From Aradus depressus (taxonomy: Eukaryota; Arthropoda; Insecta; Hemiptera; Aradidae), in the NCBI GenBank assembly GCA_963662175.1, contig OY759225.1, positions 9,869,107 through 9,933,106 of the forward strand: a stretch of DNA of 64,000 nt. Reading direction: 5' to 3'. Below the pieces are notes generated by a model, which made no database searches, was not told the DNA's origin, and was given only the letters and a program-made list of their open reading frames with translations. Below, in pieces: positions 1 to 64,000 of the stretch (the stretch's first letter is position 1; every line of letters starts with the position of its first letter). Made by a program: the position numbers and the translations under genes.

Positions 1-880
1 TAAAAATTATTATTATTATTATTAACACAATAACAGTCATACAACAAATCAAAACTAACAATATAAATGAAAATATGTATATACTCCTTTATATATATAA
101 AATTCCAAAACCAATATTAATTATAAGTGACGTGATCCTTCACAATTCCATAAATTTCAAATGGTTAACAGTAGACACGTATTTAATACAAAACGTGGAT
201 GATAGCAGAGTAGCAAGCATCTGATATCAACTTGAACTAGTGTGCGTTTTATCAACATTTATGTTCAATACAACTTTTTGATGTACTTCTCAAAGCTTAA
301 TTTGTTTTTGAATTGGTCAAACTTTTAGACATTTCAATGCATATAGACGACAGCAAGTTCCATTTCAAAATATACTGTCAAAAAAGTTCAAAAAAATTAA
401 TTTTTTCAAATGAGTCCTCCACAATCAAAACTCACAATAACCAATAACAATATTGATATGGCAGTGGTTATTTTTGCCCTAGTGGATAATGTTAGTTCTG
501 ACACTAAGCTCTTTACCACACCTATATTCCAAATTTGGGCGAAATCGAACGAATGTTTTGCGCACAGGCTGAGTGAAAGCATATCACGCCGTAAGTGAAC
601 CCTAAAATCATGACAGGCAGTGATACAGACACTGAATATGAGAATAATGGTCCAGAACCGTCGTCCAAAAAGAGGAAATGATGTTCAGAAATTACAAGTG
701 TTGCAGCATCTTCGGAGGAACAACATTTTCATATTAATACCCAATCCAATGATAACACCTACAAGAAAATTTTTTTTTTTTTTGTGCCTAGGATTTTAGA
801 ACTGATTCTAGCTATATTTGGGGCGCTGAATCTAATAATGAAATCAGTTTTTCTCTATCTGCTCTACATTTTTTGATTTT
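1..880. other. AT-rich non-coding stretch with ATT microsatellite
   Basis: Begins with an (ATT)n run at about 9-24. Positions 600-880 may be decayed upstream sequence of the relic at 881-1165, because short open stretches with acidic and lysine-rich composition occur at 610-690, but frameshifts and a poly(T) run at 770-783 prevent a continuous reading. The short open frame at 410-598 has no recognisable domain. Nothing else is supported. Confidence 0.5.
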
Positions 881-1165
881 GTATTTTGTCACGAAATTAG
901 AGGACTCCTGGAAAAAGTGGGTCTTCCAGAATATTTTCCAGATGATAGGCGCCTATTTATTGACAGCTCAAAGCAAAGTTTGAAATGTGTCCTTCTACGC
1001 AATGGGAACAAATATGGTTCAATACCAATTGCTCACTCAACGAAAATGAAAGAAGAATATAACATCATGACTTTGGTCTTGGAGAAGATAGAGTATCAAT
1101 GGGTGATTTGTATGGACTTAAAAATGGTAAACTTTCTCCTTGAAACAGCATTCAACTTAAAATAG
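881..1165 (+). pseudogene. Fragment of a multicopy arthropod transposon-like protein
   Basis: An open frame reads about 94 residues from 881 to the stop at 1163-1165. It contains LPEYFPDD, RLFIDSSKQSLKCVLL, RNGNKYGSIPIAHS and WVICMDLKMVNFLL in order. I recognise this block from memory as part of a large uncharacterised protein found in many near-identical copies in arthropod genomes, which suggests a mobile element; the class is not certain. There is no ATG: the first in-frame candidate at 917 is GTG. Upstream and downstream parts are missing and the conserved cysteine-containing block expected next is absent (the frame ends in TAFNLK). It is best read as a dead fragment. Confidence 0.6.
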
Positions 1166-1409
1166 TGTAACGTATATTTCACTAAAATGTTATATCTTAG
1201 AAATTTGAGCTCATAGACAAAAACTAATGCCATATTTGAATTCAGGGCATCAAATTCATATGAAATCAGCTCCAAATACGACACAAAAACAACTGTTGGC
1301 CTGTGTATTTGGATCAAAGGTGAGAGTATGCCTGCTTAGCGTTGCTGGCGTCATAAACAGCGTCTCTATTTTCTTTCTCAATTCTCATTCTCTATTCTCT
1401 CGCGTTAAA
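1166..1409. other. Non-coding, no recognised content
   Basis: Short overlapping open frames on both strands have no domain signature. Nothing else is seen. Confidence 0.4.
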
Positions 1410-1660
1410 GTACCTACATTTCTACTTTGGAATCCAATGTAGTGATTTCTGATGTTCATAACAATGAAAATAATGTTGATTTAACAAAAGAATAAAAATA
1501 AAATAAGACCATAAATAAAAGCGTTTGCATGTAAAATTTTGAGTTAATTGAGAAATCCCATACAACATAAAAATAATATTTATGGGTCAAAAAACAAAAA
1601 ATCTAGAAAAAAGTTTCACTTCTGACGTGTATTCCAAGCACACACTATTAAGTCAAAAAA
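1410..1660 (+). repeat. Dispersed repeat DR4, copy 1
   Basis: Shares an ordered series of blocks with 38610-38800: TAGTGATTTCTGATGT, AAAATAATGTTG, TTTAACAAA, GAATAAAAATAAAATAAG, then a block ending in CACTTCTG.CGTGT and CAAGCACA.ACTATT. The copies differ by substitutions and small indels, so this is an old dispersed family of unknown class. Confidence 0.75.
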
Positions 1661-2529
1661 ATTTCAAAGGATAACCCATTCTAAATTCCAACCGAATCAT
1701 CTTCCGTCACGTCTCTAAAACTTGATTACCCCTTAAGTTTGTTATCTATCTCCTTGCACTTAGCTCTATTCCATCCATCTCGGGTTGGTACGAGTGAGTG
1801 CCCATATTCAGGGAACCTTGAAACCGTGGCAACCCGATGAAAACTCGATCTCGGATTTTCGCACAATTACAATACTTCCTTATTATGATAAAATAAGAAA
1901 AAAAAATTGATATACTATTCAAGCAAAAGTAGAATAATAGTACAGAATAATAGTACAACTTGTACGCGGAGTTTGTAAAGAGAATAATAAATGGATGCTT
2001 CAGAGATTTTCTTCATTTAATCGTTTATTAAATGATTAAGATTGATGATTCACTACTTTCTTCATGAAGTGATTAATTGGGGAGGATTTATTCGTTGGAT
2101 AGAGATTAGCGACAAGGAAACATCATGTTTTATATATTTCCCTTCCATTGCTCTAAATACAGTGTCAATATATCATTAGACTATATCCCAAGGGAGAAAG
2201 GGCTATCTTATCGCGTAGGGCCTGTATCACTCTCCGGAAGTTAGACCTAAATAAATGAGCCTCTAGCTACAGGAAATGAGAATACTATCATCAAACGTGA
2301 ACTGTTTTCCACATATACATATATATATATATGCACCTAGGGACCTAAGCATGGTCCCAGAATAGGTGGGGATGCAACGCTCTAACCTGAGGGCCAGGCG
2401 CGGCGAGTCATTCAGCTTAGTAATAGATGAATTGAGCCCTATTCTCTGAACCCACAAGGGATGCCAAAAAAAATATTTAAAATTATAATAAATCAAAAAC
2501 TATAAGTAAAATTAATAATAATAATTAAA
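1661..2529. other. Non-coding stretch with two dispersed motifs
   Basis: Contains GATGAAAACTCGATCTCGG plus ATTTTCGCACA near 1837-1864, repeated at about 16270-16300 and inverted at 42310-42345. The block CACCTAGGGACCTAAGCAT at about 2335-2353 recurs at 63627 and inverted at 37258. A TA run lies at 2318-2332. No gene is supported. Confidence 0.6.
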
Positions 2530-2625
2530 TAAACAATAAATTACCACATTTCCTGTAGAAATTTTATAACTGGTCTTCTATTTAATTTTGATTTCTACAG
2601 TAATTTCCGAAAAGGGGAACTCTGA
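2530..2625 (+). repeat. Dispersed hairpin repeat DR2, short copy
   Basis: Contains TTTCCTGTAGAAATT, a spacer with TGGTCTTCTA, then GATTTCTACAGTAATTTCC, so the two halves are complementary and can fold as a hairpin. The same module occurs at 13375, 25295 and 34915, and inverted at 45925 and 52420. Confidence 0.8.
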
Positions 2626-4651
2626 TTTTATACCCGGGTAATTTTCTGTAAATATACATAATGAAATTTGATATTTATAATATTCTACAAGTTGAATTAC
2701 ACGAAAATACAGTCTCTCTTGACCCAGCTTTCTAAGTAGGGTTAATAATTGTTTTTCATCCATTTTCATTCATTTTAAAACCAAGCAGAGAAGATTGTAG
2801 CACAAATAATGTCCCATGGAAAAACAATATAATTGAATTTTTAGGTCCAATTACAGATAACGACTCCTTGGAGAGGGCAAACAAAGCTTTAAATACTGTA
2901 GCAAGCAGAGGTCGGAGTAAATATTTGATGTGAGTTTGTACTTTGGGAGCAAATTCTTTCCTTATATCCACTCAAGAGTTTTGCCTTGAAGGTGGTTTGA
3001 GTGTGTCTCTGAGATTAAGAAATGGCAACACTTCCGGGGGTAAAGTTTGCCCCATTTTTAGTGAAAATCAACCGATTTTTGATTTGAAAACTATTTGTCT
3101 CAGTATGATTTAAATGACTGAACTATCTATATGCGAAATATTTGAGTTTATAGACACGTGTAGAAATAAAGCTTAGTTTATTTACCTGAGATGTAAAAAA
3201 AAGAAACTTAAGCACGCCGCCAGGTATTAAGTATCTAGATTATAAGCTATCTTAATGTAAACATTCTCGTGACGTATCCTACTACCATGTTATGGTTTAA
3301 CGGAAATAAATATTATTATTAGGGTTTTGGAAAGTTTCAGGACTCTATTGTGTCCAGTCTCTCCAGGTCCTGGAGTGCATCACTCTGTTCTGTATGACTC
3401 CAATAGTGATTATTACATGTTCAAATGATGATGAAGGATGAGGTGGGGATGTAGAAGTGATGTACTAATGAGATGCGGAGTTAGACTATGAGGAGCTGTG
3501 AAGGGGCAGACACATGGTCGAATGGCTACTCTTGATTAGTACAGTACCTACACACCAGACACCACACCAATTGGGACTCGGTGAGAGTGGGAGACACATC
3601 AAATGACATGTTAGGAGCTCCTGTTGTGTTCGACCAGGGTTGAAACAGGCTTCAAACAGACACACAAAGCGTCACAATCAATGTGAGAACAAACAGCCGC
3701 ACCAGGAGAATCCTTGAATTATCTGCTTCCTAGTAAAATTTGACGTGATCTCTCCTGATTCGTCTCAGTTATGATATCAGGTTTTGACGTGAAAACGTCT
3801 ATTAGCTCGATGAGCACAGTGATAGCCGGTCAAACTTTCTTGTGTTACAAAATACCGTCAGATTTCAATCGCTAATAACTACGAGACTAATAATGCGATA
3901 ACAACGGTTGAGGTCACAATGGATAGAGCATGTCTGTACGTGTTTGTTTTGCCTGTGACGTTATCGGGCTAGTGTGGGCGCCGGCGGATGATTGTTGCGA
4001 ATTAGCGTTGTGTAAAATTAGAAATTAGTGTAGCATGATAACGCGTTTAGATAGGACGTTGATTCGAGTGTCATTGTAAAGAGCTTGAGAAGCACTACTA
4101 TGTGTCGTCTCATATGAATCGTAAATATGCGCGGAATTATAGAAAACGCAAATCAGAGGAAAGCTCGCATCAAAAGAAATTTTAAAAACCTAAAAAGTCT
4201 AGTGCCGAGCAAATGCAACAGCTATGGCTTGAAAATGAAAAAAAAAAACACTTGTTATCAGGAGACACGGCAGTGTCTCTGGCCAAGTCCGAAAAAATCC
4301 GAAGAAGAAAGAAAAAGACACTGCTGTGTAACTTTTCTCGTGACACTAAGTGCCACTTTTTGCATCAACAAAAGTATGTTATGCAATAACAAAATAACAT
4401 TTTTCTCTACATAGTTGTGTCGAGAACTCCGAGCTGAACAAAATGAAAAAAAAAAGTAGACAAAAAAGTTCATATTTGACCAAGTTACAAGGGGTCAAAG
4501 TCAGCAAAAAATAACTTTTTTTTTTCTTCTTCCTTTTTCAGTGTCCGGACGTCCGGATGACGTCATCAAAGTTTCAAAATATTTCATTTTAATTATGTGG
4601 AACGTTGTTATGCAGTGATAGTTAATACAGTGTAATAGTGACAGTTACAAA
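2626..4651. other. Mostly non-coding; one SINE scrap and one doubtful coding relic
   Basis: About 3165-3225 holds a scrap of the tRNA-derived SINE body (TTAGTTTATTTACCTGAGAT, AAACTTAAGCACGCCG). Positions 3340-4010 are less AT-rich but have no long frame. At 4113-4400 one frame reads MNRKYARNYRKRKSEESSHQ, stops, and continues in a shifted frame as KPKKSSAEQMQQLWLENEK; this basic, low-complexity composition could be a transposon protein relic but no domain is identifiable. Confidence 0.4.
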
Positions 4652-6520
4652 TTCCCACGTTACCAACCTGAGGGTTGCGGGTTCGAATCCGCACCAGTAA
4701 TATCAACATTCTTTGCTAATAGCCAACGTTACCAACCCGAGGGTTGCGGGTTCGAATCCCCCCGAGTAATATCAACTTATTTTACAAAATGCTCACGTTA
4801 CGAACCCAAGGGTTGCGGGTTCGAATCCCGATCAGTAATATCAACTTATTTTACAAATAGCTCACAATACCAACCCGAGGGTTGCGGGTTCGAGTCCCGA
4901 TCAGTAATATCAACTTATTTTACAAATAGCTCACGTTACCAACCCGAAATTGTTGGGTTCTGATCCCCACCAGCAACATCAACTTATTTCACTAATAGCT
5001 CGCGTTACCAACCCGAGGGTTGCAGGTTCGAGTACCGATCAGTAATATCAACTTATTTTACAAATAGCTCACGTTACTTACTATATAAATAGCTCCCGTA
5101 TCCAACCCGAGGGCTCCGGGTTCGAATCCCCACCAGTAATATCAACTTACTATATAAATAGCTCCCGTTTCCAACCCGAGGGTTCCGGGTTCGAATCCCG
5201 ACGAGTAATATCAACCTATTTTACAAAAAGCTCAAGTTACCACCCCGAGGGTTGCGGGTTCGACTCCCGATCAGTAATATCAACCTATTTTACAAAAAGC
5301 TCAAGTTACCACCCCGAGGGTTGCGGGTTCGACTCCCGATCAGTAATATCAACTTATTTTACAAATAGCTCGCGTTACCATCCCGGAAGTTGCGGGTTCG
5401 AGTCCCGATCAGTAATATAAACTTATTTTACAAATAGCTTACGTTACGAATTCGAGGGTTGGGGGTTTTAATCCCCACCAGTAATATCAACTTACTTTAC
5501 AAGTAGCTCACGTCACGAACACGAAGGTTGCGGTTCGAATCCCCACCACTAATATCAACTTACTTTATAAATAGCCCACGTTACCAACCCGAGGGTTGCG
5601 GGTTTGAATCCCCACCAGTAATATCAACTTATTTTACGAATAGCCCACGATACCTACCCGAGGGTTGCGGTTTCGAATCCCTATCAGTAATAACGACTTC
5701 CTATATAAATAGTTCACGTTACCACCCCGAGGGTTGCGGGTCCGAGTCCCGATCAGTAATGTCAACTTATTTTACAAATAGCTCTCTTTACCAACCCGAG
5801 GATTGTGGGTTTGAATCCCTACCAATAATACCAACTTACTTTACAAAATGCTCACGTTACGAACCCAAAGGTTGCGGGTTTGAATCCCCACCAGTAACAT
5901 CAACTTATTTTACGAATAGCCCACGTTACCCACCCGAGGGTTGCGGGTTTGAATCCCCACCAGTAATATCAACTTATTTTACGAATAGCCCACGTTACCA
6001 CCCCGAGGGTTGCAGGTTCGAGTCCCGATCAGTAATATCAACTTATTTTACAAATAGCTTGCGTTACCAACCCGAAAGTTGCGGGTTCGAGTCGCGATCA
6101 GTAATATCAACTTATTTTACAAATAGCTCACGTTACGAACCCGAGGGTTGCGGGTTCGAATCCCCACTAGTAATACCAACTTATTTTACAAATATCCTAC
6201 TTTACCAACCCAACAAGTAATATCAACTTATTTTACAAATAGCTTGCGTTACCAACCCGAAAGTTGCAGGTTCGAGTCCCGATCAGTAATATCAACTTAT
6301 TTTACAAATAGCTTGCGTTACCAACCCGAAAGTTGCGGGTTCGAGTCCCGATCAGTAATGTCAACTTAGTTTACAAATAGCTCTCTTTACAAACCCGAGG
6401 GTTGCGGGTTCGAATCCTTCCCAATAATACCAACTTACTTTACAAAATGCTCACGTTACGGACCAGAGGGTTGGGGGTTCGAATCCCCACCAGTAATGTC
6501 AACTTACTTTATGAATAGCC
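4652..6520 (+). repeat. 69-bp satellite array with Pol III-like A and B boxes
   Basis: About 26 tandem units with a 69-bp period. Each carries, in order, TAGCTCACGTT (A-box-like), CCAACCCGAGGGTTGCG, the B-box GGTTCGAATCC, then CAGTAATATCAACTTATTTT. The B-box matches the Pol III consensus GGTTCGANTCC exactly in many units and otherwise usually differs by 1-3 bases. The A- and B-box-like motifs are about 20 bases apart, shorter than in a normal tRNA. The TTTT in most units could act as a Pol III terminator. Because 69 is 23 codons, reading frames across the array are open for long stretches (for example 5528-6220), but this is a by-product of the period. A few units (near 5070 and 6205) are partial. 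Confidence 0.96.
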
Positions 6521-6732
6521 TATGAGTTTTGTCTTTTATGTCTTTTCTTTTTCAGTTTTGTATCGAATTTTCTGTCAGTTTTGTACGTATTTTTTAAGAC
6601 TTGCAATACAATGTAAGTTTTTTGAATTCTGTTAGAAAGATTTAAAATAGACATCTACAAGTATTTATCATAAAAAAATCTGATCGTAATGTATGTTGAA
6701 AAATGACATTGATTCATTAAATGTTGTGATAT

Positions 6733-7432
6733 ATAAATAAAAAATTCAGTAAAACTGAAAAGCACGGCCAAGTACGAAAAAAATATCTACCGAAGTAATT
6801 AATAAACATAAGTTTGATTCATTAAATGTTGTGATATATAAAAAAATTCTGGTCAAGTACGATCTTCCATGTATATATACTTCAAAAATTTATTCCTTTT
6901 ATTTTATTATTGTACGTTGTTTGTTTGTACGTAGAATATATTGTAATTAAACTCTTTAAGTGACCGTTTAATTAAAAGAAGTTCAGGTTGGTCATTTCAG
7001 GTACTTGGCGACCTGCCGCGAAGATTAAGTTTACACAATGCTATCTACCTGGAATATGGTATCAATCAATGCAAATTTGAAAACACATGTAATCATGGAA
7101 TTTTTCTAGAAACAAACTAAATGCTCAGGGGAGAAACAATTATTATAGGCAGGTCGCCAAGTACCTGAAATGACCAACCTGAACTTCTTTTAATTAAACG
7201 GTCACTTAAAGAGTTTAATTACAATATATTCTACGTACAAACAAACAACGTACAATAATAAAATAAAAGGAATAAATTTTTGAAGTATATATACATGGAA
7301 GATCGTACTTGACCAGAATTTTTTTATATATCACAACATTTAATGAATCAAACTTATGTTTATTAATTACTTCGGTAGATATTTTTTTCGTACTTGGCCG
7401 TGCTTTTCAGTTTTACTGAATTTTTTATTTAT
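6733..7432. repeat. Near-perfect foldback: 285-bp inverted arms, 130-bp loop
   Basis: The left arm 6733-7017 is the reverse complement of the right arm 7148-7432 with almost no mismatch; the loop is 7018-7147. The outer end carries ACTGAAAAGCACGGCCAAGT and the inner end CAGGTACTTGGCGACCTGCC. A 24-bp block (GATTCATTAAATGTTGTGAT...) just outside the left arm (6711-6735) is repeated inside it near 6819. No coding frame or ribozyme core is visible. It is either a foldback transposon or a recent inverted duplication. Confidence 0.95.
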
Positions 7433-7986
7433 TGATTTTATCCCGACGTTTTCACGGAAAATCTACGGCTTGGACCTTGACTACGCCTCAATGTTTTTTC
7501 ATTGTAGGTTCTGCGTAATTCTGAGAGTGAATATGAGAGGATGAGGGAGGAATAATGAGTGAAAATATAGTGGGTATAAAAAACTCATGATCACATCAGA
7601 TATTTATAAATCTAATTGCCATGCGCCACATTACTTTGAACTATTTTCTAAGTAAATTTATTGTACTTTTTTTGAAGCTATAACGTTGCTTACATAGTTG
7701 ACAATTTAATAAGGAACATTTTTTGTGAGGACCAAATTTTCGAAAGGACTAGTAGTATTCGCATAAATCAAACAAACTTCATAAAAAAAGGGCTATCGAG
7801 ATGTCATTTCAAGACGGTTTTCCAAGGGACCTGCGAAAAATAGTATAAAATCTTTATTTGAAAAGATTTTTGTTTAAGTCATAAGTATAAGCGGTATCTT
7901 GTTAAAGGCACTTACGCCCTGAAGTAAAATGGCCTCAATTTTTTATTTTCTATATTACTTTATATGTTACTTATTTATTTTATAGT
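7433..7986. other. Non-coding, contains a dispersed module
   Basis: The segment 7870-7940 (CATAAG...GTATCTTGTTAA, ACTTACGCCCTGAAGTAAAA, TGGCCTCAATTT) is a diverged copy of the sequence flanking the LINE insertion at 15500-16140. Nothing else is recognised. Confidence 0.5.
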
Positions 7987-8205
7987 TAGTAAGTTATTAT
8001 GACTCGTGCCCGGCTTTAACTACGAGGTCATATCGCCTACTACCAGAGCGCTCTATCGTCGCTCTGGTGGAGATGAGCCCGACTCTACTGTGGGAGTTCT
8101 ACATTTTGTCTATCCACCTAAAAGGGTGCCTATCCACCCATGATTTTTAACGAGTACCTGACAACGTAGAGTTTCGGGATCATCGCGGTTTCGAACTCTA
8201 ATTTT
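7987..8205 (-). mobile_element. tRNA-derived SINE, 5'-truncated diverged copy
   Basis: In minus orientation it carries the 3' half of the SINE seen complete at 41381: the cytosine-rich advance GTACTCGTTAAA, the GGGCTCAT...CCACCAGAG block, GAGCGCTCTGGTAGTAGGCG and ATGACCTCGTAGTTAAAGCC. The tRNA-like head is missing or unrecognisable. Confidence 0.85.
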
Positions 8206-8300
8206 TTTTATTCATATTTAGATGTTGATTAGCGACTGTAGATTCTAATTGTAGGAATATTGAGGGTCAGTCAAAGATGGAAGAAAACACTATTCAAATG

Positions 8301-8337
8301 CCAACGTTTCGATATATTTTATAACATCATCAGGGCC
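8301..8337 (-). ncRNA. Hammerhead-like ribozyme, family A, left copy
   Basis: Minus strand reads GGCC, core CTGATGA, one extra T, helix II GTTATA/TATATC around AAA, then GAAA and helix III palindrome ACGT, with T at the predicted cleavage position followed by GG. Helix I pairs GCC with GGC. There is one mismatch in helix II compared with the right copy. Confidence 0.7.
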
Positions 8338-8552
8338 TACAAACATGGGGGGGAATCAAGATTAGAATCACAAATAAACAAACGTATGTTGATAAACATT
8401 ACTGAACGGTAAAATAGACATTATAACTAGTTAAAAATTGAACCTGACTTACTATGAATATTATTATGTCTATTTTAACGTTCAGTAATGTTTATCAACA
8501 CACTAATTTAGTTTAATTGTGATTCTAAACTAGATTCCCCCCCATGTTTGTA

Positions 8553-8590
8553 GGCCCTGATGATGATATAAAATATATCGAAACGTTGGC
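8553..8590 (+). ncRNA. Hammerhead-like ribozyme, family A, right copy
   Basis: Core CTGATGA, one extra T, a perfect 6-bp helix II GATATA/TATATC with AAA loop, GAAA, helix III ACGT, T at the cleavage site, and GGC downstream pairing with the upstream GCC to form helix I. All hammerhead invariant core bases are present; the extra T is non-standard. Confidence 0.75.
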
Positions 8591-8644
8591 ATTTGAATAG
8601 TGTTTTCTTCCATCTTTGACTGACCCTCCAATATTCCTACAATT

Positions 8645-9429
8645 TATTCATATTCTTATTTATTTATTTTATATATTTTTATGAACAATTCATTAGCGCA
8701 TAGAGTCAATACTATAACGTATTTATTTCAGCCCTTAGAATTAATTTTTTTTTAAATATTTTTAAAACAGGCTAGCACAAATAATGAAATCTGTGAGAGG
8801 TCAGACTACGTTTTTTTTTTATAACCTGTAAAATAATCACTTCTCACTACGTCAGCCCCACATTATATCTAATGATAATCAGCCTTAAGGAGCAATTAGA
8901 GTGGGCTTAACTTCAGGAATGGATGTATTGGCAAGACATTGAACCGATAGAGTGAGAAGTTCCAGAGTAAGACAAATAGAGAGAAATTGGGGTCGGAATA
9001 GTACCTCAAATTGAAAATCTCATTCAATTGACTAACTTTCGTCTGAAAACTTTTTAGATTACTGCCACCTTTTGAAAATGGTTATTGAATAGGTTTAAGA
9101 GGGCTAATCTACAGAATATATATATAGCTCGCCGATTTAGAAATCGAAAGACAAGTTTTATGAATGGAGCTATTTCAGTATTAGTTAGATTGGTTCCGAG
9201 AGTCGAGCGTGATGTTTTTTAAACTGCCAAACCTCAGCAGGAGGTAAACTCTCCCATTTGATATAGAACACCTAGGGAGATGGGATGCAGCGTTGCCATG
9301 TCATGCACCTCCTCCCTGTCTCCTTTCGGCTATCCGTCAACTCAAGCCCTATCCCTAGCAGCCTATGATTCAACGACTCTACACTACAAGCGAATATATT
9401 ATTGTACTAGTAAACAATTTTGAACTTAC
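8645..9429. other. Non-coding; family E ribozyme-unit tail at 8780-8845
   Basis: Positions 8787-8845 (AATCTGTGAGAGGTCAGACT, a T-run, then ACCTGTAAAATAATC) match the downstream tail of the family E units at 23760 and 30530, without the ribozyme itself. The rest (8846-9429) shows no recognised gene or repeat. The downstream intron of the 9430-9519 exon candidate would occupy this stretch. Confidence 0.6.
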
Positions 9430-9519
9430 GTTATCTTGAGAAGGGTTGGAGTCAGGAGGTGGCGGTGGAAGGTCAACACTCCCATTGGACACTCCCGGGG
9501 GCGTGGTTTGCGGCAAGCT
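9430..9519 (-). CDS. Candidate internal exon (90 nt), proline-rich host protein
   Basis: On the minus strand, TGTATTTGTATTTCAG (strong acceptor) precedes the exon and GTAAGT (ideal donor) follows it. The exon is much richer in G and C than the AT-rich flanks. In phase 0 it is fully open for 30 codons, reading SLPQTTPPGVSNGSVD then LPPPPPDSNPSQDN, a low-complexity Ser/Pro segment. A second frame is also open but gives an unnatural composition. Length is a multiple of three with both junctions in phase 0, so it is a symmetric exon that could be skipped. The upstream candidate at 60010-60072 ends in a compatible phase. The protein is not recognised; the segment is probably a disordered linker. 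Confidence 0.62.
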
Positions 9520-9789
9520 CTGAAATACAAATACATTAATTATATTTTGCATGTAATTAATTAAATACTTTTAAATTCTAAATCACCGGTGTATTATGTA
9601 TCTACTTCCCCAGAAGAAATTAATCCATGTCAATAAATACATTCATTATATCAGGAGTTATTATATTATTTATTTATTGAGTATATTAACAATCGGTAAT
9701 ATAGGATATAGTTCAAAGTAAAATAGAGAATGGCAGTAATGCATATGCCCAATATTCAATTAATTTCTCTGTATAACGATAAGTAACTT

Positions 9790-10044
9790 CAATTGAGGGG
9801 GTTAGAAGCAAAGGGATGTAAGTGACAAAAATGTCATTTCGAGATAATTACCTTCAAAATTATAGTAACATGGTAAATTCAGGTATTACCCAGGTATTTT
9901 CCACTAGATAGCATTACTGGTACTAACAATCGTTCTGATCAATAGCCAGCAGTCAGGGTAGGTGTCAAGGAAGATGTTAACACACATATCTCAATTTCAG
10001 CCGAATTGTCACTTACATCCCTTTGCTTCCAACCCCCTCAGTTG
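9790..10044. mobile_element. MITE with 38-bp terminal inverted repeats
   Basis: The left end AATTGAGGGGGTTAGAAGC continues into AAAGGGATGTAAGTGACA; the right end is its reverse complement with one or two mismatches. Length is about 255 bp, AT-rich inside, no coding capacity. A target duplication is not clear, so the superfamily is not assigned. Confidence 0.85.
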
Positions 10045-10535
10045 TTGTCTAGAACAAAGTTCTGATAATTTAATGATAAAATCATCATAACAGAAGGACG
10101 CACAGGACCTTCACAAGTGAATGGTAATACAATAATAATGAAATATGAAGAAATTAATAATAAAAAAAAAGAATGAAAATAAAAGTAAATATAAAGAAAT
10201 AAATTATAGTTAAAATCTTATATCTTACAATGGGGGAGGGGGGGGGGGGGGGGGGGGGGGTCAAATTAGCTTTAAAAAAGCCTTACGTAATTTATGAATG
10301 GCCCCTTATTAGGTTTTTGAGTAGAGCCTCCTCTCTGATTCCCCCCTCCTTCCCTTCGGCCGATTTCGCAGAAAAAATAATATGTGTAGTCCTTATGGGT
10401 GGTAGTATAACGTATTGACGTAGCGACAAAGCGAATGACGATCCTAAATAAAATGTAAATTGTCTGCTGACAATTGTGTTCGTCGAAACGGACATATTTT
10501 TCCTATGTGATAGTAAGATGTTGTGGGACGAGATT
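10045..10535. other. Non-coding with a poly(G) tract at 10230-10260
   Basis: The G tract (GGGGGAGG followed by more than 20 G) is preceded by A-rich sequence. The segment 10263-10415 resembles DR1 modules in inverted orientation (TTTTTGAGTAGAGCCTCC, CCTTCGGCCGATTTCGC). Nothing coding. Confidence 0.6.
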
Positions 10536-10581
10536 TCTAATAGAAACAAAAGACGTTGTCTTCCCACTGTTTTATTCTATA

Positions 10582-10622
10582 CCAGAACCGGTTTTCGACG
10601 CAACAGCGTCATTATCAGTGGT
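10582..10622 (-). ncRNA. Hammerhead-like ribozyme, family B, left copy (core mutant)
   Basis: Minus strand: CCA, CTGATAA (core G8 replaced by A), extra T, helix II GACGC/GCGTC with TGTT loop, GAAA, helix III AACCGGTT, cleavage C, TGG. The G8 change would be expected to abolish cleavage. Confidence 0.7.
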
Positions 10623-10701
10623 TCATCCACCCACACAGCACAGCGGTTGGAAGATAACTGGCCAGTTATCTTCCAACCGCTGTGCTGTGTGGGTGGATGA
10701 A

Positions 10702-10741
10702 CCACTGATGATGACGCTGTTGCGTCGAAAACCGGTTCTGG
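10702..10741 (+). ncRNA. Hammerhead-like ribozyme, family B, right copy (intact core)
   Basis: CCA, core CTGATGA, extra T, perfect helix II GACGC/GCGTC with TGTT loop, GAAA, self-complementary helix III AACCGGTT, C at the cleavage position, then TGG pairing with the upstream CCA as helix I. This is one of the best-formed copies in the window. Confidence 0.8.
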
Positions 10742-10984
10742 TATAGAATAAAACAGTGGGAAGACAACGTCTTTTGTTTCTATTAGACATATTTTTCTGT
10801 AAATATAAACTTCTATGAAATTGAGTCTCAAAATATTAAACTTCAGAACGGAAACTAAACCGCAGCTAACCAACTTTCTGAAAGTTTCTACTTTTGAAAA
10901 GTTCATGAAATGAAAAGTTGAGGAAAACCATGCAGAGTTAATAAAACAGTTTTTCAATGAAAACATTTTTACTTCCTCAGGTAT

Positions 10985-11415
10985 AGGGGAAGTTATGTAA
11001 TCGGTCAATTAAATTATGCGGAGTTTTCAACGGAATTTTATGTTTTCCGATCTCTAGATTCCAAATATTAAAAAAAAAAAAATACGGTCATTGTCTGTGA
11101 ATACGATACTCCCGAATGAATGTATCGACACGAACTTTCATATGTGAATCCACTACCCTACGACGACAGTTATTTTTCAGCCAAATGGACCATAGGGGGG
11201 AGGGGGGACTCAATTCAAAAACCCTAATAACTGCCAATGTAACGAAATTATTGACACAAAACGAGTATGAGGATTTTGGAGCCTCTATGTAAATCAACTT
11301 TTGTATATTGCCAAAAACGGTCGACTGGTTTTGGAGGGGGCGAAAAGTTTTTAGATTAATTCGTTCTGGGGAAGTGCATTGCCGGTGATTCACCGACTAT
11401 TTTTCTAATTTTATT
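10985..11415 (+). repeat. Dispersed repeat DR1, nearly complete copy
   Basis: Module order: GGGGAAGTTATGTAATCGG, GCGGAGTTTTCAACGGAATT, a short A-run, TGTCTGTGAATACGATACTC, ATGAATGTATCGACACGAA, a CAGCCAAATGGACC block, AACCCTAATAACTGCC, CGGTCGACTGGTTTTGGAGG, CGTTCTGGGGAAGTGCATTG. The same order recurs, with deletions or expansions, at 30915, 47990 and elsewhere, and inverted at 37440 and 52985. No coding frame; family not recognised. Confidence 0.85.
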
Positions 11416-11896
11416 TTTGGGATAAGGAGACCGGAAAACATGAAATTCCTTGAAAACGCCGCATCGAATTTGTGACCGATAACATAACTTCTGCTACACT
11501 TCGTATAACTGGGGAAGAAAACGGGGAAAAAAAGCAATAAAAGAGAACAATGACATTGTGGCAGAAACGTGGGACAAAATTCACTTCTCTTTATAAGGTT
11601 TCTTCAGTTGGGTCACATAAACGAAAGGATATTCCGAGGAATCGATGAAGCTTTTGGAAGGGTTTCATTTGACAGAGTTTTTGGAGGAAAAAAGTCGAAG
11701 AGTGATCAGTGTAAAAAGTGAATTCGAAAAAAAGAAAACGGAGAAAAATGTGAAAATAGAAGAAAGGAAGGGCTTCTCAGGACAGGAACACTCCCAGAGA
11801 ACCAGACCGAAACAAACAGAACAAAAACAAATTTCACCGGGTAGGTCTTCAGGGAGAGAGAGGGAGGTACGGAGAAGGGGAGACAGCAGTGTGTAA
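11416..11896. other. Non-coding, unassigned
   Basis: The first 80 bases are DR1-like in inverted orientation (TGAAATTCCTTGAAAACGCC). A lysine/glutamate/arginine-rich open frame at 11645-11896 is low-complexity and not supported as a gene. Confidence 0.4.
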
Positions 11897-12131
11897 ACAT
11901 ATCAAGTAAACAGGAGGGGGGAAACATCGGAATGTAGCCGCTGTAAACAATGTTGGAAGTAACAGAGTGACGCTGTAAACAGAGTGAAACACCGGAGTCT
12001 AGCCGCTGTAAACAATGTTGGAAGCAACAGTGTAACGCTGTAAACAGGGTGAAACACCGGAATCTAGCCGCTGTAAACAATGTTGGAAGCAACAGTGTAA
12101 CGCTGTAAACATATCAAGTAAACAGGAGGGT
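11897..12131. repeat. 65-bp minisatellite, 3 units, flanked by direct repeat
   Basis: Units start at about 11937, 12002 and 12067 (GCCGCTGTAAACAATGTTGG then AACAGTGTAACGCTGTAAAC). The array is bracketed by ACATATCAAGTAAACAGGAG at both ends. Confidence 0.92.
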
Positions 12132-12684
12132 TGAATTACTCATCATATCTACACTTCGTGAAGTTAAAAATGGTCGATGAATCACGCTCTCTCATTCAAT
12201 AATTTTTAAGTAATGAGCCGTAAAACTTTTTATTTTTATTGTAACTTTATTTTGTGACTACTTGATTGTCGTAATAAATTGTAACAAATGAGTTATAAAT
12301 GAATAAATCCTTGATTTGGAAGCATATTTATATTTAACAAAACACAAAATTGTACTAGATATATTAATAAATCGATATATAAATACTTTGCATCCCGATA
12401 TTATCAAGTATCGATATCATACCCGATATTTTGAGTGAAAGTTTATAATATTGAAGGTTGAAGCTGTCTGTTAATTAGTGGGATTAATGATCTACCTGAG
12501 GACAGGTTTAATTAGAAAATGTAATTTAGTATCAACAGTTCAGAGTAATATAGGAATTATAAATCAAGTGGATCATTATCTTGACATGCAGTGCAGTATT
12601 AGAACTGTTCCCAACCTGACTACTCACATGGTGAACTAGTGAAATAGTTGAGACAATGACAGGTAAGAATGGCAATATTTCAAT
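12132..12684. other. AT-rich non-coding stretch
   Basis: Contains scattered ATATCGAT-like motifs near 12355-12430 that resemble the following tandem repeat, so the array may once have extended further left. Nothing else recognised. Confidence 0.5.
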
Positions 12685-13225
12685 ATACATCGATATATCG
12701 AACAACTGGTATATTGCCACAAATAAATCGTAGCGGCCGATATATCGGACAGAATATATCGATATACCGTGAAACCAGCGATAAGGTACACGTGTTTAAG
12801 AGGACAGTTACAGACCCACCGGCATGGAACATTCATTTTCCATGTATTTAACACCTCTATTTAGAGGACAATCTAAATAAAGGACTGAGACACTGAATCG
12901 TCCTAAAATACATCGATATATCGAACCACTGGTATATCGCTACAAATAAATCATAGCGGCCGATATATCGGATAGAATATATCGATACTCCGTGAAACCA
13001 GCGATAAGGGACACCTCTGTTTAGAGGACACTAAATAAAGGACTGAGACACTGAATCGTCCTAAAATATATCGATATATCGAACCACTGGTATATCGCTA
13101 CAAATAAATCATAGCGGCCGATATATCGGATAGAATATATCGATATTCCGTGAAACCAGCGATAAGGGACACCTCTGTTTAGAGGACACTAAATAAAGGA
13201 CAGGGACACTGAATCGTCCTAAAAT
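12685..13225. repeat. ATATCGAT-rich tandem repeat, 3 units of about 156 bp
   Basis: Units begin near 12688, 12911 and 13067. Each has CATCGATATATCGAAC, ATAGCGGCCGATATATCGG, ATATCGATA, GTGAAACCAGCGATAAGG, and GAATCGTCCTAAAATA. The first unit carries about 67 extra bases (near 12792-12858). Several CGATATATCG palindromes give local hairpins. Confidence 0.93.
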
Positions 13226-13374
13226 CAAAAATAAATAAAATAAAATAATTATTCAAATAATTGAAATAATAGAATAGAATAGATTAATTTTATTTGTAGG
13301 CGTCCAACTTAAATGTTTGACGCCGTATACATTTGAAATAATATGATTAATAATAAATAAATAAATAATAAATA

Positions 13375-13510
13375 TAACATTTCCTGTAGAAATTGTTAGC
13401 TGGTCTTCTACTAAATTTTGATTTCTACAGTCATTTCCGAAAAGGGCCTTAAAAAATATATCGAAAGTTCAAGACGTGCAATTTTGAATAAAGTGCTCGT
13501 ATTTAAAAAA
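13375..13510 (+). repeat. Dispersed hairpin repeat DR2
   Basis: CATTTCCTGTAGAAATTG, GCTGGTCTTCTACTAAATTT, GATTTCTACAGTCATTTCC, then TCGAAAGTTCAAGACGTGCA. The same continuation is found at 25300-25430. Confidence 0.85.
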
Positions 13511-14176
13511 AAAATCAACTAATAATTATTTCAATTGGATTTCTTCTAAAGATAATGATAAATAATAATGAGATGCCATCTTGTTTCTTTTTTAAAAATG
13601 TTAAATCTAATCCAAAGGTAGCTTTTTTGTGTCTGTGAACACGATAACTCCCGTATAATAAAATGATTATTATTATTATTATTATTATTAGTTAAATTAT
13701 TGTTCTTCCGGATTCTATTATCTTATTCATTTTGGTTCGTTTCGTGGGTTCGCCAAGATTCAACAGTTTTTAAAAACTAAGATGATGAGGTGGCAAAACA
13801 CACAAAAAGAAACTTACTCCATGATTATTTTGATAAATATATTTGTTAAAAACATTATTGATCTTTATAAGTCTTTCTCAGAATCCTTTCAACTTTTACT
13901 ATTATCCTAAAATATATTTGTATATTACTTATGATCTAAAGGTACCTCGTTGCGTTGTCTACCGCGATTTCTTCTGGTCTTCGGATTTCTTCAATATTCC
14001 ACTGACTCTACGTTAAAATTGATATATGTTTCACTTTTTTTCTGTTTCATATAATAAAAATGGTACTGATTTATAAAGTTCTACAACTGACATCTCAAAA
14101 CAACTGGGAACTCCTCCAACACGAAGGTGTCTGACTCCTGAGAACCTTCCTCTGCGAAGGGCTAGCTAAGTAAGTT
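13511..14176. other. Non-coding with ATT microsatellite at 13667-13690
   Basis: Positions 13630-13665 contain a DR1 scrap (TGTCTGTGAACACGATAACT). The remainder is not recognised. Confidence 0.5.
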
Positions 14177-14389
14177 CTAGCAGGGCTCGTCTAGCTTTCC
14201 CGCCATACTTCCGCCGGGACTTTCCTTCACACCGATTGGCTTGTCCAGAGCAGCTGGTCTACACCCTTCTTTACTTGGTATTTCTGCTGACGTCATCGGA
14301 CTTCTCCCTTCTTCCTGGCCTCCAATTTTTATATTTCCATCGGCATTTTCATTTTTACTTAAATCACTTTTAAAACATTTAATGTCCAT
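14177..14389 (-). CDS. Unrecognised 70-residue open frame in a GC-richer patch
   Basis: ATG at 14389 (minus) opens 70 codons, beginning MDIKCFKSDLSKNENADG and ending SMAGKLDEPC. The patch 14100-14350 has clearly more G and C than its surroundings and the composition is hydrophilic. No splice sites, domain or repeat relationship is apparent, so it could be a transposon ORF1 remnant, an exon or chance. The next frame downstream stays open for a short way (SPSQRKVLRSQTPSCWRSS). Confidence 0.3.
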   Translation of the reverse strand: MDIKCFKSDLSKNENADGNIKIGGQEEGRSPMTSAEIPSKEGCRPAALDKPIGVKESPGGSMAGKLDEPC

Positions 14390-14439
14390 ATTTTTGGATA
14401 TTACAGCCGTTAGAAAGTATGTTTAGAGATGAGATCTCA

Positions 14440-14720
14440 TACGTAAATCAAGTCCCCATAAGGACGAAATGTTCAACAGGATCAGCCGAAAAGAAGGCGG
14501 GATCAGAGGTAGGCTTAACTCAAAATCCTAATAACTGCCGATGTAATAGAAGACATGAAATATTATATTGAAATTTAAAATCCCATAAAGACGGCTCCTA
14601 TTAATTTTCAGCGGAATCGGCCGAAAGAGGGAGCTGGATCCAAAAACCCTAATAACTTGTAATGAATGTATCGATAAATAGTTTAGTATAGTCCGTACCC
14701 AAAATGTAGAACGATCCATT
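14440..14720 (+). repeat. Dispersed repeat DR1, fragmentary modules
   Basis: Repeated modules of the type AATCCTAATAACTGCCGATG followed by TTTTCAGCGGAATCGGCC appear twice with deletions between them. Confidence 0.7.
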
Positions 14721-14740
14721 TCAAATATTCCACAACTAGG

Positions 14741-14775
<35 letters not shown>

Positions 14776-15530
14776 CAAGAGGAGGGTCTAACTAAAAGCT
14801 GTTATATGATTGGTGGGTGATGGCTCGGGGCCAAAACGGTTTGACCAATGAGGGGGGACCAACTTGGTGCGTTACCAACACCTTTGAGGGGGGGAGGGGC
14901 ATGTTGCGGATTTATGTGCTTTTAATGGCAATCCCCTTCTCCCCCCCACTCCCTTCTCCCCCCCCCCCCCCCACCCATACGACTTACTCTCAACTCAATC
15001 GCAGGGCGCAGGAGCCAACTCGAAGAGTAATACATCAAAACATATATCAATAGGCTTTATCAGGGAGAAGAAAAATTACGCGCTACTCAACCCCCTCTCC
15101 TTCGCGTTTCATGTTTGATTTTGTGTGTCGAGGTAATTCCGATTCACTAGTTTCGCTAAAAAAGTTTCACTTCAATAAGTTATTACTTCAATGTGGTTAT
15201 AAATACATGAACCCTATAAATATAGGGAGGAGTACGATAAAGGATTATATCAAAAATATTTTAATATTTATTTAAGTCTTGGTCTTCTCCACCTAAATGT
15301 TTTTTTTCGATTTTTCGATAGCACTAACGGTTTTCGAGGAAATCAAAGAAACGTCTAAAAATATTTTTAAAATTACATTTCAGAATAGTTTTCGGCATGT
15401 ATCTCAAAAACCGGGCGGCAAAAAATCGTGTTACATATAAAACATATATTTTAATGTTCTCTACAACTATTACTTGAAAATAATTTTTATTAGGTCATAA
15501 ACATAAGCAGTATCTTGTAAATTGTACTTA
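14721..15530. other. Non-coding; poly(T) and poly(C) tracts
   Basis: Poly(T) at 14749-14775, then a C-rich tract at 14938-14972 containing runs of 7 to 14 C. The segment 15380-15530 is the left flank of the LINE insertion and resembles 7860-7940. Confidence 0.6.
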
Positions 15531-16115
15531 GGCCCCGGAATAATCTACACAGTGGTATTCGAAGCTGCTGCAGGTTGGTGGCATCGCCCCACGAATCGGC
15601 AGCGTACGATTCTGACGCAAGCCCAGAGAGCAGCCCTTTTAAGAGTTACAAGGGCTTATCGTACTGTCTCTACGGCTGCGCTACAGATACTAGCGGGAGC
15701 CGCCCCCATTGACCTGATCTTGGATGGGGCTGTCGCTTCGTATTTCTGTAGACGCAACATGCCCTTAGGAGCAGATATTGATGAGCCCTTACGCCTAGCC
15801 CTAGATGAAGAGATGCGCGGACAGTCCAGACAAGTGCGCTGCAAGGACATCATTCAGAATTGGATTGTGGAAAAATGGCAACAACGTTGGTCACGATGCC
15901 CGAATGGCCGAACGATGTACGCATACTTCCCGGACGTCCGTGTACGCCTTGACTCAAGATGGGTACAGCCTACTCACTGGACGTCTCAAATATTATCAGG
16001 TCATGGTGATTTCAACTCCAAGCTGTTCTTCTTTCACAGGAAGAACACCCGGAACTGTTCGTTCTGAAAACTAATAAAAAAAAAAAAAAAAAAAAAAAAA
16101 AAGGCCCCAGAATAA
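15531..16115 (+). mobile_element. R1-like LINE fragment, truncated, with 13-bp target duplication
   Basis: Flanked by GGCCCCGGAATAA (15531-15543) and GGCCCCAGAATAA (16103-16115), one mismatch. The insert ends in a 27-base poly(A) at 16076-16102. Both ends of the element body are missing: the reading frame starts in the C-terminal part of the reverse-transcriptase ORF and stops before the usual cysteine motif. The target is itself a dispersed sequence also seen near 7900. Confidence 0.92.
15546..16067 (+). pseudogene. R1-clade reverse transcriptase, C-terminal fragment
   Basis: An open frame of about 173 residues lacks its own start (5' truncated). It has AAAGWWHRPTNRQRTILTQA, LLRVTRAYRTVSTAALQILA, GAAPIDL, WQQRWSRC and the late block LSGHGDFNSKLFFFHRK. 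This order (AYRTVSTAAL, G.AP.DL, then GHGDF) is characteristic of the region behind the RT domain in R1/TRAS-type LINEs. Only the start of the C-terminal zinc-finger region (NTRNCSF) remains before the stop and poly(A). It is a dead copy. Confidence 0.88.
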
Positions 16116-17034
16116 AGTGGTCTCAATTTCCGGCTGATTTCATCCAAAATCTCAGATCTAAGTTAGCACATAAGACCCCATCATTCCAAATTTCAAGTTC
16201 ATAGCAACAACCGTTTTAGTGGTAGAGCTCACAACTTTCCATGGACAAAACGTATTCAGGTGGAAAATCCGATGAAAACTCGATCTCGGATTTTCGCACA
16301 GTTACAATACTTCGTTATACTAACAAATGTAAATTAAATTAAATTAACATATTGAAAAACCCGAGTCAGGTAAAAACCAATTCATGAACTCCGAAGTTCT
16401 TTTATGGATGAGAACTTTTTTAATACCGAATGACATAGGAGCTCTTATGGGGCCTGAATTTGGCCCTGATCTTTTCCAATGGATAAAACCTATTTTCCAG
16501 TTCCCCAACTAAACCGGGAAATGCTTAACGTCCCATCCGAAGGGTATTCCATATAAAAAAAACTAAGAGCTTCGGTGGATTCTGAGCAATTGGCGCCCTC
16601 ACGTTCATTAGTAAAACATCTATTGACTTTCAGCCAAATAAGGAAAAATATAACATTTAGATGGAGAGCGAAAACTTACTTGATTACACAAAAACAAAAT
16701 ATGATTACTGAAGGTTTAATTCAGTGAATGACTAACTTCCTCTTTTCCAAAAGAACATTGTCAGCAGTAATAACAAGAGGGGAGAAAATCATAAGTATGG
16801 AAGAGAAGTGAAGAAGGACTTGATGGGACTCAGGGAAGGGGCTTAAAAGGGCAGGAAAAGATTGAGATGGGGAAGAACAAAGACATGAAGAGGTTGGGTA
16901 CTGGAGGAGTACTCAGCTTCTTTGACAGAAACCCGGACCACTTAGCCAGGTTCTATGTGGATATTACAATACAGTCCCCAGTCTACATCCAATCACAGTC
17001 ATCAAATTTACTTCTGGTTTCTTGTAGCCAATTT
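16116..17034. other. Non-coding
   Basis: Positions 16270-16310 carry the GATGAAAACTCGATCTCGG motif shared with 1837. Nothing coding is seen. Confidence 0.5.
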
Positions 17035-17745
17035 TAAATACAGTAAGCCCTCAAAATTCGCGAATCCTATTTTTTTTTTAAACTGTAATACATATAAAGA
17101 TTTTTCTAAACGAATATTAAAAATTAATTCAAATTATCCTAAATCATTAAACATCAAACGAATACAGGCGTTTCAGATCAAAAAACCCTCAGACTGATAA
17201 CACAGTGCCCCCCCATACATAAACAGAACACTTCATAACGATCTTATGATACACACAGTACCCGACACAATTCAAACTACTTACATACGGTTTTTATAGA
17301 AAATATTTACACACATACCAACCCAGAAATACGTACTTTATCTTCACAACAATTACCACATAACCCCGCATGAAGGTTGAAGAGAAGATGGAACCGCGAC
17401 TTATTGCCACCTTGAATCATGTTCTTAAATTGTTTTTTTTTTTTTAAATAATTTTCCTTTACTTTTATCATCTCTCTTATCCATCCAACAAAATTGTCTT
17501 TCAATTCTTTTTATTTATTTATTTTATTTTATTTTTTTTTATTTCTTTATTTATTTTATTTTTTTTTTTTTTTTCTGTTCTTGTCCTAATAATTAAGAAA
17601 AATTTTCGTCCCGAGGACCTACCACTGGGTGGTCTTCCTCTCACATGCCCTTCACGCCAACATATCAATACCTACCATCATAGATGCTGGTTGTTGCACC
17701 CTAGCAACATTTGTATCTTTATAAATAAAAGACAAAAAAAAAAAA
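17035..17745 (+). pseudogene. Jockey-type LINE 3' end relic with poly(A)
   Basis: Frameshifted coding pieces are readable: LNIKRIQAFQIK, KTLRLIT, HNDLMIHTVPDTIQ and RLKRRWNRDLL. These correspond to the post-RT region of Jockey-clade ORF2, where N.RIQ.FQ.K.LR.I.NAP and RRLKR.W recur. The 3' UTR includes GAGGACCTACCAC and ends ATCTTTATAAATAAAAGAC followed by poly(A) at 17733-17744. A second copy of the same 3' end lies at 44605-45285. Confidence 0.8.
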
Positions 17746-17783
17746 TATCCTAAGTAATATCAGTCCAACATATTTATTTTTTA

Positions 17784-17824
17784 CCACAACTAGTTTCATC
17801 AGTCAAACCGACATCTTCAGGTGG
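17784..17824 (-). ncRNA. Hammerhead-like ribozyme, family C
   Basis: Minus strand: CCAC, core CTGAAGA, extra T, helix II GTCGG/CTGAT (with G-U pairs) and loop TTTGA, GAAA, palindromic helix III ACTAGT, T at the cleavage site, then GTGG pairing with CCAC as a 4-bp helix I. Confidence 0.72.
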
Positions 17825-17901
17825 TGAATCTTAATAGAGAAAAAGTCAAATTTACTTATAGCTGAGTGTCCAGGTATTTGACCTCTTCTCTAATAACATT
17901 T

Positions 17902-17914
17902 ACCACCTGAAGAT
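17902..17914 (+). ncRNA. Hammerhead-like ribozyme, family C, 5' half of split copy
   Basis: Contains ACCACCTGAAGAT, i.e. helix I strand plus the CTGAAGA core and extra T. The downstream half is at 18923-18952 (ATGTCGGTTTGACTGATG, then TACTAGTTGTG), separated by the LINE insertion. The GAAA element has also decayed to GTA. Confidence 0.65.
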
Positions 17915-18922
17915 ATCGGGAAGATGTCTCCCCAAAGATGCAACACTCCCGACTATATACAGAATTATGTTTGCGGAACTGCTAACTATATTCCGTGAAT
18001 ATAGACCGATATTTACAGACGGATCAAGGACTCCAGAAGGTGTTGGATGTGCTTTTGCTTCGGAAAAATAGATCCGCTCATGGACACTTCCCCGATTAGC
18101 AACAGTTTACATTGCGGAGATGACAGCCATATACCAAGCTTTGGAGTACTGCTACACAAGTAAATGGATCAAGTACCTGATTTGTTCCGACTCTCTTAGT
18201 GCAATATATTCATTTAGGGGACTCATCTTAAGGAAACTGGAATCACACTACATACCATTGGAAAAGACATAGTCTTCACCTGGGTCCCAGGACATGTAGG
18301 AATCCATGGTAACGAGCTGGCGGACCGAGCCGCCAAGGAAGCTACAGCTGGCGAGCTAACAGAGGCCATACCAGTCCGTCCTGCAGACGTCAAGCAGCCA
18401 CTCAAATTGGCCATCAAAAATAAATGGCAAAAGCAATGGGAGGAGTGTAATACTTTTCTGAAGTCGATTAAACGTCGAATCGACACTGCTGATGTGACGT
18501 CTCTTTCCCGAAAAGAAAGAATGGTCCTGACGAGGCTAAGAATAGGATACACTTGGCTGACCCATGTCCACATTTTGTTGCGGAGATGCCCACCGAGATG
18601 TGCACTATGCAAGGAAGAACTTACTGTCTTTCACGTACTACAATCCTGTGAAGCTCTCAAACCCTAACGAGAAAGAGATGGATTGCCTCACGATGCTCGA
18701 GCAGTGCTGAAAGATAGCTCGGCCTACACATCTCAGCTGCTACTATTCTTTCGAAACACTGGACTATATCACCAAAAAATTATATGGTGCCATTCGCGGA
18801 GGAATAGCTAATATCCAGAGAGATAGCCTGAGCCACATTATGTCACCCTACCTACTATAATAATAGTTGTGCTGGCGCTAATGGCCTCTGCAGTCGATCC
18901 GCCTAGTAAAAAAAAAAAAAAA
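17915..18922 (+). pseudogene. I/R1-type LINE 3' fragment: RNase H and C-terminal region
   Basis: 5'-truncated copy with a poly(A) at 18907-18922. Pieces of an RNase H domain are visible with frameshifts and stops: FTDGSRTPEGVGCAFAS, then IYQALEYCY, CSDSLSAI, WVPGHVGIHGNELADRAAK. After it come IKNKWQKQWEECN, LTRLRIGYTWLTHVHILLR and CPPRCALCKEELTVFHVLQS, the cysteine/histidine tail typical of RNase H-bearing LINEs. The 3' UTR has CTAATGGCCTCTGCAGTCGA. It inserted into the core of a family C ribozyme; a clear target duplication longer than two bases is not visible. Confidence 0.88.
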
Positions 18923-18965
18923 ATGTCGGTTTGACTGATGTACTAGTTGTGATAAAAAAATAACA

Positions 18966-19419
18966 TATAAGTTGGACTTATACATCTGTATTACTTATTT
19001 AGAAATATATTATTAATCAATAAAGATATCTGGCATTCTTAGTATGTCTTCGTTTTGGTGGACAGATGAAGTGACAAATGCAATCTGTGCAGTCTTTGGC
19101 TTCACTCCAAGCTGGAATGTATATAAAGCAGAGAGAGGTGAACCCACGGAAAAAAAAGCAAGCCTCACTTCAAATTGTCTGGTCGATGACCATAAATTGT
19201 GGAAGATGAGTGGGACCTGTTAGGCCGGACCTGGAACCTAGCCAGCCATTTCTGTGCACAATTGCACAATTCTCCGTGAACAAGTCGAATGGAAAATATT
19301 ATATGAACTCTCTCCGCTAATAAGGATCTAGTATGATGATCTTTTAATTAGTTATTATGAAGGCATATCGCATACTACTATAAATAATAATAATATTTAT
19401 TTCAAAGCATAAAATATTA
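18966..19419. other. Non-coding
   Basis: No recognised gene or repeat. Confidence 0.4.
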
Positions 19420-19481
19420 AATGAATAAAACCAACTTATTTTTGAAATATTGTCTATTCCACTAAAGATATAAATATATAT

Positions 19482-19524
19482 ATAACTACCGGTTTCGGCT
19501 TTATACCATCGTCAGGTCTAGTTA
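19482..19524 (-). ncRNA. Hammerhead-like ribozyme, family D, left copy
   Basis: Minus strand: ATAAC...AGAC, core CTGACGA, extra T, short helix II GGT/GCC (with G-U), GAAA, helix III ACCGGT, A at the cleavage site, GTTAT. Helix I can form from ATAAC with GTTAT across an internal loop. Confidence 0.7.
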
Positions 19525-19988
19525 TGAACTAAGTCAGTTTGCAGAGAGCGACCCTTCTAATACATCTCGGGTGAAAGGGTGCCATTAAAACTTGGGAGTC
19601 CCCCGGCTGTACCGTTAGCTAACTCATGAAATATTTCCTAACAAAACCTAGTTCTAAATTTACATAAAACAATATTACTAGACTAGGCAAAACAACAAAT
19701 AAATAAGTACAAATACAATTCCACATATATGTTTCAAGTTATCTAAATCTTAATATTATTATTAATTTTATTTCTATTTTTATTATTTATTTGTATTTGT
19801 ACTTATTTATTTGTTGTTTTGCCACGATTAGTCCAGTAATATTGTTTTATGTAAATTTAGAACTAGGTTTTGTTAGGAAATATTTCATGAGTTAGCTAAC
19901 GGTACAGCCGGGGGACTCCCAAGTTTTAATGGCACCCTTTCACCCAAGATGTATTAGAAGGGTCGCTCTCTGCAAACTGACTTAGTTC

Positions 19989-20032
19989 ATAACTAGACCT
20001 GACGATGGTATAAAGCCGAAACCGGTAGTTAT
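19989..20032 (+). ncRNA. Hammerhead-like ribozyme, family D, right copy
   Basis: Same arrangement as the left copy: CTGACGA, T, GGTATAAAGCC, GAAA, ACCGGT, A, GTTAT. The two arms are identical across the core. Confidence 0.7.
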
Positions 20033-20164
20033 ATATATATTTATATCTTTAGTGGAATAGACAATATTTCAAAAATAAGTTTGTTTTATTCATTTATTAC
20101 AAGTTTCCACAATATGTCAGCGTTCCTCAACTTAGAAGTCATAAAATATTAGCTTAAGAGATAG

Positions 20165-20285
20165 CGTGCTTGTCTTTAAGAGATGAAAAAACCTTGAGCA
20201 TGCCGTCCTTCGTATGGGACGTTAAGCGATGGTACTGAGCTTGTACTATGTAAAGTAGGTACTCAATCCTAAAAATTTAGAGTAG
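20165..20285 (+). mobile_element. SINE fragment (central body)
   Basis: Contains GAGCATGCCGTCCTTCGTAT, GGGACGTTAAGCGATGGTAC and GTAGGTACTC, matching the central body of the SINE at 41381. Head and tail are missing. Confidence 0.8.
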
Positions 20286-20984
20286 AGAAAATTTTTGCGG
20301 TTTCTTTATATGTGTGAGGTGTTTACCCTTTTTTTATCATATGAATTTTAAAATTTTTCATCAACACGAAAATACCCTCTTTACGCCGCAACACTGTTGA
20401 TCCGCCCCGGAGCATCAGGATTAGAGTCTATATATATTGTTTCCGTTTAAATTAAATTTTTATATTTGACTTTTAATAGCTGTTTTCAGAGTTGTATAAA
20501 AGTTCAATAGCGCCCTCTATGAAATAGCTATAATTAATAGCTATAAATTGGAATCAGTTTGGTAACCCTTGTTAAACCCGGACAACCGCGTTCTGTCTCC
20601 TCTATTATTCTTGTTTTAATTACAGTCCCTGATGACCACCCGTTCTAGCTTCCCTGCCTCGTCCCTAGTTACATTATGGTCATAATAAATTTTCTTTGTG
20701 ATATATTTATCTGTTTATATTACTATCCTATCTAAAGTTTTTATTAAATAAAACTCCTACATTTGATGTGTTACTGTCAAAAGCTGAAGTAAGTTATTTT
20801 GCGAAGTGATTACACAAAATCTGAAACTCCTAACACAAATAATCGATTACTAGGTGACTTTGTGAAATTGTCCAATGATTTTATGTATTCAACAGGAGAA
20901 CCAAAATGGGATACATGTTATTCTCTTGATACATGATGTCTTGAGGTGCTTGATATTATGTCATAAATAAGGGATATTATTTCT
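20286..20984. other. Non-coding
   Basis: No recognised gene or repeat. Confidence 0.4.
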
Positions 20985-21203
20985 TATATATCGTGTGCTT
21001 ACTGCAAGAACCCATTAAGTCATTTTTATTTAGTTGTATTTTGCAGCCTACATTTGCAAGATATTGTCTAAATAGGTTTTGTTTTTCCTGTTTACTACAT
21101 CAGCTATACAAGCAGCGACTTTTTCTATAACAAACAACCAATATTTCAAATCAGCAAAAAAATTACATAATGGATTCTTGCAGTAAGCCCACGATATGTA
21201 TAT
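20985..21203. mobile_element. MITE-like element, 33-bp inverted ends
   Basis: Left end contains TCGTGTGCTTACTGCAAGAA then CCCATTA; right end contains TAATGGATTCTTGCAGTAAG then CCCACGA. The ends are inverted copies with a few mismatches. The interior is AT-rich with no coding frame. Confidence 0.75.
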
Positions 21204-21714
21204 ATTGTCACCAATTTCGAGGAGTGATTTACGTAAGACTTTTTTTTCATTGAGGAAAAGGGGGGGCCCAATTTATATTATTATTTTAAATTTAAACGTA
21301 ATTTTCAAATTGTGGAAATGTACAGCTAAAATAAAATATATATTTCTCTCTACTTTTGTCTGGCGACACTCCAGAAAACAAGTTTTCTAAAACTCATTAC
21401 AAAACGTCTTTTTTTTTTTTTTTTTTTATTCTTTTCCCCCAAAGGGAAATGAAATTAAAAGAAGTTGTAATTGAAAAAGAAAAAAAGGGAAAAAAGCTGT
21501 TCCGGATTTTCAATGTCTTTACACACCGAATAAAACGAAGAATTAACAACAGAAAAGAAGAAGATAAACAAAAAAAACGGATAAATCAATCTAAATGTAA
21601 TTTTGGATTGGGTAAAGTTCTTCTATTTCTAGGAAAGCATCAATTTTAATTGGTACCTGCTGTAGATCTGCTTTCTTGATTGCTTACAGGTATTTATAGG
21701 GATTTTTTTTTTCT
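21204..21714. other. Non-coding, low-complexity A/T
   Basis: A lysine-rich open frame at 21356-21649 reflects A-rich sequence and poly(T) at 21412-21428; it is not supported as a gene. Confidence 0.4.
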
Positions 21715-22260
21715 TCTTTTCGTTAAGGGGCATTTCGACCACGAGGGTCATGGATGCAGGTCTCTGGGGATCCTAGCGGACTAATTTGGATAGTCGCAGA
21801 TTAATAATAATAAAAGAGATTGAAGTATACGGAATAGAAAGGCTACGTGATGAAGACAATTTTGTTTTATAATTTAGACAGGAGGTTTGTGAAGTGCAAG
21901 AATTGAAATAGTTGGTTAATTTGGGAGATAATATTGGATAGAATTTCGGAAATATCCTCCGCAAGGTTGAAATTCTCACGCTGGGGACTATATGCCGTGC
22001 ATTCAGTTAGAATGTATCTGACAGACAGTTCGACCCTGCAGGACTGACAGAGGAGGGGGTTCCTGAGCCATCAGATATCCATGGGTCAGCCTGCTCTGCC
22101 CTCTACGTAACCGAGTTAAAATTACTTCTTCTTTCCTTTTTTCTCTTATTGAGGTGTTCCAGACTCGAGTGGAGCTTTTGATAGTCCTTAGCTTATTATC
22201 GGTCATACCGAGCCACCGAATCTGCTATTTGATCCAAACTCTTTCCTTGGTGGGTAGTCC
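21715..22260 (-). pseudogene. I/R1-type LINE C-terminal relic
   Basis: Minus strand, high to low coordinates: SSTRVWNTSIREKRKEEV, LTRLRRGQSRLTHGYLM, a PP.CQSC-type cysteine segment in a shifted frame, and a further downstream segment. This is the same block as LTRLRIGYTWLTH in 17915-18922. The 3' UTR has CATCCATGACCCTCGTGGTC and AATGCCCCTTAACG, then an A-rich tail (T-rich at 21705-21722 on plus). Frameshifts and stops show that it is dead. Confidence 0.82.
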
Positions 22261-22299
22261 TTCTAGTATGGCGCTCCTTTATAGAGATTAATACTTAGG

Positions 22300-22410
22300 T
22301 TTTGTTATCGTGACTCATGCTCGGGGTTTAACTACGAGGTCATATCTCTTTCGTCACTCTGGTAGACATGAGCCCGACTCTACAATATGAGTCCTAAATG
22401 TTGCCTCATC
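22300..22410 (-). mobile_element. SINE 3' fragment
   Basis: Minus-orientation GGCAACATTTAGGACTC, GGGCTCATGTCTACCAGAGT, GACGAAAGAGATATGACCTC and GTAGTTAAACC blocks match the SINE 3' end. Confidence 0.8.
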
Positions 22411-22534
22411 TTCCAACCGAGTGCGCTATCTCAGGTTTTACCTTTAAAGCAGACTTACGTAGAACCCCCGAATACGAAAAGAACTGAATCAGAGATACGG
22501 ACTGTTACGTCAAATACATACCAAAATAAAAAAT

Positions 22535-22800
22535 TGACTACTAACAAAAAAACTTACGTTTTACATTATACGACCAATCTGAACGTACGGACTTGAACTT
22601 GGCGGTACAGTTAAACAATCCAACATCAATCGTATCCAAGCATTCCAATCCAAACTCCTGCGACGAATTGTCAACGCTCTTTCAACAGAATTTCATGTTT
22701 TCTGACACTCTGATTCTAATAATGATTTCTTCTGTCTTTGAACACAAATCATCAATAGAAATACAAAGCTCTCTAAAGACGACATTTACTAAACTTTAAC
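22535..22800 (+). pseudogene. Jockey-type LINE ORF2 relic
   Basis: One frame reads TYGLELGGTVKQSNINRIQA followed by FQSKLLRRIVNA before breaking. The Jockey-clade counterpart is WTYG.ELWG.AK.SN...IQ.FQ.K.LR.I.NAP, so the W has been lost. The preceding bases read LTKKLTFYIIRPI in the same register. It is short, frameshifted and dead. 23225-23325 may be the C-terminal end of the same insertion. Confidence 0.8.
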
Positions 22801-23224
22801 TAGGTATGTAACTGTCGTTGATAATGACAAAAAATTTAATGTCAATTCAACCCCATAAACACATTAATCTACAGAATCGGACGAAGAGAAGGGGAGAAAG
22901 AGAGGAGAGGGAGCCGAATTTGTGTTGGGGAAGTACAATCACCAACGATTTTTCAAATGATTAACCTAACTTCTCCTATTCATTGTTACGCTGGAGAAGT
23001 AATATGTCTAGAAAATACCGAATGATAATTACATAAATGGTCCCAAATTGAACATTGGTTCAACTATTTGTTGAAATTGGTCAGAAAGTCGACAGATGTG
23101 ACCAGGTACTTATTTCCCATGTTAGAACCATTAGGCGCTCATCGTATTCTACCGATGTCTACCCGAAACTATTTGCGATTAGAGTTTTAGAGAGGAATTA
23201 GATTCTAAATTGTATTCTATTAAT
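22801..23224. other. Non-coding with DR1 fragments
   Basis: ATTAATCTACAGAATCGGAC with GGGGAGAAAG near 22862-22900 is DR1-like. Nothing else is supported. Confidence 0.4.
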
Positions 23225-23325
23225 TCGCCATAATACTTTGCACCACCTAACACCCTTGACCGATCTACTTATTCATCAATTATCCAGACACTCCGGCGTC
23301 TCAAGCGGGCATAGCAGAGACCTAG
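23225..23325 (+). pseudogene. Jockey-type C-terminal scrap
   Basis: Reads TLDRSTYSSIIQTLRRLKRA then a stop and QRP. The RRLKR.W/A motif is the conserved last part of Jockey-clade ORF2, also present at 17380, 40030 and 56835. The adjoining pogo-like element starts immediately after it. Confidence 0.7.
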
Positions 23326-23805
23326 TACAGTGGAGTCCCGCTTATCCGGACCAGATGGGACCGGACCCCGTCCGGATCACCGAAAGTTCGCATTAAACGG
23401 AATTCGCTGTAAAAAGCACATGATAAATATTTCAGCTATTTTTTTTTTCTCATAAATACATCTTTTCCCTCAGCTTAATTTCATTTTCAATACTAGATAA
23501 TGTATACGTAGATCTAAGTTTTCAACCAAAGATAGGGTTGAACTGAGATAGGATAAACAAAACAAAACATCTCTGATTAATACTCAAAATTTATTTATTG
23601 TACCATATAGCAATACAAAACCAACCACGGTACATTAATGTTATAATGTAAAAGTTAAGAATTAAAAAAAAAACGAAATATGTAAACGTTAAATTCTGAA
23701 CAGGACTATAAAATTAAACAATGTACAATATGTAATGAAAACAAGAATATTTCACAGGTTGTCAAATAAAATGTAGTATGACCTCTCACAGACTTTATTA
23801 GAAGT

Positions 23806-23843
23806 AGCTAGCCGGCTTTCGAAGTTTCCCTCATCATCAGGCT
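23806..23843 (-). ncRNA. Hammerhead-like ribozyme, family E (nested in pogo-like element)
   Basis: Minus strand: AGC, core CTGATGA, extra T, helix II GAGG/CTTC with GAAA tetraloop, GAAA, palindromic helix III AGCCGGCT, A at the cleavage site, GCT pairing with AGC. All core bases are present. Confidence 0.75.
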
Positions 23844-24020
23844 GTCTGATAAAAAATTAAAAAAATTCTATGAATGAAAACTAATAATAACTAAATAATT
23901 TTATAATAAAAATAAATAAATAAAACAATCTAAAAACTTTAACAATTCAAAATATCATGGATGGGGACAGACGAGTTATTCCTGTCCACCATCTGAGTCA
24001 CAACTTTTTTTTTTTATCGG

Positions 24021-24050
24021 ACTGCCTGATGATGAGGGAAACCTTCTAAT
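24021..24050 (+). ncRNA. Hammerhead-like ribozyme, family E, deleted copy
   Basis: Head-to-head partner of 23806-23843. It keeps CTGATGA, T, GAGG and GAAACCTTC but then jumps to TAATAAAAATCTGTGAGAGG: the GAAA, helix III and cleavage site are deleted. It cannot self-cleave. Confidence 0.7.
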
Positions 24051-24319
24051 AAAAATCTGTGAGAGGTCATACAACATTTTATTTGACAACCTGTGAAATA
24101 ATCGGAAAATAGGTTGTGCGAGCCATCTTCTTTGTCGGCACTTTTTCATCGTAGCCAACTGAGTAAGTCAAGTCAAACCCTCTCTTTGAATTATTTTCGC
24201 ACTTACCGCTCGCTAATTAAGTAAAAAGTTTACTGAATTTTAATTCGTTTTTTTTAAGATCCCGTCCGGATTAACCGGATGTCCGGATTAGGGGGACTCT
24301 ACTGTATATTCAAAGCAGC

Positions 24320-24450
24320 GTAACGACGACACCTATCAATTTTTAGTGGAATCAGCCGAAGGGGAATGAGAGATCAAAGGACTCAACTTGAAAATCTCAA
24401 TAACTGCCGATGTAATGAATGAATCAACGTACGAAATATGATTGAGAAGC
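24320..24450 (+). repeat. Dispersed repeat DR1 fragment
   Basis: CAATTTTTAGTGGAATCAGC, then ACTTGAAAATCTCAATAACT and GCCGATGTAATGAATGAATC match one DR1 module. Confidence 0.75.
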
Positions 24451-24477
24451 CCCTGACATTTCTCACTCCAACAGCCA

Positions 24478-24693
24478 TCACAATACATCTACAACAATTT
24501 CTCTGAGACTTATTGCCCCCAAGACCATGTTGTTGAAGTGTTGTCCTGGAGTTGCGATGACAGGGATGGGCCCGGACAGGATGTCAACAAGAAAGGCCAG
24601 CAGAGACTCCTCCTCCAGTCCTTCATGTTGACAGTAACTCAAGACGAGCCTGTTATCGATATTTAAGTACCACTTAGCAGCTCCAGGCTCCTG
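24478..24693 (-). CDS. Unrecognised coding-like segment (72 codons incl. stop)
   Basis: Minus strand opens at a stop-bounded CAG codon (24693) and runs to TGA at 24478-24480. It reads QEPGAAKWYLNIDN, RLVLSYCQHEGLEEESLL, AFLVDILSGPIPVIATPG, QHFNNMVLGAISLREIVV. The alternating hydrophobic pattern and GC-richer codons look like a globular domain, not transposon sequence known to me. There is no ATG and no polypyrimidine tract before the possible acceptor AG at 24691-24692. It could be the last exon of a gene, or a retrocopied fragment. Function unknown. Confidence 0.45.
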   Translation of the reverse strand, partial: QEPGAAKWYLNIDNRLVLSYCQHEGLEEESLLAFLVDILSGPIPVIATPGQHFNNMVLGAISLREIVVDVL

Positions 24694-24989
24694 TTACTTT
24701 TTCTCCTTCCAACCTCCCACCAACTCTTCTAGGTGTCATCTTCAGAGATCATCATCCTGTATCTCAAACATCAAACAAACAGCTGAAAGAAATGGAACTA
24801 GTGACAAGAAGTCAGATCTACAGGATCATTACACCCACGATGTACAGGGATCTGAGCGGCTATTAATTCTAGTCCCATATTTATTTGAGGAAGTTCATCT
24901 CCACTATATTTTTCTACACATCCTGCCGTAATTGAGAAATTATTACAATTTAGTACCTACTTAAATCATCAAAAATATGATGCAGAATT
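24694..24989. other. Non-coding; possibly decayed upstream coding
   Basis: On the minus strand, a shifted frame reads HLEELVGGWKEKVTGAW just upstream of the 24478-24693 segment, so the open stretch may originally have continued here before a frameshift. This is uncertain. Confidence 0.3.
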
Positions 24990-25260
24990 TTCAACGAAAT
25001 TTCATGTTTACCGACCTCCAAATTCAAAAATAGGAAAACAAACGTCTCTTTGTGTCTGTCTGTGAACCCGATAACTCACGATAGAATGTATGAATCGACA
25101 TAAAATTTTATGTGTGAAACCAGAAGCCTCTAACGACGACACATATTGTTTATAAGCGGAATTGACCAATAGAAAAATGGGGATTAGGGGGAATGTTTAA
25201 CACAAAAAATCTAGTAACTAACGATCTAATGAATTGTGTTTAAAAAAAGTACCTATGTAA
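24990..25260 (+). repeat. Dispersed repeat DR1
   Basis: ATGCAGAATTTTCAACGAAA, GTTTACCGACCTC, TGTCTGTCTGTGAACCCGAT, GACATAAAATTTTATGTGTG, AGCGGAATTGACC and AAAAAATCTAGTAACTAACG follow the DR1 module order. Confidence 0.85.
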
Positions 25261-25294
25261 AATTTAAAAAAAAAAAAAAAAAATTAAATAAAAT

Positions 25295-25520
25295 TACCAT
25301 ATTTCCTGTAGAAATTATTGCTGATATTCTACTAAATTTAGATTTCTACAGTAATTTCCGACAAGGGCCCTAAAAAAATATCGAAAGTTCAAGACGTGCA
25401 ATTTTGAAGAAAGTGCACGTATTTAAAAAAAATTCAATCATCAAACTTTTCATTTGGATTACCTACTTCTAAATTTTTTAAAGAGATGCCATATTGCGTT
25501 CATAAATTTTCAAAAAATGT
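25295..25520 (+). repeat. Dispersed hairpin repeat DR2, longer copy
   Basis: Same hairpin as 13375 (CATATTTCCTGTAGAAATTA with AGATTTCTACAGTAATTTCC), then AAAGTTCAAGACGTGCAATT and AGAGATGCCATATTG. Positions 25560-25640 (GGGTTTATTTACC) are shared with 35155. DR2 may therefore be the start of a longer element that includes 25645-27004. Confidence 0.85.
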
Positions 25521-25644
25521 TCAATCTAATCCAAAGGTATAAATTATCTTACTGGGTTCACAGGGAAATAAATAGCATATAATAAGAGAACAAATATTGG
25601 GTTTATTTACCTAAACCTACATTATATGTATATAAAATCAAAAT

Positions 25645-27004
25645 ACAATAAAAATCTTACAAACTAATTTCTACCTCTACTTTAGTCTCTTTTCTTTCCA
25701 AATATCGTGACCATTCTTTAATTCAATGTTACTTTGGGCATATAAACATATAAATAAATAAAAGTACCTTTACGCATCTATTTCACTGTTATTTTCACTC
25801 CTACAGGTTCACTACCTTAACCCTAAAAACATCTCTCTCTAGACTGTCCACTTCCACAACACAACTTAGACTGTTCCTCCCTATTTAAAACAGATGATCG
25901 TCGTCTTTTGTCTCTATTTATTGATTGTTCACATTTCGTTTAAAAACAAAATGCAACTATCTTTGTATATTTATTCACTAATTAAGTCACTTCACTCCTA
26001 AAAGCTGTTTTTATACAAATAATAATAATTGATTTTATATTATTTTAATAATTTTAATGTGTGTAAATTTTATTCGTATCAGCATAAAATTCATTATGAT
26101 TCAGAAGAGCTTTATAAGACAACTATTCATTTTTAGCCCAAAGGGTAGATCGGTGGAAGAGCAAACATTTATTTAATCTGGGGAAGTAGAGATTCACCGA
26201 CATTTCTCATGATTGTCTCATGCATATTTGAAGAGATGTGTACACCGTGAAGTCCCCCCTCTCATGGGCAAGTTGACACAGATTCTCTCTATAGCTACGT
26301 TAAATCTAACCTATCACCTCTACTTCATTCACCAACATAAAATTTTATTTTCCCATTTTACTTCTCGTGTCCTTTTTACACTCTCCCACTCTTAAAGAAG
26401 GTTGTTTTCCACTGGAAGAAAATACATAAAGAGGACAAACACTAACTTTTATAACTTTGAAAAATAAATTTAACTCTTCTGGTTCTGGTTTTTAGAAGAT
26501 TATATTATACAGAATGGTAAATTTAATTAAGAAAGCTTTCAAAATTAATCAACTATTCTTAAAGACTTTCCTAATCACTTAGAAATTTTCATTCCGAAAC
26601 ACATTTAATGTTAAAAAAATTTACAAACATTAAGATTATTATTATATTTAAAAAATCAATTATTATTATTTGTATAAAAACATCTGTTAGGAATGGAGTA
26701 ACTTAAATAGTAAATAAATATACAAAAATGGACTAGTAGCGTTTTGTTTTAAAACGAAATGTGAACAACCAATGAATGGAATTCAAAAGACGACGATCAG
26801 CTGTTTTAAATAGTGTGAAACGTGGAAAATTAAGGTGTAGTGAACCAGTCTGAGTGAAAACAGTGAAGTAGATGCGCAAAGGTACTTTTATTTATTTATA
26901 TGTTTATATGCCCGAAATAACATTGAATTAAAGAATGGCCACATCATTTGAAAAGAAAAGAGACTAAAGTAGATGTAGAAATTAGTTTGTAAGATTTTTA
27001 TTGT
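25645..27004. mobile_element. Foldback element with about 400-bp inverted arms
   Basis: Left arm 25645-26062 and right arm 26620-27004 are inverted copies with moderate divergence: CAATAAAAATCTTACAAACT at the left edge, its complement at the right; GGGCATATAAACATATAAAT versus ATTTATATGTTTATATGCCC; GACGATCGTC-type core CGTCGTCTTTTG/CAAAAGACGACG; TTTGTATAAAAACA at the inner ends. The 560-bp interior (26063-26619) carries no recognisable gene. Confidence 0.85.
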
Positions 27005-28339
27005 AAGTAATTACATGATACGCTTCTTGTCACATGCCCAGCCCACCGCGCCCTGATTTCATATTATACTCCTATGAAAGTTGGACTGAAAATTAAGTAT
27101 AAAAAACCCCAATATATGCTTTTGAATCGCCACCTCCATCTAGAGAAAAATATCCAATTTGTACAAGCTTCCTTCAAGAAAAAACTCTTCCATGACTCCA
27201 GAAACTTGTTCATTCTATGATTGGTCATGTTCTTATATATGAATCTGAGACATGAACGGCGAACCTCGATCGGAAAGTAGGGGAGATAAGTTACTTCTGG
27301 CGCAATGGCAAAAGCGCAAGATGGCGGCCGTCGCCGACCTCTCCCACCACCCTCCTCTCTCCACGCCCCCTCCCCTCCTCCTCCCCTGTACTTGAATCAC
27401 TTCCCCATCTCAATATGTTTCCGCCCTTTCTCTAAACCTCAACATTTAGCCCACTAGCTCTCCCAAGCGCCTAGATATCAAATTATTATTGATATTAAAC
27501 CAGGTGTGGACTTCTTAATATGATATTTTCCCTTTCTTCAATACAGAATTAAAATTATATGCTATACATATAATAGAGATCGGAATGAGGTATTTAAACC
27601 AGGTTGGCACCACCAGGGGTCCATCGGACATCGACCCTATTCTGGGACAGGATCAGCCCTTGCTAACCTTGATCCAGCTCACTACAAATATCCCTTCGGA
27701 AGTTCCACACTTCAAGTTAGGTATTACGAAGTGTATAACATAGTCCCTTTTGGAGACATCCTCGCGAAGATCTATTACTCTGTTACAGTCTTTCGTATAC
27801 TAAGATTCGATGGTTCCATGAGCTGGTGTGAAATGTTCGGGCCTATGTTTGCTAGGGATTAGCGGATAGATACAAGTGAATTACCCCCCACTCTTGAATG
27901 ACCAAGCTCGTCTCAAACCAGTGCCTAACCTAGCTCTCGTGACAGAAATACGGTCTAAAAGCCGTATTGTGTGCAGTTATTGGTTACTCAGTGTGTGTGG
28001 AAGTACATGTGGTACTTCGCTTCTTATGTAGTTTCCATCGTGGGAAACCGCTCATATTATGTTAACTTACGTTTTCTCAGTTTATGTTTGCTTATAGACA
28101 AACGAGCAGTCAAGCCTTGTTCTATTTAATATAAGCCTGGCCAGGCACTATATATTAATTCCATAACAGTGTCTCCCCCTTTATTATGTACCTTATAGAT
28201 GCGGCTAAATCCAGTATCAAGAGAGCCAGAAATCCGTGGGTACTTAATAGTGTTTAAGAAAAATGTTAGTTAATTGGTTTATTTGGGGCGAACAACTGCT
28301 TTGGTTATTATCGCCCTATCTTGTTAAGTTCCTTGTTCT
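27005..28339. other. Non-coding; GC-rich patch with a YY1-like motif
   Basis: At 27310-27330 the plus strand has GCAAGATGGCGGCCGTCGCC. CAAGATGGCGGC is the classic YY1 core found at promoters and start codons of housekeeping genes. The ATG at 27317 opens only 24 codons (MAAVADLSHHPPLSTPPPLL then PCT) before a stop. The following 80 bases are a CCCCTCCTCC-type pyrimidine tract. No further exon is recognisable. The remainder (27430-28339) shows nothing supported. Confidence 0.4.
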
Positions 28340-28860
28340 AACTGAGCCAGCGAACTCTTTATACTAATGACGAGAACAGCCATGATGGGATCCCACAGGG
28401 GGCCAGAGGGACCGGGGAAGGCCAAGCACAGGACCCAGGGCAACCAACGAACAGGCAGGCCAGAGGACAAGCAACAGCACAGCCGGGCCACTCTCTCAAG
28501 TATATGTAAGCACTTAGCTTAATCGTGGAGATAGCGGGGCTTGAAGATGAGGGTGTGCATGTGAGGAAAGCCGTCCACACCCTCCAAGTCTGGGACTGTT
28601 CCAGTCCAGAGGCTCCGGCGGAGCTGCCCCAAGCCCCCGATCCAGCCAGCCACCCGAGGGCCCTACGTAGGACCTCAAATAGGCAAATGATCACAGACGG
28701 AAGGGTTCAGATTCTTTGGTATAGCCCGGTTTCTTTTAAGAAGTTAATAACTCTATCCAGAATGGTGGGGCTATCCCCCAGCGCCTCCTCCAAGCTCCTT
28801 GGAACATCATTTTTTCTGAGAAGATTTTCATAGAAGAAGCACTCCGAGAAGTTATGGTAA
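28340..28860. other. GC-rich island of unknown origin
   Basis: About 370 bases are clearly richer in G and C than any neighbouring sequence. Both strands have overlapping open frames (28359-28694 minus; 28525-28833 plus), as expected in GC-rich DNA, and neither has a recognisable domain. One plus-strand frame at 28750-28860 reads NGGAIPQRLLQAPWNIIFSE then KIFIEEALREVMVNT. It could be horizontally inserted, a decayed exon, or a regulatory island. Confidence 0.4.
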
Positions 28861-29486
28861 ACACTTAGTGGGTTTAAGAAATATTAAAAGAACCATAAAT
28901 TTCATTATTTTATGTTAAGTTAGCTTCTTAATGAACTAGCACCCATCGAATACAGTCCACTCAGTGTATGCCATGTTTACGAATGTTGTGCATAGACAGG
29001 CTCTATTAAACGTATGATTTCATCTACAATTTCCTAGATCATTACAATTTTCAAAGTCTGATGAACCGAAACCAATCAACATTTGGTTCCTCACCCCAGT
29101 TAAGGAATATCTCATCTAGAAAACCGTTCACATACCTGCAACCCTGAAAGGAAGTGAAGAGGTCAGTATATAATATTAATCCGCCAAGTTCTAGCTTGGG
29201 CCAACTTAGTTGGTCAGGAAGAGACCTCCCCCTCAAAATAGGCCAATCGGAAATTGGAACCGAACCAATTGACCTCACAAACAAGTTGACCATTTCCGTC
29301 TTCTCACGTCACTTGGTTCGACCTCAGTTCGGTTCGCATCACAAATTGGAAACATGATTACTTCCTCTACATTTGGTCTCCATTGGATATCATTTTCCAT
29401 TAGTCAAGTGCAAAAACATTGTACATTTATTTATTTTTTTGTATTTTACTTCTCCAGTTAGACAAAATATAAATAAAATAAAATAA
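28861..29486. other. Non-coding; weak exon-like site at 29097-29145 (minus)
   Basis: Minus strand has CACTTCCTTTCAG (acceptor) and, 49 bases on, GTGAGG (donor-like), with an open frame between (GCRYVNGFLDEIFLNWG). The donor is weak and the composition is ordinary, so I do not call an exon. Confidence 0.3.
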
Positions 29487-29566
29487 AATAGCTTTATTGA
29501 CATTTATTTAGAACAAAAGATTTAGAACAAATAGCTTTATTGACATTTATTTAGAACAAAAGCCTC
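29487..29566 (+). repeat. Short direct duplication, 38-bp period
   Basis: ATAGCTTTATTGACATTTAT followed by TTAGAACAAAAG occurs twice in tandem, separated by TTTAGAACAA. Confidence 0.9.
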
Positions 29567-29686
29567 TCCTTTTGGAGGTTTTCGAGTTATTAAGATGGCT
29601 GATGTAGGAGAAGTGATTATTTCACAGGTTGTCAAATAAGATGTAAATAAATAAAACAAACTTATTTTTGAAATTTGTCTATTCCA

Positions 29687-29866
29687 CTAAAGATATAAAT
29701 ATATATAACTATTTTGTCTATTCCACTAAAGATATAAATATATATAACTATTTTGTCTATTCCACTAAAGATATAAATATATATAACTATTTTGTCTATT
29801 CCACTAAAGATATAAATATATATAACTATTTTGTCTATTCCACTAAAGATATAAATATATATAACT
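29687..29866 (+). repeat. 39-bp minisatellite, about 5 units
   Basis: Unit: ATTTTGTCTATTCCACTAAA then GATATAAATATATATAACT. It equals 13 codons, so one frame reads a 13-residue repeat (YFVYSTKDINIYN); this is an artefact of the period. The unit is the tail end of a family D ribozyme element amplified in place. Confidence 0.95.
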
Positions 29867-29904
29867 ACCGGTTTCGGCCTTACACCATCGTCAGGTCTAG
29901 TTAT
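29861..29904 (-). ncRNA. Hammerhead-like ribozyme, family D, left copy
   Basis: Minus strand: AGAC, CTGACGA, T, GGTGTAAGGCC (helix II with G-U), GAAA, ACCGGT, A, GTTAT. Confidence 0.7.
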
Positions 29905-30098
29905 GAACTAAGTTAGTTTGCAGAGAGCGACCCTTGAAATAAGTACATCTCAATATATAAATTTAGAACTAAGTTTTGTTAGGAAATATTTCATGAGATA
30001 GCTAACGGTACAGCCGGGGGACTCCCAAGTTTTAATAGCACCCTTTCACCTGAGATGTACTTATTTCAAGGGTCGCTCTCTGCAAACTAACTTAGTTC

Positions 30099-30142
30099 AT
30101 AACTAGACCTGACGATGGTGTAAGGCCGAAACCGGTAGTTAT
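30099..30142 (+). ncRNA. Hammerhead-like ribozyme, family D, right copy
   Basis: Identical core to 29861-29904, in the opposite orientation: CTGACGA, T, GGTGTAAGGCC, GAAA, ACCGGT, A. Confidence 0.7.
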
Positions 30143-30308
30143 ATATATTTATATCTTTAGTGGAATAGACAAAATAGTTATATATATTTATATCTTTATT
30201 GGAATAGAAAATATTTCAAAAATAAGTTTGTTTTATTTATTTATTACAAGTTTCCACAATATGTCCGCGTTCCTCAACTTAGAAGTTGTAAATAAGATGT
30301 AGTTTGAC

Positions 30309-30338
30309 CTCTCGAGGTTTCCCTCATCATCAGGCAGT
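30309..30338 (-). ncRNA. Hammerhead-like ribozyme, family E, internal deletion
   Basis: Minus strand: GACTGC, CTGATGA, T, perfect GAGG/CCTC helix II with GAAA loop, then GAG: the GAAA and palindromic helix III are deleted. Confidence 0.65.
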
Positions 30339-30399
30339 CTATAGAATAGTTGCGGTCAAATAAAATATAGTATGACCTCTCACAGATTTTTATTAGAAG

Positions 30400-30440
30400 T
30401 AGCTAGCCGGCTTTCGAGGTTTCCCTCATCAAAAGGCAGT
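30400..30440 (-). ncRNA. Hammerhead-like ribozyme, family E, core degenerate
   Basis: Minus strand: CTTTTGATGA instead of the CTGATGATGA core, then GAGG/CCTC with GAAA loop, GAAA, AGCCGGCT, A. Helices II and III are intact but the core is mutated. Confidence 0.6.
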
Positions 30441-30485
30441 CTATAAAATAGTTGCTGTAGTTTCGGTGTAGAGATCATCGATAGG

Positions 30486-30518
30486 TTGGGAGGGAAACTT
30501 CGAAAGCCGGCTAGCTAC
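30486..30518 (+). ncRNA. Hammerhead-like ribozyme, family E, 5' core lost
   Basis: GGAGGGAAACTTCGAAAGCC followed by GGCTAGCTACT keeps helix II, GAAA and helix III; the CTGATGA box has been replaced by unrelated sequence. Confidence 0.6.
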
Positions 30519-30709
30519 TTCTAATAAAAATCTGTGAGAGGTCATACTATATTTTATTTGACAACCTGTGAGGTTATGAGTCTACTGCTCTTTCAACAGA
30601 AGAAATCAGAAAAAAATTTAACCATTGTTCCTAAATTAAATTAAATTATTTCTTAAGTAAAACTGTTACTTCTTGATTAAAAATAAAACAATATAAAACA
30701 AAACGAGGG

Positions 30710-30910
30710 TTATTTCTTAAATAGTACTGTAACACATTTGTTCCATGTTCCTCTGTTGCTGGCCACTGTGCACCATCCATCCCCTATTCTCCCCACTATC
30801 TCGTCCCTCCACCGCAGTCCAGGTCTTCCTTTTCCTCTTCTTCTGTCTCTAGAAATCCACTCCGTGCAGACTTTAGCCCATCGTCGAGGATCCAGAGGCT
30901 TAGACAAAAT
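30710..30910 (-). pseudogene. LINE reverse-transcriptase C-terminal tail (RTE/CR1-like)
   Basis: Minus strand reads MSKPLDPRRWAKVCTEWISR, DRRRGKGRPGLRWRDEIVGR, IGDGWCTVASNRGTWNKC. The arrangement GRP..RW.D.I followed by W...A..R..W is the conserved last segment of several LINE ORF2 proteins (RTE and relatives). Only this tail is present, with no start or upstream RT, and DR1 begins immediately next to it. Confidence 0.7.
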
Positions 30911-30914
30911 ATAG

Positions 30915-32365
30915 ACGAAGTTATGTAAACAGTCAAAAATCGATGCGGAGTTTTCAAGAGAATTTCATGTTTTCTGACTGAAAAATGTCTGACTGTGATC
31001 ACGATAACTCCCGATAGGATGAATGTATCGACACGAATCTTTTTTTAGTCAATTTAGCCAAAGGGGAGAGGGGATCAGGAGAGAAGCTTAACTCAAAAAT
31101 TCTAATAACATTGAAATTAATATATCGTCACAAAATTTCCAATTTGGACACAGAGCCCATAAACACTTATTTGTAGAATCGGCAGGAAGGAAGGGAGGCA
31201 CAACTAAAAGAAATACTCTATAACTGCCGATGTAATGAAATTTTATATTTAAAGTCAAAACCCTGTCAAATTTCAGTGATATTGGCTGGAGGGTAGGGGA
31301 GGGGACTCGATCAAAATCCGAATAACTGCCGATGTAATGAAATTTCATATTTAAAGTCAAAACCCTGTCAAATTTCAGTGATATTGGCTGGAGGGAAGGG
31401 GAGGGGACTCAATTAAAACCCGAATAACTGCCGATGTAATGAAATTTTATATTTAAAGTAAAACCCTGTCAAATTTCAGTGATATTGGCTGGAGGGTAGG
31501 GGAGGGGACTTAATTAAAACCCGAATAACTGCCGATGTAATGAAATTTTATATTTAAAGTCAAAACCCTGTCAAATTTCAGTGATATTGGCTGGAGGGAA
31601 GGAGAGGGGACTCAATTAAAACCCGAATAACTGCCGATGTAATGAAATTTCATATTTAAAGTCAAAACCCTGTCAAATTTCAGTGATATTGGCTGGAGGG
31701 AAGGAGAGGGGACTCAGTTAAAACCCGAATAACTGCCGATGTAATGAAATTATATATTTAAAGTCAAAACCCTATCAAATTTCAGAAATATTGGCTGGAG
31801 GGAAGGGGAGGGGACTCAATTAAAACCCGAATAACTGCTGATGTAATGAAATTTTATATTTAAAGTCAAACCCTGTCAAATTTCAGTGATATTCGCTGGA
31901 GGGAAGGAGAGGGGACTCAGTTAAAACCCGAATAACTGCCGATGTAATGAAATTATATATTTAAAGTCAAAACCCTGTCAAATTTCAGTGATATTGGCTG
32001 GAGGGAAGAAGAGGGGACTCAGTTAAAACCCGAATAACTGCCGATGTAATGAAATTTTATATTTAAAGTCAAAACCCTGTCAAATTTCAGTGATATTGGC
32101 TGGAGGGAAGGGGAGGGGACTCAATTAAAACCCGAATAACTGCCGATGTAATGAAATTTTATATTTAAAGTCAAAACCCTGTCAAATTTCAGTGATATTG
32201 GCTGGAGGGAAGGAGAGGGGACTCAATTAAAAAGCCCGAATAACTGCTGATATAATGAATTTATCGACCCATAATTTAGTACAAGGATTTAGGAGCCCTT
32301 ATGTAAGTCAACTGTTCAATATTAGCGCAAACGGTCGACTGGTTTTGGAGGAGGAGCGAAAAGTT
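30915..32365 (+). repeat. Dispersed repeat DR1, copy containing a tandem expansion
   Basis: Starts GACGAAGTTATGTAAACAG, GATGCGGAGTTTTCAAGAGA, has CACGATAACTCCCGATAGGA and ends CGGTCGACTGGTTTTGGAGG with GAGCGAAAAGTTAATAGATT, i.e. the same order as 10985-11415. Between these lies the 102-bp array 31221-32241. Confidence 0.9.
31221..32241 (+). repeat. 102-bp tandem array, 10 units inside DR1
   Basis: Units begin TAACTGCCGATGTAATGAAA, continue TTTAAAGTCAAAACCCTGTC, AAATTTCAGTGATATTGGCT, GGAGGGAAGG.GAGGGGACTC and AATTAAAACCCGAA. Identity between units is very high, implying a recent expansion or ongoing homogenisation. The period equals 34 codons, but the open frames are not supported as genes. 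Confidence 0.97.
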
Positions 32366-32394
32366 AATAGATTACTCATAGAAATAAAATACGT

Positions 32395-32465
32395 TGTCTT
32401 CCCACTGTTTAATTTTGACCAGAACTAGTTTTCAACGCAACAGCGTCATTATCTGTGGCAGCACT
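32395..32465 (-). mobile_element. Family B hammerhead unit, single diverged arm
   Basis: Shares ATACGTTGTCTTCCCACTGT with the family B palindrome at 10536 and contains the degenerate ribozyme at 32419-32458. It has no inverted partner. Confidence 0.75.
32419..32458 (-). ncRNA. Hammerhead-like ribozyme, family B, degenerate
   Basis: Minus strand: CCA, CAGATAA (two core changes), T, GACGC/GCGTT with TGTT loop, GAAA, AACTAGTT, C, TGG. Helix III differs from AACCGGTT in two symmetric positions yet remains a palindrome. Confidence 0.65.
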
Positions 32466-32529
32466 GCGGTTGAAGCAATGCAAGTCAAATATTGAGTTGT
32501 ATCCCAAATGGTTTGCTTTGGAGGGAGAG

Positions 32530-33274
32530 CGAAAACAAAATGTATTAATTCATTATTAATTTATTAAAAAATTATTATTATTTATTAATTTATTATTATT
32601 AATAATTAATTATTATTCAATTATATTATTAATAATTAATTATTATTCATTATTAATTTATTCAAAATGTATTAATTAATTATTAATTTATTAACTCAGA
32701 CTTATTTTATCACATTATTTATATTTAGCTTATTTCGCACAAAATTACCGTTAATAATAATCTGTTTGGTTGGTCATGGCCTGACGATGATGTTCATACC
32801 ACTCCTGGTGATCACTATGGCATGATTTACATGGTCTAGACACCATGTACCGAATGGTGAACAGATGTCGCTCCAATTTGGCGGGAGCGGGGAACCATAG
32901 CCCCTCGTCAATTTGGCGGGGACTAGTTGTTGACGTCAACCACAAACCTCATCCGTTCCAGTTAGGATCCACCAATGTATACAGTACAATTTGAAGGGGT
33001 TGGTTGTTTGAACAAGCAGTGTCCATATCAAATTGAGGAATTATATACAAATCAGCTTATGTGCTCACTCGGTTGATAAGACCAGCGGAAACTACTTTTA
33101 AAATTTCATTACACCCCTCTGAACACAATTTAGGAATGGAATTTGAACTGGAACCTGTGATTTCTTTATTGCAGAAGGCTTTATAGACCCCCCTGATTCT
33201 ACAGGGTAAATCTAAAATCTAAATCTGGTGAAAAAAATCAAATTTCTGATCAATTACATTACTTTTCTTATACA
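32530..33274. other. AT-rich ATT/AAT block, then non-coding
   Basis: 32535-32690 is (TTA/ATT)-rich with many inverted ATTAATTAAT motifs. 32700-33274 has no recognised gene or repeat. Confidence 0.5.
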
Positions 33275-33440
33275 TCATGCAGCTGGGTCTCTCTGTGAAC
33301 TCGATAACTGGATAGAATGAATGTATCGACACGAAATTTTATAAGTGTGCCTAGAAGCCAATAAGGACAAAACTTATTTATTGTCCTGCCAAATCGACCA
33401 ATGGCGAAAAGAGTGGATTAGGAGGATGGCTTTACATAAA
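33275..33440 (+). repeat. Dispersed repeat DR1 fragment
   Basis: GGGTCTCTCTGTGAACTCGA, TAGAATGAATGTATCGACAC, GAAATTTTATAAGTGTG, AGCCAATAAGGACAAAAC and AAATCGACCAATGGCG follow the DR1 order. Confidence 0.85.
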
Positions 33441-33575
33441 AACTTCAATACTTATATTACATTACTTTACTGAACACTTTCTTCTCATTTATTTATTGTT
33501 TGTATGATTATTGTGTTTTTTTTTTGTTTTTTTTGCTATTCAACTATATTTTTTTCAAAACTGCCTGGTATACCC

Positions 33576-33724
33576 ATCACAGTTTTAGAGAACGGTACAT
33601 TAGACCAGAAGATATTAGGCCAATTCTTGACCAATTGGAAAAGGAGGATCCCGGCGATTTTGATTTCAAGCCAGAAGTAATTGAAAAAGATGATCATGAC
33701 AGTGAATCTGAAGAGGAAATGTAA
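33576..33724 (+). CDS. Possible terminal exon, acidic C-terminus
   Basis: The plus strand frame reads SFRERYIRPEDIRPILDQLE, KEDPGDFDFKPEVIEKDD, HDSESEEEM, stop. The stop is followed by two AATAAA polyadenylation signals (33762 and 33785). A pyrimidine-rich stretch (33515-33557) and CACAG at 33578-33582 could serve as splice acceptor, making the exon start at 33583 and the upstream T-rich frame intronic. Codon use and the acidic tail look like a genuine host protein end. I do not recognise the family. Alternatives are a retrocopy or a transposon ORF. Confidence 0.5.
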
Positions 33725-33858
33725 AGTGCTGATGAAGAGGACCTATGCTCTCATTGCTTAGAATAAACGGGTATTCAAGGCCTTAATAAAGGTTTTAAAC
33801 GTGTTTTGTTGAAATTTGTGGACGTGTGGTTTTTCATCGAAATACCAGTGATCCGTGA

Positions 33859-34157
33859 TAGTCCAGGAGCCCAGTGCAAAAAGGGTGACTTATTTATGAA
33901 AATACCAAATGACCATACCACTTGATCGAATTATTAAGTTGTGGTACTCAATCGACGTAGAATTTAATGTTCTTCAATTTGTTACAGTCCTAAAATTTCG
34001 AGGTTTTTTGGGTTTTAATTGGCCACCATTTTGTATTCCAGCGGCTTTGAGATTTCAGACTGCCATTTTTTGGATCTCGAGGATGGATATTTTGAAAATT
34101 TAATAATAAAAATTTTCATAAAATAAGTCACCTTTTTTGCACTGGGCTCCTGGACTA
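33859..34157. mobile_element. Tc1/mariner-type MITE, TA duplication
   Basis: Ends GTCCAGGAGCCCAGTGCAAA and the reverse complement, flanked by TA at both sides. Inverted ends extend for about 45 bp (AAAGGTGACTTATTT). Length about 295 bp. The interior contains a short open frame without a transposase signature. Confidence 0.88.
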
Positions 34158-34227
34158 TGAAGGGTGGTGAGAATGCCGCCGCGCAAGCGCTCGTATAACG
34201 TCACTACATGCGAGCGCCCGAAGGTTA

Positions 34228-34307
34228 AAATACCTAAGGGCCGGGTTTCGAACCCGCGATCTTGAGCTCAGTAAGCTAGCAGGCTACCTCTGAGCTACCG
34301 GCAAGTT
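34228..34307 (-). mobile_element. SINE tRNA-like head
   Basis: Minus strand: GCCGGTAGCTCAGAGGTAGC (A box), GAGCTCAAGATCGCG, GGTTCGAAACCC (B box), GGCCCTTAGG. The 3' acceptor-stem partner does not match, so this is a SINE head and not a functional tRNA. Confidence 0.75.
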
Positions 34308-34312
34308 GAACT

Positions 34313-34914
34313 TATGTTTTCATCATATATTAAAGATTAACCGGTCCCAGATGTTATTGAATAGTTTGTATAGATCTACCAAAAAAAAAAAAGTTTGTAC
34401 GTTTTCTGGTTGTTTTCACACCCTGTGCAAACATTACGTATGTTTGTCTGTTGTGATTGTTCACTGAGTTGTTCTCATTTTAAAATCTTATTTTTCAACT
34501 TTTAGTTTTTACCAATAAGTTGTCAATTTGCTGGGGTTGAATATAGAATGGCGAAGTGGATTGGATGTGGAAAGTGGTCTTGAAAATTGTGAGCAAGAAA
34601 GGGGTCATAATTCGGGTAGATGGGGGTGTAGGGTGGGTCAGTGGGGTTAGGGCTAAGAGTCTCAAGAATAGGGGTAGAGGGATGGAGAATGAATAATAAA
34701 CGGACGAAGGAAAGAGGTCTCAAGGGATCAGGATATCCCGAGGGAAGAGAGGAGCCCAATAGGGCAGTTCATAAACTGATCCGGAGGCTGTTGATGTAGG
34801 GTTGAAGGGGAAGTTGGGGCTCATCCGTGAGGAGGTTAGTTGAAACGGATTATTTTCCTATTCTTAACAAATCTAGTATATTATATAATTAAAAAAATAA
34901 TAAAATTAATAATT
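34313..34914. other. Non-coding
   Basis: A proline-rich minus frame at 34523-34759 has no domain. No repeat relationship was found. Confidence 0.4.
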
Positions 34915-35210
34915 AAAATAAATAATAAATCACATTTCATATAGAAATTGTTTTCTGGTCTTCTACTAAATTTTGAAGAAAGCGCACGTATATAAAAAAA
35001 TTCCAATTATTAATTACCTCATTTGTTTTTTTTAAGTATAATACAGAGATGCCATCAAATTTTTCTAAATTAACAAAAATGTTTAATCTAATCAAAGATA
35101 TTTTCTTATTTGATTGTCATGGAAAATGAATAGCATAGAATCGAGAAGAAAATATTGGATTTATTTAACCTACATTATAAAATTCAAAAAACAAATTTGA
35201 AAAATAAAAA
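34915..35210 (+). repeat. Dispersed hairpin repeat DR2
   Basis: CACATTTCATATAGAAATTG, TGGTCTTCTACTAAATTTTG (the second half of the hairpin is deleted), GAAAGCGCACGTAT, AGAGATGCCATC and GAATCGAGAAGAAAATATTG follow the order at 25295-25640. Confidence 0.8.
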
Positions 35211-35560
35211 GTAAATTATTTACAAAAATTATTCTACTAACTAATTCCTAAAATTATATCAGTATTTTTTCTATGGCCACACTTTATTGGCCACATATAA
35301 TTTAGTAAAAAGTAAAAAGTAGTAAAGTAAATTATTTACAAAAATTATTCTACTAACTAATTCCTAAAATTATATCAGTATTTTTTCTATGGCCACTCTT
35401 TATTGGCCACATATAATTTAGTAAAAAGTAAAAAGTAGTAAAGTAAATTATTTACAAAAATTATTCTACTAACTAATTCCTAAAATTATATCAGTATTTT
35501 TTCTATGGCCACTCTTTATTGGCCACTCTTTATTGGCCACATATAATTTAGTAAAAAAAA
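35211..35560 (+). repeat. 116-bp tandem repeat, 3 units
   Basis: Units start at 35211, 35327 and 35443: GTAAATTATTTACAAAAATT, CTAACTAATTCCTAAAATTA, TCTATGGCCAC.CTTTATTG. The last unit has a duplicated CACTCTTTATTGGC. The sequence lies where the DR2-linked element at 25640 has its left arm. Confidence 0.93.
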
Positions 35561-36839
35561 AAACTAGTTCACTATAATATTCTTCGATAATTCTTGATTA
35601 TTATATTCTTATATATATTATATATATATTATTTATATTATTTCATCGATATTTCATTTTAAAAAAAACATTTTTTATTTCCACTTTTTTATACACTTAT
35701 GTCTCTATCATCACTGTGATGTCACTTGGTTCATGTATGTACTTCAACTGTCTCGGTTCACATCTCTCACTCGACTGAGTTGTGTCTATAAACAGCTGAT
35801 ATGCCGCCATTTGTTTCGACCATTTATTGTCCTTTTTCCATTTTTAATAAACTACTAATTTATTTATGTATTTTGTTTTTTTTTCTTTTATATATTTCTA
35901 TTTTTATTTTATTTGTATTATAATTTTCTCATTTCAATATTTCCCACATTGTGACCTGAAGAAGGGATGGAAAAGTTATAAAAAATATATATCTTAACTA
36001 AATTAAATAAATGTATTTATTTTTGATTGTTCTCAATTTTTGTTTCAAAGAATAACATTAGTCTTTTATTTATTTATTTTTTTTTTTTAAACTAATGGAT
36101 TTTTAAAATTATAATGAAGCTATGAGTCTGGCCACAACGTGTGAAAGGTCAAATTTAATTCAAAGGGTCCTAAGGTACACACTAAGGGACAAGACTATTT
36201 TCCATTAGTGTAACTTAACCAAATTTGATTTTTTTTTTTTTTTTTTTTAAATTCTTTGTTAATCCAGCCCTTCCTTTTCAGAATCATTTCAAAAAAAAGC
36301 CCTTCATAATTGGCTTTGTGAACCTTTCAGTTCCCTCTTTAATCTTGTTAAATCTTCACCAAATCCCCTTAAGTTCAGTCAGTCAAAAAAAAAAAAAAAA
36401 AAAATTGATCCTCCGTAAGCTCTCTTCTTTTTGAACAAACGACATTAATTATTACTCGAATGTAATAAGAACTGCTAAAGAACATTCAAGCACTAATAAG
36501 GAGATTCTTTTTTTATTTTTTCAGACCTTTTGATATTTTTTTTTATCTCTCTAAATAAAAAATAAAAAAAATAACATTAATTACACGTTTTTAGTCTGAT
36601 TCTTGAGTTTGGAGTTATATTCTTAAAATCTGATGATTATGAAAGTCAGTTTAGAGTTATTTCTCATTATTAACTTTTTTTCTCTTTAATTCCTCCCTCT
36701 ATTTCAAAAACTAAAAACATTTTCATAATTAGGAATTATATATAACTATGATTACTTAGGACCCTGACAATATATATTATTGATTATCTAATTACTTTCA
36801 ATATTTAGGAATATTCAATTAAAATAAACATTAGTAAGT
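35561..36839. other. AT-rich non-coding stretch
   Basis: Contains TA-rich runs at 35605-35640, poly(T) at 36228-36248 and poly(A) at 36386-36403. At 35955-35980 GACCTGAAGAAGGGATGGAA superficially resembles a decayed hammerhead core but the helices do not form. Confidence 0.4.
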
Positions 36840-37095
36840 AGAACAGAGGTAGTGTGCTTGCCTTGAGCACGTCGTCCTTCGAATGGGAAGATAAGCAATG
36901 GTTCCGAGTCTGTGCAATGTCAGGTGCTTGTTATAGATCCCTACCCTGATTTATAGGTACCTACCCCAGGTAGGCAAAATTTAGGACTACCAGAGAAGTG
37001 TTGGGCTCATATCCGCCAGAGTGACAAAACAGCGCTTTGGTAGTAGGCGCTATGACCTCGCATTAAAAGCCCGGGCATGAGATATAATAACTAAC
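36840..37095 (+). mobile_element. SINE, head-truncated diverged copy
   Basis: GTGTGCTTGCCTTGAGCACG, GTCCTTCGAATGGGA, CAATGTCAGGTGCTTGTTAT, GGCAAAATTTAGGACTACC, GGGCTCATATCCGCCAGAGT, GTAGTAGGCGCTATGACCTC and AAGCCCGGGCATGAG match the SINE order, with a short internal duplication near 36955. Confidence 0.85.
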
Positions 37096-37439
37096 GAGTA
37101 CAACATTACAGTAACGCTTTATTTACAAGCATTTAAAAGTGCACGCTTAATGGAGAAAACACGTCTTTATGTAACTAATAATAATATATAATAAATAATC
37201 AAATCACAACCAAATATTAGAAAACTGACTCAAATAAACTATACAAGAGCACTGGATGCTTAGGTCCCTAGGTGTAAAACACCAGCCCACCACATACATT
37301 TATAAATAGTCAAATAAACTATAAAAACAACTAATATGGTGAAAAAAAAAAAAACAAAAAAAAATGTTCAGACCTTTTGAATTTTTTTGTATTTTTGTAA
37401 AGAAAAATATAAACATTAATTACCTACACATTCTAGTTC
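37096..37439. other. Non-coding; shared boundary motif
   Basis: ATGCTTAGGTCCCTAGGTGT at about 37258-37277 is the inverse of the motif at 2335 and 63627. Nothing else. Confidence 0.5.
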
Positions 37440-38110
37440 CCCAGCAATACGAAGTTTAGGGGAAGTTATGTAATTAGGCAAAATTGCAATGGGGCCGGCC
37501 CACTTCAAATTGTGGCATAAAGGCATAAACCTCACTACGCCACTACTTTTTACGATTGATCTTTAAATCGTACAAAAAAAAAAGAAGTCGTCGGTAAATC
37601 ACTAGTAATGTACTTCCCCAGAACGAATTATTCAATTAACGTTTCGTTTCCCATCCAAAACATTAGTTCATTAGTTGATTTACATAAGGGCTCCTAAATC
37701 CTCATAGTAAATGTTGTGTCGATTAATTCATTACAGCGGTAGTTATGGTTTTTTTTAAATTGAGCTCTTTCTGATCCCCCCCCCCCTTCCTTTTTGCCGA
37801 TTCCGCTGAAAATTAATAAGTGTCGTCCTAATGGGATTTTGAATTCACATATAAAATTTTGTGTCGATACATTCATTACAACAGCAGTTATTAAAGTTTT
37901 TGAGTTATGCCTCTCCCCTAATCCCCGTTTCCCTGCGTAAATTTTTCTGAAAATCAATAGATGATTTCGCTAGTGGGCTCTGGATTCACATATATAATTT
38001 CGTGTCGATACATTCATTCTATCGGGTGTCGGAAAATGTCAATGAAAACTTCCAGCCAAAACCTCAATACGCCACTGCTTTTTACGGTTGATAAAGATTT
38101 TCGTTAAATC
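37440..38110 (-). repeat. Dispersed repeat DR1, inverted copy, several modules
   Basis: Contains complementary DR1 blocks: CGGTAAATCACTAGTAATGT, TACTTCCCCAGAACGAATTA, GTGTCGATTAATTCATTACA, CCGATTCCGCTGAAAATTAA, GTGTCGATACATTCATTCTA. A C-tract occurs at 37776-37786. Confidence 0.85.
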
Positions 38111-38609
38111 GTACAAAAAAGGTCCCAATAATTGATTTGTTCTCAGGAACCTCTTTCGTTTCACCTTCTAAGAGCTCTCTGAAAGCTCTTTATTGTGTCA
38201 TTGGGAATGTAATCTAGAAGGAGCCTTTCTTTGGAAGGTTATTGTTCCTGGTTGGCGGAAAAGCAACTTTATTGAAGAAGGTTGTTCTACTTTTAATGGA
38301 AATAGTTTCCCTACTGTTACTTTATTTAAGTACTAGCAACAGTGTTTGTCTACGACTGAGTATTTTCATGACTATATAATGTTAAATTAGAATTATGCTG
38401 CTTTCATTTTAACCTTTTTTTAGCAGTCTCTCAAGAGTTGGGAGAGAATTATCATACATTACCGCTAATTTTAGCTGGAGATTTTAATCTCAATTCAGCC
38501 CCTTGTTCAATTCGTCTACTATAAATTTCAATTGCAATTGATATGGCACCTCAATCGATGCAGTTTCTCCAGGTATCTTAAAAATTTACGTTCAAAAACC
38601 TACATTTTT
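38111..38609. other. Non-coding
   Basis: No recognised gene or repeat. Confidence 0.4.
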
Positions 38610-38800
38610 TATTTATCTTACCACAGGCCTATTGTCTCTACTTTAGAATCAAATATAGTGATTTCTGATGTCCCTAGAGAAAATAATGTTGGTTTAACAA
38701 ATGAATAAAAATAAAATAAGCCAATAAATAAAACTGTTTGTTTGCACCTAAATTTGCCAAAGAAATTTCACTTCTGGCGTGTTTCAAGCACATACTATTT
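38610..38800 (+). repeat. Dispersed repeat DR4, copy 2
   Basis: ATAGTGATTTCTGATGTCCC, AAAATAATGTTGGTTTAACA, GAATAAAAATAAAATAAGCC and CACTTCTGGCGTGTTTCAAG parallel 1410-1660. Confidence 0.75.
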
Positions 38801-39313
38801 TTTTACCATAAATCTTTTAGGAAGCATTTGTGGACCCACGTTTATGGGAACATTTTTTTCATATTTTGTTTGGTCATTTTGTAAAATGTCTAAGAATGTA
38901 GCAACATAAAATTGTAACATAAGATGATATTCTAGTTCTAGTTTATGGGGTGTTATGTTGGATAGTAAAATAGATACTTGGTCCACTGGGCCTAGATGAA
39001 GTCGTCTTACAGTATCTATTCTCCCATACAGGATACATATAAACTCTCCTAGTACACTGTTATACTCAGTTTATATCCTCTAATATCATACTGAGGATAT
39101 TGTCTCCATGGGCGCTATGTATACCAAGTATTCTATCAGTTCAAGTTTCTGCTCTCCCTCTTCACCGCCGATTTTGGCTAAGTAAACCACCATACAAACT
39201 AATTACATATAATATTTAGCATTTTTGCAGAGATATTGTGAAACACTTGATAAAAATAAAGAAAACGTATGTTTTTTAAAAAATATTGTCTATTTCACAA
39301 ATAATATATAATA

Positions 39314-39351
39314 TGGGAGTACTTTCGGTATTGCTACAATCTTCAGCCACG
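39314..39351 (-). ncRNA. Hammerhead-like ribozyme, family F, left copy
   Basis: Minus strand: TGG, CTGAAGA, T, TGTA/TACC with GCAA tetraloop, GAAA, palindrome AGTACT, C, CCA. G10.1 has changed to T, weakening helix II by one pair. Confidence 0.7.
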
Positions 39352-39760
39352 ACTTAACAAATACTAAATTGAAGTTCAACTAGGTAGTTTACAATCCAAA
39401 CGGTAGGTAGGTATCCTTTTTCAGCCCCTACGGGGTTTTCCTATCCTTTCTGTACAGTTAATATTTGAAATATGTAAAAACATAAAAAATGACATTTCGT
39501 CCCAAATTGGGATCTTAAAAAAAAAAAAAATTTGAAAAAGGGGTGAGTATTTTATTAACAATTGTTATCTTTAATTCATTTCATATATGCATTTAATCAA
39601 AACATACTACTTCAAAAACGTTTATTTTTAAGATCCCAATTTGGGACGAAATAATGACGTTCAGAAGGGATGAAAACCCCGTAGGGGCTGAAAAAGGATA
39701 CCTACCTACCGTTTGGATTGTAAACTACCTAGTTGAACTTCAATTTAGTATTTGTTAAGT

Positions 39761-39798
39761 CGTGGCTGAAGATGGTAGCAGTACCGAAAGTACTCCCA
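39761..39798 (+). ncRNA. Hammerhead-like ribozyme, family F, right copy
   Basis: TGG, CTGAAGA, T, helix II GGTA/TACC with GCAG loop, GAAA, palindrome AGTACT, C at the cleavage site, CCA pairing with TGG as helix I. Confidence 0.78.
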
Positions 39799-39974
39799 TA
39801 TTATATATTATTTGTGAAATAGACAATATTCTTTAAAAAAAAACTTACGTTTTCTTTATTTTCAATTACATATATATTTTTTTTTTTTCACTTCTTCACT
39901 TACGTATACAAAGTCTAGGGAAAGTCTAGGTTACGTAATGTCAGAAATTAAGTTTTCTCCTGATTTTCAAGTAG

Positions 39975-40460
39975 TCACTGATTTCCTCTCATATGTAACT
40001 AATCACTGCCACTGCTAAGGAGGGCCATTGACGCTTAAGCCGTCGTTGGGGAAGTATGGCAGAGTGGGCACAGACTAGAGAATTATTATGTGAACTAAGA
40101 AGGGAAAATAATTTTTTATACTTGGATTTAGCGACTTCGGTAACAAAAGGTACTTTAAAGTCAGTGTGAAAAGTTTTGTTGGAGACGTAATAAGGAGCAT
40201 TGGCTATTTTACGAAAGATTTTGTATTGAAAGGATTGGATGCGCTGGAGATTGGAAGCCTTGGCAGAACCCCAGAGTTCAAGTCCATGAGTCCACATACG
40301 TTTGAGTACTGCGTTATATATAAGTCGTTTTGTTTTCAAAGTTAATTTGGATCTTTTGTCTAGTAGTCTTAGTAAAAGTTTATAACCTCTGTTCATTTGT
40401 TGTCTTTTTAGTCTCGTGTGAGGATTCCAAGTTAGTCGTTTGTCGAGTATGTACCGATAT
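39975..40460 (-). pseudogene. Jockey-type LINE ORF2 C-terminal relic
   Basis: Minus strand: LTWNPHTRLKRQQMNRGYKL, KLTLKTKRLIYNAVLKRMWT, HGLELWGSAKASNLQRIQSF, QYKIFRKIANAPYYVSNKTF, HTDFKVPFVTEVAKSKYKKL, then RRLKRQWPS. This is the conserved post-RT segment of Jockey-clade elements, and it is intact for about 135 residues. The upstream RT core is missing. It is the least decayed LINE coding segment in the window. Confidence 0.9.
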
Positions 40461-40513
40461 TATATTCTGTGCATATTATTCGTGAGAACAGCATGCTAGG
40501 AACAACTAAAAAA

Positions 40514-40592
40514 GCACGGTAGTTCAGAGGTAGTGCTAACCTAATAAGCTCAAGATCGCGGGTTCAAGACCCGGCCAAGGCCCTTAGGTTAT
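40514..40592 (+). mobile_element. SINE tRNA-like head, truncated copy
   Basis: CACGGTAGTTCAGAGGTAGT, AAGCTCAAGATCGCG, GGTTCAAGACCCGGCC and AAGGCCCTTAGGTTATTAT; the SINE body is absent. It resembles the head at 34228-34307 more than the one at 41381. Confidence 0.75.
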
Positions 40593-41380
40593 TATCGGTA
40601 AAAATCTTGGAACTTTTTTATGTTGGCGATGTCTCTGAAAGTAGAAAATATTCAATAGCAAGAGGCCAATAGGAAATAGGATTTAACTTTAGTTGAGAAA
40701 AGTTCGATATTAACCAATAGAGTTCTATTAGGTGCTTGGAAAGATGTGGCCGACCAATTAAGGCTTTGTGCTTTCAAAGTTCAACCATTTCAAGTCTTGA
40801 CTTCTCCCGTTTATATTCAAACATGGGTAATGGGATTATGTCTGTGACCTCGAAAGCTACCTACCAGACATCTTCCAAAGCTCAGATTATATCGCTCTCT
40901 CTCTCTAAGAGCTCCTCCTCCTTATCCAGACTTGACTGAATGCCAAATGGTGCCGTTATAAACTTGTAAATCCACTCATAAAATTTTGTAACAAAATTTC
41001 ATACCGAAAATCCAACAAAAATCATGACAGACCAACTCGTCACTCACAGGGACAGATCACAAGTCCAAGTTTTCCTTCATACTCCAATACTGTTGCAGCC
41101 GCTGTCTAGATTTTATTATTTATTTTATTTATTTATGTCTCAGTTCAAATATTATTATATTTAAGTTTAATTATTTATATTTTTTTAAATTTATATTTTC
41201 TTTTATTTTGAAACAACTATTTCATATTTAATTAATTTTAAAACAACGTATGATTTTCTATATCTAGTTACTATTGTCCTCTCCATTATGTATGAATTGA
41301 TAAATCAATCAATTTTTATATGAATGGATAATTAAAATACACAATTTCTTTGTTGTTCACTATATATATTGTGACGTTGA
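40593..41380. other. Non-coding
   Basis: No recognised gene. 41105-41350 is very AT-rich. Confidence 0.4.
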
Positions 41381-41726
41381 GGGCGCCGGTAGCTCAGTGG
41401 TATGCGTGCTTGACTTCTGAGCTCAAGGTCGTGGGTTCGTAGCCCGACCGAGGCCCTTAGTTTATTTTATCTGGGAGGTAAAATAAACTTAAGCACGCCG
41501 TCCTTCGGATGGGACGTTAAGCGATGGTCCCGAGCCTGTACGATGTCAGGTACTCGTTAAAGACCCCTGCCCTAGGTGAATAAAAATTTAGGGTAGGAAA
41601 AATTTAGGACTCCCACAGTAGAGTCGGACTCATGTCCACCAGAGTGACGATAGAACGCTCTAGTAGTAGGCGATATGACCTCGTAATTAAAGCCCGGGCA
41701 TGAGTCATAAAACCTAACCTAACCTA
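41381..41726 (+). mobile_element. tRNA-derived SINE, full-length reference copy
   Basis: About 345 bp. Head GCGCCGGTAGCTCAGTGGTA carries the A box (TAGCTCAGTGG), followed by GAGCTCAAGGTCGTG and the B box GGTTCGTAGCC. Body: GGGAGGTAAAATAAACTTAA, GCACGCCGTCCTTCGGATGG, GACGTTAAGCGATGGTCCCG, CAGGTACTCGTTAAAGACCC, GACTCATGTCCACCAGAGTG and AAAGCCCGGGCATGAGTCAT. The 3' tail is AAAACCTAACCTAACCTA, i.e. (AACCT)n. No poly(A). It is an RNA polymerase III-type element depending on a LINE in trans. Confidence 0.93.
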
Positions 41727-42655
41727 TTGTGAAGTTTGACAAAGCAATTGTGTATTTTAATTATCTATTCCTAGAATGGTGCTTCACAAAGTAAATCTGG
41801 AAACCATAAATTATTCGATTTTTATATAATTTTCTGTGTATTCTCTTTAGTTTTTTTCTTACAAGTCCCCCCTCCCCCCCCCCCCCCCCCCCCCCTACAA
41901 TATGTATCTTACTGGAGATTCATCGACATTTCTTTTTTTAATCCACCAGGAATTTCTACACAAATTATATTTACTAAAATTTAGAACTCCATCAGTTCGG
42001 CTCATGTCCACGAGAGTAACGAAAGAGCGCTCTGATAGTAGTTGAGATGAGCTAGTATTCTGCAAGCACCCCGTTCTAAGGGTAAATCGTGGGGTGTACG
42101 ATGAAGGGATTCCTTAAAAATAGTATTGATCAGCCTAGAGGGTGTTGGCTGGGAAGGTAATGTGTTTATGCGTGTCGATTTAAGGAAGATTTATGTCAGA
42201 CAGAACGATAGATAGCAAGAGGCTCAGAAATATCAGATAACAAAACTCATCCACATGGGACTTATTTTTTACTTTTTTATACCTATAGTATAGTATAAGC
42301 AAGTATTGTAATCGTGCGAAAATCTGAGATCGAGTTTTCAACAGATTTTCACGTTTTACGGTCCCTTGTTTTGACCATTTTCGCGATAATGTCAAGTTGT
42401 GAGCGCTCTAATTCAGAAACGATTGTAGCTATGAAATTGAAATTTGGAAATTATATTTTGGCCGAAATCGGACTTAATATTTATGAATAAAATAAAATGA
42501 TGACGTTTTTCAAATAAGTGCACAGTTAGTTATTACCTTTAGAATAGAGACTTTCACCTCCTGGTTTTACCAGAGGAGGGAACCCTTTCACCTCAGGTAC
42601 TCTTAGGTTAATATAAATATGTATGCCTGGCAAATATCTGAATTATTGTTGAACA
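41727..42655. other. Non-coding; poly(C) tract and scraps
   Basis: Poly(C) at about 41867-41895. SINE 3' scrap at 41998-42040 (GGCTCATGTCCACGAGAGTA, AACGAAAGAGCGCTCTGATA). The inverted 1837-type motif at about 42310-42345. Nothing coding. Confidence 0.6.
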
Positions 42656-42693
42656 TTGTGCTGACGATGGCGTAAGCCGAAACCGGTACACAT
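42656..42693 (+). ncRNA. Hammerhead-like ribozyme, family D-like, well-formed
   Basis: TGTG, CTGACGA, T, helix II GGC/GCC with GTAA tetraloop, GAAA, ACCGGT, A, CACA pairing with TGTG as a 4-bp helix I. Its helix I and II differ in sequence from the 19989 copy while both remain paired. Confidence 0.8.
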
Positions 42694-42790
42694 TTAAGTA
42701 TATGTTTGTGGAATTAGACAATATAAGTGTTCAAAAAAGTGTTTTATCTATAATTTTATTTTATTTATTAGTATTTCCACAATATCAACA
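42656..42790 (+). mobile_element. Hammerhead unit, family D-like, single copy with tail
   Basis: A single ribozyme (42656-42693) followed by TTTGTGGAATTAGACAATAT, TGTTTTATC, and TTTCCACAATATCAACAC. This tail has the same plan as the tails of families D and F: a GTGGAAT strand that can pair with a downstream TTTCCACA. No inverted partner is present. Confidence 0.75.
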
Positions 42791-43738
42791 CAGAACACAA
42801 AAAAATGTATTCGGACAATAATATTTATGACCTAATCAAAAATCTGTTCAAGTCAAAGTCGTAGAGAAACCTAAATTTAACATTTAATATGAAATATGAT
42901 TTTTCCCAGATCGTCTGGTTTTCGGGATACATGCCAAAAACCGTCCTGAAGTGTCGATTAGAAACATATATTATTAGACGTTTCCTTGCTTTACCCAAAA
43001 ACTATCAGTCCTATCGAAAAATTGTTTACTTTCAAAAATGTTCGTTATTAAATTTCCAATCACTAAATTGCCTCCAATTTCAGATAGGATCAATACAACC
43101 GAAGTTACAACGCCTCAAAAATTGTAAAATCTGTCCAAATACATACCTAATGCGTACATCGAGAAGTAATATAAATATGAAAGACCATACATTTTTATAA
43201 GTGGTTGGTGGATTGTTGATTAAATTTACAGGGACGAGTGGATGTAACGAAATACATTGTACCAGAGTGACTTTGTTTATCCACTAAATTTTATAAAGAA
43301 GTGCTTTCGCGAGGGCTTTTGTGCAAGACTGAGAGAAAAAAAAAAAAGTCTTAAGGCCTTTGGGGCTCCAAGGTTTTTCTAAAGCCTCGTCTTAACTCAC
43401 TTTGGTACATAAAGAAAAAAAAAAAAAGTAGAAAATATATATGGAGCTGGAAAAGGTAAGGAAAGAATGTCTTAAGATGCATATTAAAAATTTTATAAGC
43501 AAACTGAGTACAGGTTCCACAAAGTGAAGTAATGGAATAGGTACATACGAGTATGGTATGTACTAAGTTTTCTAAGATAAAAAAAACAACCTTAAAACAT
43601 CTACAAAAAGTACACACATTGAAAATGTAAAATTATTGTTAAAATTAATTTTTTTTTTAAAGAAGAGGGGAGGCGAAAAGTTGGGAATTTTTATGGGAAC
43701 AATATTATTCAAGGAAGTGGCAACACTGTTTCCATATA
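42791..43738. other. Non-coding
   Basis: An open frame at 42889-43200 (103 codons) has no domain, AT-rich codons and no relation to any repeat here; not supported. The rest shows nothing. Confidence 0.4.
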
Positions 43739-44596
43739 CAGTAAAACTTCGTATTTCCCTGATATAACGCTCATTTTCCTGGGCCCCGGTCCCACTGGGG
43801 AATTTTCCAATGAAAGTTTATTCGTTGTAACGCTCCGACTTCCCGTTTATAGCGCTCCGATGGAAGGATTAAACACATGACAAAATTAAATTAAAATCAG
43901 GAAATAAACAACACTTGCCATGATTTAATGTATTCTGTGAAAATAATTTCTATGAATTTTCTCTCTCCCCTACAAAATGTTTCCATAAATTCAATTAACT
44001 TGTGCTTTTGCAATACGATTCTAATTTTTCTTTCAGTAGTTTATCTTCTTCGGTCCTCTTTAACATCGTATAAAATGTCGTCAAAATCTTTCCAATAAAA
44101 GAAAAGAATTAATTAATAAAAGAGTTTGATCGATCTACAAAACAGAATCCATAATTACAAAGCCAAAAATAATCGATGTTTTGAATGCAATAAAGACGAT
44201 TCGTACATTTTTTGTGTGCAATACGGAAGTAGAAGACGAAACTTTTAAAAATATCAATCAATTAGAAAACGCTGTTTTTAAAAAAAGCTTAGTTTGTGTT
44301 AAGGGACCATCTAACAAGTAATATGTACAATTTATTTAAGTCATTTTAATTATTTAATTTGTATGTACATAATTACATAATATTTTTTATTCTTTATACA
44401 TACCTATGTCCTGTTTATATATATATATATATATTTTATGTTCTTCATTTGTCTATCAATTTACGTACTACATACTACATTTTGAAATAAATAATTTCCA
44501 TTCAGCCGTTTTATTTTTTGCCGGTAATAGCGCTTTCCCGGCTATAGCGCTCTTTTTCTTCTGTCCCTAGAAGAGCGTTATAACGAAGTTTTACTG
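43739..44596. mobile_element. Tigger/pogo-like transposon, internally deleted
   Basis: Ends CAGTAAAACTTCGTATTTCC and, inverted, CAGTAAAACTTCGTTATAAC, with TA at 43737-43738 and 44597-44598. Internal blocks TATAGCGCT and TTCCCGTTTATAGCGC recur at both ends. These termini and the TA duplication are typical of Tigger/pogo elements. Only the last part of the transposase frame remains (44160-44321). Confidence 0.9.
44160..44321 (+). pseudogene. Tigger-like transposase C-terminal remnant
   Basis: 53 residues and a stop within the Tigger-like element: KPKIIDVLNAIKTIRTFFVC, NTEVEDETFKNINQLENAVF, KKSLVCVKGPSNK. The pattern of an alternating A/L helix followed by a helix with N..QLE is seen at the end of Tigger/pogo transposases. 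The catalytic DDE core and the DNA-binding domain are missing. Confidence 0.6.
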
Positions 44597-44604
44597 TAAC
44601 ACAT

Positions 44605-45285
44605 AAACTCAACAGAACACTTCATAACAATCTTATGATACACACAGTACCCGAAACAATACAAACTACTTACATAGGGTTTTTTTAACAAACTTTACAC
44701 AAATACAAACCCAGAAATACATTATCTTCACATCACTAACAACAAAACCCACACGAAGATTGAAGAGAAGATGGAACCGCGACTAGTGACATCTTGAATC
44801 ATATTCGTTATTAATATTTCCTTTACTTTTATTATCTCTCTTACTACTCATGCATCAAAATTGTTTTGTTTATTGTATTATTATTATTTTACATTTTTTT
44901 AAATTTATATCTTTGGTGTTTAGGAAAAAGGGCTTAAGTCAGAATAAGTCTTGTGATCCAAAGGACAAGTGCATTTAAATATTTTTACCATATATAACTG
45001 CATGTTGGAATATTATACTTTGTTTATATTTAAAACTTAATAGAAATAATATTTCAAGTAACATAAATGTGTTTTACCTGATTTGCAGGAATATTGCAAA
45101 CCTTCAGAAATTCCCCTTCTAAAATTCAGATTTTCTGACATAAGCCCTTCTGCCCAAACACCCAAGATATTCTTATTATTATTTTTTGTCTTAATAATAA
45201 AGATAAATTTTAGTCTCGAGGACCTACCACTTCCTCTTTCACGCCACCATATCTACATAATATATCTTTATAAATAAAAGACAAA
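44605..45285 (+). pseudogene. Jockey-type LINE 3' end relic, second copy of the 17035 family
   Basis: CACTTCATAACAATCTTATG, CACACAGTACCCGAAAC and GAAGAGAAGATGGAACCGCG run parallel to 17220-17400, and the 3' UTR again has GAGGACCTACCAC and ATCTTTATAAATAAAAGACA with an A-rich end. About 240 bases (44890-45165) are not present in the first copy, either a later insertion here or a deletion there. Confidence 0.8.
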
Positions 45286-46009
45286 AAATAAAAATATAAA
45301 TTAAAAATTTTAAAAAAGAAATTAATTAATTAGTACATCAAATATAAGAACAAACTAATGTGTTTAAATAGAATTTATAATAAAATAAAATAAAAAAATA
45401 ATAGATGTACTTTTGTTTAAAGAGAGAAAAGAAATAAGCCGGTCGAAGCAGACGTTTTGTAGCAGAGACATGGCCTAGTTTGGTTGGCAGAGCCATCAAA
45501 TATATATTGTGTAGTGACTTATGGCGTGATATGGATGAGAGAGATCTTCAAGACAATTCTGACTGAATATACAAAGATAAAAGGTACTGTTTTTTTCTTA
45601 TTTTCTAACTTCCTCAAAGAAGAGGGGCCACGAAGAAGACCAAATACTCATGTAATTTTAAGAAATTTTTAATAATATAAACATTTTTGTAATTGATTTT
45701 TTTTTATTAAATTTTTTTATAACATTATAATGGAGTTTAAAGAAAATAAACCGAATATTTTGTTCTCTGGAAAATTTAGAAAATTTGCTGGCATCCCGAA
45801 TTATATTTTTTAAATAAAAAATTCAAATAATCACAAATTGAATTTTTTTCTTATATAGAGGTACCTACTATACACTTTCCTTAAAATTGCACGACGTATG
45901 ATTTACATTATTTTATTATTAATTAGGACCTTTTTCGGAAACTGCTGTAAAAATCAAAATTTCATATAAGATCAGTTTAAAATCAATTCTCCACTGGTAA
46001 TAGTACCCA
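45286..46009. other. Non-coding; DR2 fragment at 45925-46000
   Basis: Inverted DR2 block: GGACCTTTTTCGGAAACTGC, TGTAAAAATCAAAATTTCAT, then GATCAGTTTAAAATC. The 45300-45920 segment is AT-rich with no gene. Confidence 0.5.
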
Positions 46010-46085
46010 TAATAGAGTCAGGCTCATGTCCATCAGATGAAAGAGCGCTCTGGTAGTAGGCGATATGACCTCATAGTCACAGTAA
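46010..46085 (+). mobile_element. SINE 3' scrap
   Basis: AGAGTCAGGCTCATGTCCAT, GAAAGAGCGCTCTGGTAGTA and GGCGATATGACCTCATAG match the SINE 3' half. Confidence 0.8.
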
Positions 46086-46279
46086 AAATTCTTTTCGGCC
46101 TCTGATAGACAAGATTTTATTTAAAAAAGTAAAATTCCGATCAAATATCCAACTGATGTTTGAACAGCTCATTTCAGTGTCAAGATTGGAAGCAATTTTT
46201 TTACAAGATCACAAAAAAGTCCTGAAATAGAAGCCCTTCAACCTTCATCAGGATAAAGAAGGGAAAAAAACATGGTGGG

Positions 46280-46300
46280 AGAGGGGGGGGGGGGGGGGGC
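46280..46300 (+). repeat. Poly(G) tract
   Basis: GAGAGGGG followed by 14 or more G. One of seven long G or C homopolymer tracts in the window, the others being near 10231, 14940, 41867, 48485, 48946 and 49399. Confidence 0.95.
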
Positions 46301-46529
46301 GGAGGCAATTAAACTTGTGCCACGGGGGAGGTGTTATCTGAAAGAGCCAACGGAGTACGTCCTCAAGTTCAAAGTTCATTAGAGGGAGAGGTTAAGGGCT
46401 TAGGGGGTGGTTAAGGAACGCTAACAGGGAACCTTAGAGGGTAGACGACACTCAAGGAAACTCCTACATTCGTAGAATCCATTTCCCACTCACCCAGACT
46501 TTACTTTCACGCCTATACTAAGTATGAGA

Positions 46530-46998
46530 TGTGTTCAAAAAATAACGGGAATTTTCGATTTTTGAAAAGAATTTTATTTATTCGTCTACATCAATGTTAT
46601 CCCCTTCAAAGTAGTCCTCATTAGATATTTTACACTTACGCCAGCGCTTCTTCCAATCCCCGAAACACTTCTGGAACTCGATCTTTGGGATAGCATTTAG
46701 CTCTCTCATGCTTGTGAAACGACGGCCCTTTAAGGTTCTCTTTATTGTTGGGAACAGAAAAAAGTCACAAGGAGCCATGTCTGGCGAATATGGAGGCTGG
46801 GGCATCATTACAGTGTTGTTTTTGGTCGAAAATTCACGAACAAGCAATTAAGTCAAAGCAGATGCATTATCGTGGTGCAAAGGCCATGAATTGTTTCGCC
46901 AATAATCCGGGCGTATTTTTCGGATTGCGCTTGTACTACCTAGTGGCAAGAACTCATAGTGCACTATGCCGATAAAATAGAAAAACACAGTGAGCATG
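46530..46998 (-). pseudogene. mariner-family transposase relic
   Basis: Minus strand, high to low coordinates: MLTVFFYF.GIVHYEFLPLG, then after a deletion IRKIRPDYWRNNSWPLHHDN, ASALT, a stop, LLVREFSTKNNTVMMPQPPY, SPDMAPCDFFLF and EDYFEGDNIDVDE. This is the C-terminal catalytic domain of a mariner DD34D transposase. The second acid (HHDN) and third (SPD) are present, but the first aspartate (normally in VFFD) is Y, and there is an internal deletion and a stop. The right end has ATGTGTTCAAAAAATAACGG, a mariner-like terminal sequence. It is inactive. Confidence 0.93.
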
Positions 46999-47059
46999 AC
47001 CATCACATTCGAAATTTCATTTACTACATTTTAATTTACATTCAAATTTCAAAATTTTT

Positions 47060-47175
47060 TATTTCATCAGGCTGCCTGATGTTGAGGGCAACCTCGAAAG
47101 CCGGCTAGCTAATACAAATAAAAATCCGTGAAAGGTCAGACTACATGTTATTTGACAACCTGCGAAGTAAATATT
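47060..47175 (+). mobile_element. Family E hammerhead unit, single copy
   Basis: Ribozyme at 47071-47111 followed by the family tail AAAAATCCGTGAAAGGTCAG and TTATTTGACAACCTGCGAAG. No inverted partner. Confidence 0.8.
47071..47111 (+). ncRNA. Hammerhead-like ribozyme, family E, A9 mutant
   Basis: TGC, CTGATGT (A9 changed to T), T, perfect GAGG/CCTC helix II with GCAA tetraloop, GAAA, AGCCGGCT, A, GCT. The tetraloop differs from the GAAA of other copies but still fits GNRA. Confidence 0.7.
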
Positions 47176-47329
47176 TCTTATTTATGTATGTAAGTGCGTA
47201 TGTGTATATGTGTAGTTGAGATAACTTTATGAATTACATCAAAATAGACAACATATCATATTTCTCTTAAGACGGGGACCAATAAGAATATCCCTGACTC
47301 ACGGCCCACTAAACAGGAGTAGAATGTGT
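47176..47329. other. Non-coding
   Basis: Nothing recognised. Confidence 0.4.
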
Positions 47330-47560
47330 GTTATGTCTGTCTGTGAACACGATAACTCCCGATAGAATGAATGTATCGACACGATGTGTGTATTCAGATG
47401 TTCAGCAATAGCCAAAGAGAATGGAGGATTAGGGGGGAGGCTTGTAATAAATGTATGATAGATAATGAATGATTTTCAGCCCTAACGACAGAATGGTTTT
47501 GGAGGAGCGAAAAGTAAATTGAATAATTCGATCTGGGGATGTGCCTTGCTGATGATTCAA
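47330..47560 (+). repeat. Dispersed repeat DR1
   Basis: TGTCTGTCTGTGAACACGAT, AACTCCCGATAGAATGAATG, TATCGACACGATG, then AGAATGGTTTTGGAGGAGCG, GAATAATTCGATCTGGGGAT. Confidence 0.85.
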
Positions 47561-47989
47561 CGCTTTTTTTTTTCACATTTTTCTTTCTGAAAGAATGAAG
47601 AAAGTATTTCTTAATCTGTATCTTGAGAAAATCTTCTTTGAACTCTTTCATCGCCGCAATTATTAAAATTGCTTTAATCGGATATACACTTTGTCAAAGT
47701 TTAACTTAAGTTTTAAGGAAAGTTAAACACAGAAAATCCTAAATTTATCCCTTTACAGAAAAGTTAGGTAAGTCTTTGCCCTTTTTCAACAATAATGTAA
47801 TAACCTAATTAATTAATAATAATTACGATTATTTTTAATAAACTCTATAGTTTAAATAATAAGATTAAATGAATTTTTGTGATTTTACTTCTCATTAAAA
47901 CATAAAATTCTGTTGAAAACTTAACATAGAATTTCTGACAGATTACGTAATATCCGCTATACTTCGTGAACCATAGTGGTTAAATTTCT
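47561..47989. other. AT-rich non-coding stretch
   Basis: Nothing recognised except a DR1 scrap near 47920-47980. Confidence 0.4.
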
Positions 47990-48690
47990 CTCTGTCAGTG
48001 GTTCTGTGTGTCTGTGAACACAATAACATAAGGACACATTTCAAAAATAAGTTTGTTTTATCTATTTATTACAAGTTTCCACAATATGTCCGCGTTTCTC
48101 AACTTAGAAGTTGATAAGGACACCTATCAATTTTCAGCCGAATCGGCTAAAGGGAAGTTGAGGGCTTTACACAAAAACCCTAATAACTTTCGAGGTGATG
48201 AAAGCGACACTTACTAATTTTCAGTGGTTTTACTCAAAAACCCTAATAACTGCCGTTCTAATGAATGTAACGACATGAAATTTCATTTTTAAAGTCAAAA
48301 CCCAATGAGGACATAACCTGTCAAATTTCAGCGATTTCGGCCTAAGGGAAAGGGCTCAACACAAAAGCCCTAATAACTGCCAATGTAATGAATTTATCGA
48401 CACTAAATTTAGTAGGAGTAATTAGGGACCCCTATTTGAGTCAACTATTGAATATTAGGGCAAACATTCGACTGGTTTTGGAAGGGGGGGGGGGGGGGGG
48501 GGGGAGAGAGAGAAAAGTTAATTGATTAATTCGTACTGGGGAAGTACATTGGTTTTCTGATTTTCCGACTTCTTTTTTTTTTTTTTGTATGAGTTAAAGG
48601 TTAATCGTAAAAAATAGTGGCGTAGTGAAGTTTTGGGTGGCCTTTATGCCACAATTTGATGTGGGTCCCATCGCATTTTTGACCTTTTAC
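47990..48690 (+). repeat. Dispersed repeat DR1, several modules, with nested tail insert
   Basis: GTGTGTCTGTGAACACAATA, AATTTTCAGCCGAATCGGC, TCAAATTTCAGCGATTTCGG, GACTGGTTTTGGAAGG, a poly(G) at 48484-48502, TTCGTACTGGGGAAGTACAT and GAGTTAAAGGTTAATCGTAA. A family D tail piece (48024-48112) sits between the first two modules. Confidence 0.85.
48024..48112 (+). mobile_element. Family D ribozyme-unit tail, ribozyme missing
   Basis: ATTTCAAAAATAAGTTTGTT, TTATTACAAGTTTCCACAAT and ATGTCCGCGTTTCTCAACTT match the tail of 30200-30290. It lies inside DR1. Confidence 0.85.
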
Positions 48691-49499
48691 TCTTTAGAGC
48701 GACATACTAATTTACAGTGAAATCCGCTTAAGGGATGAGGGAATCAGGGATGGGGGAATGAACTCAAAAGCCCTTATAACTGTCGATATAACGAATGTAT
48801 CAGGCACGATATTTAGTAAGATGATTCAAACGCTAAGTAAGACGCCTTTCGATTTTCAACAAACTGGGTATTTAGAGTAGGGGGTGTACCTCTGAAGTAA
48901 CGTACAAACTTTTGTCATAAAACGGATCCAGGATGTCCATCAGGTGGGGGGGGGGGGGGGGGGGGACTTCGTTAACAGTAGTTGCGAAAAGTAGCGAAAT
49001 CAGTTCGTCAGAATTCGGCCGAAAATGCACGAAAGATCCAAACATGTGACAAGGTGGGGGACCGCGTCCACTAGACCCGTATCGTTCGTCAGTTTTCGGC
49101 CGAACAGGTGCGAAGTGTGAAGCGATCCCATTCTGCTGGGATTTTACGGACGAACAGGTCCGAATACATCCTCACATTGTACACCAAATAATTCTTCTGA
49201 TGATTCCTCCGGGGGTCAGTACAACGCATCGTCCTATTTTCACGAATTAGATCCTAGTGGAACCTTCTTTGTAAATCAACAAAAAATTCTTTACATTTTT
49301 TGTACTACGTTTGTCTAGTTATTCGTTTCTATCGTTATTATGTACCTTAGTTTAGTTTGAAAGTATAAAAAAATCCAGTTTGTGTAATTCTGCTTTAACA
49401 CCCCCCCCCCCCCACCCCCCCCCCCCACCCCCCCCCCCTTCGTATCCGCCACTGTCTTATGTGATAGTGATAGTAGGATGTTCTGTGATGAGATTTTTC
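48691..49499. other. Non-coding; poly(G) and poly(C) tracts
   Basis: DR1-like modules at 48700-48850 (CCTTATAACTGTCGATATAA). Poly(G) at 48946-48965. 48990-49260 is non-repetitive. A C-rich tract at 49399-49439 consists of runs of 9-13 C broken by A. Confidence 0.6.
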
Positions 49500-49585
49500 A
49501 TAGAAATAAAATACGTTATCTACCCACTGTTTTATTTTTTAACCCTAACCGATATTCAACGCAACAGCGTCATCATCAGTGGTAA
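49500..49585 (-). mobile_element. Family B hammerhead unit, single diverged arm
   Basis: AGAAATAAAATACGTTATCT and CCCACTGTTTTATTTT match the family B palindrome arm; ribozyme at 49543-49582. Confidence 0.75.
49543..49582 (-). ncRNA. Hammerhead-like ribozyme, family B, degenerate 3' part
   Basis: Minus strand: CCA, intact CTGATGA, T, GACGC/GCGTT with TGTT loop, GAAT (GAAA mutated), ATCGGTTAGGG. The palindromic helix III is broken. Confidence 0.6.
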
Positions 49586-50187
49586 TTATTAATTCGTTCA
49601 TTCATTATATACCGGTTTTATGAAACATACATTGACGCCTATGCCTACATGTACATTACATCTGTTAAGAACGTCAGCACGTCACTTTAAAGAAAATATG
49701 CCCTAATTTTTTTTTTTTTTTTTTTTTTCTGTCAGATTCCCAGGACTGGGTGGCAGAATAAATATAATTTATTCATTCTAATGGTGTATTTGTGTGATAC
49801 ATTTTGTTTTAACTTCGAGAGAGGCCAAAGTTGGTCGGCCCAACTCTTCATATATCTTCATATATTTCCCCCAGATTCCCCTCTTCTTTATCTACGTTAG
49901 CAGTTTATATATCATAGTCATCTCTAGCATTATACTTTCACAGCTAAATGAGAAGCTTAGTAAACGACCAAAAATTCGATGTCAAGTTTTCAGCGGAATT
50001 TTTCAAATTACTAATTCAACAATGAAAAAAATATAAAAAACAAACAGGTTCTCGGATGTGTGTTTTTCGACTAAGTACGGCCCTTGAGGTCCACACGGCC
50101 ACATTTAATCTATATATATTGTTAATTGTGATGCAAATACACATATGTCACATAGCTTTTTTTTTTTTTAAATTTTGCTTTTGCAAC
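49586..50187. other. Non-coding
   Basis: Poly(T) at 49709-49728; DR1 scrap at 49960-50010 (GACCAAAAATTCGATG, GTTTTCAGCGGAAT). Nothing coding. Confidence 0.5.
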
Positions 50188-50560
50188 TACATGTTAAATT
50201 TCATGACAATCCGACTATCTGCTAATGAGCTAGAACCATTTTTATGCTTAGCGCACCCCCACAACCCACCCTCCTGTTCAAAAATTTTAGTCACGATATA
50301 GCCTATTTTTCAAAAGGATGCATGTTAAATTTCATTAAAATCGGATCATCCGTTGATGAGGTAGACCTATTTTTATGCTTGGCCCCTCTCACAACCCCCC
50401 CTCCCCTTACGAATTTTGAGACTTCACACCTTCTATTTTTCAATTGGCTATTAAGAATACTACATGTGAAATTTCATGACAATCCGACCATCTGTTAATG
50501 AGGTAGGATAATTTTTATGCTTAGCCCCTCTCATAACACTCCCTCCCGTTCAAGATTTTC
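50188..50560 (+). repeat. Diverged tandem repeat DR3, three units of about 130-150 bp
   Basis: Units start at about 50189, 50323 and 50462: CATGTTAAATTTCATGACAA, TCCG.C.ATC.G.TAATGAG, TTTTTATGCTTAGC.CC.CT, ACAACCC.CCCTCC. Single modules of the same type occur at 60190-60300 and 60790-60960. Confidence 0.8.
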
Positions 50561-50924
50561 AGACGGTGATTATGTAGCAATGGGGTTACACTTCGAACCC
50601 TTTTCGAGAAACCTTCTTCCTGAGCAGCAGAACCCTAAAATTTATATTTAACAAAAACAAATAGGTAGAAAGGTGGTATTTCTTGATTCCAAGAGGATTT
50701 TTGGCAAAGTTTTTCTTTCTCGTTTCAACTATAAGCTAAGAAAGTTTATTTGACCGAGTTTGCTCGTTTTTTCTATTATCGATTCCTTCCTTCTTTGCTC
50801 GCATGAACAATTCAATTCGAGTCCAGCACTTTCCTGGAGGAAGTTCACAAAGTTTGCTTTCCGCCTAGCCTAGTCTTTCCAGCCACCTTGTAAAGTAGTT
50901 CTATATAGTTGGTGGGCGGTGTCG
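50561..50924. other. Non-coding
   Basis: No recognised gene or repeat. Confidence 0.4.
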
Positions 50925-51090
50925 TCGGAGTTCTAAATTTTGCCTACCTAGGAAGGGCTTTAACGAGTACCAGACATCGCACAGGCACGGGATTTAGTTC
51001 CCTACGAAGGGTGGCATGCTCAAAGTTTCACTTAAGGGCCTCATCCTTGAGTTGATTAGGCTAGAACGCAACCCCTGAGCTACCCACATC
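50925..51090 (-). mobile_element. SINE, 3'-truncated diverged copy
   Basis: Inverted AATTTTGCCTACCTAGG, CTTTAACGAGTACCAGACAT, CGCACAGGCACGGG, GGTGGCATGCTCAAAGTTTC and CCCCTGAGCTACC match body and head of the SINE. Confidence 0.8.
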
Positions 51091-51230
51091 CTTAAAATAG
51101 CTTATTGTTGATCTAGAATGTCCCGGGAGAAGTTTCATTTTTGTCACACACAAAGACACCAAACTGCAAACACTTATACCAACGTAGAAGGAATTCGAGG
51201 TTATGTCGTGTAAATTAAAATTCAATATTT

Positions 51231-51271
51231 GACCAACGTTTCGGAAACTATTTATTTATTTCTTCAGGGCC
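51231..51271 (-). ncRNA. Hammerhead-like ribozyme, family A-like, weak helix II
   Basis: Minus strand: GGCC, CTGAAGA, A, then AATAAATAAATAGTTTCC (weak helix II), GAAA, ACGT, T, GGTC. Helix I GCC/GGT forms with one wobble pair. Confidence 0.6.
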
Positions 51272-51433
51272 TTATAATGACTTGAATGTATGTGTGTGGT
51301 GAAGATGTTCAGAGTTTGTGTCCAGTATAGAGCTATGGTGTCGTGTACGTAGCGGTCAACCCTCGACACTAGCTCTGTACTGGACACAAACTCTCAACAC
51401 CTTCACCACACACATCCGCTCAAGTCATTATAA

Positions 51434-51474
51434 GGCCCTGAAGAAGAAAATAAATAGTTTTCGAAACGTTGACC
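51434..51474 (+). ncRNA. Hammerhead-like ribozyme, family A-like, right copy
   Basis: GGCC, CTGAAGA, extra A, helix II GAAAA/TTTTC with a 7-base loop, GAAA, ACGT, T, GACC. Here the inserted base is A where most families have T. Confidence 0.65.
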
Positions 51475-51637
51475 AAATATTGAATTTTCATTTACACGAC
51501 TGAACTTGCGGTACTCTTTTCAATGTAAAAGGATGTCATTGAAAATCACAGTTGACAGATCGAATTTATGGTTGTGGAAAAAACATAAAGGCACACTAAA
51601 TACAGAATTATTTTTTTCAAATCGCCCATTTTAAATT

Positions 51638-51979
51638 TAGGTTAGGTTTTATAAATCATGCCCGGGCTTTAACTACGAGGTCATATCGCCTACTACCAGA
51701 GCGCTCTTTCGTCACTCTGGTGGATATGAGCCCGACTCTACTGTGGGAGTCTTAAATTTTGCCTACCCTCAATTTTTATTCAACTAAGGCAGGGGTCTTT
51801 AACGAGTACCTGACATCGCACAGGCTCGGGACCATCGCTTAACGTCTCATCCGAAGGACGGCGTGCTTAAGTTTATTTTACCTCCCAAATAAAATAAACT
51901 AAGGGCCTCGGTCGGTTTTCGAACCCACATTCTTGAGCTTAGAAGACAAGCACGCGTACCACTGAGCTACCGGCGCCCT
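51638..51979 (-). mobile_element. tRNA-derived SINE, full-length
   Basis: Minus orientation: head at 51979 (GGCGCCGGTAGCTCAGTGGT), body as at 41381 with GGTGGATATGAGCCC block, and tail AAAACCTAACCTAAA at 51638. The tail retains the AACCT repeat. Confidence 0.92.
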
Positions 51980-52419
51980 CAGCGGACCAACGCACAATTT
52001 TTCGGAAAATGAGTTATTACCATCCTGATGTTGGCATAGGTTCCCTATTTCAAAACCAGTGTGGATCACTTAGTTTCTTCACTTCAGTGATAGATAGCAG
52101 CACTTTAAGTTTAGTCCACAAGTATTTTGTGCATATATTTTCAAAGTCACAATGGATCATACGGCCTTCAAAAACTTTATAGTACACAAAAAGGGATCAC
52201 TCATCCAATACTATTCTAAAATTTCAAATATAAATAAATATTTGGGGCCCATTTATGGAGATAAACAAAATGTACTCAATTTTCAATTGCGATTTTCTTC
52301 CTGTTCAGTTTCAACCAGTTGGTACGCTCTGGCTCCAAACTCCTCATATATATATTGTAAAATCCAATTGAAAAATTTGGTAATTGAAATGTTTTAAAAA
52401 TACTTGCAATTTCTTCGAA
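51980..52419. other. Non-coding
   Basis: No recognised gene; an 81-codon frame at 52152-52397 has no domain. Confidence 0.4.
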
Positions 52420-52545
52420 ATTGCGCGTCTTGGGTTTTCGATATTTTTTTTTAGGACCCTTTTCGGAAACTACTATAGAAATCAAAATTTAGTAGAAGAC
52501 CAGCTCTAATTTCTACAGGAAATGTGGTCATTTGTTATTATTTAT
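52420..52545 (-). repeat. Dispersed hairpin repeat DR2, inverted copy
   Basis: ATTGCGCGTCTTGGGTTTTC, GACCCTTTTCGGAAACTACT, GAAATCAAAATTTAGTAGAA, GACCAGCTCTAATTTCTACA, GGAAATGTGGTC. Confidence 0.85.
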
Positions 52546-52984
52546 AATATTATTATTTTTATTTTTAATATTATCAAAAAATTGTTTTTTACCAAAAATG
52601 TTTCCCGTTACATTCCCAACTAGCAGTAAGCCCTTGGTTTGGAAAACAGCAGAGAACTTTAAAATAGGTATATATTTTATTATTGTTATTTTTCAAAATA
52701 CCTAAACAACATTTTTAAAAAAAACCATTCGTCGTGGCTACAACTGATCGAATGTGTAAGGAAATGTTGAATCCATACAACGACTACCATCAATTTTCTT
52801 CAGAAAATGAAAGACGTCACTGTATACATCCATGAGGCTAATCAAAACATGTTGAAAAAATATTTCTTTCCATCTCAGACTTTCTTTTCAACAGCGATAT
52901 TGAAGGTAAAAAAGGGTTTTTCAGTTTAGTTCGAAGATTGAAAACTGAACTTAAAGTATAACTCATAAAGGGATCACTTTATTT
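52546..52984. other. Non-coding
   Basis: ACTAGCAGTAAGCCC at 52619 resembles the start of the LINE 3' fragment at 63116. Otherwise nothing. Confidence 0.4.
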
Positions 52985-53390
52985 AATGCCCATCAAGCAA
53001 TTGATACCACAACAAAATTCGTTGATGAATCACCGGCTGTGTACTTCTCCAGCACGAATATACTAAATATGTTTCCGCTCTCCCTCCAGAAGTCAATAAT
53101 GGCTACTGGAATCCTCATAATAAATATTGTCTCGACAGATTCTCTGATCCCTGTCTTCCCTTCGATCGATTTCGCGGAAAATTAATAGGTGTCTATCTTA
53201 TGGGAGTTTGAGTTTAACTATAAAATTTCATGTTGATACATTCATTATAATGGCAGATATTACAGTTTTTGTGTTAAGCCTCTCCAATAATCCCCATTTT
53301 CCCTTAGGCTGATCTGGCTGAAAATCAATGTGACGTCATTAAAGGGCTTTAAATTTACATATGAAATTTCTTGTCAATATATTATTTACA
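52985..53390 (-). repeat. Dispersed repeat DR1, inverted copy
   Basis: GATGAATCACCGGCTGTGTA, CTTCTCCAGCACGAATATAC, GATTTCGCGGAAAATTAATA, ATGTTGATACATTCATTATA, and GGCTGATCTGGCTGAAAATC. The SINE at 53394 follows immediately. Confidence 0.85.
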
Positions 53391-53393
53391 AGA

Positions 53394-53727
53394 AGGAGCC
53401 TGTGGCTCAGTGGTATGCGTGCTTGCCTTCTGAGCTCAAGACGGTTCGAAACCCGGCCAAAGCCCTTAGTTTATTTTACCTGGGAGATAAAATTAACATA
53501 AGCACGCCGTCCTTAGGATGGGACGTTAAGCGATGGTCCCGAGCCTATGTCAGATACTCGTTAAAGACCACTACCCTAGATGAATAAAAATTTAGGGTAG
53601 GCAAAATTTAGGACTCCCACAGTAAAGTCGGGCTCATGTCCGAGTAACGAAAGAGCGCTCTGGTAATAGGCGATATGACCTCGTAGTTAAAGCCCGGGCA
53701 TGAGTCATAAAACCTAACCAAACCTAC
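53394..53727 (+). mobile_element. tRNA-derived SINE, full-length, diverged head
   Basis: AGGAGCCTGTGGCTCAGTGG, GTGCTTGCCTTCTGAGCTCA, GGTTCGAAACCCGGCC, body as at 41381, tail AAAACCTAACCAAACC. The head is closer to 34228 and 40514. Confidence 0.92.
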
Positions 53728-54030
53728 AATTTCATGTCGATACATTAATTACGTTGGAATTTATTAGAGTTTTCGTGTTAAGCCTTCCCCCTCTTCCCCA
53801 CTCTTTTCCCATTATCATATCACATTAATGTGATAACATTTTAAAAATTGTATTTATTTATTTTGATTATATTCTATGACAAAAATTTATTTTGTTTTTA
53901 TATTATTGCAGAGATATTTTACTATATTGTATTATGTATAAATATTAATGAAATTCGAATGGTCAACAGAATATTTCATTAATATATATATTTATATATA
54001 TGCTTGCCTTATATATATGCTTGCCTTGAG
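53728..54030. other. AT-rich non-coding stretch
   Basis: Begins with a DR1 scrap (ATGTCGATACATTAATTACG). A short duplication (ATATATATGCTTGCCTT twice) lies at 53995-54030. Confidence 0.5.
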
Positions 54031-54367
54031 GACGCCGGTAGCTCAGTGGTATGCGTGCTTGACTTCTGAACTCAAGAACGTGGGTTCGTAACCCGACCGA
54101 GGTCCTTAGTTTATTTTATCTGGGAGGTAAAATAAACTTAAGCACGCCGTCCTTCGGATGGGACGTTAAGCGATGGTCCCGAGCCCGTACGATGCCAGGT
54201 ACTCGTTAAAGACCCCTACCCTAGGTGAATAAAAATTTAGGGTAGGCAAAATTTAGGACTCCCACAGCAGTCGGGCTCATGTCCACCAGAGTGACGAAAG
54301 AGTGCTCTGGTAGTAGGCGATATGACTTCGTTGTTAAAGCCCGGACATGAGTCATAAAACCTAACCT
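54031..54367 (+). mobile_element. tRNA-derived SINE, full-length
   Basis: GACGCCGGTAGCTCAGTGGT, GGGTTCGTAACCCGACCG, body, GCCCGGACATGAGTCAT and tail AAAACCTAACCTA. A second SINE follows without spacer. Confidence 0.93.
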
Positions 54368-54677
54368 ATGCTTGCCTTCTGAGGTCAAGATCTTGGGTTC
54401 GACACTCGGCCGAGGCCCTTAGTTTATTTTACCTGGGAGATAAAATGAACATAGGCACGCCGTCCTTCGGATGGGACGTTAAGCGATGGTCCCGAGCCTG
54501 TTTGTTAGGTACTCGTTAAAGACCCCTGCCCTAGGTGAATAAAAATTTAGAGTAGGCAAAATTTAGGACTCCCACAGCAGTCGGGCTCATGTCCACCAGA
54601 GTGACGAAAGAGCGCTCTGGTAGTAGGCGATATGACCTCGTAGTTAAAGCCCGGACATGAGTCATAATAACTAACTA
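54368..54677 (+). mobile_element. SINE, tandem second copy lacking the A box
   Basis: Starts inside the head (TGCTTGCCTTCTGAGGTCAA), B box GGGTTCGACACTCGG, then full body and end GAGTCATAATAACTAACTA. Together with 54031-54367 it forms a SINE dimer of two subtypes. Confidence 0.9.
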
Positions 54678-54789
54678 TTATAATCCCCGTCTTCCATTTG
54701 GCCGAATTAGCTCAAAATCAATAACATCGATGCCCTTATAGGGTACCAAATACACATATAAAATTTCATGTCAATATATTCATTCAACC

Positions 54790-54825
<36 letters not shown>

Positions 54826-55509
54826 CATTTTTGGTATTTGGCATATGAAATTTCATGAAAACTCCGCATCGAATATCTGACCGATTACAGAACTTCCCCT
54901 ATTCCTTGTATAGTTGCCAAAATGTATTATTATTATATTTTCCCATATTTTGAAATAAGGTCAACCTTTTTTTTATAATATGATAATGTTTTATCAAGAA
55001 AACAAAGAAGATAATATTACAGTATATTTTCTCTACTCACTTAAATTTTCTGCATGACCTAAAAAAAAGTTTTTGCTTCACTGCTTGTTTTTTTTTGTTT
55101 TTTTTTTTTTTTTTGCTCCTCAAGAACAATGAAAATTAACAGAACATCATTAAAAAAAAAATTAAAATAAAAAAATAAAAAAAAAAGTTATTAAAAGAAC
55201 TTTTTTTGCCGAAATTTTCCATCCTTTTTTTTTTTTTTTTTCTTTGTTATTCCTTTAACCGCGTCTATTTCGTCAACACCCGTTCACAAAACAGATTCAC
55301 CCAGACGGAAGAATATCACGGTAGAATAAACTAGAATAGATTAATTTCCATCCTTTTCACATAAACCAAACACAGTCGTCAATGGAATTAGTATGAAAAG
55401 ATTATGAAAAGCGCATCAAATCTAGAGATTCAACAGGAAAAAATATGGGTTTTTCTAGTAATTAAAAAAAAATTTAACTCAATTTGTATATTTGTATCTG
55501 TATCTCAGG
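54678..55509. other. Non-coding; DR1 scraps and long T/A tracts
   Basis: DR1 pieces at 54680-54785 and 54830-54905. Poly(T) at 54792-54825, mixed T/A runs at 55080-55240. Nothing coding. Confidence 0.6.
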
Positions 55510-55838
55510 GGCGCCGGTAGCTCAGTGGTAAGCGTGCTTGACTTCTGAGCTCAAGGTCGTGGGTTCGTAGCCCGACCGAGGCCCTTAGTTTATTTTATCT
55601 GGGAGGTAAAATAAACTTAAGCACGCCGTCCTTCGGATGGGACGTTAAGCGATGGTCTCGAGCCTGTGCGATGTCAGGTACTCGTTAAAGACCCCTACCC
55701 TAGGTGAATAAAAATTTAGGACTCCCACAGTAGAGTCGGGCTCATGTCCACCAGCGTGACGAAAGAGCGCTCTGGTAGTAGGCGATATGATCTCGTAGTT
55801 AAAGCCCGGGCATGAGTCATAAAACCAAACCAACCTAT
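55510..55838 (+). mobile_element. tRNA-derived SINE, full-length
   Basis: GCGCCGGTAGCTCAGTGGTA, GGGTTCGTAGCCCGACCG, body almost identical to 41381 with a short deletion (TAGGCAAAATT lost), tail AAAACCAAACCAACCT. Confidence 0.93.
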
Positions 55839-56284
55839 TTGTATCTAAGTAGGAATGAATGGAATTTGTATTCTGTGGAGACGACAAGGGAGAAAGAATA
55901 GATGATCAGAAAACTTGGGTTGCGACGAATTCACATGAAGCAACATTTTAGAATTTTTAAGGTTACATGAGTTTAAGAAAGTTTTTGAAACCCTAATAAC
56001 GAGTGTCTTTACTCAAAAATTTATTTGAGGTGGAAAATACTGCATCAACCATAACTTATATAATAAAGGAAATACTGCATCCTCTCTCTAAAGGTAATAA
56101 CATCGGAAACTTGAAATATATCGACAGTTATTAAAGTTTTCTTCTTATTATTAAAGTTTTCTCTCCCCATTAATCCCTTTATTCCTATTGCCGATTTGAA
56201 TGAAAATTAATAGTTGTCATCCTTAGGAGGTTCTGGATACAGATATAACAATTTTTTTTTTTCGATACATTCATTCAATCAGGG
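55839..56284. other. Non-coding; inverted DR1 scraps
   Basis: TATTGCCGATTTGAATGAAA, TTCGATACATTCATTCAATC at 56190-56280 are DR1 in inverse. Nothing else. Confidence 0.5.
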
Positions 56285-56990
56285 GATTGGGCCAACAAAT
56301 GGAGAATAAAAATTAATAGAGACAAATCTCTGCAAACCACATTTACCCTCAGACACAACACTTGTCCACCAGTTTACATTAACAACCAGCACATTCCTAC
56401 ATCCGACACTGTCCGATATCTAGGACTTCATTTAGACAGACGTTTAACTTGGACAACTCATATCAGACTGAAACGCACAGACCTCAAAAGACGATTTGGA
56501 CGACTGAAATCAATCATCGGACGACGATCGACCTTATCGCTTTAAAACTTCACATATACAACACTATACTTAAACCCATCTGGACTTATGGCATCGAGAT
56601 ATGGGGATCAGCCAAAAAATCAAACATACCTACAACGTCTTCAGTCAATACAATCCATCATACTACGCCACATTTTACGTATCCAACCTCACATTGCATA
56701 ATGACCTCAACATCCCATTTGTACCCTCTGTTATCAGGACATGGTGTCAAACTTTTCACGACAAACTCCATCATCACGCCAGTCCACTTAGACAAGAATT
56801 ATCTAGAAACACGCTCCCCACCAATCCACCACGACGCCTCAAGCGGGCATGGCAGAAAACCTGCTCCAGGACTAGCCTGGACTCCTCTTCGGTCACGTAC
56901 CTCAGCAGTACAGCCACTCACCTGACACTGCACTATTTATCGCAATTGCTAATGGCAAATTTTATGCCATTTATGTAACGGTGCTTATTT
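56285..56990 (+). pseudogene. Jockey-type LINE ORF2 relic
   Basis: Begins WANKWRIKINRDKSLQTTFT, VYINNQHIPTSDTVRYLGLH, LDRRLTWTTHIRLKRTDLKR, RFGRLKSIIGRRSTLSL, stop, then in another frame LHIYNTILKPIWTYGIEIWG, SAKKSN and, after a further shift, YVSNLTLHNDLNIPFVPS and PRRLKRAWQKT. These are the W.W....K...F, V.YLG..LD..L.W, WTYG.E.WG.AK and RRLKR.W blocks behind the RT catalytic core in Jockey-clade LINEs. The YADD catalytic centre is upstream of the truncation. At least two frameshifts. Confidence 0.9.
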
Positions 56991-57359
56991 CTGAAAAAAC
57001 TAAACTTATATAATAACTATTACCATCGGGATTATGGTTCTAAATAAAAAAATTATCAAAGAAATAAGGCGTACATTTTACTGACTTTAATTATAAATTC
57101 GTTTATTTTATCATTTAAAGAAATTTTAAAATTTTATATAAAAAGGATTTGGTTAGTCACATTTTACACACATTTATTATTTACCCAATACATTTTAAAA
57201 AAATCGGCATGATGTGTTCATCTGATGTTTGTTGGCTTCTTGCTTTACTGGATAAAAGCGAGATAAAACAGTGGTTGCACCTCGTGTAGCTTTTTTCTTC
57301 TTCTTGTTGTTGTAAAAATATAAATAAATAAATAAATCAGGGGTTATCCACATGTAAAC
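56991..57359. other. AT-rich non-coding stretch
   Basis: No recognised gene or repeat. Confidence 0.4.
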
Positions 57360-57576
57360 ATTGATTTTGCTTCGGATGGGATGTTAAGAGATGGTCCCAA
57401 GCCTGTGCGATGTCGGGTACTCGTTTAAGACCCCCTCATGCTACTTAACTAAACCTAAGTGGGCACACTTTAGGACTCACATAGTAGTCGGGCGCATGTC
57501 CACCAAAACGACTAAAAAGCGCTCACTTGACCTAGTAAAGCCCGGGCATGAACCACAATAACTAACTTCACTATTA
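57360..57576 (+). mobile_element. SINE, headless diverged copy
   Basis: TTGCTTCGGATGGGATGTTA, GAGATGGTCCCAAGCCTGTG, GTACTCGTTTAAGACC, GCGCATGTCCACC and AAAGCCCGGGCATGAACCAC, ending ATAACTAACT. Confidence 0.85.
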
Positions 57577-57610
57577 TTTCAGTGCATTAAAATGTTAAAG
57601 TAAATACTAG

Positions 57611-57826
57611 ACGACAAGTCCGTTTTATGTACATAACTCCCAAAGAGAGTTAGACATTCTGAGAAAAGCCCAGGAGAGAGGTGCCCGAGAACATTGCGTT
57701 GTGCCTAATGTCACTTTGAAGGCGGAACAACTGAGGAATGCCAAAGGAATCCCAACAATTCCTCATCATTTCGACTCCTCACCGACCCCTGCTCCTGTAC
57801 TACAGACTGTAGTCTCTTCTCTCTAG
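57611..57826 (+). CDS. Unrecognised coding-like segment, possible C-terminal exon
   Basis: A frame opens after TAG (57608-57610) and runs 71 codons to TAG at 57824-57826: TTSPFYVHNSQRELDILRKA, QERGAREHCVVPNVTLKAEQ, LRNAKGIPTIPHHFDSSPTP, APVLQTVVSSL. The amphipathic helix, balanced codons and higher G+C than the flanks suggest real protein. There is no ATG; possible acceptors AG at 57609-57610 or after CTCCCAAAG (57645) lack a strong pyrimidine tract. I do not recognise the family. It could be a terminal exon of a plus-strand gene, or part of a transposon. Confidence 0.42.
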   Translation, partial: TTSPFYVHNSQRELDILRKAQERGAREHCVVPNVTLKAEQLRNAKGIPTIPHHFDSSPTPAPVLQTVVSSL

Positions 57827-58057
57827 TCTATTTGTCTGTCTTATTGTGGTTAAAGTGAAGAACTTTGTTTCATTTTTAAGTTCATGCGCTGAAAATTGTT
57901 TGTCCTTCGCTTTGTGAGCGCAAATTTTTTCGTGGTCGGAAAACATGAAATTCCGTTGAAAAATCAACATCGAATTTCTGGCCGATTACATAACTTCCCC
58001 TATACACTTGGGTAACCCCCACTCCCCGAGTGCCTTCTTATCTAAGTTGCCAAGATC
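57827..58057. other. Non-coding; inverted DR1 5' end at 57935-58005
   Basis: GGTCGGAAAACATGAAATTC, GAATTTCTGGCCGATTACAT and AACTTCCCCTATAC form the DR1 start in inverse orientation. Confidence 0.7.
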
Positions 58058-58060
58058 TTA

Positions 58061-58768
58061 AGCCTAGTCCACACTAGTAGACATGTTGCGCGATTTTGGT
58101 CTCTGAGACGTGTCTCAGGTTGTCTACGAGACATGTATATAGACCAATCCCCGTCTACGGGCCTGTTGCGAGACCAAAAATTGCAGGTCTAAAGTCTCCC
58201 GATCGGAATGGGAGACCGCATGCAACGTTAGACATATTGTGCAACATTTTGACAGTGTGGACGTCACTCGGCGTCTAGAGGCGAGACATGTCCCAGTCTG
58301 TCTCGAGGTGCCGAGTGGTGTGGTTCGGCTCTTTACAGTTATTTTCCAAAGTGTTACAGTTCTTTTGAAAACATGTGGTCTAACGAGAAAGTTTTAAAAC
58401 TAATTGAAGATTACCATGCGTCTTATTGTTTGTGGGATGTTACGAGTCCCGACTACAAAAACCGGGTAAAAAGAAGAGTGGCCCTGGAATCTCTGCCTGC
58501 CTAGGTCCTTCTGCGAGCACTTCGCGCGTCTACCAACGTTTACTTACGTTTTCGCGTTCTTTCACTTGTAATTAGCACTAAGCAGGAACTCATTCCACAC
58601 AAAACAATGTCCTCCATGGTGGACTGCGAAGATGAGACTGAGAAATTCACATCGTAGTGTGGACGCTAGATGAGACAAGGAACGGTGACTCTAGACGGTC
58701 TATAGACCGTGTCTCGAGACCGCCTATAGACAAATCGCGCAACATGGTCTACTAGTGTGTACTAGGCT
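58061..58768. mobile_element. PIF/Harbinger-type element, internally deleted, TTA duplication
   Basis: Inverted ends AGCCTAGTCCACACTAGTAG and (right end, complement) AGCCTAGTACACACTAGTAG, extending to GCGCGATTT, with TTA at 58058-58060 and 58769-58771. The 3-bp TWA duplication is characteristic of PIF/Harbinger. The interior contains many GTCTC/GAGAC motifs and the start of a MADF-domain protein, but no DDE transposase. Confidence 0.93.
58373..58504 (+). pseudogene. MADF-domain protein fragment of PIF/Harbinger
   Basis: ATG at 58373 opens 43 codons to TAG at 58502: MWSNEKVLKLIEDYHASYCL, WDVTSPDYKNRVKRRVALES, LPA. The pattern W..E.VL.LI..Y.....LWD..S.DYKNR is the first half of the MADF/Myb-like domain. 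PIF/Harbinger elements encode such a DNA-binding partner beside the DDE transposase; here only this half remains and the second gene is gone. Confidence 0.8.
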
Positions 58769-59094
58769 TTAGCAAGGAATTAACAATTTCAAAAATCAAC
58801 CTAAAGGTGAGTATAAAAAAAAAAAATAAGGTGCTGCAACCTGGTGAATCCTGACACAAATACACAACCACCTTTTGTTAGGCTCTCACAGCTCTGGACA
58901 ATAACCTTTTGTTCCTTCCTCATTATCCTCCTGGATCCTTCCTCAACCGCCCATTCCTTCTCACTAACCCAATTCTGGCAACGATTAACTCCAGACGTTC
59001 AGATTTTGGGAGCCATTCTTACCTGATATCCTTCTTAATATGAAGATGGCTGATTTAGTGAGAAATTTAACATTTTTGCAGAGAAATTGTGAAA

Positions 59095-59285
59095 CACTTG
59101 ATAAAAATAAAGAAAACGTATGTTTTTTTAAAAAATATTGTCTATTTCACAAATAATATATAATATGGGACAGTATTTGTTAAGTCGTGGCTGAAGATGG
59201 TAGCAATACCGGAAGTACTCCCATATTATATATTATTTGTGAAATAGACAATATTTTTTTTTAAACATACGTTTTCTTTATTTTT
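59095..59285. mobile_element. Family F hammerhead foldback, left ribozyme deleted
   Basis: Left tail 59100-59168 (ATAAAGAAAACGTATGTTTT, ATATTGTCTATTTCACAAAT, ATAATATGGGA) faces the right unit 59172-59285. The left arm stops before its ribozyme, so the head-to-head layout remains but only one ribozyme is left. Confidence 0.8.
59186..59223 (+). ncRNA. Hammerhead-like ribozyme, family F, GAAA mutant
   Basis: TGG, CTGAAGA, T, helix II GGTA/TACC with GCAA tetraloop, GGAA (GAAA mutated), AGTACT with C, CCA. Helices are all intact; the core A13 change should inactivate it. Confidence 0.7.
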
Positions 59286-59356
59286 AGTGAGAAATGATTA
59301 TTTTACAGGTTGTCAAATAAAATATAGTCTGACCTCTCACAGATTTTATTCTGTTA

Positions 59357-59507
59357 AAGTAAATTTGATGTCTTGTATATAATATATTACCATTATACAA
59401 GACAATTATTGTACAAGACCATTGTAGATATTATTATTCTTGTTTTCGTTATTATTATTTCATTTTTATTTTATTATATTACATTGTACAAGACATCAAA
59501 TGTACTT
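59357..59507. mobile_element. 151-bp MITE-like hairpin
   Basis: Ends AAGTAAATTTGATGTCTTGT and (complement) AAGTACATTTGATGTCTTGT, about 23 bp with few mismatches. AT-rich inside with a further ACAAGAC pair. Confidence 0.8.
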
Positions 59508-59531
59508 ATGGTTTCTTTTGACCGATTGTTA

Positions 59532-59668
59532 ATAGGTTAGGTTAGGTTAGGTTTTATGACTCATGTCCGGGCTTTAACTACGAGGTCATATCGCCTATTA
59601 CCAGAGAGCTCTTTCATCACTCTGGTGGACATGAGCCCGACTCTACTATGGGAGTCCTAATTTATGCC
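59532..59668 (-). mobile_element. SINE 3' end, minus strand, long AACCT tail
   Basis: In minus orientation it ends AAAACCTAACCTAACCTAAC, three and a half AACCT units, preceded by AAAGCCCGGACATGAGTCAT and the GGGCTCATGTCCACCAGAGT block. The 5' part is missing. Confidence 0.9.
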
Positions 59669-59735
59669 GGCTAGAAAAAATTAATAAAATCTGTGAGAGG
59701 TCAGACTATATTTTATTTTACAACCTGTGAAATAT

Positions 59736-60009
59736 GCTACTTAAGTAGGAAAATCAATAGTTTCCCAGCTTTACAAAGTATAGGAGGAGTTACGTAATCA
59801 GACATAAATTTGATGTAGATTTCCTAAATTAATTAAGTTTCATCTTCAATGATACATCACCATTTAGTATGGAATCCACACCAACAATGTAAGCAACAAC
59901 TGTAAAAAGTGGGATGACAAATTATTTATATTTTTTTGGATACACGTAATAAATTTTGGGAACGAACTTCTTCCTAAGGGTGGAATTATACATATCAAAA
60001 AATACTCAC
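59736..60009. other. Non-coding; downstream flank of the 60010-60072 exon
   Basis: A DR1-type block (TATAGGAGGAGTTACGTAAT, CAGACATAAATTTGATG) lies at 59781-59820. Otherwise nothing. Confidence 0.5.
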
Positions 60010-60072
60010 CCTTCGACACGTGCTCGAGTCTTTCGGAGTCTGGTCGGAAGCAACAGTTCCAAAGATCGTCGG
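60010..60072 (-). CDS. Candidate internal exon (63 nt), unrecognised host protein
   Basis: On the minus strand a pyrimidine-rich acceptor (ATTTTTTATTTTTCAG) precedes and GTGAGT follows. The exon is markedly GC-richer than its AT-rich flanks. All three frames are open, so the frame is not decided by this exon alone. In phase 0 it reads PTIFGTVASDQTPKDSSTCR plus R and would join in frame to SLPQTTPPG at 9519, giving one Ser/Thr/Pro-rich segment. Another frame gives DDLWNCCFRPDSERLEHVSK, but splicing from it into the 9430-9519 exon meets a stop. Function unknown. The two exons would then be separated by about 50.5 kb. Confidence 0.55.
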
Positions 60073-60301
60073 CTGAAAAATAAAAAATAATTATTAAAAA
60101 TGTATTAATATTGTAATAATATAATAAACTGGAGGCGTTGTCCAATTTAAGAATGTTAAATTTTGTTGAAACTATGAACTAATAAAAATGTCTGTCCCCA
60201 TCCTGACCTCCCTACCTGTTCAAAATCCTGAGATGCCATGAGGCAAATGTTTAAACTGAGCTTTTAAGGAGGCTACATGTAAAATTTCATGAAACTCTAA
60301 G

Positions 60302-60304
<3 letters not shown>
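60073..60304. other. Non-coding with a DR3 module
   Basis: TCCCTACCTGTTCAAAATCC, then ACATGTAAAATTTCATGAAA match one DR3 unit. Confidence 0.6.
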
Positions 60305-60335
<31 letters not shown>

Positions 60336-60770
60336 CCGAGGGCTGATTGTGTTACCGCGGCCAGAGTAGGCCTATTGTGTGCCCTGTGTGTGTTGGTCCC
60401 TAAAGCAGCCCTGTATCTTTAATAAAGTCTAGGATTCTTCTGCAAGTTCCTTCTATTACCTGCTTCGGTTCCGTTATGGCAGACCCGAAGCAGTGAAGTC
60501 TACTGCATTCTAGTGCCTCGCACTGGCTTAGAATATGAACCGGAGTCTCATTTTCATCGCCACATTTTCTGCACAGAGGGCTTCTAGCGATGCCCATATT
60601 GTGTAGGTGTTTGTTCATATGACAGTGTCCTGTGATCAGCTCTTAGATCCATTCTGCTAATATTCAGGAGCTCTCGACTCCTTTTCTCTGAGAGTTCCGC
60701 TACAAAGAGTTTTGGGACCCCTCTCCAGAACTGGATGTGATTCCTGGTCAGCCAACCATTTATTGCCCAA
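60305..60770 (-). pseudogene. R1/I-type LINE 3' fragment with poly(A)
   Basis: Minus strand, high to low: NGWLTRNHIQFWRGVPKLFV, AELSEKRSRELLNISRMDLR, a frameshift, LITGHCHMNKHLHNMGIARS, PLCRKCGDENETPVHILSQC, EALECSRLHCFGSAITEP, then CRRILDFIKDTGLL and a stop at 60400. This is the ITGH..LN.HL..MG....C..C....E...HIL..C segment after the RNase H domain. The 3' UTR is short and the poly(A) (T-run at 60307-60336 on plus) is long, so the insertion may be fairly recent, but a frameshift is present. Confidence 0.88.
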
Positions 60771-60989
60771 GTTAAGTACTTATTTCATGAATTGAGCCCA
60801 ATACAAATCCACCTCCTGTTTAAATTTTTGAGAACTCACGTTACCTAAGTTTGAACCGGGCTTATGCTATGTTTGAAATTTTATGAAAATCATAAAAATT
60901 AAGGGTTGAATAGCTAGTAGTAATATTATGAGTCGGACCCCCCACAACGCCGCCCCCACTCAACGTTTTGAGACTATATTATCCACACA
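60771..60989. other. Non-coding with a DR3 module
   Basis: CCACCTCCTGTTTAAATTTT and GGCTTATGCTATGTTTGAAA (60810-60890) are DR3-like. Confidence 0.5.
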
Positions 60990-61500
60990 GCTTATATTCT
61001 CCACACTACCTATATTCTCTGATCCTCCTATTTCCTTTGTTGGCCGATTTAGCTGAAAATTGATATCGTCCAATTTGGATCTCGAATTCACAAATAAAAT
61101 TTCGTATCGATAAATTCATTATTTCGCCACTTATTACGAGAATTTGTATTGAGCCACCAGAAAAACTTTAAAGTTTCTGCATCACTTTTTTTTTTATCCA
61201 CCTTCTTTAGTGTAATCGTGCGAGAATCCCAGATAGATTTTTTAACGCTCAACGCAAAAACCCGAATAGCTCCCGTTGAAATGAATGTATACAGATGAAA
61301 TTTCATATTCAATTTTAAAACCCTTTAAAAACGACATTTATTAATTAATATTAATAAATAATTTAGTACGAGGATTAAGAAGCCCATATGTAAGTCAACT
61401 ATTGATTTTTAGCACAAAAAGCAATTTTTGGAGAGGGAGCGAAAAATTAATTAATTAATTCTGGGGAAGTACATTGCCGGTGATTCACCACCTTTTTTTT
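60990..61500 (-). repeat. Dispersed repeat DR1, mixed orientation modules
   Basis: Inverse modules (TTGGCCGATTTAGCTGAAAA, CGTATCGATAAATTCATTAT) are followed by plus modules (GTGTAATCGTGCGAGAATCC, CTCAACGCAAAAACCCGAAT, TCTGGGGAAGTACATTGCCG). Confidence 0.75.
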
Positions 61501-61837
61501 TTCTTTTTGAATGACAATTCTTTATGTTGATATAATTCTTTCGTTTCATGTAAGAGTTACGAGTGTCATTTAAAGTTTAAAATTGTTCTTTGACTACTAA
61601 ATAATAATCTCTCGGGTTTGTTGGTGCATTCATGCATGAACGCCGTGCAACCCGAGAAATGCTTTGAACTTCTCTTAAGTCTAAGTCGGAAGAGTTGTGA
61701 GTTTTCTTCAACTTAACTAGTGAGAATATGAGAAGTTCTCCAGTGAACTTCAGTAGGTTCTGCATGGAACTGAGATAAAATAGGGACATCAAAAAGCAGA
61801 ATTTAGCAGGTCAGATTTGTCATTCAAAGAGAAAATA
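61501..61837. other. Non-coding
   Basis: Nothing recognised; the 71-codon minus frame at 61577-61792 has no domain. Confidence 0.4.
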
Positions 61838-62494
61838 CAGTAGATCCTCTATAAGTCGAACATCAAGGGAGACACCAAAAAATTCGAGTTATAGAGTTTT
61901 CGACTTATGGAGAATTTCGACTTAGGCGGATTTTGATTCGACTTGTAGAGGTTAAGATTCATTCTAACTAATTTTGAGTTAGAGAGATGAAATAAATAAA
62001 AATTCAAGTTACAGAGGTAACAAACATATTTATATTTATTATAAATCAACATTATTTCAAAACATCCTTAAAATAAAAAAATACATAGTATATGTAGGTA
62101 TTAAAAAAGTCAGTAATTTTTTTTTGCTTTAGATAATTGGTAATCCTATTTATCTAGTTTTCTAAGAAACAATGGTGTACATTGTCGGCAAATTCTTAAA
62201 GGCGGTAACTTATTTTTTTTCGAGCTATAGAGGTAATAAGTTTCAAATAATCGAGTTGTAAAGGTTGTAAACATTGCTATGTTCGAGATACAGAGGTCCA
62301 ATTTATTTTTTCGAGTTATAGAGGGAAAATATGTATCAAAATGGCTTGTAGGGACTCACTGATAACTTCGACTAATAAAGAGTTGAGATTTCGAGTAATG
62401 GAGATTTTGGGGCTTGAAGGGAAAGGAACAAAACTTTTTTTCGAGTTCTGGAGGTTTTCGACTTATCGAGGTTCGACTTAAAGAGGTTCTACTG
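61838..62494. mobile_element. Tigger/pogo-like MITE, TA duplication
   Basis: Ends CAGTAGATCCTCTATAAGTC and (complement) CAGTAGAACCTCTTTAAGTC, flanked by TA at 61836-61837 and 62495-62496. Subterminal TTCGACTTA and TCGAGTTATAGAG motifs repeat at least eight times inward from both ends and could be transposase binding sites. No transposase frame. Confidence 0.92.
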
Positions 62495-62689
62495 TAGTAG
62501 TAGAATCACCGATGATGTATATCCACAGTGCGAATGATTCAACTGAGATTTCGCTCTCACACTCAAATCAATATTTAATGATTTTTTTTTTTTTATTCAA
62601 ACCAAGAAAATATGTGTTTATTGTTATTTTAAATTTTTGAGTGCATTAGTGGCATTACTTCATTCCAGACCCATTTCGCGGAAATTTAT
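62495..62689. other. Non-coding
   Basis: Poly(T) at 62581-62594; nothing else. Confidence 0.4.
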
Positions 62690-63115
62690 TAGATGCCATC
62701 CATATGCGGTTTTTGAACTTAAATATAAAATTTCATGTCGATATATTCATTACATCGACAGTTATTAGGAATGATGAGTTATCAATACATTAATTAAAAA
62801 GGCAGTTATTATTGTTTTCGTGTTAAACCTTGCCACTGATCCCTCTCTTCACTTTGGCCGATTTGGCTGAAAATAGGATCGTCCTTATACGGTTCTGGAT
62901 ACACATATGAAATTTCGTGTCGATACATTCATTCTATCGCGAGTTATCACGTTCACATACATGCTCACACACGGCCACCTAAACAGACAGAAAGGTTATT
63001 TTCATTTTTGGAATAAAGAGGTCGGAAAACATGAAATTTCGTTGAAAATCCGAAATCGAATTTTTGGCCGATTATATAACTTCCTGCTCTTTAGCAGTTC
63101 ACTTTTTATGGTTAA
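62690..63115 (-). repeat. Dispersed repeat DR1, inverted copy
   Basis: ATTTCATGTCGATATATTCA, TTTGGCCGATTTGGCTGAAA, TTTCGTGTCGATACATTCAT, TCTATCGCGAGTTATCACGT, AAAGAGGTCGGAAAACATGA, TTTTTGGCCGATTATATAAC. Confidence 0.85.
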
Positions 63116-63510
63116 CTAGCAGTAATACCCGGCGTTGCCCGGGGAACTTTGACTTTTCTCCCAATATCTCCTATAAGGCTATTCAGTTCCGCGACAGTAC
63201 ATTCATGATGTTATAATTTTCAATTATTCATACGGAATAAGGCTTATAGTCCTTCAACTGTAGTAACGCTAGCTTTGGAGCTAAAACTAATTTATTCAAA
63301 AAGATTTCTCATTAATCGTTGCAATGGTTTTCGAGTTACAAAGATTGCGTGGGTGGATGCTGGGATGGACCAGATATTGAGGTACTAATACGCCTATAAC
63401 CTTCCACAGACGATGACGAACAAATTTAAAAAAAAATTAATCAAATCCATCAAGCCGTTCGTGAGTTATAGCGGTACAACGCACAGACATTTTCAGCTTT
63501 ATATATATGA
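63116..63510 (+). mobile_element. LINE 3' fragment with TAGCAGTAATACCCGGCG signature
   Basis: Starts ACTAGCAGTAATACCCGGCG and TTGCCCGGGG, continues GGTTTTCGAGTTACAAAG and CCGTTCGTGAGTTATAGCGG, and ends ATTTTCAGCTTTATATATAT. The ACCCGGCGTTGCCCGGG opening and the 'GAGTTATAGCGGTACA...CAGACATTTT' ending are, to my knowledge, common in 3' ends of RTE-type or related LINEs and derived SINEs across invertebrates. No coding frame remains. Confidence 0.6.
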
Positions 63511-63689
63511 TGATGTAAGGAGGGGAGGTGGAAGGGGGGAGGGGGAAAGACGCTAATATGGATTTCCAACATTTAGTAGAACATCGTTTTACAGATCTTA
63601 GATATAAAGGGAGGGCTGGTGTGTACACCTAGGGACCTAAGCATTCAATGCTCGTATCTCCTCCCTGGCAGCTCAACAGCGGGAGTCTT
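63511..63689. other. Non-coding; boundary motif copy
   Basis: ACACCTAGGGACCTAAGCAT at 63626-63645 repeats the motif at 2334. Confidence 0.6.
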
Positions 63690-63835
63690 AACAATTTGAC
63701 TATCTAGGTTTAATTGTCCTAAGGTCTTTAACGAGTACCTGACATCGCGCAGGGACCGTCACTTAACGTCCCATCCGAAGGACAGAGCGCTCAAGGTTTT
63801 TACTTCCCAGATAACCTCTAATCTACAGGTTCTCT
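63690..63835 (-). mobile_element. SINE fragment
   Basis: Inverted GTCTTTAACGAGTACCTGAC, ATCGCGCAGGGACCGTCACT, TAACGTCCCATCCGAAGGAC and TTTACTTCCCAGATAA match the SINE body. Confidence 0.85.
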
Positions 63836-64000
63836 CTTTAAAGGCTGCGAGGCTTTAGAAATGTCCATTTGTGTTTAAAGCTGCTAACCAAGCAGATAAC
63901 GTTATTTAAACTGAATAAGGTTACCTGGTAACATAATGATATATATAAAAAGAAACCTTTTCTCTCTAATTAGAAAATAGCTGAAAGAAATAGAGACAAA
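63836..64000. other. Non-coding
   Basis: Nothing recognised. Confidence 0.4.

Follow-up and report, generated by a model that had tools for sequence, protein, structure and literature searches.

Penelope-like elements (PLEs) with hammerhead motifs in their ends are an already known kind of system. A 2020 review describes their minimal type I hammerheads as having a short or absent helix III, as dispersed over many animal genomes and as thought to act as dimers, and terms their role a mystery (PMC7761336). The PLE insertion pathway has been reconstructed only in part: in vitro work with purified PLE protein showed cutting and extension on both target strands, with two start sites that bound the tail (PMC11167929). 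Animal non-LTR retrozymes, as described in PMC7229834, likewise consist of short AT-rich repeats with a type I hammerhead, but there the repeats are direct and tandem, of 150–450 bp.

Here, a stretch of 64,000 nt from Aradus depressus (the window) was analysed together with samples from the same 698 Mb genome outside it. The window cores have in common with the PLE hammerheads described in PMC7761336 a short helix III, and one family, D, has the RT plus GIY-YIG ORF of Adineta vaga Pen2a (PMC3846280) and Anolis PAc (PMC11167929). The best overall explanation, and a highly probable one, is that minimal type I hammerhead motifs reside in the pLTRs of at least eight PLE families that would insert by two-sided target-primed reverse transcription.

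Hammerhead-like cores in the window

A first-pass annotation had proposed about twenty hammerhead-like cores in at least six families. Its suggested check against Rfam gave no hammerhead in the window, neither at the gathering score nor at E up to 10, nor in 10640–10790 searched alone. As Rfam recognised none, custom grammars with shuffle controls were written. The strict grammar (CTGANGA, zero or one inserted base, helix II of at least 3 bp, GAA or GGA, a palindrome of the form A..T, a next base other than G and helix I of at least 3 bp) found 11 sites, against a mean of 0.01 and a maximum of 1 in 100 dinucleotide shuffles. With one inserted base, a relaxed grammar returned 19 rows (mean 0.0 at score ≥24 in 30 shuffles), 17 of them counted as distinct real cores; the rows left out were 10708, which overlaps 10705, and 61210, which looks like chance. 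No inserted base gave no site in the window, and two gave one site at chance level. A search free of helix constraints (CTGANGA..GAA plus palindrome) found 14 sites, of which 10 have one inserted base and pair 3/3 in helix I and helix II alike; the other four (8333, 39346, 51267 and 51438) lack one or two pairs. The claim thus stands with 17 cores from eight families, to which some five decayed copies can be added, and the presence of hammerhead-like cores beyond chance is confirmed.

Complementarity of helices I and II despite differing letters, also claimed at first pass, is borne out. Over eight family representatives, partly picked by grammars that demand pairing, a script counted 47 of 48 cells as paired; exchange of 3' strands between families gave a mean of 27.35, and 1 in 20000 exchanges reached 47. 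The core motif had been described correctly, except that an additional base separating CUGANGA from helix II had been overlooked. It is present in all 17 cores, as T or, in family F, as A; since known hammerhead alignments, as given in PMC10085705, show no more than one or two extra bases at this point, a single one lies within the known range. The CUGANGA letters are intact in 15 of the 17 cores (one change each at 10618 and 47076) and GAA in 16 (GGA at 59191). The features of a minimal type I core are found: CUGANGA and GAAA, an A-U pair at the base of helix III and a cut-site base other than G. F2 and most G copies have a weak helix I.

Helix III had been described as always a palindrome. 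This holds for all eight family representatives and all 17 cores, for which the grammar demands it, but not for the decayed copies at 17907, 24026, 30333 and 49579. Given these palindromes, dimer action through helix III is plausible; in cofolding predictions the double hammerhead comes to within 0.5 kcal/mol of the optimum for B2, D2 and G1, but stays at least 4 kcal/mol higher for the remaining six that were folded. In the window copies examined, the ATG inside the core did not start a long frame. Two scans of viral contigs turned up a single complete hammerhead-like site, L001, along with eight further loci that were inspected by one text pattern. Judged by eye, L001 has the same inserted T within a complete hammerhead fold; it scores 22.9 bits (E 0.069) against Rfam RAGATH-1, far under that model's cut-off.

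Inverted pairs and their assignment to Penelope-like elements

The first list of cores had missed their arrangement: in seven of the eight families, the window copies form outward-facing inverted pairs (Table 1). Six of ten inserts are flanked by a target duplication of 11–13 bp, and all six have unequal tails; a clear duplication is absent in four.

Table 1. Hammerhead-bearing inserts and units in the window (signs give the strand of each core)
Feature	Positions	Strand	Cores, duplications and remarks
Family A insert, two outward-facing units	8219–8642		Cores 8333–8303 (-), 8557–8587 (+); duplication 8207–8218 / 8643–8654
Family B insert, near-perfect palindrome	10503–10785		Cores 10618–10585 (-, CTGATAA), 10705–10738 (+); duplication 10491–10502 / 10786–10797
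Family H insert remnant	17758–17919		Core 17820–17788 (-), decayed partner 17907 (+); target duplication not found
Family C insert, first	19420–20139		Cores 19515–19487 (-), 19999–20027 (+); duplication 19408–19419 / 20140–20151
Family G insert	23745–24103		Core 23840–23809 (-), decayed partner 24026 (+); target duplication not found
Family C insert, second, within G element	29646–30289		Cores 29894–29866 (-), 30109–30137 (+); duplication 29634–29645 / 30290–30301
Five tandem 39-bp tail units of second C insert	29674–29867	-	Junctions 0–2 nt from predicted cut of core 29894
Family G units, split by second C insert	30309–30571		Decayed cores (30333, -, and neighbours)
Family B unit, decayed	32369–32458	-	Core CAGATAA at 32455
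Family D insert, first	39212–39863		Cores 39346–39317 (-), 39766–39795 (+); duplication 39201–39211 / 39864–39874
Family E core	42661–42688	+	No partner beyond a weak inverted tail match (42476–42501, 26 nt, 85%)
Family G core	47076–47107	+	One base changed (CTGATGT)
Family B unit, decayed	49500–49583	-	Core at 49579; palindrome lost
Family F insert	51205–51500		Cores 51267–51235 (-), 51438–51470 (+); inserted base A; target duplication not found
Family D insert, second, within G element tail	59067–59282		Core 59191–59220 (+); duplication 59054–59066 / 59283–59295

The reading of the cores as PLE-type minimal type I hammerhead motifs gains support from the D motif, which lies in the end of an RT plus GIY-YIG element of the same genome. 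At locus L042, an ORF upstream of a D arm matches the Pfam domains RVT_1 (2.5e-14) and GIY-YIG (9.8e-6), and its protein is matched in 11 of 30 D loci, L042 itself counted. GIY-YIG is also seen at L045 (4e-4), slightly below the curated score cut-off, and at L153 the end of a related endonuclease, matched by tblastn only, is followed downstream by a C unit with one core base changed. Within the window, tblastn and Pfam searches (the latter on 30 ORFs) gave no match to a PLE protein. The marks of EN+ PLEs seen here are the RT plus GIY-YIG ORF by the D unit, head-to-head inverted pLTRs, a tail of 30–40 bp on one pLTR and a short target duplication; the layout is common to the rotifer PLEs described in PMC3846280, which also have a hammerhead in the pLTR. 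For families A, B, E, F, G and H, PLE membership is inferred from the shared layout and core.

A retrozyme identity was considered but is unsupported: the window units form inverted pairs rather than direct repeats of ∼300 bp. In contrast to the retrozymes of PMC7229834, the pairs here carry PLE tails and have PLE relatives. Direct arrays were seen in two places only: the second C insert with its 39-bp units, and L079, where three units follow one another at 123-nt spacing.

Tails, target duplications and 5' ends across the genome

Exact matches to two tail words number 1,217 and 6,916 genome-wide, so that thousands of copies are available, enough for the insertion pathway to be read from its scars. 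The first 100 of the 1,217 matches, all on contig C1, form the sample of D arms, which favours younger copies because an exact 22-base word was required. Their tails end at +60 to +70 in 49 arms, at +100 to +113 in 44 and elsewhere in 7. Pooled with 30 top-scoring loci, the sample gave two sets of D pairs under differing pairing rules, 65 and 67 in number. Among the 65, with long meaning from +98, one long and one short tail occur in 61 and two long tails in none; two ends counted as short are at 78 and 89. A target duplication of 11–15 bp flanks 46 of these pairs, against a null of 0.5% for D pairs, and 19 are without a clear one. For family C, 100 listed places contained 22 compact pairs (within 290 nt), of which 20 were analysed: 19 combine a long and a short tail, and 15 have a target duplication, with no clear one in 5. 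Together, these counts suggest a nearly strict rule of one long and one short tail with a stagger of ∼12 bp. Both features depart from published descriptions: duplications are mostly 12 bp here versus 8–10 bp in the rotifer PLEs of PMC3846280, and the tail is presented as optional in the PLE papers cited (PMC3846280 and PMC11167929).

At the other end of the copies, the main clusters of cDNA 5' ends in the D and C samples lie 41–52 nt upstream of the predicted cut; the C ends are biased to short arms because only compact pairs were sampled. No enrichment was found at the predicted cut itself, whether in D arms (1 of 100 within 2 nt, 1.19 expected), paired D arms (3 of 134) or C arms (1 of 40). 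The copied RNAs were therefore mostly uncut there, and the data suggest that templates have a defined 5' end upstream of the putative ribozyme and that cut RNA is little used. This 5'-end map and the strict tail rule are the parts that look new, and the one-long, one-short layout of back-to-back copies gives clues to how PLEs insert.

Relations between the two arms of an element were also compared. One of 20 elements was heterogeneous, joining arms from two subfamilies (L145), from which it follows that two RNAs were copied. Yet the two cDNAs are not fully independent, because the inner ends match in 6 of 36 off-hotspot D pairs (0.86 expected) and arms within an element are slightly more alike than arms across elements, although the latter comparison, with 3 variable sites for D and 2 for C, carries little weight.

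Two-sided priming as the proposed mechanism, and its rivals

In the preferred mechanism, the PLE protein would cut the target on both strands, and the two 3' ends of the target would each prime a cDNA of their own on sense RNA, from two different start points in or near a tail stem-loop. The cDNAs may then stop early or extend to the RNA 5' end, which often lies 41–52 nt upstream of the predicted cut, and would be joined head to head. The ribozyme would still be uncut in most templates; it could serve in RNA processing, or its palindromic helix III could let two RNAs pair. Counting against the two start points, the start sites were alike on both strands in the in vitro study (PMC11167929).

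Inverted pairs could also arise by fold-back self-priming, with one cDNA made on one template, as favoured for rotifer PLEs in PMC3846280. One locus (L133), with two long tails and inverted host flanks, has what fold-back predicts, and the matching inner ends point the same way. Simple fold-back, however, predicts equal tails and inverted flanks, while nearly all D and C pairs have unequal tails, mostly with a direct target duplication; inner ends are unequal in 30 of the 36 off-hotspot pairs, and L145 combines two subfamilies. This origin is quite unlikely. Less credible still, and very unlikely, is that cleavage by the ribozyme creates the 5' end of the copied RNA, so that insert ends mark the cut. 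Scars at the cut site looked promising in the window: the second D insert has a left arm that ends no more than 2 nt from the predicted cut, and in the second C insert the junctions of the 39-bp array fall at that point. One arm at L143 begins exactly at the cut. The genome samples, without enrichment at the cut and with their main clusters upstream, speak against this reading. That the cores are chance or DNA-level repeats devoid of RNA function can hardly be believed: Rfam reports no hammerhead, the core has an inserted base and many copies are decayed, but shuffles yield nearly none, pairing is kept through different letters in eight families, and the viral contig shares the inserted T.

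It is also tempting, if unlikely to be right, to propose that the hammerhead is retained mainly as an RNA pairing device. A complex of two RNAs, held in a double-hammerhead fold by helix III, would prime both target strands, with one cDNA from each start site, long and short. Self-cleavage would then be secondary or regulated. Such pairing would explain why helix III is palindromic in all eight families despite changing letters, why inserts are head-to-head pairs that nearly always combine a long tail with a short one, why the templates are mostly uncut and how two subfamilies came together at L145.

Hammerhead-like cores of the window

Under a strict grammar, the 64 kb contain 11 minimal hammerhead sites, where 100 dinucleotide-shuffled versions contain 0.01 on average. 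A relaxed grammar yields 17 distinct hammerhead-like cores that fall into eight families (A to H), accompanied by five decayed copies (table); the first-pass annotation, which had claimed about twenty cores in six or more families, is thus borne out. The letters of helices I and II differ between families and pairing is kept in 47/48 cells of the eight families, compared with an average of 27.35 cells when 3′ strands are swapped between families, which upholds the variation with complementarity proposed earlier. The same paired helices are found in 14 sites chosen without a helix condition, where they are complete in 10, and a single base separates CUGANGA from helix II in 17/17 cores. The Rfam models, a check suggested in that annotation, reported no hammerhead across the window.

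Dimer formation of these RNAs is possible according to cofolding, with energies that disregard the non-standard core. The double-hammerhead fold lies at most 0.5 kcal/mol from the best cofold for three copies (B2, D2 and G1) and 4 or more kcal/mol above it for six other copies tested.

In an IMG/VR viral contig (L001), a type I hammerhead-like fold with the same inserted T as the window cores has a hairpin as helix III and a helix I of 6 bp; it scores 22.9 bits with Rfam RAGATH-1, below the cut-off. A common genome family, CTGATGATGGGAGTGCTTCCCGAAA with its variants (L010, L012, L013, L014, L016 and L017), keeps the core and helix II; by eye, the few copies inspected showed no clear helix I or palindrome.

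Affiliation and layout of the inserts

In the window's own genome (G000; 697,738,979 bases, 74 contigs), 189 sites exactly match a general core pattern that includes the inserted T, and 3 match the reversed pattern. The family D arm gave 2,064 first-look candidates, and the 40 that were scored are full matches of 97–100% identity. Upstream of a D arm, locus L042 carries an ORF with RVT_1 and GIY-YIG domains, and L045 a GIY-YIG alone, scoring just under the curated cut-off. The L042 protein is matched by 11/30 D loci (L042 included) and has no match anywhere in the window. At L153, a C unit with a single altered core base lies downstream of a related endonuclease end (49–55% identical). With these coding sequences upstream, families D and C are Penelope-like elements (PLEs), one of the two settings of minimal type I hammerheads named at first pass, the other being retrozymes. 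For A, B, E, F, G and H, membership would rest on the layout and core in common with D and C, to which B and E add the tail stem. Published work already describes minimal type I hammerheads in the ends of PLEs (cited in PMC7761336).

Outward-facing inverted pairs occur in seven of the eight families; the partner in family E is a weak inverted match to the E tail only. Direct duplications of 11–13 bp flank 6/10 window inserts tested (length 11 is reached in 0.64% of random windows), none being found for F, H and two G places. The two tails of each duplicated insert, computed from predicted cut to duplication, are unequal (table). Read from the sequence, a stem 3′ of the core is GTGGGA/TCCCAC in B, GTGGAA/TTCCAC in C and E and GTGAAA/TTTCAC in D, and is preserved via paired changes. 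Predicted folds show it in B, D and E; C folds instead with neighbouring pairs. The tails of G elements host the second D and second C inserts.

Unequal tails and cDNA ends

From 1,217 exact matches to a tail word, the first 100 D arms were taken; their tails end at +60..+70 from the predicted cut in 49, at +100..+113 in 44 and elsewhere in 7. The 65 D pairs comprise 31 short-long, 30 long-short, 4 short-short and no long-long, when independent, equal choice of start point at both ends would make about half of the pairs alike. Three of the four short-short pairs have their longer end at 82–94, perhaps a long end that has decayed. Duplications of 11–15 bp, most commonly 12, are present in 46/65 D pairs and absent in 19, and those of 11–14 bp in 15/20 compact C pairs. 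The latter are long/short in 19/20; in the sole long-long pair, L133, the two host flanks are mutually inverted repeats, a layout that a fold-back copy or an artefact of assembly would be expected to leave. The long/short pattern fits a PLE protein that in vitro cleaves both strands and extends them, reverse transcription starting at two sites that bound the tail (PMC11167929), but goes beyond that paper's remark of no start-site difference between strands. Rotifer PLEs share this layout, their tail being optional (PMC3846280).

Copying from cut RNA would predict an accumulation of cDNA 5′ ends at the cut. The 39-bp array of the second C insert, one arm of L143 and the second D insert do lie at the predicted cut, yet these three cases do not make a trend: only 1/100 D arms lies within 2 nt of it (1.19 expected), as do 3/134 arms of the paired D set and 1/40 C arms at the cut itself. 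The 5′ ends cluster instead 15–19 nt upstream of the core, at −49 in D (27/100 at −52..−48) and around −44 in C (18/40 at −46..−41). Family C has a further cluster at +17/+18 (7/40). At −50/−49, CA is found in 10/25 D hotspot arms versus 1/35 longer arms, which have TA; it may reflect a base added to the RNA end. The absent pile-up agrees with PLE insertion in vitro, which did not require ribozyme activity (PMC11167929). For rotifer PLEs, self-priming was the favoured explanation (PMC3846280). Here, unequal tails, unequal inner ends in 30/36 off-hotspot D pairs and the arms of L145, which belong to two different subfamilies, speak for inserts built from two cDNAs in D and C. Full independence of the two is disfavoured because inner ends match in 6/36 pairs (0.86 expected) and arms are slightly more similar within one element than between elements. 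Neither a strict long/short rule nor a map of insert 5′ ends relative to the cut was found in the non-subscription hammerhead/PLE literature searched. At L079, direct D units (table) are perhaps due to template jumping.

Other repeats and coding remnants

Features of the window and of related loci; tail lengths run from predicted cut to duplication
Feature	Position	Strand	Tail lengths
Decayed core copies	17907, 24026, 30333, 32455, 49579
Insert A			84/55
Insert B			82/47
Insert C			67/112
Second C insert	29646..30289		64/113, extra 39-bp units excluded
Insert D			105/68
Second D insert	59067..59282		about 102/62
Three direct D units, 123-nt spacing, adjoining one inverted unit (L079)	G000:C1:20880900-20882100
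Viral hammerhead-like fold	L001:9868-9915	+
Array of a 69-bp unit with tRNA-like box (GGGTTCGAATCCC), about 27 copies	4645-6519
Satellite of 102 bp, about 10 copies, 95% alike	31220-32259
Smaller arrays	12851-13225, 35208-35526, 54056-54675
RNase H remnant	18218-18664	+
LINE reverse-transcriptase remnant	39992-40459	-
Diaphanous FH3 domain, weak match under curated cut-off	47397-47693	-

ARAGORN found no tRNA across the window. The FH3 match is perhaps a host exon. The host appears to be an insect: relatives of the LINE fragment that carry species names come only from Nezara viridula and Schizaphis graminum, both Hemiptera.
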